This document shows positions 1-64,000 of a DNA stretch of 64,000 nt, one piece after another. The position numbers and the translations under genes were made by a program. The stretch lies in the NCBI GenBank assembly GCA_944472135.2, contig OX235268.1:8314589-8378588 (forward strand). The letters are read 5' to 3'. How positions within the stretch are numbered: position 1 is the first letter of the stretch; every line of letters begins with the position of its first letter. The notes under the pieces were generated by a model. It made no database searches. It had not been told where the DNA came from and was given only the letters and a program-made list of their open reading frames with translations. Origin of the DNA: Trichobilharzia regenti. Lineage: Eukaryota > Platyhelminthes > Trematoda > Strigeidida > Schistosomatidae.

Positions 1-2560
1 TATATGGCTTTAAGTCTTTCAAAGTGACAGAGATTTGTTCACTGTTTTAATACCTCAAGTACAACGAATCTTCAGTATTGATTCTCTTGCACAAATTTTG
101 GAATTCCTTTTTCCCTCATGTTGATACCAAAATGTACTATACAGATAGTGATAACTGGAGCAGTTTTATGAAAGACAATTTGTGATATCAAAAGCACTAC
201 CTTGTTTGGTGACTGACACAAGTATGGTGTTAGTTGTACGCTGGAGATACTGTAATGCTGCTGTTCCATTCCTGGACGCTGAACTACAGTAATGAATAAT
301 TTTCACAACTGGTAGCACTCAGGTTATCACAAACAAAATTTTAAATCACTAGTGATAAAGTTTATGATTTGTTAGCAGTATAAGAAGCAATGGTTACTCT
401 CCTCAAATGTAGAAGAAACTATCGATTTAGGTTAGTTAACCCGTAGAACGAAGTGTGCACATCATCCAGAAAATTACTGGTAGCAAAAACGTCCTTCCCA
501 ATCTGAGTAAGGAGTAAGAGTGATATGAAAATGACAGTAATTCAAGTCCATTCCTGGAAACCAAGCAGTAATATAGCACCGCAGTAATCACATTTTTTCC
601 TGATATCAAGAATACGTCAACGTGGTACAATTGAACAGAGGACGGACGTTTGATTCCAGTTAATCAAAGAGAAAAACCAAAATTGAATTTGAAACTAATA
701 GGAGGTGTTCAAAGAGCCTAAATGCATAATGCTTTGGTATTTGAATCGTGAGGTGATGGGCTTGCGTCCAAGTGGTAACGCTTACGTCACCAATGTGTAA
801 TACAGGTCACAAGTAGAGTTAACATGAGGATGACAGACACTAGAGTCAATTCCGGAAAAACAAGCGGTGCTATACCATTAAAGTCTGTTTCTGAAGTATC
901 CCTGGAGAATACAGTTGATAGTTTAGTATCTCATTATGTGTGAAACAATTCGTTTCTAAGGGAAATACTCTTTAGTCACTGACCGGCTTCATCAAATTAT
1001 TTGAACTAGATCCACAGATGATCATCACGTGACAAATGAACAGTGGTTCCTGGCTTCTTTGCATTGGTAGCACAAAGTTTAGTGGAGATCAATAATTGGA
1101 TAGCAAGAACTAAGCATGAGCAATTTGAATCAGCAAATAAGGCAGCTTACGTTGTTATGATAAAAAGTGAAACACCCGTGTCAGCGTAAGCAACATTATC
1201 TGTGGAATATGGCCACCGAGGGTAGAAAATTAGCTACAGACCAATAAACAGTTTTCAAAGTAATGCTCTCACTTCTGTTTAACTTCCGTATAGGTACTTT
1301 TAAGAGTATAAAGTTGGCCTTTAAGTTAGAATGTCAACTGCTTCAATAATAAGAATGAATGAAACATCCGTCCGATGAAAATAAGGCAGTGGTAAGCACA
1401 AGACTCCGCATCTCCGTGACTGACATAAGTGTGATGTTGGTTTAATACTGAAAATATTATCAGAAAACTGTTACTTTGTCAGACACTGAGCAGCACTGGC
1501 ACCTAAACTACTGCGAAGGAAGTAGAAATCATCAGTGATGACATTACCAAATTATTTGTTAAATGAGAAGAAATGAGCGCTTCTGTATTCAGTGTGAGAC
1601 GGCCGATATTGGCACCTAATTCCACTTGTGAGAATGTGTTCGACTGCATGAAACAAAAACTAAACAAAATAACAACTAAATTAGTATGCCCTTGATTATA
1701 GAAGACAAATAGTGCTCAGTTAAACTCAGCACTGTTAATTGATCAAAGAAATGCGCATTTTGACATCACATAGCCAGGCTTACCTCAATGTTTTTCACAA
1801 ACTCCACTTTCTTTTTCAAATTAACTCCAACCCAACACTTGGATGCGCATATGGCTACATTTCATTCGCTTAACAATCAACAGCTTAGTGAAAATCACCG
1901 CTGAACGGTTTAATCAATGTATGACAAATCCAGTTTTAATTCGTTTCGCACAGTTGTTACATTACATATTGTTCTCTAGTTCAATGCTGGAATTATTTAG
2001 CATCACCAGATCACATCTTATAATGGAAGAACGCAGGCATCTGTTGGAAAACCCTTCAGTGACGCTCACGCAAACTCCCTTAAACATATAAAAGTAATAA
2101 ATTGTCATTAGTGTTTATAATTCGCGTGTACAAAGTCTTGTGCACCTCTTAACTTATTTCTGTGAAGGGAAGCGCGGAACTGCTCGCATCTTTCTATCCT
2201 CGCTGATTCAGAAAAGGTCAGTGTTCCAATCGTGTAACAACTTGCTTTACTCTTCTTCAAGAGAATAAAGGGAATAAGATATCTTTCTATTCCTATGAAT
2301 AAAGTTATCTTCAATCTCCTGTGGATAATTTGATCTGTTCGCCACTCATTACATCATAATTGTGATGGACGGGATGTGTCTGCAACTTTCTGATTTACTG
2401 AGTGATTCATTTTTGTTTGAAAATATAACCTGGTTATGATGATGAATCTGGTGAAACATTTTAACAAACCGTCTGGTCAAAGCACCTATAGTTGATATCA
2501 CTAGATTTTTCAATATGTTCTATCAATCAGAAGCACAAAAATCTCTAATCAAAATTGCAC
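1..2560. other. No supported gene; AT-rich intergenic sequence
   Basis: Only short stop-bounded frames and no match by eye to the MEG exons or to the retroelements elsewhere in the window. Confidence 0.5.
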
Positions 2561-2612
2561 AATTGAAATGTTGACATAACTTGATTCACTATTAATAAAT
2601 AAGCAGGTTGAG

Positions 2613-2749
2613 TACATAGTTTCTCAGTCAAACACTGACCGAGATATAGACACGCAATTAATGCAAATTCATATAATACACCACACATTACAATGAGAAT
2701 TTATTTAGTATCTTTTCATACACACAAGAAGATGACCAGGCATCTGAAA
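2613..2749 (+). promoter_or_regulatory. Putative core promoter and 5' leader of MEG copy 1
   Basis: A TATA-like acatagtt at about 2613 is followed by a block with 'gaccgagatatagacacgca'. Both align with the regions upstream of copies 2 and 3 at nearly the same distance (about 130-137 bp) from the start codon. Confidence 0.45.
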
Positions 2750-5700
2750 ATGATGGGATTTAGTATTTCAATACTTGGACTCTGTATAATATTTCTCGCA
2801 ATTCTATTAAATGAAGCCAATGGTACGTTTCACAGAGTATTTAAAAATACCAGTGACAGTGTCACATATGGTTGTTATCTTTAAAAAAAATATTCTGCCT
2901 TTCGTCACACTACGCTACGTAACACTAACTGATGACATGGGCACAATTAGGCGAAGATGAGGCGTTTCAATATGAGTGGGGTTCAACTCATGTGAGGACG
3001 ACTGAATATTCTACAGGCTGAAAGTGATGGTATCACAAAGAGTATTTACTCTGTAACAGTTGTTTCCACATATCGATTATACTCAGCACCAATTAAGCAG
3101 CTTATGTAGGGATCAACTACAGCAGACATTTAATCTCATACACGACTTCCTCCTACCTGATTTATATGCGTCAATTTATTCACAGTTTTCTCCATTCTCT
3201 CCATAATATCTCAGGTCAGCAGCAAGCAGGTAAGTGAAAGATTTTTAAGAATAATACAAAACTGATTTATGAAGTACATGAGCACCTGCTTGTTAGTGAT
3301 GAAGTTAAAAGGATACTAACAGTGTGAATCCCAAGTCAACTACAGAAAGACTTTTTTCATGATTTGATTTTTATGAATAAAGACGATGGACGAATATCAG
3401 TTAGAAAACCAGTGAAAACTTTCAGACAGACCTGTACAGTTGTTTCGTTCTAGTTTAATAATCATTGGCAGCCCACTCCATCTGCCATGGTTTGAATCCA
3501 GGATCTTTCAGTTACATGGCAAGCTCGTATACTATTCAGCCACCGAGATCTGATATAATAGCCAGTTTTTGATTAAGCTCGACCACCGACCAGTGTTATC
3601 GGTGAGACATCCGTTCTCATACTTGACTCAATGGACCTCATTAGTCACAACTTCTCAATGGAACTCCTGAAAACTCCGTCAGTTTTGTAGCAAGTCACAC
3701 TGGAATCATTTTGATGAGTCAATTAATTAATTTTTTCTTGCATTTCCTCAATAAAATTTCATCTCAGCCAGTCAGTAAGTGACAGCTTTTTTAAAGTTAC
3801 ACAAAATTGATTATTCAAGTACACTGACAACATATGACGAAACACCTGCTTGTTTGCGATGAAATGTAAATAGTGCTGATATTCGATTTTTAAACTTTTA
3901 TTATTATTATTACTCCCTTGGGTTCCTAGTGGAACATAGGGCTTCAACTGCACGTCTCCATTTGCTTCTGTCTCCCTTCTGCTGTACTTTTCACCTGCAT
4001 TCATGTTAGTCAATACTCCTTCAACTCCTCTTCACACGATCTTCTCGATGTCACACTCGCAATGACGTCACACACGCCGCTCTCCTTTCGGGTTCCACTC
4101 GAGTAATGGCCTGACGCGCGATGTTACCCAGCGGTCTCCTCAGCGAGTGTCCGATCCATCTCCACTTTCTACTGCATTTTTTTGGGGGGATTGGTTCTTG
4201 CTTTGTTTGTTCCCATAGTTCCTTGTTGGTTATTCTTTGTGACACACCAAGTTTCTGATCCGTATACAAGAAGTGACTTTACGTTTGTATTGAAAATCCG
4301 ACTGAATTTCGTTGTTGATGCTGAGTGACGAAGATTTCCAGATTGAATAAAGTATAATCATATTTCGATAGTTTACACACAATGATAAGTTTTGTTATTC
4401 GTAATATTTCGAGCAAAGTTACTGCCCGTGTTCACACCACTGATTGAATTCAGGTTGTTGGATGTGTTTCTCGCGATTTGACATCCTCGTCCGTTCCGAC
4501 CTCCTGTAGTTGAGACAATTATCAATGCTAGATAAGTGAATGAAGTAACCTCTTTCAAATCCCTCCCGTTATTGGTGATTGACGCTGTTGTTGTTGGCTG
4601 GTTGATTATTTTCATAACCTCCGTCTAGTTCACCTATGTTCACCTGGAGTCCTGTCTTCAATTACTGCTTCTCCGCCCAGTTTTTCGATCGGCTTCCGCT
4701 TGAACGTCTTCGATTTTGTGTGATATCAAACATAAATCATCCGCGAAATCCAGGTCTTCTAGGTTCTTCACCTCGGTCCAGGATATTCCTGTCTTCACGT
4801 TTCCCACTCACTGTGTGACCCATTATCCAGTCAACCACAATTAGGAATATCATTGATGATAATAAACGCTCTTGCCTGACTCCTGTGTTTACTCCAAACG
4901 CCTTGCTGAGTCTTCCGTTGTGGATCACTTGACATGCGCCGTTGTCGTACAGCTGTTGAATGACGTTGATGAATATTTGGGGTACGCCGTAGTACTCCAG
5001 TAGTTTCCAAATTACTTGGCGGTCAACGCAGGCTGTCGAAGGCCTTCTCAAAGTCTATAAAGTTGAGGTAAAGATTTGATTGCCATTCCATGCTTTGTTC
5101 TGTGATGATGATGCGTAGAGTTGCAATTTGGTCAGTACATGATTTGCCTGACTTTCCTGAATCCAGCTTGTTCTGGTCGGAGTTCTGTCTCCAGTGCGTC
5201 CTTTAATCTCTCCAGGATGATGCGACTCAGGATTTTACTTGGCGTCGAAAGGAGAATGATTCCTCGCCAGTTCTTGCAGAGTGAGGCATAAGTCGCACTT
5301 CTTTGGTGGTTTCACGAGGTAACCCTTCCTCCAGTCAGTAGGCACCTTTCCCTACTTCCAGACCTTTTGCAATAATGGAGTCAGCATGTCTGCTATAGTC
5401 TCTCGGTCCGCTTTCAGTGCTTTAGGGATATTTCATTTGGTCCAGAAGCTTGGATGCATTCAAGACTTCAGCTTTCGTCGGAGGATTTAGGTCAACTTGC
5501 ACTTGTGTGCGCGCTGTTGTTGGTATTTCTGGACGGGTTGCAGGTGATGGTCGGTTCGAGAGTCCTTTGAAGTGATCCGCCCATTGTTTAATCTGTTTTT
5601 CTTCCTTGGTAATTGGGTTCCCTTGGCTGTCTTTTATAGGTTTCGCTTGTGTTGATCTCTTCCCGGATAGAGATTTGGTTATCTGACATAATGTCCTCAG

Positions 5701-8700
5701 GTCCCTTTTGCCTGCTGCCTTCTCAGCTTCAGTGGCCAGGTTGTCGTAGAATCGTCTTTTGTCCTTCCTAGCACGCTTCTTCACTTCTTTGTCCAGTGCT
5801 GTGTAAGTTGAGCTCAGCGTCTCCTTCTCCTGTCCGTCCTTGCATTGAATCATTTTCTCTTTCACCATTCTCCTCTCTTCTATTAATTTCCAAGTGTCCG
5901 TTGAGAGCCATTCCTTGTCTTGTCTCTTCTTTCTTCCTGAAACCGTTGAACACGTTTCGTTGAGAATCGCCTTCAGAGACTTCCAATGTTCTTCCACGCA
6001 TGATTCTTCAGTGATGTCGCGTAGTGTTTCCTGCTTTGCTCTGACAGTTGCAGTGAAAGTGTCCTTTGTGGTTGTGTCCTTCAGTAATTGAGTGTTGAAC
6101 TTGCATTGTGGTCTATCTCCAGCTATCCTCGAGGCTTTTAGCTTCACCTTGAAAGTCCCTTGTACTAGATAGTGGTCTGCGCCCACATCTGCTCCTGTCT
6201 TCAACCTTGTGTCCAGTAGGCTTCGTCTCCACTTCCTTGAGATTGAAATGAAGTGTATCTGGTTTTTGATGTGTCCATCTGGTGAAATTCATGTCCCCTT
6301 GTTTACATCCTTGTGTTTGAACACACTGCCACCAATCACCAAATCATTGAAGCGGCAGAAGTCTGAGAAGAGTTCACCATTGTCGTTCATTTCGCCGAGG
6401 GCCTCACGACCCATGGTCAGTTGTCTTTCTCTATTGTCTCCTTCCAGCTTCGCATTCATATCGCCCATGGGGATTTTGATATCGCCATTTGGGACGTTGT
6501 CCATTACTGTTTGTAGTTGTCTGTATATCGCCTCCTTTTCTTGTTCTGATACGTTCGTAGGCGCATAGCATTGGATGACTGTAACTTCCTTCCTTCCTTT
6601 TGAGTTGAACCTGGCTGTCATTATCCTGGAGGAGATTGGTTCCCACTGCATGAGAGCTTTGGTAACTGTTGGTGACATCATGATGGTCACTCCCTCCGTG
6701 TGCTCATGGTGGTCCTCTGGGTGGCCGGAATAGATTGCTGTCTCTCCAGTAGGTAGTTGGCACCTTCCAGTTCCGTTCCATCTGCTTTCGCAGATTCCCA
6801 ACATTTCTATTCTATATCTCCTCATTGCCGCGGCTGTCTGGACAACCTTTCCAGTTTCGTACACTGTACGAACATTCCAGGTATCCATCCTCACTTTTGC
6901 TTTCATCGAAAGAAGGCACATCGGCTGACTGGCTTCCCGAAGGCTTTCACCAGCCTGTGTCATTTCACTTCCCTGATTCCAGCGAGAAGTAAGGCTATTG
7001 CTTATGTTTTTAGAATTTTTAATATATTTATTCGTTGAAGTTTCTGTAGCGATTTGATTGTTTTACGAGGGTGAAGTTCCCAGCACCACACCCCAACCCT
7101 CCCTCTTTTACCGGGCTTGAGACCGGCTAGAAAACTAGGAAGCTAGTAGCCTAGCTAGCTAGTAATCTGGCGAGGTTGACAGTTTTAAAAGTTACACAAA
7201 ATTCATTATTTAAGTACACTGACAACATATGTCGAAACACCTGCTTGTTTGTGAAGAAATTTATGCTGATATTCAGTCGAATAAAGAAAAGTTTGTTAAA
7301 TGATTTCAGTCAGCTAGCAGGTTGTTCTGAGCCTGGAATTTAAGGCTGACTTATAATCCCTGATTCCAATCAAGTGATATGCCTTTTTTGAGATTCAGAC
7401 GTACATCACTCAGTGTAGTACATTCGTGAGGATAAACACGCATCTCTGATTTAACTAAACGCAGACACATTCACCGAGTTATCAGGTTTATGATGATGGC
7501 ATTAACCAGGATTTAGATTCAGTTACTATTTTATATCCTTTAAGCAGCTCTGCCCGTGTTCTTATACATTCTGATAGAAAAAACTTCATTCAAGCTATTT
7601 ACGGAGGTTGTGAATTCACTTCGTGATTATTCGTATGCTTTAGTGGAAAGCTGCTAGAAATTACGCTAACTACTCAATGTCGGAATCAATATTGAATGGG
7701 ATAAGAATTAATGAAAATGTGAGTAAGATAAATTCATCTTTCGTAGTTGTCAAAACTGCGCTAGGCCCACGAAAGTAGACAATCAATAGGTGACCTGAAT
7801 TATGGGTAACTGACAAAGTCGAAATTCCTGCGTATCTGCATGCGCTATCATCTACATTTGCATTGCCTACATGTTAAGAAGTGACAAGCTGTCAACTGAT
7901 TCACACCGTCCTACATTCTTTCCCTAATTTATTACTTGAAGTGGATGGTAAGTGAATAGTTTTTAAAGCTTATTCAAAGTTAATTCACCACAAGTATGGA
8001 TAGAATTTTACCAAACATATAGCCATTGTACTGAAATAGGCAAACAATTCAGCAGTACTCATCCAGTGTAATGACAGATCAAATAAATAGTTCACATTCA
8101 ACAGTATGCCGCATTCTTGCTTTCTTCACAGCACAGATTATAAGAATCTGATTGTAAAGTGTATGACACACCCACAACGTTGATGCATTTCAAATAATGA
8201 ATTCACTGTTGTGCTGTCGAACGCCTGTATGTAGTGGACAATTAGCCGTATTTTTCACTCAGAGAGAATACTACATCATTGAACGGAAATCAATGTCTAT
8301 TGTTTTTGAATATGTCATTCCGGATAATCTCCTGAAGGCTGCTGTCAAGGTGATAATGTCATTGTCGATGCTGACTCAAAAGACGATAATATTATTGAGT
8401 GGTTAAAGATAGCTGGCAAGTTGTCCAGCACCTAGACTTTGTGCTTAAATCTACTCATCACAGGAGAGGTTATGTAACTACAAAAGAAATTCGCTACCAA
8501 GTGCTGGACTCTGATTTATCCATCAGCGAGTATAAGAGTGGGTATAAACTCATCACAATTTTGGAGAAGGAAAAAGGTGTTCACATAACAGTAGCCTTGT
8601 ATATGTGGTTTGATGTTGCTAAAGAAAACACCAATTTTCTCACAAAGAATAATGCTCACATAAATGAGGAAGGAAATGGTTGAGTCTATTCCCCCAGTCA

Positions 8701-11700
8701 AAGGTATTTCTCTGTGGTATACACCAGCTTGCATATTGATCACGTAGTTCTACCACGGATCATTCATAAATGCAGCAGTATGCGTTGAGGGGAAGTAAAG
8801 CGACGAACACACAATATGTGACGATTGAAAATTACGGTACGTTTGTCCTCTGAATTCTAATTCGAATTCAGATATTTTCCATGCATCTGAAATGTGAATC
8901 GAAGACCTCAAAGTTCATTCAACCGACCTTACACCACCTCACCTAAATTTCAGTAGTGATAATTTTGACACGTTGTGCACGTTTTTCTACCTCAGTCATT
9001 GATAATCCTAATACGTGTTTGGTTTTCAACAGCATCCACGAGTTTATATTTTTAATTGGAGCTTTTCTTAGTTTCGAGTTTGATGAGTGCTGGTTAGCAC
9101 TTGTTTACGTGTCAGAAACTAAAGTCAGCTTTTGATATCAGACCAATTTATTTCATCATACATGCAGGGGTGAAAGATTTTCAGCGATATTACCTAACTG
9201 TATGTTTACATACAACTACAAAGAAATATTTGACGTGTTGAATGTGAACACACAGGTTAATCACTGGATGTTTCATCGAATTCCGGATCCATGTAAAATC
9301 AAATTTAGATACACTTGGGATTGAGGCCCCTGTGAATACGGTCCTTTCAATTTTGAGCATGAAAGTGTCATCCACTTAATACTTCTGTATCAAAATTTGT
9401 TATATAAACTTACATAAAATGCCCACAACTAAGACTTACAATAATAACTTCGAATACATGCGATCCTACGTTATTCATTGTCAAAGTGTTCCCCAATCAC
9501 TAATAGAGGAGCTGTATTCTGTCATGGCTGGTGATTGACCCGTCATTTTAGTTTATACTGTGATTCTAACAAAAAAACTTCATTCCGTCACCTCATTGTT
9601 CTGTATACAGTGATCTTCAATTTGAAGTAAGTACAACAAGAGTTAATTCTGCAATGCCTTTTCATTAAATGTATAGCAACTTTGAAAACATGCATCATTC
9701 ATACGGATAATAATTAGTCTTGTCTATTTTCCGATAAATAAACACGTGTTGGGTGAAACCGGATTTTGATCGGTTATTCCCTGAGAACTTCATCAGACAC
9801 TTATGAATATGAATCATGTTTGCTAGCACTCAGTGATACACTCTGGATTTTCAACCTGTTTGAATAGTTTTCCGTGGAAATATGTAAAATAGTGAATGTC
9901 ACTAGTGGGCTGCAACACTCCAGATTCCAAAGGTATCTGTTCCAAGTAGTTTTTTCTCGGATTTTCTTTTTTGTGAATTCGTTTGACAATTAAGTGATCG
10001 GTGTTTTGGCAAATCACACATTCTAATGTAGTGGATTATATCGTGTGAGCATCAGTTGGTGGGAAAATATTAACTTGAATTCTAAACTGACAAAAGTATT
10101 AGGACATGTAATATTCTTACTGAGAATCGTTTGAAAAATCTGAGTAAAATATCTAGCAGCCGTGCGTACAATGAGTTCGTGAATTCATTATGGCGATTTT
10201 GTGATATATTTGTACAGTCAATAGAGCGATTCTGACCATCAATTCAGTGGTGCGAGGCGTATTAAAAGGGTATGAGAAGCTTAGGCTTACTGCCTTTTTT
10301 GATGTTCAGGACATTCTTGAATAAAATCCTTACGTTACACTTAGTCTTAGTTTGTTGACAAGTTTTACAAATCTGTTCGCCTCAAATGTGACTACGTTTT
10401 TTGAAGTCAGCAGAAAAATTGTGTGTCTCATTTTGGATAGGGTGAACATTTTAATTCTCCCTATTGTATATCACAGAATTAGTGTCGAAACAGAGTTCAT
10501 GCTTCTATACACGTCGCATATCAAATTTGAGAAAATTTATCCAAGAAAAGCCTAGACAACTCCTGGTATTCGAAGTCTGTATTCACGATTGTCTAACGTG
10601 CATGAGGAAGGCTCATGCAAAACCACTGTTACTCTCATACTTCCCCTATGATTCGAATATGCACGAGTGTAAGCCAGAATCAGAGGTTTCTCAACCAAGA
10701 TATTCGCAATGAAACTTGCTTTCTGTAAAAGCGATTTATTCACGTAATACAGTATTCCAATGTTCACCTATACATTTGACTGTTGCTAAAATTCCTCAAA
10801 ATTTGTCAGCATTTTCAATGATCTACTTAGGATGTCTGGAAGACTAGAACTTCAACAGTCACCATAATGCCACCATTTCATTTTCTCTACAAAGTGAGTT
10901 GATAAAATCGATAAACTGTCAATTATGAAAGACAACTTAAAAGAAAATTGTCCACACAAATTCCTAGCAAGGACCTATTCATGATTGGACATCGTGTATG
11001 AGTTTCTCCTTAGATAACCAACGGTGTAGATGTCTGTGTTTATATTTGTCTGGTGGAATATGCCGATCTCTTGTTCAGATTATTTTCTAAACTAAACGAC
11101 ACATTGATTTTACCTCCCTTCTCTTTATTTGAATTTGGATCCTTGTAAAAATCAAACGTGATACTGAAGTGAATCATAATTAGATTTGGCAATGATTCAT
11201 TTAAATGGAGGACCATAATTGATGCTTGAGTGAGATGTTTCAGTCAATTCACGCATAACTGGGCAGCTACCAGTGAATAGACAACTGCCTTTGTGGAAGC
11301 ATGACAGATTATTGACCACTTTTTGCACACAAGTATGCAATTTCTAATCAGGAATCTATCCAACTCTTAGGGAATTCCTTCTGGATATCTGGTGAGTTCA
11401 TTCAAGTACTTTGACGTTTCACTTCATTTCGATGTATATTGTTGTTTATTTACTCCCGGTGACTAAATAGCATGATAAAGACATCTGAAGTGAAATCCAA
11501 CACTGCGTAACTGTTATTTCTTGAAACAGTTAAACTGCGGGAAATTCAAAATGTATTCTGAGAATTATTACTCGAAAAAGTTCTAAAATCATTCGAATCG
11601 ATACCAGTCCACTTCAACACTACAATCCTTCGAATTTCCATTTGTAAAGTGATTTATTCATTTACGGAACAATTCTAGCCGTTCAGATGTTAGAACAGGT

Positions 11701-12521
11701 GGAGGCATTGTCTACTTAATTTATTATCTATCCTAAAGCATCACAGTATTTTGACTCCAATGTATTGAGGATGACCCCTAGCCTTAGAGGTTTCACACAA
11801 GATGGATTAAACCCTTCATCTAGAAAAAAGCTTAAGAATCACTAATTTATTCGTCGACTTGGAATGAATAGAAAATGAGTTCATCAGATCTATGTGAAGA
11901 AATTTCCGGATAATTGTAACGCATGGTGAAGTCAGAATATGTAGAACTGATATTGGTATGATTGCCTTTGAAATCTGATAATATTTAATTTATAAGGCTG
12001 GGCCTCATCAAGATGCTCAAGTCATATAATTAAGACAAAAATAATATGGGGATAGAATAACTCCACATTCCAATACTCAAACTTTTAAGAGACGCCCACA
12101 TTCATCTCAGAATAATCTTGACAGATATGGTGCACGTTTATAATTTGACTCCTATCAGTCACTAACCAAGTCACTGCAAGGTTGATTTCAAGCCTCGAAT
12201 CCTTCGAAATGAGGTAAGTCAGTGTGCTTCAGATTTATCAGCATAAATTCACAGGTGTCAGTCGGATAATAGCCGGAACAAATAAGAACAATGAATATTT
12301 TAAAATGTCTTCCATTTATTTATTTATTGAATATTGAACAAGTGATGAAGAAATTTGAATTGATTACATCGTTTTATGTGTGTAACTTTGTTTGCAGGAA
12401 AGCCTCCTGTTACCGACTAGTTGATACTTGGGGCTGCTTTTTAGATAAGCTGCCGCGAAACCTTGGAGGAAAAGATTCCACATGTTCATCTAATTCACCA
12501 CAACCAGGTGTAGGAGGATAA
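2750..12521 (+). CDS. Micro-exon gene (MEG) copy 1, secreted protein of about 82 aa in five exons
   Basis: Five exons: 2750-2822, 3215-3229 (15 nt), 9611-9626 (16 nt), 11371-11391 (21 nt) and 12398-12521. All have AG acceptors and GT donors, and the joined length is 249 nt, an open frame ending in TAA. Exon 1 encodes a signal peptide beginning MMGFSISILGL and ending NEAN at a phase-1 donor (gtacgt). The micro-exons add GQQQA, then VIFNL, then KEFLLDI. The last exon opens with a Trp codon shared across the junction and carries C-Y-R-L-V-D-T-W-G-C-F-L, then L-P, L-G-G-K and a further Cys. In-frame ATGs at 2693 and 2732 exist, but 2750 matches the other copies. Intron 2 holds a 3.3 kb RTE insertion. 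AATAAA lies at 12579. Architecture and secretion signal are typical of schistosome MEG proteins. The MEG subfamily is not certain, and more micro-exons may exist. Confidence 0.8.
3760..3780 (+). pseudogene. Degenerate duplicate of MEG micro-exon 2 in gene 1
   Basis: Acceptor ctcag at 3767 and donor gtaagt at 3775 enclose only 7 nt (CCAGTCA), which would break the frame. The intron after it matches the one after the real micro-exon at 3215-3229. Probably a duplicated and decayed exon. Confidence 0.4.
4051..5051 (-). pseudogene. Reverse transcriptase and C-terminal part of the RTE element, frameshifted
   Basis: Between 5051 and 4737 the minus strand reads V-I-W-K-L-L-E-Y-Y-G-V-P and an altered G-V-R-Q-E-R-L-L-S-S (normally G-x-R-Q-G-C-x-L-S-P). 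At 4615-4373 it reads the T-S-F-T-Y-L motif, and at 4269-4051 the RTE tail. Frames change several times, so no active enzyme is encoded. Confidence 0.75.
5422..6204 (-). pseudogene. Endonuclease C-terminus and RT linker of the RTE element
   Basis: 260 residues in the same frame as the endonuclease segment. They begin near G-A-D-V-G-A-D-H-Y-L-V (the end of the endonuclease fold) and run through a Lys/Arg-rich linker to P-P-T-K-A-E-V-L-N-A. The RT domain proper follows downstream in shifted frames. Confidence 0.85.
6289..6963 (-). pseudogene. APE endonuclease part of the RTE element
   Basis: An open stretch of 224 residues with endonuclease/exonuclease/phosphatase motifs: W-N-V-R near residue 29, G-I-C-E-S-R-W near 56, Q-C-Y-A-P-T near 131 and I-P-M-G-D-M-N-A-K near 165. 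It stops at TGA just before I-S-P-D-G, which continues in the same frame toward the next segment, so one nonsense change splits the original polyprotein. Confidence 0.85.
7942..7947 (+). CDS. Possible 6-nt micro-exon in gene 1 (optional)
   Basis: The sequence ttgaag, TGGATG, gtaagtga resembles micro-exon 2 and its downstream intron. If spliced it would add two codons (Val-Asp) and keep phase 1. The polypyrimidine tract is weak, so it may be a decayed copy rather than a used exon. Confidence 0.3.
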
Positions 12522-12578
12522 TTTATAGAGAAGGTATTCCATATTATTTAATTATGTACATGAAGCAAACAGTTGAAA

Positions 12579-12584
12579 AATAAA
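12579..12584 (+). terminator. Putative poly(A) signal AATAAA of MEG copy 1
   Basis: AATAAA lies about 60 bp after the stop codon, inside the conserved 3' module. Confidence 0.4.
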
Positions 12585-12849
12585 AATTCATTTGGAGATG
12601 ACGAGTATTCTGAAGGAAAATTTACAGATCCAAACTGTTAAAGGAAGGTACCTTATATCTTATTGATTTCAAATGATTCAATTTTTATTGATTATCGGAC
12701 ATAAGAGTATTTTCAAATCACTAATTCACAAATTTATTCATCTAATAAAGCTGATAAATTGTTAAGTGATGTGACTTCATGTCGGCTAGGAAATTAGACA
12801 AAACCCTAAGGCTTCAGAATTCTCTCTCAAATATCAAAACACTACCTTG

Positions 12850-13058
12850 TACGTCTGTGGAACAGCAGTTAGAACGCTCGTCGACCATGCACATGGTCCC
12901 GGATCCGGTCGCCGTCTGACGAATTCCTTTACCAGCCTTAGCCAGAAATAATGCTGGTAAAGACGAAGGGTTGTGTATGAGGCTTAAAATCCCATCTTGA
13001 AAAAATAAACACTGCTACAGAAACTTCAAGCCAGTAGCCTGAAGCCCTGTGTCACACT
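12850..13058 (+). mobile_element. tRNA-derived SINE, second family
   Basis: Head with 'tggaacagcagttagaacgc' as A box and a weak B box (ggatccggtc). The body shares 'gtgtatgaggcttaaaatcc'-type and 'agcctgaagccct' blocks with the copy at 62.0 kb. Confidence 0.6.
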
Positions 13059-13199
13059 GAGAACGTGAAGGAAAAAACACAACCTTGACCCTTTGTTCTA
13101 CAGACAGTGATAACTCGGCCCTAGATTTAAGCGATATAACCGTTACAATTGAACATGAATGACGGATGTGTTTCTGAATATAATCTTAAAACATCGATA

Positions 13200-13860
13200 G
13201 CCTCGAAATACTTCGATCAGCCAAAGATGCTCAAGTCGTAACTAACTAAAATGTCCTCAAGACCACCATGAACAATAGGTGGGTACATAAGCCGAGTATA
13301 TAGGAAACCTTTAGGTAACAGGTATTAACAGACTATTGTTTAGGTGCATGGAGGAAACAAATTATATTAAAAAAACAATATCTCCACCTTTCAATAGATT
13401 TTTGGATATGGGCATACTTACCGTTGTCCCATTTTTGCCGTAATTCTTTGCCTTGAAAATAGTATTTAGCTCAGTCAACCGAGAGGTTCTGTAGCAACCT
13501 TAGGAATGCCAAGAATGCGATTCACACTTATCAAGGAGTATAATGGAACTCCTGAGACTGTGTAGAATACAACAACCAGTGGCTTTTGTCAGAGATGCCC
13601 ACTGTCTCAACATTGATTGAATTTCATCAAAGATGTACTAGTGAAATTTACCATAGCTGATATTTGTGATTTAGGAAATCGACTTGTTACAAGTGAGCGC
13701 TCTGATCGACTCAGCGTATGGAAATGATTTCATACTCCTATTTGAAGATGCAGATAAGATACAGTCTTCTGACACTTTGAGCAGAACACTTTGAGTGTTT
13801 TGAAAATGATTTACGACTGTCAAAAGTCGGAAGATGATGCAAGACTGGCCTACACAGACT
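13200..13860 (+). mobile_element. RTE-like reverse transcriptase fragment
   Basis: Plus-strand frames read F-S-S-V-N-R-E-V-L and later S-A-Y-G-N-D-F-I-L-L-F-E-D-A, a mutated Y-A-D-D catalytic box of an RTE-clade RT. Many stops. A second, clearly similar fragment lies at 15.01-15.40 kb. Confidence 0.7.
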
Positions 13861-14029
13861 TCTCACCCAGAGAAAGGAATTGAAGTAGATGATCGTGATG
13901 ACCACTTTAGTTTATTGGAAAGTTACTTTAGCACCAGTGAACCGGCTGACGACGAAATTACTGACCGCAGATGTCTGCATTCTATATCTCTTGCTTAGTG
14001 ATACAAAACTCCAGAAGAATTCCAAAGTC

Positions 14030-14480
14030 TAGATGTCCAATTTGTTTTTAAATCAAAAGACATACTAATTTTGAGCTGTTTCATTATAAATTGACTCTTT
14101 CCAAAACTTAAAATGAATCTTCAGTCAACCGCAATTTGAAGTAGCAGCGCGTCACTTCGCCCAGTAATCTTGATAGCTGTGTTATTCATAGTTTTTAATC
14201 ACCTCACTTATAACTAAACAGATACACTCAATACACTACACATGACAGCTCGTTTAAGGCAACCGCTACTGTGAAAGCACAACATATTTTTAACCATCTT
14301 CTGTAAAAAAGCTTGAAATTTCCTACTAAGAATCTGTCCACTTCTCAGAACGTTTCTTCTCGATAACTGAGTACTGATACATTTCAGTGCATTGCGATGG
14401 AAGATTTTGCTTAGTTCTAATTAGCGACTTAATACCATGGAAACGGTATTTCAAACGAAATCGAACATTAAGGAATTATC
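14030..14480 (+). pseudogene. Relic of a fourth MEG copy: decayed 21-nt micro-exon with flanking introns
   Basis: Sequence here aligns with the intron around the 21-nt exon of the three genes. The matching exon would be 14349-14369 after acceptor ctcag, reading K-T-F-L-L-D-N in the family frame. The donor base is lost: after the exon comes agtact where the others have gtgagt. No terminal exon follows, because RTE fragments occupy the next 900 bp. Together with the 3' module at 15420-15800 this is best read as the remains of a fourth gene copy. Confidence 0.6.
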
Positions 14481-14539
14481 ACTTACTGAAATGAATAGCG
14501 GATTTATGTTCTGACTGATCCCACTAAGAAAATTCTGCC

Positions 14540-15400
14540 TCAAGTCACTCCTCAGAAAATACAACAGAAGCGAATTAGCTGGCCTTGAGTTTGACCTGAT
14601 TCCCGCACCATCTAACACCAACCTTCTTAAGATGTAGATATAACTACCTCACATGTAACTCTGGCTCCAGTAATTGTCTCCAACCTGAAACGAAGTAAAG
14701 TAGTAGGACTTGACCAAATGAATTCAGAACTGGTGAAATACGCTAATGTCTCACTTTTGTTTTAGTGAAGTAAAGTTTTTTATAATGTTTAGAAACTACA
14801 GATGGTTCTGTTTGAAAGGTGCAGATCATCAAATCGCTACAAGTTTACAAGAAGGGAGTCAAGTTGTCGTTTAGTAATCATACAGGCATGAGGTTTACTA
14901 GTGAAATATCTGAATTTCGAGGTTCAGGATTTATGTGTAGATTAAGCTGTGCTTGTGAGGAAGAAACTCAAGGAAAACAGGCAGGCTTACGGTGAAGATG
15001 AGGCTGTGTTGGTCATGTCTCCAAACTTCAATAGATTTTTGGATATGGGTATACTTACCAGATCATAATTGCCGTATTTTATTTGCCTTAAGAATAGTAT
15101 TTGGCTCAGTCTACCAAGAGGTCCTGCAAAACCTTTTGGCCGTGAATGAAGTGCCAAGAGTGTAATTCGCACTCATCGAGGAATTTAATGCAACTTCTGA
15201 AGTTGTGAAAAAATTGACACCCAGTGGTGTCCATTAGGAAAGAACACTGTCCCCATATTAGTTCAGTTTCACCAAAGATTTACCAATGGAAGTTACCTCT
15301 AGATGACTTTAGTGATTTAAGAAATTGACTTGTTAGCAGAGAACAGTCCCATTGACTCAGAATATGCTAATGATTTCCTTAGACTGTTAAAAGAAAATGG
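14540..15400 (+). mobile_element. RTE-like reverse transcriptase fragments
   Basis: About 14650-14750 reads V-S-N-L-K-R-S-K-V-V-G-L-D-Q-M-N, the start of an RTE RT domain (K-A-x-G-x-D motif). About 15010-15400 repeats the RT stretch seen at 13.4-13.7 kb. These pieces interrupt the relic of the fourth MEG copy. Confidence 0.65.
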
Positions 15401-15419
15401 CTTTTATAAAAAATAATTT

Positions 15420-15800
15420 AGAATTGACGTTTTTGTTGACATGGAGTGAATATTTGAAAAATAAGCACTTTTAGAAGATGCACAGTATTCTGCAAGAATA
15501 ATATTTACAAATATAGTTTGCGAATCGAAGGTAAACTTCTTCATCACTGATTTCAATTGGTTGATATTCTATTCAGTATTGAAGGTCAGAAGTAGTTCTC
15601 ACAAACATACTCACGCCGTCAAGACTACACATTCTCTTCACTGCTTATTGACGTCACTGGCATAAAACTAATCATCATTATTCTATCCACATTCAGGAGA
15701 AGAGATGAACACATAAATCTGATTTGATGTCACTGCGTTACTTGAGACTTTTATTTTCTGATTACTTATTAAATTCTCGCACACACCAAGTGAAACACAG
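15420..15800 (+). repeat. 3' flanking module of the MEG unit (extra copy)
   Basis: This stretch resembles the regions downstream of the terminal exons at 12.54-12.79, 35.32-35.67 and 48.22-49.90 kb. Shared features are an AATAA-rich start, a run near 'aatatttacaaat', a block near 'aaggtaaacttctt' and a later block with 'catactcacgccg'. Since gene 1 already has its own copy at 12.54 kb, this one belongs to the lost fourth gene. Confidence 0.5.
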
Positions 15801-15959
15801 AGCAGCAGACATTGAGAATCACTAGCGGAGAGTTGTTTTATTGGACAGTGTGAGTCACTATCATTTAGTGGCAGATTTAATACAGCTCTAAGGATCCGTA
15901 AGTCACCAGTGAAATCATAGAGTATTTTCAAAAACAACATTGTATTTCAATTGTCCAGA

Positions 15960-17340
15960 TCATAATATCCTTGCTCTTGATGAACTAAGAATTGACCATA
16001 GAGGTGGGATTCATTCGGAATCACACAGTGGTCTAGTGTCCAAAGGTGGTTGGGCAGGTAATCCAAAGACATTCAGAGGTCACCATTGGTAGGAAAAATC
16101 AGACAAGTATCTAAGCGCATTGAAGAAATGGCTTGTAAGAGCCAAATGATAGGTGGAACAATCCTAAAGAAAAACGGCATTTAAATCGTCCTCTGGGATA
16201 CACGACAGAAACGTCCTAGGTGAAACTTAGGACTACAAGTTAGGTAGCCTGCGTTAAGCTCAATGCCCTTGGAATCCAAAGGCTATATGAAGGAGATGAA
16301 TGTATCAGTGTTCAGTCTTTAAATGAGGTTATAAAAGTCACCTTTTTTCTGGAACGGGGCAAAGAAGTGGGACTTGATGGGATGATTTTAAATAATTCAA
16401 GGAATCCGGTAATCAGCTGTTGTCTAGCCCAAGCAATGTATTAGGTAATGTTAAGAGTTCAGAGGTAGATCCGTTATAGTGGTGTATATCACTGATTATC
16501 TCCATGTATTTGAAGTGAGACCTGTCGTGTGATAAATATAGGGGGGCATGGATGGTCAGTGAAGCATAATTAAGTGTGGCCTAAGCGGCGTTTGAGGGGA
16601 GCGAATCTAGGGAAAACATTCAATCTTCAAGCTACGCAAAAGGATATATTAATCATTTCTTAAACTTTCGACCTACCCCGTTTTACTTACCAGCGTTCAT
16701 ATTTCTTTGCCAAAATGCGGTATTTTATTCTGTTGACAGAAAATGATTGTGAAAATACTTGGCAGTGACGACAGTCTTGTCGAATTACAGTATTCGGATG
16801 ATATTGTCCTTCTAGTTTACGATGCCAATAGAATGCAGTCCTCAGAATAGTTTGAGCAGAAATCAATGAATGTTTGGTATGCACTTCCCTTCCACTAAAT
16901 GTAAGATGATGATTCAGAACTTGATTGCACTGATTTCTAACTTCAAGAAGGAAAATTGAGTTAAATGAGTTTTTCAGGCATTTTACTTGTTTGCGAAGTT
17001 GACCAAATCTCAGCCTGGACACAGAATAATCGTGTGCCATCTGCAAACTTACGTGATACTTGGCTACCGATAACAGGACACGTGGAACTGAGAGACTGTT
17101 TGACATGTGAACCAAACTGTCAACAATGTTATTAATATAAGTAATAATACTATTTTGCATATTTTTGTAAATAGGATCTCCTTCAATAAGAAAACAGACA
17201 CTTCTTAACACTTCCTTCTGTTTTAACGCAGAAATCGAATTACATAAAGGAAAGACTAGATGCTTCTATCGACATTTCTGTGTACTTCTAGTGGCCGATG
17301 AAAATCTTTTAGCTGGCTATGACAGTTACACGAATACCAT
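15960..17340 (+). mobile_element. RTE-like retrotransposon fragment with RT box
   Basis: Reads L-N-E-V-I-K and G-K-E-V-G-L-D-G-M near 16320-16385, then L-Q-Y-S-D-D-I-V-L-L-V-Y-D-A-N near 16785-16830. This matches the YADD box and following D-A-x-x-M-Q of RTE RTs. G-M-H-F-P-S-T-K-C-K-M follows near 16880. It is full of stops. A 174-residue open stretch on the minus strand (16687-17211) is only its antisense. Confidence 0.7.
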
Positions 17341-17344
17341 GGCA

Positions 17345-20300
17345 AACATTCTATTGAAGTGATTCTTAACAGCGAAATATTATACGACTTCTAGGAGTCA
17401 GTGTTCTTCTATGTTTTTCAGTATTCTGCGTTGAAAATGAAAACAATTAGAGTAGAAATTTAAGAAGAATAGCTTCAACATGTACTAAAATTTGTTTCTT
17501 CGTTGAGAGAAATCAATTTCCTGGACATTAGTATACCACCTGTATTTTAATAAATTCAGTTGGCATGATCCATCCTGCTACTTAGGAATATATTCTAATT
17601 ATTGAACATGTTGAAACTCACTTTCATAATGCAAAATATGCGTTCCTTTCGTCTACCGATATGTACTCATTAATGGGGCTAGTTTAATTTATGAATACTG
17701 AAGGGAAACACTTGTTGTGTAGTACTTCTACGTATATCATGCCTTAGGCTTTTCATTGAAATCTCGTCTCATCTGCCTATAATCTGTGAAATAAATATGG
17801 TGTGTATTTTATGATATACTAAATAAAACAGGTAGTCCGATAATCTCGAATCATCTCATGAATACTGACTTGACTATGTGCTCAATTACTTCTTATTATA
17901 CAATTTTATTCTGGACTATAGAATGATTAAGGAAAACGACAGGGTTTATCGAATTTGATAAATAAAGCAGAGCTGATCAGGAAAGTTAATTATAATCATT
18001 CCTTGATAAGAATAGATAATCACTCATTAGGCTCTACACTAAAGGGTAACTTTTGTGTCGCATATGCACATAAGCCAGAGCTGCAGGATGTTTATACGCA
18101 GTACTAAACCAAACAACTTGAAATCTCCTAAAGGAAAACAACACAATAATAGGTAAAAATGGATCCAATTCTAATTTCGGTCATTCTGTTCACTGACTGG
18201 TTGAAACGTTTTGGCCTCTGTTGACTTACAGAAAAAATATAGCCTGATAGTCATTGGAAAAGGTGGATCTATTATCAGTTAACAGAAGTTTTAAATTTCA
18301 AACGAACTTAACAGTCTCACTTATTCAAATATGTATGTATGTTACATGGAAAAGATGAAGGTTGATTTAAAAGCCCTTAAAATTTATGGAAGAATCTGTC
18401 TACGATTGGGTACTGAATGTTTGGAATAAATGACCAGTAAGTTGCTTAATAACACACTGAATTCAACTTATTTAAGAGAAACAACTAAGACACCTAATAA
18501 TAGTATAAACAGAGAGGAGATGTCTACTTCATAACATGCATCAAGAAGAAGCCCAGTGAGAGTATTAACTAAACAGTATGTTTCCCTGAGACATATGCTT
18601 CAGGGGAGATTTTCTAACAATCCAAGCCGTGTCTTTACTTCATGCATGTATCTGCCTTAGTGATATCCTAACAATACCATCAGTATTATGTTACATAATT
18701 AATCTCATATTAGGCGTATTGCATCTCCAGCATTGCTTCAGTTAATGCAGGAAAATGAAACATCTCTGAAGGTGTATTTATAGGATGCTTCTATTTTATA
18801 AACACTTGTGAATTCAACCTGTTTTGTTTATCAGACTTTGGGTGAGGTATTCGATGTCTCTTTCATCCGGGTTTCTTCTTATTTTGTTAGTCAACATGCT
18901 GAATGCACTTTGAGTTACCTTATGTATCATTTCTTATCCTACTGACCTACACACATTCATCCAGCAAATGGCTACTTATAAATTTAGGAATCATGTGTAA
19001 ATACCAGTAAGAACGAGGTTGTTCAGTGAAAATCCCCAGGAGTTTAGACATCTTTCTTCGACTTTGCAGGTGAGCAATTGACACAGACCACATTCAGCAT
19101 TGTTTAATTACTGATTTGTTCAGTGCACGTATTCATTTTTAAGGAGTGTAGAATATGCAAGTAACAGTCTCCTCACAAGTCAGAACAATATTCAGGAATA
19201 TGAGTATTTGCGCAGATTTAATTGTGAGGTAATTCAAAGGATACCAGGATGAACGTTACCAGAAGACTGCAAGATAATGCACAGAGCATGCTGACAACCT
19301 ACACTTATGCCTCTTTTACACAAAAATATTCAAGCTATATCAGAGGATACTAGCATGTTGAAAGTAAAATTACGTAAGTTGAAACGACGATTGGTGTGTC
19401 AGTGATAAATAATGAACAAGTTGCATGGGGATGTGGTGAATGCAACTCACTTTATAGAAACAAAGACATATTCGATGGAAAAGAGTTTATAAATCACAAG
19501 ATTATGTAATGAGATGCACAGTTGAAATAAATGACTGCATACTTTTACTTCATATGAGCAATATTATGAATACTCAAGAGAAGACAAGAAAAACTCAAGT
19601 TGTTTTTATCCTTTTCACAAACTCCTCTGAGTTTTCACCCAGTATTCAACTGGCTAATAACTTAATGACACTGTGTACTTTCAAATCACAACAAAACGTA
19701 TCACTCCTAAACACATTTTAAAGTAACAATTATATTCAGGTTACAGTTCATAGATTTTGTTACATTTCCAAAATATTCAACCTTGAACTTATGCACACAC
19801 ACACACAGACGAGAAAAAGTCAAGCTGCCACAGAAACTATGATGTTTTATGTTTGGACTTTTTAGGTGTTTTTATTAACATCAAGAATACTCATCACATT
19901 ACTGCATATATGAAACTAGCTTCATGTGAAGGAGGTTTTCTTCTTCAATGTCATTAAAACAAATAATATCCTGCTGAGTTTTATGTAATAAGAAGCAGAA
20001 AATTAGTTGCCATTGTACTACAGATGATAAAGCCATCCATGAATGAATATGCGTGAATAGTTGTAGGAGAGAGAACAACTTCAGGATTTCTCATGTAACA
20101 CTAATAGAACAAACGCTAAGTATGTCAAAACATGATTTAATATACACAATCGTTATGCTTCCTTGCAATTTCACTGAAACGTCCACTTCTTGATAAGACT
20201 GTACAAGACTACTTGATGATCAGGGTAGTACTGATGAAATGCATTATGAGAGGAGGCAAATCAGATAACGAAATGTGACAACGTTGTAATTACAGGTGTT

Positions 20301-20470
20301 TAGATTCCTAGCTCAAATCTAGACAGGATAGAACAACAACTTCATTTGCAAACCAGCCTTCTCTTTACACCTTCCGATCAGAACCTGAGCTGAATGAATT
20401 CTTCTCTACCTTAATCACTGCGAGTGGTTTATTAACTACAAGCGTTCACTTTATGCATCGTCTAATGTAT
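17345..20470. other. No supported gene
   Basis: AT-rich with very short frames. I see no RT motifs and no MEG-like exon with AG/GT borders. Confidence 0.45.
19794..19807. repeat. (CA)n simple repeat
   Basis: Short CA run. Confidence 0.7.
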
Positions 20471-20474
20471 TTAT

Positions 20475-20680
20475 TTATTTTTTTTTATTTTTTTTTATTT
20501 TTGATTACAGCTTTATTCCACACCGTATTTTTGGTACAAGTATGGAATTTTCAGCATGGATATCGGTAGCCCAAATTTCGCAGGCCGACCATAGATATCA
20601 GGTGTGCGTCGGCGTGGGCTCGAACCCCGGACCATGTGCATGGTCGGCTAGAGTCCTAACCACTGTGCCACCGACGCACA
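20475..20680 (-). mobile_element. tRNA-derived SINE with LINE-like 3' tail
   Basis: On the minus strand the head (20680-20605) looks like a tRNA: G-T-G-G-C-A-C-A-G-T-G-G-T-T-A-G as A box and GGGTTCGAGCC as B box. A body follows, then a tail with 'gctgaaaattccatacttgt' and 'tggaataaagctg'. It ends in an A-rich run. Confidence 0.75.
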
Positions 20681-20989
20681 GGATGAGGTGATAATGTTAT
20701 GTATGGTCACCAGCTAGCTTGAAAACATTGAACTGTTTTTATTACTGTTCATTCATTCATTCGTCGCGGTCCAAGTGAACATATGCCATAAGGGACAAAT
20801 CTTCATTCAACACGGTTCTTTATCACCAATTTCATCTAGCTGCACAACTGCTGAAAGGCTTTACTCCTCTCTTAAAACGATCCCGTCTTTGTTACCCAAC
20901 GTCTCCCAAACCATAGCCTAATGTTAATTTCTAATTCATGAGCATGATTTTCAGCAACTCTATTATATTTGTTGGTCATTAAAATCTTG

Positions 20990-21400
20990 GCTAGTTCTCT
21001 GTCGAATACTCTTCATGTTTTGTTATTTCCGATCAATAGTGGTAAGTCAGAAATGCTTGTAGTAATGAACGTAGCGATTCTTTGAACCATATTGAAACAC
21101 TGACTTGAAAACTCAGATATTATTACTAGCCGTGAATGGTGTTGAACTCCACATGTATTCCAGAATGATGAAAGCCTATTTCGCTTTCCTGATTCTGCCT
21201 TTACCATGCTGTTCTATACCATCTGTAATTGAAACGGTTACTGAAAGACAAGACACCCTGTAGATTTCTTCCACCGAAGGTAATCGTTGTTTACACTTGG
21301 GCATATTTATCACTAAAAAAGCATTGTCAAGCAAAACGGTCGAATCAAAATAATGCAAACAGAGACGATAATCCTTCAACAAATTCATTAGCTAAGCGGA
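20990..21400 (-). mobile_element. RTE-like C-terminal fragment
   Basis: Minus-strand translation reads G-R-I-R-K-A-K, stop, A-F-I-I-L, then W-S-S-T. This resembles the R-I-x-K-A-R-x-A-F-x-x-L-x-x-I-W-x-S region after the RT in SR2-like elements. Old and degraded. Confidence 0.4.
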
Positions 21401-21799
21401 ACCAGTGACGAGTTTTAACGAGGCGATGGCCCATAACCGCTAACTGCCTTCTAGGCATGCCTACATTGTCTGGATATGAACGTTATGAGTAAAGAAATGA
21501 TTGTTGAATGGCTATGAGGAAATTCTGGATCACAACCGATGGCATCAGTGCGAAATACATTCTTGGCTTTTGTTTCTCTGATGACTTCGAACTGTTTTAC
21601 ATGTTGTTATTAGTCTATGACATCCAAACCTATAAATTTGTCCCCACACTCTTCACACAAATCACGTCAAGAAATCTTCTGAGATTAGAACAATAAAATC
21701 CCTACAAATAAGTCTTGAAAACTGGTATGATATTCTTTGGTGACTTGCTACAGGGACTCATGTCCCTTAAAGGTTTCAGATACGCCTTGCCGACGACAG

Positions 21800-21870
21800 C
21801 CAACTAGCTGAAAGCTCAAGTGCAAGGCTTCCTGCCGATTTCCCTCAACCATCTAACACAATTGAATTAA
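21800..21870 (-). repeat. Dispersed repeat shared with 23.26-23.33 kb
   Basis: Reverse complement contains 'ttagatggttgagggaaatc' followed by 'ggcaggaagcctt'. The same block lies in plus orientation at 23270-23330. This is a common short repeat, with no coding content visible. Confidence 0.4.
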
Positions 21871-22950
21871 TTTTCAAAATATGACAATAACAGTAAACTG
21901 AAATCAGTGAGGTTAAAATCACGCATTTAAAATTTCGTCGAGTTTAGATAAGTCGATGGTGTGCTGATTTTTCTTTTCGTTAACTATTCAAACTCCTGTG
22001 ATTATTCACCTTGTAGAAACCAGAAAGTCAAGAAACTGTAGGATTATTTTATTTCTTTTTTGTTATTTAGTTTATACTTTCAGCTATGCATATTTATTAA
22101 AAGATCAAATCTCTGACCATAATTTTGAGATATTCACCAAAAATTATAGTTTGGTGGACTTGAATTGGAGTGAACTAACCAGGTGAAAATCACAGTTCAT
22201 TCAAACTGCTGTTTAATATCACCAGGTTTGCATTTACTGCGCAGTTTTAATTCATTTGCGTAGATCAGTTATTCCTTATATAAAAATATGAATACTTAAG
22301 ATTCATGCAGTTGTCTAGGATGGAGATGATGGACTTTGAAACAAAGGCACTACTCACTAACCGAGAGCTGAGAGCATTAGACGATCTGCCAAATCCCCAC
22401 TGTGTGTTACTCTCTAATAGCCAATGGCACTCAGATAAGTAAACATAGATTCTAAACTGTCCGTTTAGTAAACCACCTTAAAAAGAAAGTTCGGTGTTGC
22501 ATGCAAGTAAATTCAACTTAGTGAAGGCTATTTTCCAAAGCTACAATAAATGCCAACCTTCAAATGAATTCCCCCTAGGTACCCAGTAAGTCTCCTTTTA
22601 GACCTAAAGGATAATGTTTCCTCACTATTCTAGATAAAACACGCAATGAATCACATATGTATCTCGCTAAACAGGAAAAACTGAGTGTCGAGACGAACAC
22701 ATATTCGCTAGAATGCGATAGTCAGTCCTTCAGAATATTGCATAACATTAGGGATAAAGATAATACCTATCTTTCTGGAGATATAATGAAGGTTCTTTTC
22801 AGAGAATTTGATTTTCCTTTCTAGACTGTCGACAAGAATGCCTCTTTCGAATGTTACATTCATTTATAACAGCTGCTTGTGTGCATAGATGGGATTTGAT
22901 CTCTTAAGTTTTGGTTCTACTAGTTCATCTTTAAGGCTTGAGAGATGGTC

Positions 22951-23150
22951 ATTTTATATTTTTTATATTTTTGATTACAGCTTGATTACACACTGTATTT
23001 TTGGTACAAGTATGGAATTTTCAGCATGGATATCGGTAGGCCAAATTTTGCAGACTGACCATAGATATCAAGTGTGCGTCGGCAGGGGATCGAATCTCGG
23101 GCCATGTGCATGGTTAGCGAGAATCCTAATCACTGTGCCACCGATGCACA
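22951..23150 (-). mobile_element. tRNA-derived SINE (second copy, same family)
   Basis: Nearly the same sequence as at 20.5 kb, with scattered base changes in the A and B boxes. The family is therefore repeated and dispersed. Confidence 0.75.
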
Positions 23151-23261
23151 ATAAGTGAGCTGCTTGAACTTCTCTTCAGGTCCAAGTAGCAGGATATCTC
23201 AATAGTTTTTGTTTGCAATTAAGGGGTGGTCAAACTTTGTCAGCTGACCATTCCTGGTAGT

Positions 23262-23335
23262 ATTTCTCTATTAGATGGTTGGAGACAATCGGCAGGAAGC
23301 CTTGGACCTAGGTTTCGTGCTAGTATTTCCCTATT
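23262..23335 (+). repeat. Dispersed repeat shared with 21.80-21.87 kb
   Basis: Contains 'ttagatggttggagacaatc' and 'ggcaggaagccttggaccta'. It is the plus-oriented copy of the 21.8 kb block. Confidence 0.4.
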
Positions 23336-23429
23336 GCTGATGTGTTCAGTGTCACATCAGCCTCTCTTGTTAGTCGATGGTCCAGGAATGATATTGTCTG
23401 TCCAGATCCTCTTTGAGTAGTGTAGTTGA

Positions 23430-25145
23430 TAACAATTATCCCAAGCACGGTCAACATTATTTAGGTCAAACATATTCTCATGAATGCAAAACGTATCATC
23501 AACATACTTTTTTCAATAGAAAAGAAGTATCAATAGTCTACTTCAACAGACTATTTCTCAGGTGTCAAACTTGACGTGACAGTGACCACACAGCCATGAC
23601 ATCTTGAATATGAACTGGCCGTTGTGAGCACATGTGAGTGGAAGTGCTTTTACTCGAAGGTCAGTAATGCTGACGATTGCATTAAGGCCATCATCTATCT
23701 TCACGACAACTGTCTCTTACAAAATGACTGATGCATTTATGGGCTTACTTTTGTCAGTCAAGATTGCTTTAATAAGCAACGATGTATGGATCTTCAGCTG
23801 TCAAACAGTCATGAAGACACTTGTTATTTTATGCGATAAGTTGTCTTTAAACTGATATGAAATAATCATTGCCATATATTAAATTATGGAAGTAATAATT
23901 AATTCTAGATATCTGCTGACTGTGATATATTGCACACTTCAGTTCTGAAAAAAATAGAAGCGTTTATGCGGTGAATTCAGAAAATGTAGAGATTCCTTTA
24001 CATACGGTTGTTATTTTTATGTTTTTATTTCTTTAAGTGGATATCAAAAACGTAGTGTTTCATTTAGAGGATTATTAGAAGTTTCATCTTAAGAGTGGAT
24101 TATAATTAAACTCATTGAGGAGTTATTTCGAAACCTCAAGAGACCCGGCTTACGCATTATTTGGAAAGAAACCAGGTCATTTCAATGTACATATTGAGGA
24201 TTAGAAACTGGACTGTCAGACTCTTTAATAAATTTGAAAGGATTAATCTTCTGTTCTCTTTAAATGCACATTTTGATTGAGTACTGTGGTGAGCTCATAA
24301 TCATAAGCTGTATCGCCTTTTTGCGCCTTTATTCCTTCCTTCACCCCTGATATTCATGGATTAATTACTCAACTCATATGTATGGGCCATGAATGATATG
24401 CATCAAACGACTTTCTTTCAGTGACAGAATTGTGAATGCTCTCTACAAACAAAACCAATTTCATTCCGAAATAATTTCAATAGGTTATGACTTATAAATT
24501 ACGAACGGCTTCTGGAGCAATGTTATGCCTACAGGTTTGGAGTGGTGCATTTGCAGTTGATTTCAAAATCCATTTCAGTATGTATAACGCGAAGCATATT
24601 TGACTGTTAGAATCTTTACTCATAACGACACTGCCAGCAATTTTCATGAACAAAAGCATTTATTTCCTCTATTGCTTACCTGTGAAATATGAAGTAGACT
24701 AAAGGGAACTTTGAAAACTTCCTAGGTTTATGTATTACCGGTACAAGTAATTATTTCCAAAATGTGATATAACTCCTCCAGACGTATCAGCTATCCATAA
24801 TCTACGAAGCTTCGCTTATTTATTTCACATTTGCATAGTAGGCTTTTCTGTTATTATTTTTGTGCGCTGTGGTTAAAATATTCATTTTTGATCGCTTTTA
24901 TTTCACGCGAGTTGATATTCATACACGCATTTATACCTAGTTACTTCGAGATCCAGTTTCATACATGATTTATCCACGAATAATAGAGAGTAACACCTTG
25001 TCTTTACATGAATCTGCGTTAGAAAACTGAAATGTGCTTTTATCATTTTCTGTAAGTGGCAGTTATCAATCAAACGTTTCGTTGTATATTTTCTCATTTA
25101 TCAAAGGAACTTTTCTGGATTACAACCGACTTGTATTAGGCTGTA
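23430..25145. other. No supported gene
   Basis: AT-rich sequence without recognisable coding or repeat motifs. Confidence 0.45.
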
Positions 25146-25291
25146 TTACGCCTAACTTTCATAGGTGTAAATGATGCCTGTAGATATAATTTTCATGATT
25201 TGAAAGGATTAATTACTGCTTTGAGGCATTCATGTGGAATTACGTTTGTTGTTTGTTAAATGGACTTATATATGTCTGTATAAAACGATGT

Positions 25292-25315
25292 GATATATAT
25301 ATATATACATATATA
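25292..25315. repeat. AT-rich simple repeat
   Basis: An (AT)n run interrupted once by a C. Confidence 0.8.
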
Positions 25316-25561
25316 GTGATATGAGTCATGAGGTTGACATAATAGAGTAGTTAATTTAATTGAACACACGAGGGTACAGTAATAATATTATGTTTCTAAT
25401 TTATATACTGGAAATCAAATGGATTGAAAGGTTGAGACAAGATCTTTGCCAACGATCCAACCGAGAAACAAGCAAACTGGAAATACATTGATTGCACGCT
25501 GAGTAGACTGTTGACGTATATCGCACGCGAGACCCTCCAGTGAAACATGAGTAAGGAACTA

Positions 25562-26340
25562 CATTATTATTGTTATTATATCCTTTAATTCCTAGAGGAA
25601 CATAGGGCTTCAGCTGCTCATCTCTACTGCCTTCGATTTTCTGCCAACACTTTCACCCCACTCCAAATCTGCCCACATGCTTTCATCTCCTCTTCACATG
25701 ACCTCCTCCAAGTCACCCCACCCCTGCAATGACGACCACCTCGCCGCTTCCCATTCTTGTTCCACAGGAGTACTTGTCTAGTGATGTCGCCTAATGGATT
25801 TCCCAGAGTATGGCCATCAATCCATCTCAATTTCTTTCTACCTATTTGTTTCACAATCGGTTCCAGCTGTGTTGATTCGCTCATTGCCGGAGACTCCTTG
25901 TTGCTGATCCTTTCTAGGCAGCCATCTGATCTTGAGTACTGAGCGAAGACAACTGTTAATGAAGGTCTGTAGTTTGTTTGAAATGCTCTTTATGACGTGC
26001 CAAATCTCCAATCCGTATAGTAGCACTGACTTCATATTAGAGTTGAAAATCTGGGTCTTATTTTTGATGCTGACTGCTGTTGCCTTCCACACAGACTTGA
26101 GAGTAATGAAAGCTTGTATTGCTTTCCTGATTCTGGTTTTGATAACCTCGTCAGCTGCGTTCGCCTGTACTTGAAACGATGCTTTCCAGGTAGGTAGGTG
26201 TATGGGTAAATGAGTTTGTTTCTTTCAGGTTCCTTACATTTGTGCTAATTGTTGTCCGTTGTTGTTGTTGTTGTTGGTGTCGGTCAGGAATCTTTTGTTT
26301 TATCCATGTTCACTTGAAGAAGGAACTACAGGTTAGACAT
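25562..26340 (-). mobile_element. SR2-like RTE element, 3' part (5' truncated)
   Basis: The 3' end matches the 3.9 kb element (attattattgttatt tail, then 'ggaacatagggcttcagctg'). Minus-strand frames encode the RTE tail: M-K-S-V-L-L-Y-G-L-E-I-W-H, L-R-S-V-L-K-I-R-W, R-W-I-D-G-H and D-I-T-R-Q-V-L. Flanked by related sequence at 25.15-25.55 and 26.39-27.25 kb. Confidence 0.8.
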
Positions 26341-27839
26341 AATTCTGAGAAAGAGACAGATCATGTTTAGAGGAAGAGAAAGCTCATAGGTATAAATGAT
26401 GCCTTTTGTTACAATTTTCAGGATTTTTAGGATGAGTTAATTTGGGGTATTCAGGTAAAATCACATTTTAGTTGTGAAGAGGACTCATACATTCATTTTT
26501 TCAAGTGATGTTTATACACACATCTATACTGGTATCAGTTATGAGGTTGACATAATATAGTTACTTATTTGATTGAAACCACAGTGATACAGGAATAATT
26601 TCATAATTTCTTCACACACAGACATACACATGTAAACACAGAGATAAAAGGTAATCCATTCTTTTTCTAGTTCATAAATGAGAACGCAGAATTAGCTATC
26701 CTAGAGGGCGTCTTGAAACGAGTGCAGGATTCCTTGTTAGATATCAGAACCTATGGAGAAATGACAGACTGTAAAAATCAACTCGACTTTATTCATCTCA
26801 ACCAGAATGGCTAAGGGAAAGTTTAGTGAAATGTTTATCTAAACAGTGAGCCCTACCTTCCACTAGGAATTTAACATAATAAAGTGACAGGATGTCAGTT
26901 AAATAAAAAGTCAGTTTATAAATAGAAATAATTTAGTTTCAAATCTAGATAGAATAGCCTGATAAAGAAAGAGCGTCAGAATCCCTGTGTAAGATTCTTA
27001 GAAGGGTTAGAATTAGGGTGTTATTTAAATCATCTGTTTTATTTTCAACGTGACTCAGATGTTCATTAGCATATGTCACCTCTTCATGCTGGAAATCAGA
27101 TGACTGGAAAGGTTGAGCAAGGATCTCTGATAACGGATCATTTGAGAAACTGTCCATCAAAAAACCGCAGATGTATTCAATGAACGCTGAGTAGACCGTC
27201 GAGGGATATCATACACCAGGTCGAATGGAACTTCAGTAAGCAGATACAAGTTGAACGTAGATGGATCATACAAAGAGGAAGAGAAATGTTATTTGCAAAC
27301 GTGGAGTCGGCTAAGAAAAACTGAAGAGAACAAATTTAGATGGTGTTGTCCTACTGAAGCCAAATTTTCTACTTTTTGACACAAAGAAGTCTAATATCTG
27401 TCTTAACAAAAATATTGTTCCGTTAGTTGATTACCGTTCTCTAGAAATGTGTGAATAACTTCATGTTTGTCGTTAAATTATTCAACTTTGTTTAACTCTG
27501 CTGTGAGTATCTCGTAGTTTTGTTCAAATAAAAGCAGGAAGGAGAATTGGGAATTTAGATGGATCCTGAAGTTTCACAGTTGTCAAAGATTACAGTGTGT
27601 GTGGAGTATGATACGTGCTCTGCGTGTTCAAACTCCTAAATCATAGATAATTAAATCTTACTCATTCTTTATTTAAAGTTGAATAGTGCAAATCAGTTAT
27701 ATAAACTATAGATTTTTGGGCAGGTATTTCCGACAATTAGTTACGAAACTCTAAGTAATCAATCAGAAATACAAATAATAAACACAAAGTAAACAGTGAC
27801 ATAACACAATCCACTCATCACCAATTGAGAGTGTTCGGC

Positions 27840-27971
27840 ATATAGTTCGCCAGCGCAACAAGGATCGTGATATAGACATGTCATTCGTAAACATGCATAA
27901 TACCATACAGTAAAGTGAGAATCTGATCAGTACCTCTTCTCACAAACACTTAGATAACGAAGCATTTCGAA
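27840..27971 (+). promoter_or_regulatory. Putative core promoter and 5' leader of MEG copy 2
   Basis: Begins with ATATAGTTCGCCAG (27840-27853), identical over 14 bases to the block upstream of copy 3, 132 bp before the ATG. The downstream 'gatatagacatg' segment is also shared. Confidence 0.5.
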
Positions 27972-30900
27972 ATGATGAGATTAAGTATTTCACAACTTGG
28001 ATTTCTTATCTTATTTCTCACAATACTATTGAATGAAGTCAATGGTAGGTTTAAGAGAGTATTGATAATAGTTTTGACAATATAATATGGTTATGCGCTG
28101 AAAAGCTATTTTGACTGCCATCACTAACTGATTATGTGGTCATAACAAACTTGCCGTGAGGTGTATAAGCTAAATGTAGGATGAGGTGTCATATTAAGTG
28201 AAAAGCAACAGCTTAAAAATGGGTTTCATGTTATGTAACCTTTATTTGCTCATTTAACACCATATATGTGGCTGATATGGATGCCAGCAACCGACATTTC
28301 ATTTAATACGTGAATGTTTCCTTAGAAATATGAATAAATATTGGTGTAAAGTAAGATGGGTCTAGGTTGTTCTTCACTATTATTTCCTTTTGTTTGTCAG
28401 GGGACATCAAAGTTACCTTTACTAATTAAAGACACATGGGGTGCAGTTAATTTGAACTCAATTTCAGTCGCCAGTCAACATCAGTCATGGAAACAATGTA
28501 CATCAAGGGGATCCAATTTTGATGTCATATATTCTGCTGGAGAACACCTTACACGTGCATGAGAAAGTTTCCCATTCACTTGGCTTCTCTCTGTATAGTT
28601 TAGTCTATCGATAGCACAAATGCCACTAACTACCAGATGTGGGCTTTATCATATGGCTGACTACGGATTCTTGTTGAGGAATTTGACTCAATTGATCTTT
28701 GATGGTTATTGAAAACGAGTTGTATTTTCGCAAATAATCTTCTCACACAGCCAATCCATAAGTCCCCTGAATGAAGGTTGGCTGATGAGGTTGAAATAAT
28801 CAGATGATTGCAAAGGCAAATATGCACCCTTAAAATTTTCTACATGCTCAGAGTTACCGAAGAATCACTTTACTCATAATTTACTGTATTCTCTTCATGT
28901 TTTAGGTCAAATGGCTGGTAAGTGAACACTTTTCAAGATATCATGCAAATGCAATTCATCTAATACATTGATCGCAGTTGATGAAACACCTGCTAGTTAG
29001 TAATGGAGTATATATAAATCTCAACAACACTCACCTGTTGTGTAGTAAGATCCTGTGAATGTTTCGCATCTAACATAAAGGTTCATTATATTATCCTGCA
29101 GAACGCAGATAAGAATTGACTGATTTTAAGGCAAAGTACACACAGTTTTGATTTATTTTAGTTGATCAGTTCATCTTTCGCAGGTATACGATCTGATCTT
29201 GAGTATTGAGAGAAGACAGCTAGCTGTTGATGAAGGTTTGTAGTTTTTTTGAGATGCTCTTTATGACGCGCCAAATCTCCAATCCGTATAGTAGCACTGA
29301 CTTCACATTGGAGTAGAAAATCCAGATCTTATTTTTGATGCTGAGTGCTTTTCGCCTTCACATAGACTTGAGATTAATGAAAGCCTGTCTTGCTTTGATA
29401 TCCTCGTCAGTTCCGTCCGCCTGTAGTTGAGACGATGCTTCCCAGGTCGGTGGGCAATGGAGGTTGTTTCTTTCAGGTTCCTCCCATTTATGCTGATTTT
29501 TGTTTGTTAATGTTTTGATGTACTTGAATTGATCAGTTCACCTTTGCGGCAGTGGAAAATTCGAATTCTGTCTTAATCAGATAGAATACCATACTACTGG
29601 ATTCACTTCACGTCGGGGTGATGGGATTCAGTATTTCAGTATTTGAATTTGCTATCATATTTCTCACAATTCTATTGAATGAAGTCAATAGTACGTTTAA
29701 GAGAGTATTGATAATAGTGGTGACAGCGTAATTTGATTATACTCTGGAAAATGATTCTCACATTCATCACTCCACAAAAGATCTATATCACCAACTGATA
29801 ATGTAGTCACAAAAAGTCATGCGTCAGGTGTATTAGCTAAATCTAAGATGAGGTGAAAGTTCGTACCAACATTGAAGTATCAGGCGAAAAGAAGAAAACA
29901 GCTTATATTAGGCGCACAAGTTCTATATCTCTTATTCCCTCATTCCTACAATATTTCAAATCACAAGTGTGGCTCATAAAGGCGCCAGTTACTGACATTT
30001 GATCTCATGCCTGAATTATTTATTCAAAATTTGGAAAGAGGAAGGATGAATATTGGTGCAAATTAAGATGGATCCTGGTTATCCTACATTAACACTATTT
30101 GTTTGTCAGAGGACGTTGAAGTTACCTTCTCATATATGAACCTGCTAGCTGTAGACACAGGTGGTGGGGTTAATTTGAACGTAGATCTAGTAGCCAGTCA
30201 ACATCAATCACGAAAACACTGTAAACCAAAGATCTCCATTGATGATTTGATACATTCAGCTGGAAAACCGCTGTCAAGTCCATAAAACAGTTTCGTGTTC
30301 ACTTGGTTACCACAAATTCTACCAGCTACCGTATGTGGGTTTATCTGATTAGATATGGATTCATGAGAGGGAGGTCAGTTTAACTGAACTTCCGAGGGTG
30401 GGGGGGAAACTGAGTTGTGTTTTCGCAGTAAGGCTTCTCAGACAGCCAATTCATAGGTTCCCTGAATGATGGATGAATGATGAGGTCAAAATAATCAACG
30501 AAAAATCGCAAAGACGAACATGCACTTTTACATTTTTTACGTGCTCACAAGTGCCATTTGATCTGTTTACTCAAAATTTACTGTGATCCTTCAGCTCAAG
30601 GTCAAATGGGTGGTAAGTGAACGTTTTTCAAGATATCATGCAAATGTAATTCACCAAGTACATTTATGCCAATTGACAAAACTCCCACTTGTTAGTTACG
30701 AAGCATATATGCACTTTAACAACACTCACCTATTGTGCAGTTAGATCATGTGAATCACTGGCATGTAACATCATGCTTCATTATTTCATCCTTGATAACG
30801 TTTGTGATAAGCGGCTGATGTTAAGACACAGAACACACAGTTTTGATATATGCCAGTTGACCAGTTCACTCTCTGTTAGCTACATGCATGAATGTTGTGG

Positions 30901-33900
30901 AAAATCCACTTCCTGTCGCAATCAAAAAGAATATCTTACTAGTTAGATTAAATCACTATTGATTACTGTCAAAATTACCAATTTGGATGATGTCTTTACG
31001 TCACGGCAGTATGGATACTGAATGATGCTTATTCAGTGTTCGGAGTCAGTCGGATAGTTGTCCAGAGTGTAGATTTCAAGCCTACTCCTATTCCTCAGGA
31101 ATGGGAATGCCCAACCTGCATGGGAATGATACTTCCTTAGGAGAATCGAGTATGCTGCACTCAGTATTGAACCATGAATCAAGAAACAAGTGTTTACATA
31201 ACAGTAGCCTTAAATGAGGGGTTCCTCCCTCCCAACAGAAACTCCAATTTTATAATGTCACGAAGAGTGATGGAACAAATTGTAGCATGACCAAAGTGGT
31301 TTACTATAGATATCAACATGAAATTGCTGTGCCGTTACATACGATTACAAAAGGGAATGTAACACGTCGAAAGTGGACAGGTTTTTGATAACATCGACCC
31401 CGAATACATAAAAAATTGTGCCTGGATAGAAGAGGGAATCAAGCCAAGTAAAGCAAGTTACTTGGTCGTATGGATACATTCATATGATTTTTAGAATAAA
31501 ATTGTCATCCAGTTATTACAACCTCAGGTCATTCTTTATCAGGGAGTTAGTCACTTAGTGTTAGAGGCATCATAATACGCAAAGATTGGTGATTAGTTCA
31601 GCATTTCACTTCATTTTGTCCTACGTATTCAACACTTCATTCCAAAACTTCTTTATTCTGTGTACAGTTATCTTCGATTTGAAGTAAGTGCAACAACAGT
31701 TACATATAAAATGTTCTTTCAGTAAATATGGATCAATATTTAAAAATGTTTATCGTAAACATCGAAGATTAATATATCATTTATATATTTCTCACACTAT
31801 AAACACATCAGTGTGAATAACTCGAAAAGATTCCACAGTTCTCTTCTTTATCTTGTTCACTGGCGATTTCATCTGAAACTTTTCAATATGAAATCAAAGT
31901 AATTAAACGGGTTGATAGGCTCTATTGTATTAACCTAATTGAATAGATTCTCCTGTCAACAGCAAAGGAATGCCTGTCATTGGGACTTTTTAACGCTACG
32001 GATTCCAAAGGTGTCTGTCGCAAATAAAAAACTCCAAGATTTGTTTTCAGAATTCAATTGACTACTAAATAATGCCTTGATAAATAACGAATTATTTCCG
32101 AATTGATTGTGTATTATGAGGTAGTTGTTTCGAATAAGTTACATATTTGTGTATCCATTCCACAAAGTGGAAGTTTACTTGTAAATTTATAGTAGTACAT
32201 GGGAAGGATGTAGAAGACGAAAAAGACTTAACCGTAGTGTTTTTCGGGACATTTCTCAATTTAATCTTCAAGCTGCACTCACTCGGAATTCTAAGGTCTA
32301 TGAAAAAGATTCACAAACCTATCAGTCTGAAATGTGATAAAATGTTATGAAGTCTATAGAACACTGTGGTTTTGCATTTTTGACAGTGGAACCATTTTCC
32401 TTATATCTTATGCTGAATCTCTGAATTACTGTTGAAAAAAGTGTTGACGCTTTTCATATAACTCCTTTGTCATAGTTGATTGAATTTACTCCAGGCACAT
32501 CGAAATAACTGTCGTTATTAGGGAAAAACTGGCAGGAAGTTCAAAGCACAGACTTAAGTTTGGTTAGCGTTCATGAGCAAGATATATGTGAAAGCCTCGT
32601 AAACGTGACACCTTCCCTATGCATCGAAACTGCACTGTTTCAATTGCAAGTCAGCGGTTACTCCTATAACATTCGCCGAATTAAAACCTGCTTTCTGTAG
32701 AACCGAATTATACACATTACATGTTAATCAGAAGGTTAACGGTGTAATCGATTGTTCCTCAAATCAGTGATCAAAAGGTGTCGATATTGTAAGTGGTGTT
32801 TTGAAGACTTCTGGAACAAGAAAACTCTAATGGTGTCACAAACTGGATATTGAGTATAAGTTTGTCTTCCGACGACAAACGATGTAGCTGTCTACATTCA
32901 CGTTTGACGAACAAAACCACATCGATCAGGTATCCAGTTTAATATCCAGATCAAATGACACATTGTTTTTAACCACTTACTCTTAAATATAACATGAGGT
33001 AAGACTGAATGAGCATTTGAAGTGGCAGTGAGGCACTTGTATAAATGATCATGATGGACGTGGGATTAAGACGCAGCAATCAACACACTTTTGACTGGAA
33101 AACAGAACACACTATTCACCACGTTTGTATTTGAGCTTGCAATTTCTAAACAAAATCTGTGTAACCCCTAGAATGTTTATTATTGATATCTGGTGAGTTT
33201 GTTCCGGTATTCATTCGTTTCACAGCATTTTGGCATATGTTTCTGCTATGTAACTACGGATGACCAAATACCATGAAAAACTTATCTGAAGTGAAATCAT
33301 ACATTATTCAACCGCCACTGACTGAATTAGTTAATCCAATTCATCAAGTGTCACCTACTGGAAACGTACAAGAATCCTGTAAACTTATACCAGCCTAATT
33401 CCCCTTCCTAAATCTTCGGAATTTCCATTTTCATCGCCAACTGGTGGATTCCAACAGCCTGAGTGTGTGATTTCATGACAAGTAATTTGAATAATGTCAT
33501 GCGGTTACTTGGAATTCAAAACTCTGGAATCCAAATAGGCCAAGATGTTGTATGCGTATTTCATCATGTTTCACAACGCACCGCAACAATTTTACGAGAA
33601 TTTATTTAGAATAACCCCCAAGTTCTAAGCGAATGTAAAACTTCTACTTGAAAATATTTTTACAATGTCTCATTTAACTTCCCATTTGATTATGAGTATG
33701 TAGCATCTAAGCGGAGAGACGTTCTGATAACTAAAAGTATTCATGAAGTAATAATCTGTGAGATTCATATTCGTATGAATGCCTATGGCGTCCGAAAAGC
33801 TGTCACTTATAATTTGATGTTTATTAACCCACTTAAGTCTTATAATTTAGTAAAGCATAACTTAAGAATTATATAATTATTCATTTGAGTATCATTTTCA

Positions 33901-34967
33901 GTCACCTGAGAATAACTTCGATTGATATGATGTACGTTTTTGATTTGATTACTACCCGCCACCAATACAATAACTATAAATTTGAAGTTAAGATGCAAAA
34001 ACTTTAAAGTGAAACCAGTTCGTTTTTTCCATACTTATCAATGTTAGTTGGGCAACAGTCGAAAACACGGAGTATGGTGAATACTTAAGAATGTTTGTTA
34101 GTTTTTTATTATTGTTATTATTGTTCCTTTGGGTTCCGAGTGGCAGATAGGACTTCAACTGCACGTCTTCACTTACTTCTGTCTTCTGCTGTACTTTTCA
34201 ACTGCAACCATATCAGCCCATACTGTTTCAACTCCTCTTCGCACGATCTCCTCCATGTCACCCTTGCACTGACGACCCACTCGCCAGTTCTCTTTCGGCC
34301 TAGTTCCACTCGAGTGATGGCCTGACGCCCAATGTCATTCAGTGACCTCCTCAGCGAGTGTCCAGTCCATCTCCAATTTGTCCTGCGTAGTTTTTGGGCA
34401 ACTGGTTCTTGTTTTGTTTATTCCAATAGTTTCTTCAGTATAAAGCGAAGACAATTGTTGGTAAAGGTCTATAACCTGTTGGAAATATTTCAATGCGTTG
34501 AAGTTTTTGTAGCAGTTTGGTTAAGTTTTGGGGGTGGAGTTACTAACAACAGGCCCCAAACCTCCCTCTTTATCCGGGCTTGAGACCAGCTACAAACTAG
34601 CGAGCTAATAATCTAGGCGAGATTTTTGATATTATTATGAAAAATTTAAAGTTAAGCCAAATCGATTTTTCCCGACTTATCACTGTAAAATCTGTGTCTC
34701 TTGGAAAACATTTGGAAACAGGAAGGATAATAAGTACTGAAGAATATTTATTCGTTATTTAATGATTACAAATAACCGATAACATAATTTGATGTGAATT
34801 TCACTGCTTTCCCAAATATTTTCTTTTTTTGCAGGAAAGCGCTTTGCTACCGACTAGTTGATACATGGGGCTGCTTTTTAGATGCGTTACCACGGGAACT
34901 TGGAGGAAAACAAAAAACGTGTATAAGTAAAATGAGTGAAAAAATGAAGTTAACATTTTCATTCTAG
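27972..34967 (+). CDS. Micro-exon gene (MEG) copy 2, secreted protein of about 83-84 aa, with duplicated first exons
   Basis: Exons: 27972-28044 (signal peptide, MMRLSISQLGFLILF..., ending NEVN), 28906-28917 (12 nt, GQMA), 31668-31683 (16 nt, VIFDL), 33172-33192 (21 nt, KMFIIDI) and 34835-34967. They total 255 nt in frame to TAG. An in-frame stop at 27951 fixes the start at 27972. A second first-exon pair at 29621-29690 and 30601-30612 can replace the first pair and also gives an open frame (252 nt if its GTG-codon position at 29618 is counted). The terminal exon encodes W-KALCYRLVDTWGCFLDALP, then L-G-G-K and T-C-I-S. The final intron contains a deleted RTE copy (34.10-34.63 kb). AATAAA motifs lie at 35160 and 35345. 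Phases match copies 1 and 3 at every junction, which is strong evidence for the model. It is probably secreted; function is unknown. Confidence 0.8.
29185..29525 (-). mobile_element. SR2-like RTE fragment upstream of the duplicated MEG first exon
   Basis: Closely matches 25.93-26.28 kb ('gacgcgccaaatctccaatc' and neighbouring blocks). It ends about 90 bp before the duplicated signal-peptide exon of MEG copy 2 and replaces the promoter-like block found before the other copies. Confidence 0.7.
29618..30612 (+). CDS. Alternative first and second exons of MEG copy 2 (duplicated signal-peptide unit)
   Basis: A second signal-peptide exon at 29621-29690 encodes MGFSISVFEFAII, then FLTILLNEVN, with donor gtacgt. 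The codon before its ATG is GTG, where copies 1 and 2a have ATG. It is followed by a 12-nt micro-exon at 30601-30612 (SQMG). The last base of the exon is A instead of G, turning the junction codon from Gly to Ser. Introns of this unit and the 27.97-28.92 kb unit are clearly alike, for example just after the micro-exon and around 28.4 and 30.1 kb, so about 1.65 kb was duplicated in tandem. The sequence directly upstream (29.18-29.52 kb) is RTE debris rather than the conserved promoter block, so its use probably depends on the upstream promoter or it is silent. Confidence 0.65.
34100..34627 (-). mobile_element. Internally deleted SR2-like RTE element in the last intron of MEG copy 2
   Basis: Has the 3' end of the 3.9-kb element at 34.10-34.48 kb ('ggacttcaactgcacgtctt') and its 5' end at 34.49-34.63 kb ('gggcttgagaccagctac'), with the middle missing. 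Flanked by direct copies of about 130 bp of intron sequence (33.98-34.10 and 34.63-34.75 kb). Confidence 0.75.
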
Positions 34968-35344
34968 GTTTAAATCATCAGCAACAATGAATTAGGAATG
35001 AGCTCACCATGGATCTCGATTGGGAGAATAATTAATGACAAATAATAGAGACATGATGAAATTGAAATATGAAATACAATTTCTCCGAAACATAAAAACG
35101 ATTTATTTTGTTGGCTAAAAATAGTACACGTATTTGAAAAACCATTTCTATTTGTAAGCAATAAATAATATCACCTAAATATTTAAAATCGATGTTTATG
35201 CAAACAAGAAGGAAGTATTACCTGGAAGTTGAGCAGTTCAGTATGATTAAGGTTTATTTTTCTTTCACAACTAAAACAACATCACTTTGTAGACAAACTT
35301 TGCTTAAATAATCTTACAGTTTACATGGAGTAAACAACTTGGAA

Positions 35345-35350
35345 AATAAA
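35345..35350 (+). terminator. Putative poly(A) signal AATAAA of MEG copy 2
   Basis: AATAAA at the position in the 3' module equivalent to that of gene 1. Another AATAAA lies nearer the stop at 35160. Confidence 0.35.
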
Positions 35351-36049
35351 CATTTTAAGAGATGGGGAGACTATTTTGTAACAATATTTACAAATGCGAA
35401 TTGTAAAGGAATATAAACTTGTTTGCCAGTGATTTTAAGTGGTTCAATGTTTTACTCATTATCGAAGATCGAATTAGATTTTTCACTGGTCATTGACAAA
35501 CATATTCACACTGCCAAGGTTAGACAATCTATTCACTCCTCAATGACATTGCTTCCATGAAAACACTCATCTTTATTTTTCTGACATTCAAATAGTGGAG
35601 AGACATACTTAAATCGAGTGACACACCATTATATCAATTGAGACATTTGTTCTCTGATTACGTATACATATTTTGCTTAAGAATTTGATTAGGATTCTGC
35701 GATTATTAGTAAAAGCATGAGGTTTCTGAAATTTCTAAACACAACACAATCAAACGCAAGCTTATTAAAATGTAACAAAAGAAGACAAGGTCTAGGCAAC
35801 AGAGCGTTTATTCAGGAAATCAACAGATATTTATATATTTATTTTCATGTACATTATTGTAGATTATTGTAAGCAAACGAACACAGTCACCTGATTGGTG
35901 ATTTATCGCTGAACAGTAATCTTTCATCTGTTTGTGATCGTTTCTTGAAGTTCAAATTATCTATCTACAAATTGTATCTGCCTACGCAAAGCCTGCTGTG
36001 ATTGGTTATTGAATCAATCTTTGTTCTTATTTTTCTCAAGACCCATATT

Positions 36050-36470
36050 GGGGACGTACACATTGACGTAAATCACCGTCTACCAATTTCGGCTGCCAGC
36101 CAGCCCTCATCACAAAAAGTCTCCACAACCACCCTGAACAGTGGAGGAGTAATAAAATATGAAGATATGGTGAGGGCATCCATAGTAGGTGTAACAAGAC
36201 ATTAGGGAATGGACTTGTAGGAGACAAATAATAATCGAAACAGCTTTCTGGAAAAGTGTGCCTTAATTTGCACTCAGGATATATGACTTGAATTTCGAAG
36301 GCAACATTTTAACGCACGGTTTAGCTGGCCTACAAGCTGCCTACCTGAATGCGATGTAGATATCAACATCTTAACTGTAACTGAATTTAAGCAATCTAGC
36401 TGTAATCTGCTGAAATAAAACCACCAGCAAACAAAAAGGACTGGAAAGTGTAACAAATGACTAAAATTTC
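36050..36470 (+). mobile_element. RTE-like pre-RT fragment (dispersed repeat)
   Basis: Shares the 'ctccacaaccaccctgaaca' block with 49.18 kb and, more weakly, 13.25 kb. It also shares the following 'ttagctggcctac' block with 14.57 and 49.36 kb, where RT motifs follow. No coding capacity remains. Confidence 0.5.
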
Positions 36471-37109
36471 AATCAAGCAATGTGCAAACAAAACTACTAA
36501 ACGAGGAATACAAAGGGCGTACAAAAAACCTGAAAGATTCATTTTTAATTTCGCGGAAAGGTTAACAAAACTCATCCGATAATTTCATCATTACCTTTGA
36601 TGTAACTACAATTCCAATAGCAACTATTCATAAGTCAACAGCTATATCTCTTTAAATAGTTGCCTATTCAATCTGTTTAGCGTACATATTTGATTGCTTG
36701 ACAATGATCAGACGTTACTGTCAGTTAGATGCCAACAGTAAATATTAGTCAATAACCATATGAAATCTAGAAAGTTAACTACTAGCTGGTTACATGGAGA
36801 ATGGGTAAAAGGCTACCAGACATAAAGTTCAGGCTACTCTCTATTCATATTGCATGAAGTTGTAAGCTAAATCGGTTTAACCATTTCGATCATAATCTAT
36901 TTGTACAGCTCTGAATGAAGTTCGCTAATGCTGCATGACTGGAAATAATAATAAGTAAATAATATATCTGCTGAGAATTCAACGTCCTATTTCAGATAAT
37001 CATGTTGACAGTTGTCCATGACAGCATGCAGCTAAAGTCCTTTTGATACGGTTTGGCTATCTGAATCTACAAGAGCAAGTGTAGTAGTATATATACAATG
37101 ATTCTGTCG

Positions 37110-37640
37110 ACGGTAGGATCTTGTCTTTGATGTCCGACTCAACGACAACTTGCATCCCGCCAAAGAGACTTAAATTACGTCAAAACAACTGTTTTTCAGT
37201 AGTTCTCTAATTCTTGAGTGTGTATCTCTCAGCAGTCCACTCTGTCTTTCTTAATGCCGTAGGACCTGGCCATTGAGAGTGGAAGACATGAAAAGGCTGG
37301 CTAGATGTCTTGGATCATAAGTGTCTGAGTTCTACCTCCCGTGTTAAATGGTATAATAGGGTGAGCGATATTGAGGTTAGGCGTTGTGTGCTAGGTAAAC
37401 AAGAGAAATCAATAGACAAAGCTGTGAAATTACATCGATTGAGATGGTCAGGACATGTGTTGCGTATGCCTGGTCAATGTTAGCTGGCATTGATTCAGGC
37501 TGGAAAAGAGCCAGTGGTGGTCAAGCCTAAACGCATCTTCAACAGTCAATGCAATCCACAACTGTTAGTTTAAGCCACATAGGGAAGTGTAGACGTCCTG
37601 ACTGGTTGAGGTTCTCGGGGTGGTAAGAACCAGTGGGTGG
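37110..37640 (+). mobile_element. RTE-like C-terminal fragment
   Basis: Reads V-E-D-M-K-R-L-A-R-C-L, then R-V-S-D-I-E-V-R-R-C-V-L-G and R-L-R-W-S-G-H-V-L-R-M-P. This is the conserved tail after the RT of RTE-clade elements. Broken by stops; a SINE tail fragment follows at once. Confidence 0.7.
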
Positions 37641-37654
37641 ATACAATTGGTGAT

Positions 37655-37757
37655 ATTTTATTTATTTTATTTATTTTTGATTACAGCTTAATTCCACACT
37701 GTATTTTTGGTAAAAGTGTGGAATTTTCAGCGTGGATATTGGTAGCTCATAGTGACC
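37655..37757 (-). mobile_element. SINE tail fragment (same family, head missing)
   Basis: Carries only the body end and the A-rich tail of the 20.5 kb SINE ('ggaattttcagcgtggatat' on the plus strand). It is truncated before the tRNA-like head. Confidence 0.65.
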
Positions 37758-37951
37758 GTTCTCAATGGCTGGCGCAGATGCATCCACTCTTTATGACTTA
37801 TAATACCTAATAAAACTATATTGTTCCCCGATATTACTTTTCTTTCTGCCTCATATCTCTGTTTACTGCCTCCATTTTGCGTTTCTTTTAACTTTCGTTT
37901 CTGGCTTTGTGAGCTGAGTGAGGTGGGCTGATTCGAATCGCTACACGCCAA
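37727..37951 (-). other. Unassigned open stretch (74 codons) next to a SINE tail
   Basis: Open minus-strand frame with a Lys/Gln-rich beginning and K-E-W-M-H-L-R-Q-P near its end. It lies between repeats and overlaps the SINE tail end, so it is likely repeat-derived. I do not recognise it. Confidence 0.2.
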
Positions 37952-38393
37952 TGCAAAGTTCTGTTTGAAATCAGAGAGTTAGACAGACATACTGATTTCG
38001 GCTTTTGAAGGCCTAATACGTACTCTCAAGCCAAACCTCTTAGATTTTGCCATACTCAGCGTTAAAATGGTTTAACAAATACTTGAATCCACTTGATAGA
38101 AATGAAATTGGGACATATTCTCATGTCACAATTTAATTTCTTCTCGATTCACTTGGTGCCAGTTTCATCTGATCATCACTCAATAAAGTTAAATTATGAG
38201 GCAGACAATATTTCTGCAGGTCTCTAATACGGAATTGGCTGATTGACACGTATTCATTTTTGAATAAATTTCGGACATATAACCAAAGTCACTAAAGTTA
38301 GTATGATGACATATATTAAACATATTTGTTCAGTTAAAAAAGCACATTGTTTTCAAATCGAATAATCATGTTTACCAATAAGAAATGGTTGGT

Positions 38394-38526
38394 ATATAGT
38401 TCGCCAGTATAATTATGATCGAGATGCAGACATGCAATACAAATTGATACATTACACCACTAAAATGAAAATTTAATCAGTACCCTTTCATGTACACAGG
38501 AAGATAATAAAAAGAATTTCGAAGTG
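38394..38526 (+). promoter_or_regulatory. Putative core promoter and 5' leader of MEG copy 3
   Basis: ATATAGTTCGCCAG at 38394-38407 lies 133 bp before the ATG, matching copy 2 in sequence and spacing. The shared TATA-like start and 'acattacaccac' stretch suggest a conserved transcription start region. Confidence 0.5.
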
Positions 38527-41500
38527 ATGAAATTCAGTACTACTCTACTTGGATTTGTCATATTACCATTAACACTCCTATTACATGAAGTCAGCGGTAC
38601 GTTTGTGAGTATTGATGATAGTAGGGACGCTGTTACATTGTTTTATTCTGTAAAACCTTTTCTGACATGTAAAACTCTGCACTATACAACACTAATTGAT
38701 AATGTTTTCACAATATGGTGAGCCTTAGACGTACCAAGTTAATCTGAATGCAGCTGAACTCCTGTAGCATCGATGCAATATCCTATAGAGATGCATAAAT
38801 TATAATGTAATAGTGAATAGAATATCAGAGAAAATTAAAGAGATTTCTACATTAAATCGAGGGTCATTTAAAACCTTGATTGGCAGTCAAGGTGGGGATA
38901 TTGTCTAAACCAACTTCTTCTTTTTGATGTATAAGTTGGGTTTCTTAACGTAGATCGCAGCAGTCGGCATCAGCAATATGTATACTAGACGAACACTTAA
39001 GGCGAATTTAACATTAGTTGGCATACGGTAGATAACGTCGAATGACTCATTAATATAAATTTTGTGTTCTACACTCACGAAATGAGATAGAATACAGCTA
39101 TGAATGGATTTTGTTTGTTCTTCACGCAGGATGTTAACGAAGCTTCTAAAGTCACTAACCGCATACCAGTAAGTCTAACCTTTACCTTAAGTGTCCGTCT
39201 ATTACATATATTATTGGAGCCGGCTGTTATGATCTAAATTGAGAAGCCAAACACATATATATCCAAAAGAAAAATTTGGTTCAGAAAATGTCCTGACGTT
39301 GGCTGTCAATTAGGGTTTTAAATTATACTCAATCTTGTAAGAGAAAGATAAACCAGGTTTGCAGTAGACATTTCCAATAAATTAGAATGTAAAGCAACCG
39401 CACGCAGAATTATTTTCGCTAACTACCATTTGTTCATAATGATAATATCTAAATCATATGTGTAGCTTTTATAGGGAATAACCAATGACATTTGATTTCA
39501 TTCATGTCTTTCCCTTCATGAATTTAGAATAAGAATGAACAAACAGTAGTGCAGAATAAAATGGGTTCAGGTTATTTTATATTGACATTTGATATTGTTT
39601 GTTTGTGGGCATTAAATTTACTTTTTCATTTATGAATTCAATAACTAAAGATGTAGATTTGCACAAGTATTATATATGTATGTGGGTGTGGTTAGAGTGA
39701 ACGTATATCAAGTGGTTTGTTAACATCGAGAATGTCAAAACTGTAGACCAAGAATCTCTACCTGCATTCTTCTGGAAAACAGCTATCAGAGTTTCTAATT
39801 CACTTGGTTACTGTTAGTAAAATTGAGCAGAAATACGTGACAAATTGCAGTAACTACCGAATGTGGTAATAATTATTGGATTGTTTACGAATATACGAGA
39901 AGGAGGTTCGAGTAAATTAATCCTTCGTGGTTATCGAAACCTATTTGAGTATCTTCAATGATTTTTCAGGCAGTCAGCAGGCGCCTTGGAAGACAGGTGG
40001 TTGAATAAGTAGAAACATTTCAAACATTTTCTTTTTTTGCATGCTCAGAGACTTGGATGCGTCAGTTCATTCATACTCTCCTGCATTCTCTCCATAATTT
40101 CACAGGCCAAGAGGCAGGTAACTGGGTATTTTTGAAAACTTATACAGGAGTAGTTTATCAAACAGACTGATAGCAATTGAGAAAATACTTACACGTTGTA
40201 ATTTATACACCTCAGCAGTACTCACTCGTTGTGCAGTCAGATTGTAAGCATGTTTCGCAACCAGAAAAATGGCTCATTCTAGCTTCTTTAAAACCACTGA
40301 TAATTCATGGTTAATGTTAAAACTTGTGACACGCACAGCTTTGATGTATTTAAGTCATTCACGTCACTCTATTATAGCTGAATACACGCAATAATCCGAT
40401 AGTTTCACTATTTTTCTAGTGAGAAAAAATATGACTCTGATTAACTGAAATCGCACTTGCCTACTTTCGAATTTACCCAATGGCAAAGTCTCCTGGAGGC
40501 TGCAGTTGATATGGTATTGACATCAAAATGAGAATAAAGAAACACATTTTTCTCACGTCTGCGGACTTTCAAAGATATAGTTGTTAAAGGAGATACCAGA
40601 AGATAATATGGCCTCATTTTTCCTACTACAGATCCACTAAAACCTCAGCACTGTTTACTCATAAGAGTATAATATCAAACACATTAGAAGCTACAGTGTT
40701 TTGTAGTCGAAATTACAGTGACAGTTGATGTTATGTTTCATGTATCTGTAATATGAACAAAAGACTCCATAATTCATTCATCTGACGTTAACCCGACTAA
40801 CCAACATTTCCAGTTGAAGTAACGTTACATTTCAAATGGCAAGTCAGTGACAGTATAACTAACTTGGTATTTTATTAGCAAAAAAGGCTTTGTAGATTAT
40901 AAGATATTTGTGGCTGCTACAATTCATGTTTAAAACTCGAGAGAGTGTTTCATTTTCGATCAGTGCATTTCGCTAAACATATAAAGATGGAGTACCGATG
41001 ACAATACTGCGTTTTTATGCCAATTACATTCAAATACAAAGGAGTATGTGACGTGCCAAAAGTAGACAGAGACTTTTGCATTGAATCAACACAAGATGAT
41101 AAAGTAGAAATGACGAAATAGTGATCCTAGATTTATCGATAAATATATTTAGATCCAAGGAGGAGTGAAGCAAGTTAGGAAGTCGTGTGAATATGTATTT
41201 TCATAAGATTTTGAGGAATGAAGTATCATCCAGTGATCAACACTCTATCAATGTTTCTAACATAATATGAACTCATCTGATATGGAAGTTCACCCTAATA
41301 AAGTGACTGCGGTTAACGCTTACATTAACATTGTTACATAGTTTCCAATAAGGGAGATCTAATATCACTGACGACCAAAGAAGTCCTTATTTGTTTTTCA
41401 AAGTGACACAATATGCAGTGACTAATATATGCCCATCATTTCATTTCAATCTATGATTATTATCCAATACTCTTTCGCTACTTCATTATTGCAGTTGTCT

Positions 41501-44500
41501 TCAATTTGAAGTAAGTACAATAAGAGCTATTCCCAAAATGTTCTTTCAGTGAATATTTATCCCTTTTTTAAAACGTGTATCGTTAATACTAAAATAATTA
41601 GGTCTTGCATCACTTCTGCACAAAATGATAATAGTGCAAAAAACTTAAAGCAATTGACTGTCAAATGCCTTTTATTTATTTCGCCAAGTGAAACATTTTG
41701 GATTGTTTATTAGCTGAGAACTTCATCACAGTCTTTTGTGCATCCATTTCAATGTGCTGGAATCAGCTAAAAGGCTTAAGATTATTCTTAAGACTATTAG
41801 AGAAAACTAGTGAAAACAAAACGCAAGGCTCAGAGAAGTTTCGCTTTTCGACAGCGAACTCACTCAACTTGCTGTATAATAGTAATGAAGGATACCTATT
41901 TTTCTATTTGTGTGTACATCACTTTTATCCTATAAGAATAAAGATTGTTTCAGGTTTTTGTTGTCAAGACATTTCAGAAATGTGGTGAGTAATCAGACTA
42001 TGAATGGAGGTTGGTGAAGACTGATACGAGAGGGATGGTGATGCTTTGTAAAATACATAGTTAATAATGTTAATCAATTAGGCGTGTTTCTCGTTGGATT
42101 TCCGAACATAACTCTGCAAAGTAATTACGTAAAAGACAAAACAAAATCTATTCGCAGTGCTATTCTATCTCACTCATCTTGTGGATACAGAACACAAGAT
42201 TGATGTTAATAACGTGGCTTTCAGCGTCATTTACCGCATAACTACGAATCTCAATTTAGCCTTAAGTGTTCGACTACTAAATATTGATGAAGCTGTTAGG
42301 ATCTACATTAATAAGCCTAATTTGTACATCTAAAAGTAGTTAGTTCAGACATTATCATTACCTTGGCCATCCAGATTTGAGTGATCCTGAATTTTTGTGG
42401 AATTTTCCTAGTTTTATTTAGTATCCTATTTGCTACTATATGTTTTTTAATAATATTTAAGCTTCCTAATGAATCGTAATTCCATCGTGATCTTGCTTAA
42501 TAAATCGATATTATTTAAAAAACACTAATGTTGTCATTGACTACTAATCTAGAATATTCTTAGTGTATTAACATGTACATATAATTGTAGAGCCAGAAGA
42601 GGAGAATATCGAATGAATATTCTTTGCTCGATTATTTTGTGTTTTATAAATAAGAAGAAGTTGAATAAGTTTATTTCAGTTACGTAATAAAATGAATAGT
42701 CTAATGAGTGAGTTGTAAATAGGATGCACATAGAAACAAAAGAAAATATGACCTTATGTAAGAGTTCTACGAATTAAAAATGTTATAAGGAGTAATTAGA
42801 AAACAAGTACACAAATATCAAGTCAGCAGAAGTCAACATGGTTGTTGCAATGATTTTATTTTGTAAACCTAACTCTGGTTTTACCAAGTGAATGATCAAG
42901 GCTTCAGTAATACAAAGGAGACGAAATCGTATTTCCTTTCGTAGGTTGTTCTTCACTTTGTAGACCACTCTGAAGGAGGCGTTTGTGGAGATGGAATGAC
43001 CAGTGTTGACGAGGTGTTTGATGATTGCACTCATTTTTCAGCCAATATCGCCATTCTGTAGCCACATGGAATAGTGTCCTTAAACCCTTTTGGACAGGAC
43101 ATGGATCGAAAGGCCAATTTGCCTGGCTCCAAAGTAACATTTGAACATATATATGCACACAGAAGTGGCAAGATGCAAGATCTCGGTCTGAGGCTTCTGC
43201 AAATCAATAGACTGCTGAGAAACACTACTGAGAAGAATGTTCCTTTCAAAAATGCTGACATTTTGCTCTTGAGCATATCGCAATCTTAGTTTCCCTTGAG
43301 ATTCAGACTCATGTAAAGTATCTTCTTTGAAACAAGTGATCCTTTGTACCTTTGGACCTTTCAGTTGATATTCTTGTCGATGAATCTTTGTCTGTATCCA
43401 TTTTAGGTGAAGGTTTCTCTCAGAAGATCTAGTTCTACTTCGGGTCGTCAGGACTTCCGATAAGTCGGGTTCAAGTGGCAAGATATTTATTCAGATTTTG
43501 CTTCCTCTTAATAGGTACGCAACTGTAGAAACTTGTTTAATTGACTGTTCCAAGTAGGGTTCCTATTGATTGACCTTACTAAGATTCTGTCCGGTCGTCT
43601 TGTTAGTTTCACATCAGGAACGTGAGTTTCGGATTCGCATTCCATTTCTAGAGCGAATTTGATAGCCAGGTGCCAGTGTTCAATATTCATAACAATTTCA
43701 TCTACGTATCGTTTGCGCAATTGCGAATTGTCAATGCACTACAGAAGACAACTCGGAAGGAAGTGGTCGATAGAGGTGTACTTTATACATATTTTTCTCC
43801 GTATGGCACACAGTATTTTGCTACGTAGCTGCTACAACAATCGTTTTATTACTATTATGTATTGTGTATTTTTAATTGTTTTTTGTCGTTTTTGGGTAAA
43901 TTAGATGCAATATTGTACTGAAATGCTGAAAATTCCTTGCTGTATCATGAGTACTGTTTTTGGAATAAAGCAATTATTATTATTATTATTATTATTATTA
44001 TCGTAGTCTTCAGAAGTGTATACTGTGTCTAAATTTGTCTCCATAGGATGTGGCTGTTTTCTAAGCGTATAGGGTAAAATCCATCAGTCTCATGTTCAGC
44101 ATATTTTCTTAATCAAATGACACTTTGCTGACGGGCACTTACATTTTTTATTAAATTGACTCGTTTTTAAATCTAACATAAAACCAAAGTAAATTGCCTG
44201 ACTCAGTGATCGTGATATACGTGTGATTAACACACCTCAATCAAATCATAGAAAAGACACACGCGTTACCCAACGGATGCTAGTTTAATATAATGCAAGC
44301 GTCTCTGTGAAAAGATGGCACATTGTTTACCTCTATGTGGTTTTAAAGCATTCAATTTTAATCAGAAATCTGTTCAACTTCTAGAGGATTCATTCTGGAT
44401 GTTTGGTGAGTTTATCCGAGTCTTTGCACGTTTCCCTGCATTTAGATATGCGTTTTTGCCTTATTCCAACAGTCGAGAAAATATCAGTGAAAGCTTATCC

Positions 44501-46442
44501 GGAATGAAATATGAAGTTACGAAATCGCTTTTTATCGACACCAGCAAATGAACATTCTATTGACTGAGTGGTTTAAATCGCAATTTTCAATCTGTGTAGT
44601 CATACTCGTTCGACATATGTAACATTGCCATCCAGCAAAATTAACTTGTGAGAAACTGAAAAAATTCTCCTGACAAACACCATGTGACTCTCACTCGAAA
44701 ACATTTTGGAATCATTCGAAAGAACGTTATTCCAATTCATATTTGAAATCTCTCGTTTTACCAATTTGATAAAAGGCTGAATCACACCATGAAGGATTCT
44801 TACAAGGCCTAATCTACTCATTTTCTAATTCAATGGTATATAATTTGAATAATGCAATATGGTCATTTGTCAAATACATATCTGAAGTTAGAACTCGATC
44901 TGTTTTGTGCATACTCCATTACCAAAGAAAAGCTTCTTATCAAGCTTAAGCTACCACAATATTTTGACCACAAGATAATCCGAGCAGTCACAGCCTTAGG
45001 TATTATTCATATAAGGTTAAAACTTGAACACTGTGGTAGAGTATAACTCCATTATGGATAAGATTTCACTTTGTTAAATCACACAGTGTTATACAGTAAT
45101 ATTAACTGATGTGACGACGTTTCGAGCACAAACTATTGTTGCTCATAATCATATCAAGTCACTCACACAACTTCCTTGCTTCATTTATATACATGTGTGG
45201 AATTGATGATTAGATATTTGAATAGAAATCAAAATGGAATATTGAACATTCAGAAATAACAATATGAGTGTTATTGATCAATTACAATCAGATGGGAAAT
45301 TTTATATTTTTTATAATCATAATAAGTAACTTATTAGAGTGTTGTGATGCGGTTGAATTGAAATAGAATTTTAAGATTATTTATTATCCTCCTCCGATCT
45401 GATCGGTGGTAGTACTATTTATGGTATTTGTATTGATTCATTTCTGTTGCATGTGTTATGTTGGGTGTAGACTCAATAAACCAGGCAGGATTCAGTAATC
45501 AGTGTCTCTTCACGTACCTAGATTACTTCTTAGAATCTTCGCCCTTAACCTCACACCCTATAGTGTGGTTGTTTGTTAATGCAAGCAGTGCATTCACTCA
45601 AATATCTATTCAATTTCACACATCTGCATAAATGAAGTAAAATGTTGTGTTAGTGGCTTGATTTGATTATTAGCAATAGTTTATGTTCGAAAGGTGGTCA
45701 TCAGTTAATATTATTGTATAAAACTGTATGATTTGCAAAAATGAAATCTCATCTCCAATGTAAATCCTTAAGTGTTTCTGAGGATGGATGGATGGATGGA
45801 AAACTCTAAGTCAGCCGCCAATTTTAAATGAATACTGACTGTGATTTTGTAACTCCTAAATCGAAGAATGTCCTGATAACTGACATGTGTTGGTTTGATG
45901 CTCATATCATTGACGATTTTGTCACCGAAACCATCATTTTTTGTTGTTAGACTTATGAATAAGCGAACTTCTTATTTCTGAGGCGAAATCTATCTGTCAC
46001 TATGGAGCAACTTAACATTTCAGTAGTCAGACATCTAAGAAACCGTTTCTCTTGTCTAAGAATAACTTTGAGTGATATAATGCATCTTCTCGATTTCATT
46101 ACTGACCACCACTAACGTAGATAAATAGAGTCGCATACTTAAAAGTGAGACCAATTTGTCTGTTTCAGATATGTCAGCGCGAAAATCACAAGTGTCGATG
46201 GGGCAACAGTCAGTAATTGATAGATAATCAACACTTCATAATGTTTATTATTTATTTAACATTTACAAAAAACTGATGAAAGCCCTTGAATTGCTTTTTT
46301 CTCTTAACCCTATTCCCTTTGCAGGTTAGCCCTTTGTCTTCGACTAAATGACACATGGGGTTGCTTTTTAAATGCGTTGCCACCGTTGCTTGGAGGAAAA
46401 AATAGAACATGTATAAGTAAAAACAATGCGAGAACGATGTAA
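38527..46442 (+). CDS. Micro-exon gene (MEG) copy 3, secreted protein of about 78 aa in five exons
   Basis: Exons: 38527-38596 (signal peptide MKFSTTLLGFVILPLTLLL, ending HEVS), 40106-40117 (12 nt, GQEA), 41495-41510 (16 nt, VVFNL), 44385-44405 (21 nt, KGFILDV) and 46325-46442. The joined 237 nt are open to TAA. The first codon of copies 1 and 2a is GTG here, so the start is the second Met position. The terminal exon encodes W-LALCLRLNDTWGCFLNALP, then L-L-G-G-K and T-C-I-S-K. Cys and Trp positions match the other copies, while the tail after the last Cys differs. Introns 3 and 4 hold Penelope-like and LINE fragments (42.8-44.0 and 45.0-45.8 kb). A possible poly(A) signal AATAAA lies at 46550. 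Same caveats on subfamily and extra exons as for copy 1. Confidence 0.8.
42783..43750 (-). mobile_element. Penelope-like element fragment: RT end and GIY-YIG endonuclease
   Basis: Minus strand in order: R-Y-V-D-E-I-V (altered RT box) near 43700, P-D-V-K-L-T-R-R near 43600, and N-P-T-W-N-S-Q-L-N-K-F near 43540. Then a GIY-YIG core with C-Y-F-G-A-R-Q-I-G-L-S (normally C-x-C-G-x-x-Y-I-G) near 43130, and H-L-V-N-T-G-H-S-I with E-A-L-I-I to the end. Frameshifted and inactive, lying in intron 3 of MEG copy 3. Confidence 0.75.
43780..44002 (+). mobile_element. 3' end of a CR1-like LINE (5' truncated) with (ATT)n tail
   Basis: Matches the 3' end of the LINE at 55.9-56.1 kb: 'gcaatattgtactg', 'gctgaaaattcc', 'tttggaataaagc' and then (ATT) repeats at 43975-44001. 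Confidence 0.7.
43973..44001 (+). repeat. (ATT)n microsatellite at LINE tail
   Basis: About nine ATT units form the 3' end of the truncated LINE. Confidence 0.9.
45024..45765 (+). mobile_element. Non-autonomous element with long inverted terminal repeats (Penelope-associated)
   Basis: About 105 bp at 45056-45160 is inversely repeated at 45651-45756, for example 'aatattaactgatg' on the left against 'catcagttaatatt' on the right. The middle has no coding sequence. A second copy starts at 63.48 kb, and the ends of the Penelope-like element at 46.65-48.01 kb are related. It lies in the last intron of MEG copy 3. Strand is nominal. Confidence 0.6.
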
Positions 46443-46549
46443 ACATTTTCATTTTAGGTATTTCGCTGCAAATGCCCGGCTCATCGTAGACTTCAATTTG
46501 GGGAATTACAAACAGCAAATGATGAAATGATGAAAGTACTAAAATATGA

Positions 46550-46555
46550 AATAAA
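46550..46555 (+). terminator. Putative poly(A) signal AATAAA of MEG copy 3
   Basis: AATAAA about 110 bp after the stop codon. The homologous 3' module with its own AATAAA (48243) is now 1.8 kb away because a Penelope-like element lies in between. Confidence 0.35.
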
Positions 46556-46646
46556 ATGTCTTTTACTCATAAATATAACGTATTTTATAATTTTAGTACA
46601 TTTCATTTGTTCACTGAAAATATTTCATTTAATATGTCCAAAACTT

Positions 46647-48012
46647 GGGCACTGTAGTGGTAAGTAATTCCACATTAGTTTGTTTAGTAGATGTATCACA
46701 CAGTGAGTGAAACAGTATTATTATTTACTGGATGACGAGGTTTCAAACAAAATTTATTGTTCATAATCATATCAACTATGCTCACACTACTTGGAAACTT
46801 GAGTTCTATAGTTTTCTTTGTTCTATCCTATTTGCAATCTTAAGGGTGCTAGAATTTTCCAGTTATCTGCGACAGGTCTTGAATCATTCCTATACATGTA
46901 TTTGCAGTTGATTCGTTAAAAAAAGCTATTTAATTCACTTATGAATCGGAAAGTCACGAAAGGGGGGGGCAAATGTTAGATTGTAGCATAAAAAAGAAAG
47001 AAGATGGGAAGTTATATACTAGTGTATACAGGAAATCCACACATTCGAACAGATATTTGAACTTCCGATCATCCCATCATCCTATGTCAGTAAAAAATAG
47101 GATTGATGAAGTCTTTAAGTGACAGAGCACAAAAACTATGTAGTACTAAGGAAAATCTAAGACAGGAAGTGATACACATAAAAGAAGCCCTGAAACTTAA
47201 TAGCTACTATGATAAATTAGTCAGGAAATTTGTAGGGAAATGTGAAAATAAAATAAATAATGATAGTAGTGGTAGTGATAATAATAATGACATGCTTGTC
47301 AAATGTGCTCAAGACAGCATCAACAATAAGGAATCTAAATCACCAGTAGTAATTGCATACAAGGAAGGAACATCGGAAACCACCTCACGCAGAATTCTTA
47401 GCAAGGCAGGAATAAAAGTGGCTGGCATTCAAACCCTTGACAAACTCAATTAGAAACAAGCTGTATCGGTTATAGTATCAGTCCTGTAGAGCCTTTTAAA
47501 ACAAAAACAATTTAATTTATCTTATTTCCTTCTGGAATGATTTTGAGGTCGAATACATAGGTCAAAGTAGTAGAACGGGGACAGTCAGACTAGCCGAACA
47601 TGAAAACCAAGCAAAATCTAGATTGGTTGACCCGAATAAGATAAGAAATCTAGAGAATAGTTCAGCTATAGCCCTATATGCAGTTACGGACAACCATACA
47701 ATAAGATGGGATGGGATGACAGTTTTAAAATTTACTGTCACAGGGTGGAGGGAGAGATTGAAAAAAGAAGCTTTGTTTTTCGAATCAACTGAAGAGAATA
47801 AGTGTAATAGGAATGATTCAACACCTGCCAACCCAGATATCTGGAAAATTCTACTACCCCTCCGCCAAATGGAAAAGGACTAAGAAAACAATAAAACTCA
47901 AGTTTTGAAGTCGTTTCAATACAATTTATATGATTACGAACTATAATAGATTATGTTCGAAAGGTGTCGTCATCCAGTAAATAATACTGCTTCACTTTGT
48001 GATACATCTAAT
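46647..48012 (+). mobile_element. Penelope-like element with inverted terminal repeats, 5' truncated
   Basis: Plus-strand reading: V-Y-R-K-S-T-H-S-N-R-Y-L-N-F near 47025 (end of RT), R-A-Q-K-L-C-S-T-K-E-N-L-R (47103 frame), then after a stop near 47453 a GIY-YIG domain V-E-Y-I-G-Q-S-S-R-T-G-T-V-R near 47550-47590. L-A-E-H and R-W-D-G-M-T-V follow, to 47883. Terminal sequences at 46687-46765 and 47945-48008 are inverted repeats of each other ('tactggatgacg' against 'cgtcatccagta'). Inserted just downstream of MEG copy 3. The catalytic RT core is absent. Confidence 0.8.
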
Positions 48013-48344
48013 AAAAAGACTAATATGAAAATAGTATATATATTAGAAAAAGGCTTACCACAATTTTAGGCAACATATAATTTAAAAAAATGTTTGGAAT
48101 CGATGTTTATACAAATAGGCATTAAAAAGATGTTAAGCAATACAGTGAGATTAATGTTTTTTCATACAGTGGCAACAGCATATTTTTATTAACAAACAAT
48201 TTCGAATAATTTACTTTGTTCATATCTAGTAAACAATGGAAAAATAAACATTTTGAGCGATGGAATGTATTTCGGAACACTATTTACAGATATAAATTGT
48301 ACTGGAAGGTAAACATCTTTGTCACCAATTCAGTTATTTTGAAT

Positions 48345-49100
48345 AATTTTCCTTTGGGTTCCGAGTAGAATAACAAAGGACTTCAACAACCAGTTTCCAC
48401 TTTCTGATATTTTCTGCTGTCCTCTTCAGACGAGACGACGACTGCTCACAATCTCTCATCTACTCCAAATCGCATGATCTCCAATATGTGACACTCGCAG
48501 TGACGACCCACTCGTCTCTTACCACCGCGATTCCACTCCAGTGATGGCCTGCATTCAGCCAGATGTCATTCAGTGCCCTCCTTTAACGTATGCCAGATCC
48601 TTCTCTATTTTCTTTTATATATGTGTTGACCAATCGGCTCTTGGTTACTGTGTTCTTAGTCAGAGTTTCTTGTTGACAATTCTTCCTGACTGGCCAGCAA
48701 AGTGGGGAAATGTTGTTGAAAGTCTACAATTAGTTGAAAATCCTTTTCATGACGCGCACACAAAGCAAGTTTTTGGCACGTATTGACGAAGTGATTGACT
48801 TGACATTTGTTTTGAAAATCCAAATCTTGTTGTTGATTCTGAGGTGGAGTTTAGAGGATTTCCAAACAGGTTTCTGGTTAATGAGGGCGTATCTCGGATT
48901 TCCGGTTCTAACTTTGATAACTTCATCCGTTCCAACTACCTTTGACTGAAACCGTGGTTTTTAGCGGGAAAGGTGAAGGAATAAACCTCTGCCGAATCTC
49001 TCCAGTAGATGGGGATTAGTGCCGGTTGCTGTCGCTGTTGATATTGAAGCGTGGTTATCTTCATCATCTCCGTCTTCTCTATGTTTAAGTGAAGGAAGGT
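48345..49100 (-). mobile_element. SR2-like RTE element, degraded 3' part
   Basis: Starts with the usual 3' end ('cctttgggttccgagtagaa'). Later blocks match the RTE tail at 4.0-4.6 kb (for example the region around 'catctccgtcttc' at 49.06 kb). It lies inside the conserved 3' module downstream of MEG copy 3, which is split into 48.22-48.34 and 49.64-49.90 kb. Confidence 0.65.
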
Positions 49101-49159
49101 TTTATCTTCGAGCACACTGTGAAAACAGCAATGCTCTTTGAATATAATGAGGGGCTGAT

Positions 49160-49646
49160 GCTGCTCAAACGTTAGGCCATGAAAAGTCTTCACAATCACC
49201 GTGAACAGTGAATAGCGACGAAAGCCAAATACATTGAAAAAGAATGAGTTTTAGATATTGCTTTCGAGAAATAAATAGTAACAAAACGTGAAACCAAAGT
49301 TTTTATCACGGTATACATTTAGAGCGTTGCACGGAACATCACTAACTAGCAATTTAGCTGACCTACACTCATTCTTCGATTGCCTGACATCCAACACCTG
49401 CCTGGATGAGTGTCACTAACCGCGATTACGAAGGCTGTCTGTAAAATGAATAGAAGTAAAGTGGTGAGACCTGAGGGAGTGATTCCAGAACTGCTAAAGG
49501 ATGGTGATGATACAATATCCTTTGGGTTAACTCAGGTAAAAGATTATGTTTTGGAATCCGAGATTACGCCATTAGACTGGTGTAAATCACTGAATATCCA
49601 CACTTACAACGATGGGTACAAGTTATCATATTCTTTAAGGAAATGA
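49160..49646 (+). mobile_element. RTE-like RT start fragment
   Basis: Reads T-K-A-V-C-K-M-N-R-S-K-V-V-R-P-E-G-V-I-P, then E-L-L-K-D-G, the K-A-x-G-x-D-x-I-P-x-E-L-L-K motif of RTE RTs, and L-D-W-C-K-S-L-N-I further on. Adjacent to, and opposite in direction from, the SR2-like piece. Confidence 0.65.
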
Positions 49647-49899
49647 ATAATGCTTTTGAAAGATACTGATGGATTCAAATTGTAAGAGAATGTAAGCTCC
49701 TTTGTCACTGATATCAGGCGATTTATGCTTTATTCATTATTGAGGATTGAAATAGTTCTTTATTTGTCAGTCTTAAATATATTCACGCCGCAATGACGTC
49801 TCTGGCGTGAAAACAGTCTGCTAGTGGATAAAAATACCTAGGTCGAATGTTATAACATTTCACGAATTGAAATATTTATTTTCTTATTACTCATTCACG

Positions 49900-52330
49900 G
49901 ATCACAACAGCTTTCGTTGCATGAAGTTGTAGGCGAAACTATTTTGATCCCTTTGACACTACTTGATGAATGATGCTGAATCAAGTCTACCGGTGCTGCT
50001 TGTTCAGAAGTAGTATTGTGTTCTAGAGTTGATTAGTTCTGTTTTCTGTGTCCTGCTGTCGAAAATCATTGTAAAAGGGTGTTCATGAGACAATGTAGAC
50101 AGTGTCTTGATAGTGAGGTATAAGAACTAGGACCGTCAGGAACTGTAAGGCATGCTGTCTAGGGAAAACTACAAATTTCACATGTTTTGTTGGTAGAAAA
50201 CATTCAGGAATGCAATGTACATTATGTGTTTTTAGAATCTACTTGTAAATCACATTGTAGCAACTTTCCTCTCGACTACATAAAGAATAATAACTTCAAT
50301 ATTCAAGTTTTATTCGGAGCATGTTCACTGATTTCTAAAGATCATAATCAAAATCTTCTCTTCCAAAAATACGAGTATCCCCTGTAGGAATAATATCTAT
50401 TCCGATAAACTGATTATCTAACTGTTTTGATAGGTGTTTCACATATTCGTTGCTCCTTATCACACAGTTAAACGGTAAGTTGAACTGATCTCTTTTGAAT
50501 TATTATGTGTTTCGGATGACTGAATTTTCCCTGGCTGAAATGTCAGATGGAATTAATTCTTCGAATGCCTTTCACAGATGTATTGAGTGAATTTTACTAT
50601 TGTAATTATAAATTGGTAGAATGCAGTTACAATAATGTTCTTATCACATATTGAAACATGAGGTGTTAGTTTGACTTTCCAGAAAATTGATCGCCTTTGA
50701 ATCGCTTATTCTGTTTTATTAATCTGAAGTGTTTGTGCACTAAGAAGTCATATAAACAGATGTGATTTTACTTTCTTCTGCACTGTTTAACAAATAATTC
50801 ACACTTACTTCACTTATGCTGTATGCAAACAATCTGTTATCCACAACAAGAGGTCGGCAGGTATCAGCATCACCTGGGTTGTGAGTATCAAAAGTCACCA
50901 AAGTTGAAATATTTCACACAAAATTAATTCATTTCATAGTTTCTGAGCTACATGGTAATTTATTGTGCAACTGAAAACAAGTTTACACATTTTTACCTCA
51001 TGATTTCGCCTCTTTTTCTATTTCTTGAATAACAAGTCTAGATAAGAGTGCTATTGGTAGATTTAAAACAGCTTTCCTACATTACTATTCAGCTTTAGAG
51101 TTCTGTGTATGCAAACCTACTTTATTGTTATTGGCGTTCAAATTCTTCACGAATTTTACAAACTTCAACCATCGTTCTTAATTTTCTTCAACTGCCCGTA
51201 CCGCGAAAAGGACTTGTCTAGAATGAATGCTAAAATGACATAGATGTACTTTACACCATTCGTAATGAAGTCTTCAAATGTAACTTCGTATTTCTTTGTT
51301 ATCTTTAGTTATTAGTATTGTATTATTGTCATAATTTAACTCACCACTGACCATTTCATCACTTAATTACAACACAATCAAATTTCCTACTTTCCTAAAA
51401 CTCTAATAGCTATATGCGTTGCTCGTGCATTATCAGTAATGCGATGGCAAGCAGTTGACTAGGTGTTGATAAATTATTTGATTGGGACAAACCGTCCACT
51501 AGCTGACAATTGGTTATTCGCATCAGCTCACATTCACTCCTGTAGACATCAGCATAAAGCCTTGCATTCAAGTCTAATAGTGCATGAAGTGAAACGGTTC
51601 ACGCCTTGTTTTCATTGCTCATGAGTGTAACCGGGATGTACTGCCACAAAATCAAAATAAAAATATAAAAAGATAATGTGCTCTCAGCAAACACTGTGAT
51701 TTCCTCCCTCGACCTTAAATACCATGCAAGACTCTGTCTGTTTAAATAACACTCAAATATTTTCATATTTATTAATAGATTATTTCGCAGTGCTCGTTGA
51801 TAGATTATGCTGGACCAAAATAACCGGCGGCTATTGATACAATGAGTTCAGGAAGCTACTTTCAGTGGCAAAATTACCACTAAATATACACATTTTGTCG
51901 TAGTAGTTATTAAGAAGACACTTGCAGCGAAGAAAAGTTTCTTTTCTACGAAGTCACCATCTAGACTGTACATTCGTGTATTTATATCAAATGGATGTGA
52001 AAGTTCCAGAATAATTTCTGGTTAAGAGTCAAATTAATAAAAAATACAATTAGGAATTAAAATGCTTTAAGAAACAGGGGGATGAATGAAGCCCAGACAA
52101 AGTAGCATAATAATGACTGAGAAGATTGACATTGTGCAATTGGGGGGTTAGAAATGTAGAAGTAACAAAATAGACAGGATGTTTGGTTAAGAACTAATGT
52201 GATGAATAATTGTTTATGCAATCAGGGATTGAATATGTAGAAATAGTAAAATGACAAAATAAACACGAAGTTCGCATACGAAAATATAATAGTGTAAACC
52301 TGAATTAAGATAAACCTAAAAATAACATGA
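49900..52330. other. 3' flank of the MEG cluster, then unassigned sequence
   Basis: About 49.9-50.0 kb resembles 36.84-36.95 kb ('gcatgaagttgta' block), so the duplicated unit extends this far. Beyond that I see nothing I can support. Confidence 0.4.
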
Positions 52331-52379
52331 ATAAACAGGAAGTTTAGATAAGAAAGGTGATGGGATGGTCATTATTAAA

Positions 52380-52498
52380 AAATTACCCGTTTATGATGGC
52401 CATGTCAGGAACAGGGGTTGGACGTATTTATTATGGACACAAAGCGTGGTTTTGGGCTTTTGGATAGCTGGCGCCTCGGCTATGCCCAGATGTATTGA
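52380..52498 (-). mobile_element. Distal C-terminal end of a Penelope-like element (split by a LINE)
   Basis: On the minus strand this reads L-G-I-A-E-A-P-A-I-Q-K-P-K-T, which continues the GIY-YIG reading frame that breaks off at 56.1 kb. The first 29 bp repeat 56100-56128. It is the far side of the insertion site of the CR1-like LINE. Confidence 0.7.
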
Positions 52499-53155
52499 CC
52501 TTGGCGGCCTGCTTAAATCTTGGGCTACCAATTACCTTAAACATTACAAATCATATTGTATCTAATTTCTCATTTCTAATTGATTTTGTTAATCAATTAA
52601 TCTTATTCAAACATGACCTCTAATCGGATTATTTATTCTCGAGAATATTTAATATCCTTAAAACCTGCTGATCTGCAACTCCATAAAAAAGACAAGAAAA
52701 AGCATCATGCCGGCTGGCAGAGAGCATTAAAAAATACCCCTATTCAATTCATGACTGTTCCCGCAATTATGAGTACCAGTTGTCGTTGCCTGCCGGGTAA
52801 AATTAACTGCCTTCAATCGCTGGTGTCTTCCATTACATATCATAATACTGGGATCATATCACTTCAAGAAACATGGCTTCATGATCTATATGATGACAAT
52901 CTAGTATATCCAAATAATTTTAAATTATTCAGACAAGATCGATGAAGTTCCAGGAAGAATCGAGGTGGCGGTGTCACCATCTTCATCAATTCACAATGCT
53001 GTACGTCTAATAATGTATGTTTCAAATTCTCTAGTGACAATATTGACTGTCTCACCGTTAAGTGTCGACCTAAAAATTTGTCAAAATACAACTACATTTA
53101 CATCTAGAACATTTATATTGCTCCTGGATGCAACTCCACAGAATTATCTTTATTT

Positions 53156-53572
53156 GTGAATGAATTCACCTCCCTTGCTGCCCCCTTCTTCGGAAATTCC
53201 TTGTCTGTAGTTACTGGTGATTTCAATTCTAGTGATCACAGCTTCCTAATTTCACTTGGACACGATAACATTGTCAACTTCGCGACTAGAATGGATAACA
53301 CTCTTGATCATGTGTTTACAAATGACGCAGGAATATTTGAAGCTCAAAAAAGAGCCCCACTACTAAATTCAGATCACTGTATCATAAGAATATTGCCCAA
53401 AGTACATGGAAAGCAGCACAAAAGGATCTTCTCACACACTGGAAAGAAAACACAACATAGGTGTTATTCTCATGACAACATACTGAATCTAAGGTCCATG
53501 TTAAAAGACACAAACTGGGATCTATTTACTGAACAAGCTCTTGATAACACAATTACCAACATAACACATTAG
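53156..53572 (+). pseudogene. Endonuclease C-terminal part of the CR1-like LINE
   Basis: An open stretch of 138 residues with V-V-T-G-D-F-N-S-S-D near residue 20, D-N-T-L-D-H-V-F-T near 47 and L-N-S-D-H-C-I-I near 71, the last three conserved blocks of APE endonucleases. The first blocks are at 52613-52945 in another frame. Confidence 0.8.
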
Positions 53573-54489
53573 CTTAATTTCTGTCTTGATGTTTGTTATC
53601 CAAAAGAGACAATCTTCTTCAAATTCGATCGCTTCTCCTCTTCTCAACTCAAGAAGCTTCGCCGTGAATGAGAGAGGTTGTTCAAAATGAAAAACAAATC
53701 TGGTGTTAAGAGAATGAACACTTTGATTAAGCCTGAATTACAAAGATTGAATGCTCTCTATAACCAGAAGTTTCTTTCGTGTAAATCCCCATCAAATATG
53801 TGGAAATTATTAAAGGAAATCACAGGTGGTAAGCAAATGATGAATGATATTTCTGTGGATGTTAACATGCTTAATGAATCCTTTATATGTATCCCGGCAA
53901 GTGTTATGATTCCTAACTCAAATAGTGTAAATAATGACTGCTTCTGATGCTTTAACACGAATGATGTCCTCAAGTGTCTTCAATGTCTCAAGCCTACTTA
54001 GTCCCTTGGTCCTGATGGTGTTTCTGTTGTTATCCTTAAGAAGTGTGCCGATATCTTGTGTTCCCCAATAAATATCAAGATCGTTCCAGTGCCTAAATCA
54101 ACAAGGGGACCTAATGTTAAGTTTAGACCCATTGCTATTACTTCACCTTTTTTGAAAGTTATGGAAAGACATATTTTACTTAATCTTGAACCCTCTTTAA
54201 AGCCTTTCAATGACCACAACCAGTTTGCTTATAAACAAAGTAGGTGTTCGTTAGATGCCGCTGTTGTCCTTCACCATAACATAGTCTCTAGTTTAGATGA
54301 AGGAGATAATACGTTCGGTGTGCCTTCCTTGATTACACATCTGCATTTGACTCTGTTCCCAGGTCTCTCTTGCTAAGTACGCTTGCTGCAAAACAGGCTG
54401 AGAGCTGGACAAATACGTGGTTGCATTCCTATTTTTCTGATAAGAAGCAGTACACCGTCTACAATGGAAAGTTTGTGGAATCCTCAAAA

Positions 54490-54900
54490 ATAAACTTATC
54501 CAATTTTTACTACTATGCAAGAAATGAACATATTGTACATTACTTTGTTTTAACCATTAACTCTGTACTTTGAACTTTACCTCGGGTTTTGAATAAATAT
54601 ATAGTTCTGCCACCGACTCTCCGTCTTCTCCACCATCCCAAATGCCATCGATCAATTCTAACCACCTGCTTTCTATCTCAAATTTTTGCAGGAACACCAT
54701 AGTTTCTTCCTACGTACTTTGGTCGACCTCTGGCAACGTCAACAGTGGAGAATCGGTATTGGAGCAGTCTTCCTGTAGTACCTCTGGAGTCTATTATGTT
54801 TATTGTGGATTTTGGATCTTTATAAATTCAAATAACGAAACTTTAATATATTCTTCCCGTAACTAAACTGATTTGGTATTTTATTTTCTATTTGAATTTG
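54490..54900. other. Non-RT sequence interrupting the LINE RT domain
   Basis: RT reading (S-Y-F-S-D-K-K-Q-Y-T-V-Y-N-G near 54430-54475) breaks off here and resumes near 54960. The 400 bp between do not read as RT. This may be a secondary insertion; no borders are clear. Confidence 0.35.
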
Positions 54901-56099
54901 GGATACTACGCTAACAGAGTAAAAGGTCCAACACAAGTCCTCCACTACCTCACTTACTTTAGCTGGTGTTCCTGAAGATGCTTTTCTTTCTCTTTTTCTG
55001 TTTTCTTTTTTCTTACATAACTCGCCTCATTCTGATGTAGCCATTTTTGTTAAGTATGCCGATGACCTCTCTATTTCTATGCCTGTCAACTCTCAGTCAG
55101 ATTGTTCCGAGTTAAATAACTTTCTGTTGGAATTTAGTCAGTGGTCCTCTTCAAACGGTCTTAAGCTTAGTCCGTCTAAATATCAGGTAGTCAATTTCAC
55201 TTTCAGACGTAAATGTGACCTACAGTAACTAGTTAGCTCACATGGCCCCACTATCATTGACGGCACACAGGTTGAAAATAGATCTAATGTCAAGTAATTG
55301 GGCTGAGTTTTTCCACCGATATTTCCTGGTCTTCCCACATCTTACTAGTTACTAGAAAGATGTTTCGCTTAACGTTCTACATTAGGAAATTTGGGCAGTC
55401 TGGCATAAAGCAGTCTTTGCCTTCTCAGTTTGTCAATTCTTGCATTCTACCCATCCCCCTTTACTGCTCCCCATTAATCTTTCCTGGACTACTTAAGAAA
55501 GACTTTGCTTCGCTGAGAAGGGCATTAAAAGCTGTTAGTAGAGCAAGTGGGATATCGTTAAACCAACTGGTTAACACTATTTTAGGTAGACATATTATAT
55601 CATGTAAGAAACTAGCGAATACAATATCGTAGGACCACGAGCATCCTCTCTATACGCATCTGTCTCTTTGCATTTCATCTGGAAGAACTAGAAGCAGCTA
55701 TAAGAGGCTATATGCTAGGACTACCAAGTACAAAAACTCCACAATACCATATCTGGCACAGCTGTTATGCGATGAGAAATCCGTTAGGTATGACACGATA
55801 AACTTACTGTGGCACTCTAATAAATAGTCCCATTAGTTCTCATCTTCTGTCACACATCAACTTTATATTTCATATCCTGTGGTGCATTGTTTGAAATGTA
55901 AACTCTACGCTGTTTGTTTATTTTTGTTCTTATTTATCTTTTATTTTTTTGGCGTTGGTTTTTATTTATTTATTTTTTTGGTTTTAAAAATCTTATATAA
56001 TTTATGAGGTAATTAAATGCAATATACTGCAATGCACGCTCAAAATTCCATACCTGTACCACAAATACCGTTTGGAATAAAGCTGTTATTATTATTATT

Positions 56100-57030
56100 G
56101 GCGCCTCGGCTATGCCCAGATATATTGATTTCACTCCCTTTGATAGGTGTGATTGAATCTTGTATATTACTTTGAAGGATATTTCGACTGACACTGAATG
56201 TCCTGAATTGACCAGATGTTCTGTTACTGAGCTGTATATACGCTTTTGATCTCCTTTTATCAACCAGCCTGGGCAGTGTTCACTAGTGCGTTTTCCAAGT
56301 CGACGCATGGTACGGCCGATGTACTCAGCTCCACAAGAGCAAGTAAACTGGTATATGCACTTTGGGGTGGCGCACAGCGACAGCTTGCCTTTCGCGTTCT
56401 TGTTGAACAGTTTCTTGCGGGAAAACGTCAGTCGTAGGCTCGCGGAGAAGTATGTTTTCCTCAGCGATTTTTAGAGGCGTTTACGAAGGATTTCTGCTTC
56501 AATATCACCTTTGAATTCCAGATTAAGCAGAAGTAATTTATTGAATAGTTTGGACTTGTTTGGAAGTCTTCTTCGATTTGAGATTCTTGTCAATGGACCT
56601 GAGCGTGAAATCGTTTTGCACCAGAAGTTTTCGGAAATTTCGCAGTTCTTCTTCAACCACGACCTCGCTGCATATCTTTCGACTTCTTCAAGAAAAAGCG
56701 TATATCAGGTTCCTCTTTCTGCTTAGGAGCACGAAGCCTTGAAAGTTGATGAATTGCCCATACCATAAAGGCATTTTGTATATGGACCTTTTCAGAGAGT
56801 TGTTGGTGTTTCTTGTCAGATGGACGTCGAGGAAGTGGAACATTCCGTCGGATTCAGTCTCAAGTGTAAAGTCGATGTTTGGGTGGGCATTATTGAAGAT
56901 TTGAAGCAGGTTTTTTTAAATCACAATTCTCACCACAAATAATGAAAGTATCATCAATGTATCTCTTGTAGAGATGGAAGTCCTTTATAGTTGGTGATAA
57001 CGGGTTGTTTTCCAAGCTAGCCATTCTCTG
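56100..57030 (-). mobile_element. Penelope-like element: RT box and GIY-YIG endonuclease
   Basis: Minus strand: F-H-L-Y-K-R-Y-I-D-D-T-F-I-I-C near 56960 (RT catalytic box), then T-C-S-C-G-A-E-Y-I-G-R-T-M-R-R-L near 56330 (GIY-YIG core, R and following E-H intact), then H-L-V-N-S-G-H and L-G-I-A-E-A-P at 56.1 kb. The frame resumes at 52498. The RT is frameshifted, but the endonuclease part is well preserved. Confidence 0.8.
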
Positions 57031-57090
57031 GGAATGCAGGCACATCCAGATTAAATAAAACGAAATGAGTACTTTAGTTTATACTAGCGT
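57031..57090 (+). pseudogene. Decayed hammerhead/Sm-alpha fragment
   Basis: Shares 'aatgcaggcacatccag' and 'cgaaatg' with the copy at 58.64 kb, but the CTGATGA box is lost. It adjoins the Penelope-like element. Confidence 0.5.
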
Positions 57091-58551
57091 TCACCATACA
57101 CTAAAATGTTAGACATTTTTACCTGAAAATTTATTTCATGGATTATTGTTGTCGTCTGAAAATTTTCCATCTAAAGGGTGAACATTTTGAGAATAAATAC
57201 TTTTGGTGAGAAAACTGAAAAAAACAAAACAACAACAAAAATGTCAAATGACTTAGAATTAATTTTCTCAACATCAGTAATCCAGTTGATTATCTCATCT
57301 GTGAAATGAATTGAAGTGATGCATGCACTTCATTGCAATACTATTTTCTTAGCGTAAACAATTCGACTGCTGTAACTGTCATTTTGAGTTACTTTTATGA
57401 TTAAACTAGTTTTTACCTGATATATAATCTCAGAGTGGATGAAGCTTTTTACCCGAATAGTTGTAATTAGCCTACTTACTTAGTAAACTTATACAGAAAT
57501 GAAAACGAACTTTCATAATTTCTGTTTTATTTATTAGCATTTTACACATATATACATATATGTGGTCCGCTCACTGCGTTCGCAGTAGAACATAACGTTC
57601 CATTCGTTTCTCCACAGGCTGCTTTAGCTGGCCGTACATCCAACCACAAGTTTCCATTTCGTCCGCACACAATTTCTTCTACATCATCCTCGGACGCACG
57701 TCTAACTCGTCATTACCTATTTCCTTACCAATCAAAAGCTTATCACGAGATATCTATCAATGGTCTCTGCTTCTGTTCATAGATTGTTTGTGTTTGACAT
57801 GATCTACAAGTAACTACCTTAAATAAACAGAAAATTTTGAAATTTGAGATTAAGGGATAAGTAACAATGCTAAAACCGCTTGGAGACAATCAATGATTAA
57901 CTTTATCGTTCTCACAAGCGATCTTGTATTACTTCAACACCCATTGTATTTAACGACCTTAATTAGTCTACACAAATAAGAATATTCAAACCATGAAACG
58001 TACCTGAATATAAAGAATAGCCGACATGTTAAGTAGCTGAACAAAGAAAGATGGGATTGCTTACTTATGTGGTCTTCTCCTTTATTTAATATAAGCTCAT
58101 TAAATGATGGACCTTGAAAGAAGTGTACACGAACATTGTTTAAGTTGTTTCAGGTTTTCGACCGGATATGATGAAGGCTGAATAAATATCAGAAAGAGCA
58201 GAGAGACAAGATAGATTCATAATTTGTAAACAGACACATGTTTTTCGGTTTTCAGTGTCCATCCATCTGTAGCTGTACGGGCTCTTATTCCTATTTGCTT
58301 CTATGCAAATCCTGTAGACACACGTACTCATCCAAACTTATTTAGTACGTGACTCAACTTATTTTTTGATCATCTACTGTCTTGATTACATCTGCATTGT
58401 AATGTTTATTTATCTTTCCTGTCACCCTTGAAATTTCACATCGATCTGGAAATTGTTATCTCTGCACAAGAACCCGACATGTCAACCTGAGAGCGAGCAC
58501 TTCGGTCGAATCAGTCGACGGGAAAACCTAAATTCGAATTAAGTTTCGAAA

Positions 58552-58745
58552 GAGATGGCTGTCGTGGGTAACACACTGGCGTTTGAAACTGTGGGCAATG
58601 GGTTCAAGCCTTGGTGGGAACATCATCACTCACTGAGAAATGCAGGTACATCCAACTGATGAGTCCCGAGTAAGACGAAATGCGCATCCTGCTTTCCACT
58701 CCCAGTCACCATCCACCAATTAAATATTATCTTGAACGATTACGG
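58552..58745 (+). mobile_element. Sm-alpha-like SINE carrying a hammerhead ribozyme
   Basis: A tRNA-like pol III head is followed by a hammerhead: B box GGGTTCAAGCC is at 58600-58610 and an A-box-like stretch at about 58562-58579. The combination of pol III promoter and hammerhead is the hallmark of the Schistosoma Sm-alpha retroposon. Confidence 0.8.
58641..58693 (+). ncRNA. Hammerhead ribozyme (schistosome type)
   Basis: Core CTGATGA at 58656-58662 and GAAA at 58677-58680, joined by a short stem II (GTC pairing with GAC). After GAAA comes TGCGCATC with an AUC cleavage triplet (58686-58688). Stem I is formed by GCAG (58642-58645) and CTGC (58689-58692), with the 'gtacatcca' internal loop known from the Schistosoma ribozyme. 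All invariant core bases seem present. Confidence 0.8.
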
Positions 58746-58759
58746 ATAAGACTCATAAA

Positions 58760-61700
58760 AGCGTTTGGTATAACAGCAGAAAATTTCATATTATTATTAA
58801 CTGATTCAACTTCTGTGTTTTTCTGTCCACTGGCACACAAGGACACATTTTAGGTAGTTAATAGTCCTTAGAATGTCAATTGGCCACTTTCTGTTTAATT
58901 TGAAGGGTTATGGCATCGTGTATTCGTTTGTTTCACACCATCTAATCTGTGTATTTTATTATTTCACTGAGGTATATCTGGCCCTCATTGACCCTACTGA
59001 TCACACCAATTAGCTTTACATGACTAATTAGGTGTTTGAAAGTTGATTGACTTAGATGTAAAATGGTCAAAAGCTAAAAACCTGACTCTCAGGTACTACA
59101 AGGGACTACGAAATTTGTGTCGATCAACTAGAAATAAAGGACTGCATTCTTCTATATATATATATATCTTAGTACGGCTGCATGTTATTTTCATCGGATG
59201 GCGTCCAGATGGCGAAACTAATAAAATCATGAAGAAAACTTGTTTTCCTTTTTGAATACACACAAATGTTTCGCCGATTTCTCAACTGTCTACAAGTGAC
59301 GTCAAACCGTCTGGTGATGATTAAACGAAAACGATCAAAGTAAAGTTAAGTGAGAAAGCATTTCGACTAATCTCATGAAGAAATGATTAATAATCGTATG
59401 TTTAATTTCCGTTATATTCAGCCTTAGTCTAGACATGTTTCTTGCTAAGAAATGTAGTTGAAATTTAAAAAGACTTGTTTCCCTGATTAAAAGCAGATGT
59501 CCCACCATGTTCGCCTGTAATTTGAAGGCAAGTTTTGACCAAATCACAAAGCGTTCTCCAAATTCTTTTCATCAGTTCTTTGCAGATTAATCATCAACTT
59601 GAGTGACATTTCATCCCTTCAAACTCAAAATTGATGTAGGGTGGTTCAGAACAATTGAGAAGAATCCTCAGACCAATGTCATATACCTACTGATATTTGT
59701 TGCTCCTTGGTTCTCAATCAGTGTACCTATTCGAATCACAAAGAATGCCAGTTGTGAGCTCAGAGTGCAAAGCAGTAGTGACAGTGGCTGAAATATTCGT
59801 CTATGCAAACTGAAATCGCAGAGCTACCATACGTTGACAAACGTCAGCAAGCAGGAGACATTTCACAATCACAGGAGTACTAGTTTGCTGAAAGTCACTG
59901 AAGAAAACACTTGAGGAACTGATATAAGAGCAGCAAGATTTTTGCATCTAGACAGCAGATACATTATTCATTCACGGCAAGTAATGGTTTCTTGGGGATT
60001 TTGTTTGATTGCATGGAGGTTTGCAATTTTTTAATTTTCCTAAATTTTCATATAACACACCACAGGCTGGATAAGAACATTCATCAGTGTTCTCAACGAA
60101 GAGGACTGCCCAATCCTTCAATTTCCTTGAACATGACAAGAAGAATAATTTGTGCAGAATAAGTCTGTACCATCATTTATTTCGTCAGCTTCCCACTTGC
60201 TACCTACAGACTAAAGACGCAATTAAGTTTAGGCACAGAACAGTTCCAACATGCTTGTAAAAGTCACGTGATACCAGTTGACAGGTGTGGCCAAAATAAT
60301 TAAACCGGCTACATCAATGTCCCCTTAGAATTCCTCACTTTCAATGGCGTCATCATATGAGTAGTTTAAACGACCGGTGGCATGTGTTTAAATACACTGT
60401 AGATACCTATTCATTTTGTGACTGCATCTGGAAATACCGTCTTACTTGGTTTAGAAATGTGCTACGAATTTCATCTCAGAGATTCCCGTACTAGTATCTC
60501 TCCGACTGCTCTATCAATCGTTTAATACACCGCATCAACCTGGTTGCTGTCCCAGATATACTTTCAATCGGTGGCAAGAAACAGCAGTCAATGGCGAACG
60601 TGTTGAAAGTAACATGAAATAATTCATGTTGAATGAACGTGTCAGATATTCCTGCTTGATTTATTTAAGAATACCGTCCATGATTCATTTTTTCCTGCCC
60701 ATAATGCAATCAGTTTCTATTTTTTTTAAATAGGTCAGAAACATGTCAAATATCGGAACAAAGCATAATTGACGTAGCACGATTGTCCTCAGAAATCTAA
60801 ATGAAAACAGAATTGTCCATTTACGTAGAGCTGAATTTCACAGAGACAATAATGATGTCTAAACAGGATATTTCTTAAGTTAATTGCCTTCTATTTTGCA
60901 CAATGCTTATTCAACCATATGCTTACCGAATATTCTACATATAAATTACAGAAGAATACCTACTGATCTCAACAAGTTATACGCAAACTCATGAAGTGCG
61001 TTTCTACGAAAAAATAAATAATAGCCACTAATAAGCAAATAATCAACATTCAGTTTTATTCTAAAAAATTAGAATAAAACATTCCTCCGTAATCAAATTT
61101 GTAAGATAGAAGGAGTTCCCCGAAAGTGTTCAGATATTACTTATAATTTATACTGAGTAATATCGCGCATTCATATAAATATCATACTACTTTTATTCAT
61201 CTCGATCAAATCTCACATAAAAATATATATCTACAAAGAGGTGGGAGGGGTGTCTTAATAAAGTATCACGTCAAATAAAATATACACTAGTGGAGACAAT
61301 AAAATATTTCCACTTTAACTAACATTCAGTATGCAGAGAGAAAAGGGGCCGATTCATCAAAAAAAGGCATTTACTTCTATCATCATTATCACTGATATCA
61401 TAATTCATCAGGGAGGAATAATCCTATACAGTTTAGCAATCTGTACTGGTAAACTAAAAAGTAATATTAATGAATATTAGCAGTCATGAGCGAAATGGAA
61501 TCAAACTGACAGTTATCTGTTATCGCTAATAACAGATGTCATGTTTTTCGTACACTCTATTCATAACAAATAAAATGAGAAATTGAAGCGCGAAATCATC
61601 TTCAAAATATAATTGAAATAAAAAAATAATGAATTCTCTTGAATGCTACATTGGACTATCATTTTTTAAGATTATGAGTCCATGACTCTGTGGTGACTCA

Positions 61701-62000
61701 CAGTGCTGCTCTTATTGTTGAAGATACACGAAACGTACTAAAATTATGTGTTTCTTCATAACCCCGGATTATTTAAAATTGAGTTTTTCACCACTGGTTC
61801 TAGTGTACACTCACATATGAATCAGTTCTCTTTCAAAAGTAAATGTAAATGCAAATTACAAATGAAACTGTTTTTATTTGCAAAGAAAACTATTTACTCA
61901 AAAACACCAGTGTTTGTAGAAAACGATGATTATCATTCATTATTGGTATATTCTTCTTTCCCATAAACATTTTACATTCTCTAACTAATGGCGGTTATAC
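58760..62000. other. No supported gene
   Basis: Only short frames and a small TA repeat. No MEG exons or RT motifs seen. Confidence 0.45.
59153..59168. repeat. (TA)n simple repeat
   Basis: Short uninterrupted TA run. Confidence 0.8.
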
Positions 62001-62021
62001 TTACCTATACGTTGAATTAAA

Positions 62022-62213
62022 GTGTGTCGGTGGAACAGCGGTAGAATGTTCGCCAACAACGCAGGTGGTTTGGGGTTCGATCGTCAGCTAACGCACTGCT
62101 TTACCTCTGAAAAAAGACTAGTGAAAATGGAAGGTTGGTCGTGAGGCTATTAAACTCATCCATAGAATTGAACACCATTGCTACCGGAATTTTAAGCCTT
62201 CAGCTTGAAGCCC
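62022..62213 (+). mobile_element. tRNA-derived SINE, second family (copy 2)
   Basis: Head 62022-62094 with A box 'tggaacagcggtagaatg' and B box 'gggttcgatcg', followed by a body like that at 12.9 kb, ending near 'agcttgaagccct'. Confidence 0.6.
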
Positions 62214-63483
62214 TATTTTCTACTGAATCAATCAGTAGGTTCCTTTAAATATTTCAAAAACGATACTGAATTTCGTCAGTACAGCGTGTTAAAAACTGGT
62301 AATTTAGTCTTTTTATTTAACGTTAATAATTCTTTGAAGATATGTCGTAATATCTGTCTCCAAGGTATGGGTCTTCAAAACGCATTGATGAATTTGGAAG
62401 TTTAATGAATAACAAGATTGTCTGTTTTCACTTAACATTTAAAAGACTGATTTCCGCTGTTACTAATATTAATATCCATTTGAGGACCAAGTGGAACTTG
62501 AAGCTTCATGAACACATCTTAATTTCACTAAGCCTTCTTCAGTCTTTCAAAGCCGCTTCCATGAATGCCAATTCAGTCGAGGCACGTTACGTTTAGAAGC
62601 CAAGATCATTCCCCATTCAGTCTCTCAGACCTGGATTTAGTGGTCAGCAGATTCTAACATCTGTTAGTTCATGATATAGAGCTTTCAATAAGCACCTAGT
62701 CCATCTTTACATGATAAACGACTTCAAAGAATTGCTTCAGGCTGGAGATGAATATTTAGATCTTGAATTCACACGGAATCTTCAAGGTATGTTGATTCAT
62801 GATGAAATCGACGTTTAAATTATTTTTTTTCACTTTTTATTCTGGCCTGATAACTTTCTAGCAATGATGGCACAAATAAGGAACATATTGATTTAACTTT
62901 TCATATCTGTGGAAGAGCAGATAATTCAGTTATAGACACATTATCGACAAAAATAAAGTATACAATTTCACAACTTATCGAAGCAATAAAGTAGAAAAAT
63001 AAACCTTCCTTTTTAATGAATTCCTTCCCAATTTAATTTGATTATTACAATTTATTACAACAGGGGACGCATTTATTTTTTAAAATGTCATGAAAAAGTG
63101 AATCTATAGAATACTATTTGCAACGTCTGCTTCTGTTTCAAGGGTGAAGTAAAGTACTCAGTCTATTCAAGTTATAGCGATAAAATGTAGAAAAAGACTT
63201 TTTTCCAAAATGTCTAACATAATGCGGTCTCATTTTGTCATTGTCTTTGTCTAATGAAATTATTGTTTTATTCAAAACAATCACAATCTGACTCTTCTAA
63301 CCGTATTCATAAATAACTATGTGATCATAATATTCTCAAATTGGAGAATATTTTTGAAAGCATTTAACTGAATGAACTGAAAGTATGTTCGTTACCAGAG
63401 CGAGATTTGAAGCAAGATAAGAACTATGTATACTGCAATTTCAATTGAATAAAGCAAGCAAATGCAATTATTGATATGAGTAT

Positions 63484-64000
63484 CAAACTTGGCCACTGTA
63501 AAAGTGTAAAACTCCATTATGGATAAGATTTTATTTTGACATGTCACACAGTGTTATACAGTAATACTAACTGATGAACACCTTTCGAGCACAAACGACT
63601 GTTTATTTTCATATGAAGTCACTCACACTACTGTTTTGCTTCATTTATATACATGAGCGTAAACTAATTAGACATTTTGAATAAAAATTAAACAATATAG
63701 GATAATGTTTATTCAGAAATAATAATAACATGAGTGTTACCAATCAAGTACAGTCAGATAGGAAATCACATGTTTACATGGTAAAATAAATAAATAATTT
63801 AATAGAATCATTATAAATTATTTAAATTAATATCAGCGTGTCTAAGAAAATCAAAACTAAATTTTCGCTGTGTAAGCCACAGCTTCTTCAGCATATTTCT
63901 TCCAGGAAGTTCGTAACGTGTTAAAAATCCTTTGATGTACATGAACTCAAATAGAATTTCAAGATTATATATTATCCTCTTCTGATTTGATTGACTGGTG
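63484..64000 (+). mobile_element. Second copy of the inverted-repeat element (cut by the window end)
   Basis: Starts like 45.02 kb ('actccattatggataagatt') and stays similar through 'cttcatttatatacatg' and the final 'tagaatttcaagattat' (compare 45.36 kb). The right end lies outside the window. Confidence 0.6.

Follow-up and report, generated by a model that had tools for sequence, protein, structure and literature searches.

Micro-exon genes (MEGs) are, to our knowledge, host-facing genes of blood flukes with functions that are mostly not established. Trichobilharzia regenti is a bird schistosome that migrates through nerve. In published definitions, the bulk of a MEG coding region lies in symmetric micro-exons (PMC5825161, PMC4350168), and the strict form, as worded in PMC5825161, requires ~80% of the coding region to be symmetric exons of 6-36 bp. 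The typical pattern has two longer flanking exons around central micro-exons of <36 bp (PMC4671649), with a signal peptide in exon 1 and skippable, frame-keeping exons (PMC4671649, PMC5825161). For MEGs 9, 12, 26, 27 and 28, action through amphipathic helices has been proposed (PMC4671649, PMC5825161), the criterion for MEG-26 being a hydrophobic moment >0.4 and a net charge >3/-3 (PMC5825161). MEG-2.1 isoform 1 extends to residue 88, and in a molecular-dynamics simulation the part that follows its signal peptide adopted a helix (PMC10526429, PMC10399815). MEG-8 and MEG-9 genes have been reported from T. regenti, and T. regenti counterparts of MEG-4, MEG-8/9 and MEG-26 are known (PMC5825161); four T. 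regenti MEG transcripts are listed in PMC6362228.

We analyzed 64,000 nt of T. regenti contig OX235268.1 (hereafter the window), in which an initial annotation had proposed a cluster of three secreted, splice-variable MEGs (genes A, B and C). The count of three proved to be an effect of windowing: the window covers part of a large two-cluster array on one contig and shows three of its genes. We describe these genes as MEG-like and assign them to no known MEG family.

Results

Exon structure of genes A, B and C

All 15 of the previously listed exons were located by sequence check (Table 1), with AG at 12 of 12 acceptors and GT at 12 of 12 donors. The micro-exon donors read GTAAGT or GTGAGT in 8 of 9 cases. 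Exon lengths before the last exon were 73/15/16/21 nt in gene A, 73/12/16/21 nt in gene B (as first annotated) and 70/12/16/21 nt in gene C. With the annotated exon sets, the joined frames were open (A, 249 nt; B, 255 nt; C, 237 nt) and the last exon was in phase 2 in each gene. The proposal that five exons recur three times, with the same borders, phases and frames, was thus confirmed at every place. For gene B the five listed exons stood, but a sixth exon, micro-exon 2b, had been missed; the gene also has a second copy of exon 1.

Gene A intron 2 contains a retroelement-like insertion (element ~3885-7176) flanked by direct repeats with 87% identity (3780-3884 and 7177-7274). We also considered extra micro-exons in the introns common to A, B and C. 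Conserved blocks exist there, for example 12099-12165 (A), 33899-33965 (B) and 46056-46115 (C). These were not called exons because their borders, inspected by eye, were not AG/GT in all three genes.

Table 1. Features of genes A, B and C (window positions).
Feature	Position	Strand	Evidence or remark
Gene A exon 1, signal-peptide-like	2750..2822	+	starts ATG, donor GTACGT
Gene A exon 2, 15 nt, GQQQA	3215..3229	+	identical-length 15-nt exon in array copies g6, g14
Gene A intron 2, retroelement-like insertion	3780..7274	.	
Gene A exon 3, 16 nt, VIFNL	9611..9626	+	border check, exon-3 pattern
Gene A exon 4, 21 nt, KEFLLDI	11371..11391	+	border check, exon-4 pattern
Gene A exon 5, incl. stop	12398..12521	+	border check; among classed last exons
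Gene B exon 1a	27972..28044	+	border check, deposited-protein comparison
Gene B exon 2a, 12 nt, GQMA	28906..28917	+	present in deposited P0003
Gene B exon 1b, second exon-1 copy	29621..29690	+	array copy g11 has one too
Gene B exon 2b, 18 nt, AQGQMG	30595..30612	+	required for exact P0003; not in initial annotation
Gene B exon 3, 16 nt, VIFDL	31668..31683	+	border check, exon-3 pattern
Gene B exon 4, 21 nt, KMFIIDI	33172..33192	+	left out of deposited P0003
Gene B exon 5, incl. stop	34835..34967	+	border check, deposited-protein comparison
Gene B exon 5, possible optional 41-nt intron	34927..34967	+	retained in P0003; equivalent spliced in P0002, P0007
Gene C exon 1	38527..38596	+	border check, deposited-protein comparison
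Gene C exon 2, 12 nt, GQEA	40106..40117	+	border check, deposited-protein comparison
Gene C exon 3, 16 nt, VVFNL	41495..41510	+	border check, exon-3 pattern
Gene C exon 4, 21 nt, KGFILDV	44385..44405	+	border check, exon-4 pattern
Gene C exon 5, incl. stop	46325..46442	+	joined product = P0001
Gene C exon 5 end, possible optional 41-nt intron	46417..46457	+	retained in deposited P0001

Deposited proteins and splice variation

Joined gene C was identical to the deposited T. regenti protein P0001 (A0AA85J703_TRIRE; 100% letter identity). Exons 1a+2a+2b+3+5 of gene B gave P0003 (A0AA85J4T0_TRIRE) letter for letter, with exon 4 skipped, and the joined exons of g11, an array copy outside the window, gave P0002 (A0AA85J5R3) exactly. 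Seven family members are deposited (A0AA85J703, J5R3, J4T0, J5Q6, IZD6, IY45 and J7Y7), all as gene models and labelled "uncharacterized" or "secreted" in the visible part of the name. P0004 matches the last exon of array copy g6; its first exon is absent from the 258 kb around the window and is unlike the exon 1 beside g6. Because UniRef/nr already lists the B and C products, as uncharacterised proteins, the description of the genes as hidden was only partly true; none of the three protein searches returned the gene A product. For most genes of the array, no protein was found in the database searched.

P0005 and P0006 differ solely in a seven-residue block at the place of exon 4, which P0006 lacks. 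Frame-keeping exon-4 skipping was observed in two deposited gene models (P0003 and P0006), and the B product and the P0005/P0006 pair support the proposed splice variability. In these predicted models, both exon 4 and the 41-nt intron of the last exon are shown as optional. The C-terminal tails of B and C may differ from those first annotated, since the equivalent of the 41-nt intron is spliced in two deposited paralogues.

Extent and conservation of the array

A single last-exon query returned 31 last exons on the contig. Twenty-one had an open frame and an AG acceptor, and 17 of these 21 kept all three cysteines; the other 10 had an early stop or lacked the AG. The array counts are based on two last-exon queries, which together gave 34 last-exon places, three of them weak (E 0.07-1.65); the open/closed classing covered 31 places and left out the three extra ones and the fragments at 8262729 and 8299369. 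A second contig gave two matches (E 2.8 and 9.4), which we attributed to chance.

We observed 14 occurrences of the exon-3 (16-nt) pattern and 15 of the exon-4 (21-nt) pattern on both strands of the 258 kb around the window, compared to 0 for each in five mononucleotide shuffles scanned on one strand; the patterns were of fixed length, and copies with other exon lengths would be missed. These counts, together with the letter-for-letter agreement of C with P0001 and of B with P0003, argue that the exon set is not a product of chance. A, B and C almost certainly form a real spliced gene family, and their description as tandem paralogues of the schistosome micro-exon type is supported by the exon set and the array.

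Exons 3, 4 and 5 followed a constant order in 14 array copies. Joining exons 4 and 5 restored the tryptophan codon that their junction divides in 15 of 15 copies. Exon 2 was 12, 15 or 18 nt long where found. Exon 1 had no match for g1, g3 and g13 and a partial match for g4, and g12 and g13 had an early stop. The last exon carries three conserved cysteines, and the tail past the third is strongly variable. Pooled dN/dS was 0.21 for exon 3, 0.24 for exon 4 and 0.49 for the exon 5 core (66 pairs from 12 of 15 copies; g2p, with no exon 3 found, and g12 and g13, with early stops, were left out). Fifteen core positions were invariant in the 12 copies.

Comparison with MEG definitions and searches for relatives

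Micro-exons accounted for 52/249 nt of the coding sequence in A, 49/237 nt in C and 67/273 nt in B with all six exons. This share (21-25%) is far from the ~80% in short symmetric exons of the strict definition, and the 16-nt exon is asymmetric, whereas the 21-nt exon 4 is symmetric; the proposed MEG class therefore does not hold in its strict sense. In line with the broader pattern, A, B and C have longer flanking exons and central micro-exons, and their 5' exon appears to encode most or all of a putative signal peptide (hydrophobic N-terminus by inspection). Frame-keeping alternative splicing of micro-exons, also part of that pattern, is seen in the gene models P0003 and P0006. We use "MEG-like" rather than a known family name because the genes are built like MEGs but have only the minor micro-exon share given above.

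The initial annotation had left the MEG family unassigned, and no described family matched the joined proteins. Profile searches of a 5.8-billion-protein database, which scored only candidates sharing short (5-residue) words (71, 7261 and 356 candidates), found no relatives outside T. regenti. No Schistosoma match was returned by these searches, which need shared 5-residue words; the comparison with MEG-26 used published descriptions. None of 9 proteins matched the six S. mansoni MEG motifs given in PMC10526429 (the all-MEG motif and five red-clade motifs), for which the patterns depend on our reading of polar and hydrophobic classes. Pfam gave nothing above cut-offs for the products of A, B and C. 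A PDB search gave one weak, unrelated match for the gene B product (E 1.7) and no match with the family profile. The peptide DTWGCF did not occur in a literature search.

Secretion and predicted helix

By inspection, exon 1 appears to encode the whole N-terminal hydrophobic stretch, in support of the earlier proposal of secretion, and the products are very probably secreted. A signal peptide lying partly in the first micro-exon, as in MEG-26, was not seen by inspection in A, B or C. The mature part likely forms an amphipathic helix. The helix moment was 0.40-0.49 in 7 sequences (fraction of 2000 shuffles reaching it, <=0.006), which attains the moment part of the MEG-26 criterion, while the net charge of -1 to 0 stays below the charge part. 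The exon-4-skipped form had a lower moment, less distinct from shuffles (0.33-0.44; shuffle fraction, 0.015-0.086). An AlphaFold model of the gene C product placed a helix at residues 32-57 with low confidence (mean pLDDT 55.3).

Variable residues did not gather on one face of the helix (3452 of 5000 shuffles reached the observed value), and so we did not see a variable exposed face. In a helix deletion series, the removed block was offset by one residue from the real exon-4 product, and after deletions of 3, 4, 8 and 11 residues the moment equalled or exceeded that of the full helix. Given the misplaced block and the equally good other lengths, the series does not single out seven residues, and for the skipped form we use the shuffle comparison given above.

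Discussion

We favor, with moderate confidence, an expanded MEG-like family in two clusters that makes a mixed peptide pool, with a helix acting at host cell membranes. Each gene would be spliced in several ways. The region from exon 3 to the beginning of exon 5 would encode one hydrophobic amphipathic helix closed by the cysteine-containing C-terminus. Exon-4 skipping would remove seven residues, or ~two helical turns, and would thus shorten the helix without rotating it far out of register. The duplicated genes and their optional exons would together yield a mixed pool of similar peptides. The peptides may be released from a gland, and the mature peptide may lie on the membranes of host cells or perturb them. 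The membrane action itself is tentative, somewhat short of an even chance. In a more speculative extension that we consider doubtful, T. regenti would have in this array its own large micro-exon family. Each gene may then couple three switches, namely the length of exon 2, exon 4 as a helix cassette of two turns and, in some copies, tail choice through the 41-nt intron, and one array could supply a large combinatorial set of peptides, either membrane-active or host-binding, for the unusual host tissue of this worm.

The many paralogues, the exon skipping, the tail switching and the strongly variable tail beyond the third cysteine would also suit an antigenic decoy, in which secreted peptides that vary slightly among themselves dilute the antibody response without membrane action, as in the smokescreen idea set out for MEGs in PMC4350168. 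We consider this unlikely as the main role: purifying selection acts on the core (pooled dN/dS 0.21-0.49), and a pure decoy need not keep 15 invariant core positions in 12 copies. The same dN/dS values, all <0.5, argue against an array that is mostly decaying and gives little or no product. Although 10 of the 31 last exons have an early stop or no AG and two copies (g12 and g13) stop early, the other 21 are open with an acceptor and three of the seven deposited family proteins were rebuilt exactly from genomic exons, which makes decay very improbable.

The expanded MEG-like family also has to be weighed against two other origins, both of which we hold to be improbable. A strongly diverged branch of MEG-26, MEG-2 or MEG-8/9 would share with the array a phase-2 last exon, as in MEG-8/9 (PMC5825161), or the short secreted amphipathic peptides, T. 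regenti members and internal duplication described for MEG-26 (PMC5825161). Such a branch is at odds with profile searches that returned T. regenti sequences only among candidates sharing short words, with the lack of all six S. mansoni motifs in the 9 proteins tested, and with a signal peptide that seems to lie entirely in exon 1, unlike that of MEG-26 (PMC4671649). Ordinary small secreted peptides not related to MEGs, such as an egg or gland peptide that is not host-directed, would fit a micro-exon share of 21-25% and genes of just five or six exons. The longer outer exons, central micro-exons of <36 nt, exon-1 signal peptide and frame-keeping skips instead follow the MEG pattern (PMC4671649, PMC5825161).

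A family of this size (21 open last exons) that these searches found in T. regenti alone would show that the MEG repertoire can be replaced or expanded per lineage and that homology-based MEG inventories miss such genes. The many copies of 16- and 21-nt exons would be a natural test set for recognition of very small exons by the spliceosome, and different exon combinations may yield many versions of one host-facing peptide.

Among described systems, MEGs 9, 12, 26, 27 and 28 resemble the array in being short secreted peptides with a 5' signal peptide, central micro-exons and a predicted amphipathic helix (PMC4671649, PMC5825161). They differ in that no sequence match was found and micro-exons are a minority of the array coding sequence. 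MEG-26 is likewise multi-copy with internal duplication (PMC5825161), but its signal peptide lies partly in the first micro-exon (PMC4671649), whereas exon 1 of the array genes appears to hold all of it. The array helix has a charge of -1 to 0, in contrast to the charged helices reported for MEG-12 and MEG-26. MEG-8/9 share the phase-2 last exon (PMC5825161). The S. mansoni MEG-2/ESP15 cluster on chromosome 3, to which no sequence match was found, is similar in its tandem arrangement of short secreted proteins (PMC10526429). It comprises seven clustered blue-clade genes in Table 1 of that paper, whereas the two clusters of the T. regenti array together have 21 open last exons.

Array size and organization

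The initial annotation described a cluster of three genes. Last-exon matches showed that A, B and C belong to a much larger array, in two clusters on contig OX235268.1. The window occupies positions 8314589-8378588 of this contig. The searches covered the 954-Mb assembly (548 contigs), and their counts are lower bounds. With an E limit of 0.001, the first last-exon query returned at least 31 matches, every one on this contig (at least 7 at 7.249-7.390 Mb and at least 24 at 8.234-8.542 Mb). The second query (E up to 10) gave at least 35, with 33 inside the two clusters; three of these 33 were places new relative to the first query (E 0.07, 0.09 and 1.65), and one first-query place was missing from the second list. 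The two matches on another contig (C6) were at chance level and were not counted as members. An AG acceptor and a frame open to the third cysteine column were present in 21 of the 31 first-query last exons, 17 of these 21 having all three cysteines; five of the 31 had an early stop and five lacked the AG.

Across both strands of the 258 kb around the window, fixed-length patterns, which would let other exon lengths escape the count, gave 14 matches for exon 3 and 15 for exon 4, versus none in five shuffles each (one strand). The matches followed the order of the last exons, and the exon 4/5 junction restored an identical tryptophan codon in 15/15 cases. No exon 3 was found for array copy g2p with the fixed-length pattern in the 258 kb. 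For exon 2, a strict pattern gave a match in 9 of 13 spans. In a tree of 15 last exons plus flanks, B grouped with copies g11 and g13 (92/87, too low for the tool's star) and C joined g12 (100/99, starred); g13 and g12 form an inverted pair. Because of these groupings and this pair, neighbouring genes seem, as judged from sequence, to have been copied as blocks.

Structures of genes A, B and C

All fifteen exons lay where they had initially been placed, with every inner border reading AG or GT, phases the same across the three genes, and joined frames (249, 255 and 237 nt) uninterrupted by stops. The five-exon set per gene needed amendment: the exons were as listed, but B has an extra exon 2b and a second signal-peptide-like exon (see table). 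The 5' part of B is partly duplicated within the gene, and the second signal exon also occurs in the paralogue g11.

The three genes share a common orientation. In each pair, local matches with 69-70% identity start upstream of the start codon and extend across exon 1, so whole genes rather than single exons appear to have been duplicated. We also observed a conserved block in the last long intron of each gene, around which no consistent splice borders were seen by eye; it is possibly a splicing or regulatory element.

Features in and around the window (window positions unless prefixed C7, contig OX235268.1)
Feature	Position	Remark
B second signal-peptide-like exon	29621-29690	overlooked initially
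B exon 2b	30595-30612	18 nt; required for exact A0AA85J4T0_TRIRE
B internal 5' duplication	29621-30868 vs 27972-29173	
Conserved intron block, A / B / C	12099-12165 / 33899-33965 / 46056-46115	73% A-B, 77% B-C, about 67% A-C
Retroelement-like insertion with flanking repeats	3780-7274	A intron 2
ORFs in insertion	4737-6963	minus strand
Pieces related to insertion	34109-34616	B intron 4
174-aa ORF	16687-17211	minus strand
Non-LTR retroelement remnant	52613-54376	endonuclease- and RT-like ORFs
Type I hammerhead ribozyme	58650-58694	36.4 bits, above Rfam gathering score
g6	C7:8291693-8297288	outside window
g11, 5' part with second signal exon	C7:8381638-8383484	outside window
g11, whole	C7:8381638 to about 8388343	outside window

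Deposited proteins and splice variation

We searched 5.8 billion proteins with a profile of the A, B and C products, scoring being limited to candidates that shared short words. Only T. regenti proteins were returned: six, then those six plus a seventh, all seven recurring in a later search. The A product was absent from all result lists among the short-word candidates scored in this database. The joined exons of C equal A0AA85J703_TRIRE (P0001) exactly. B exons 1a, 2a (12 nt), 2b, 3 and 5, without the 21-nt exon 4, give A0AA85J4T0_TRIRE (P0003) exactly, and g11 exons 1-5 with a 41-nt intron cut from exon 5 give A0AA85J5R3 (P0002) exactly. These exact matches back the exon borders independently. 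Since these three are deposited gene models, transcript support behind them is likely.

The last exons of B and C hold a 41-nt stretch bearing intron signals. It is retained in P0001 and P0003, and removing the equivalent stretch recreates the ends of P0002 and deposited protein P0007 in their own genes. With differing exon 2 lengths, skipping of exon 4, and the 41-nt stretch either kept or spliced, the family is variable in three features: exon 2 length, inclusion of exon 4 and, in some copies, choice of tail.

The last exons of the deposited proteins could be placed at B, C, g11, g6 and two loci of the first cluster, six in all. The last exon of P0004 equals that of g6 exactly. Its first exon had no match in the 258 kb and is unlike the exon adjoining g6; this mismatch may stem from another haplotype, from a first exon located elsewhere or from an error in the model. 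The B and C products had been deposited earlier, without a functional name.

Conservation and predicted peptide

Among the window genes, dN/dS was 0.48 (A-B), 0.55 (A-C) and 0.40 (B-C), and the tail past the last cysteine was hypervariable. Pooling 66 pairs drawn from 12 copies gave dN/dS values of 0.21 (exon 3), 0.24 (exon 4) and 0.49 (exon-5 core). The 12 copies shared fifteen invariant positions, among them W, C, TWGC, GGK and the last C. Identity between copies reached 0.85 for exon 3 and 0.77 for exon 4, and was down to 0.37-0.41 at 31-60 nt upstream; the downstream flank of exon 4 stayed near 0.65 over 45 nt.

The family products have a hydrophobic, signal-peptide-like N-terminus, and the peptides would be secreted. 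In 7 sequences, a ~32-residue stretch scored 0.40-0.49 for helical hydrophobic moment, a value that no more than 0.6% of shuffles attained, and a structure model placed a helix at the same stretch with low confidence (mean pLDDT 55.3). Each peptide probably forms one amphipathic helix that may touch host membranes or proteins, and the cysteines would tie the C-terminus. The form skipping exon 4 had a moment of 0.33-0.44, less distinct from shuffles. Exon 4 encodes seven residues, equal to about two helical turns, so skipping it would shorten the helix with little rotation.

Other elements in the window

On both sides of the insertion in A intron 2 lie direct repeats that are about 100 nt in length and 87% identical, longer than target-site duplications usually are. 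Its ORFs, which had no Pfam match at E 0.01, we take to resemble a schistosome non-LTR endonuclease/reverse transcriptase. Pfam matches of the other non-LTR remnant (PF14529, PF00078) were weak, under their cut-offs, and the 174-aa ORF had none at E 0.01. Type I hammerhead ribozymes, one of which lies in the window, occur in schistosome short retroelements.

Relation to known micro-exon genes

The initial assignment to the schistosome micro-exon genes (MEGs) stands on architecture but not on a stricter definition. In PMC4671649, MEGs have two longer outer exons, micro-exons of <36 nt between them and a signal peptide mostly in the first exon, and the family agrees with this. The definition in PMC5825161 has short symmetric exons making up about 80% of the coding region, whereas here micro-exons account for 21% of A and of C and for 25% of six-exon B, and one of them, the 16-nt exon, is asymmetric. 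Of nine family proteins tested, none carries any of six motifs that PMC10526429 lists for S. mansoni MEGs.

By description rather than sequence, MEG-26 is nearest in character, with two of its features lacking here: a helix net charge beyond 3/-3 (-1 to 0 in this family) and a signal peptide lying partly in the first micro-exon (exon 1 appears to hold all of it here). The conserved-versus-variable face reported for MEG-26 was also sought on the helix of the T. regenti family and not found. The T. regenti MEG lists consulted had been assembled from sequence resemblance to MEGs of S. mansoni or S. japonicum, an approach that could miss this family. No description of it was found in the literature searched, with supplements and most subscription journals outside the scope. 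We conclude that A, B and C represent a real MEG-like gene family, to our knowledge previously undescribed as a family.
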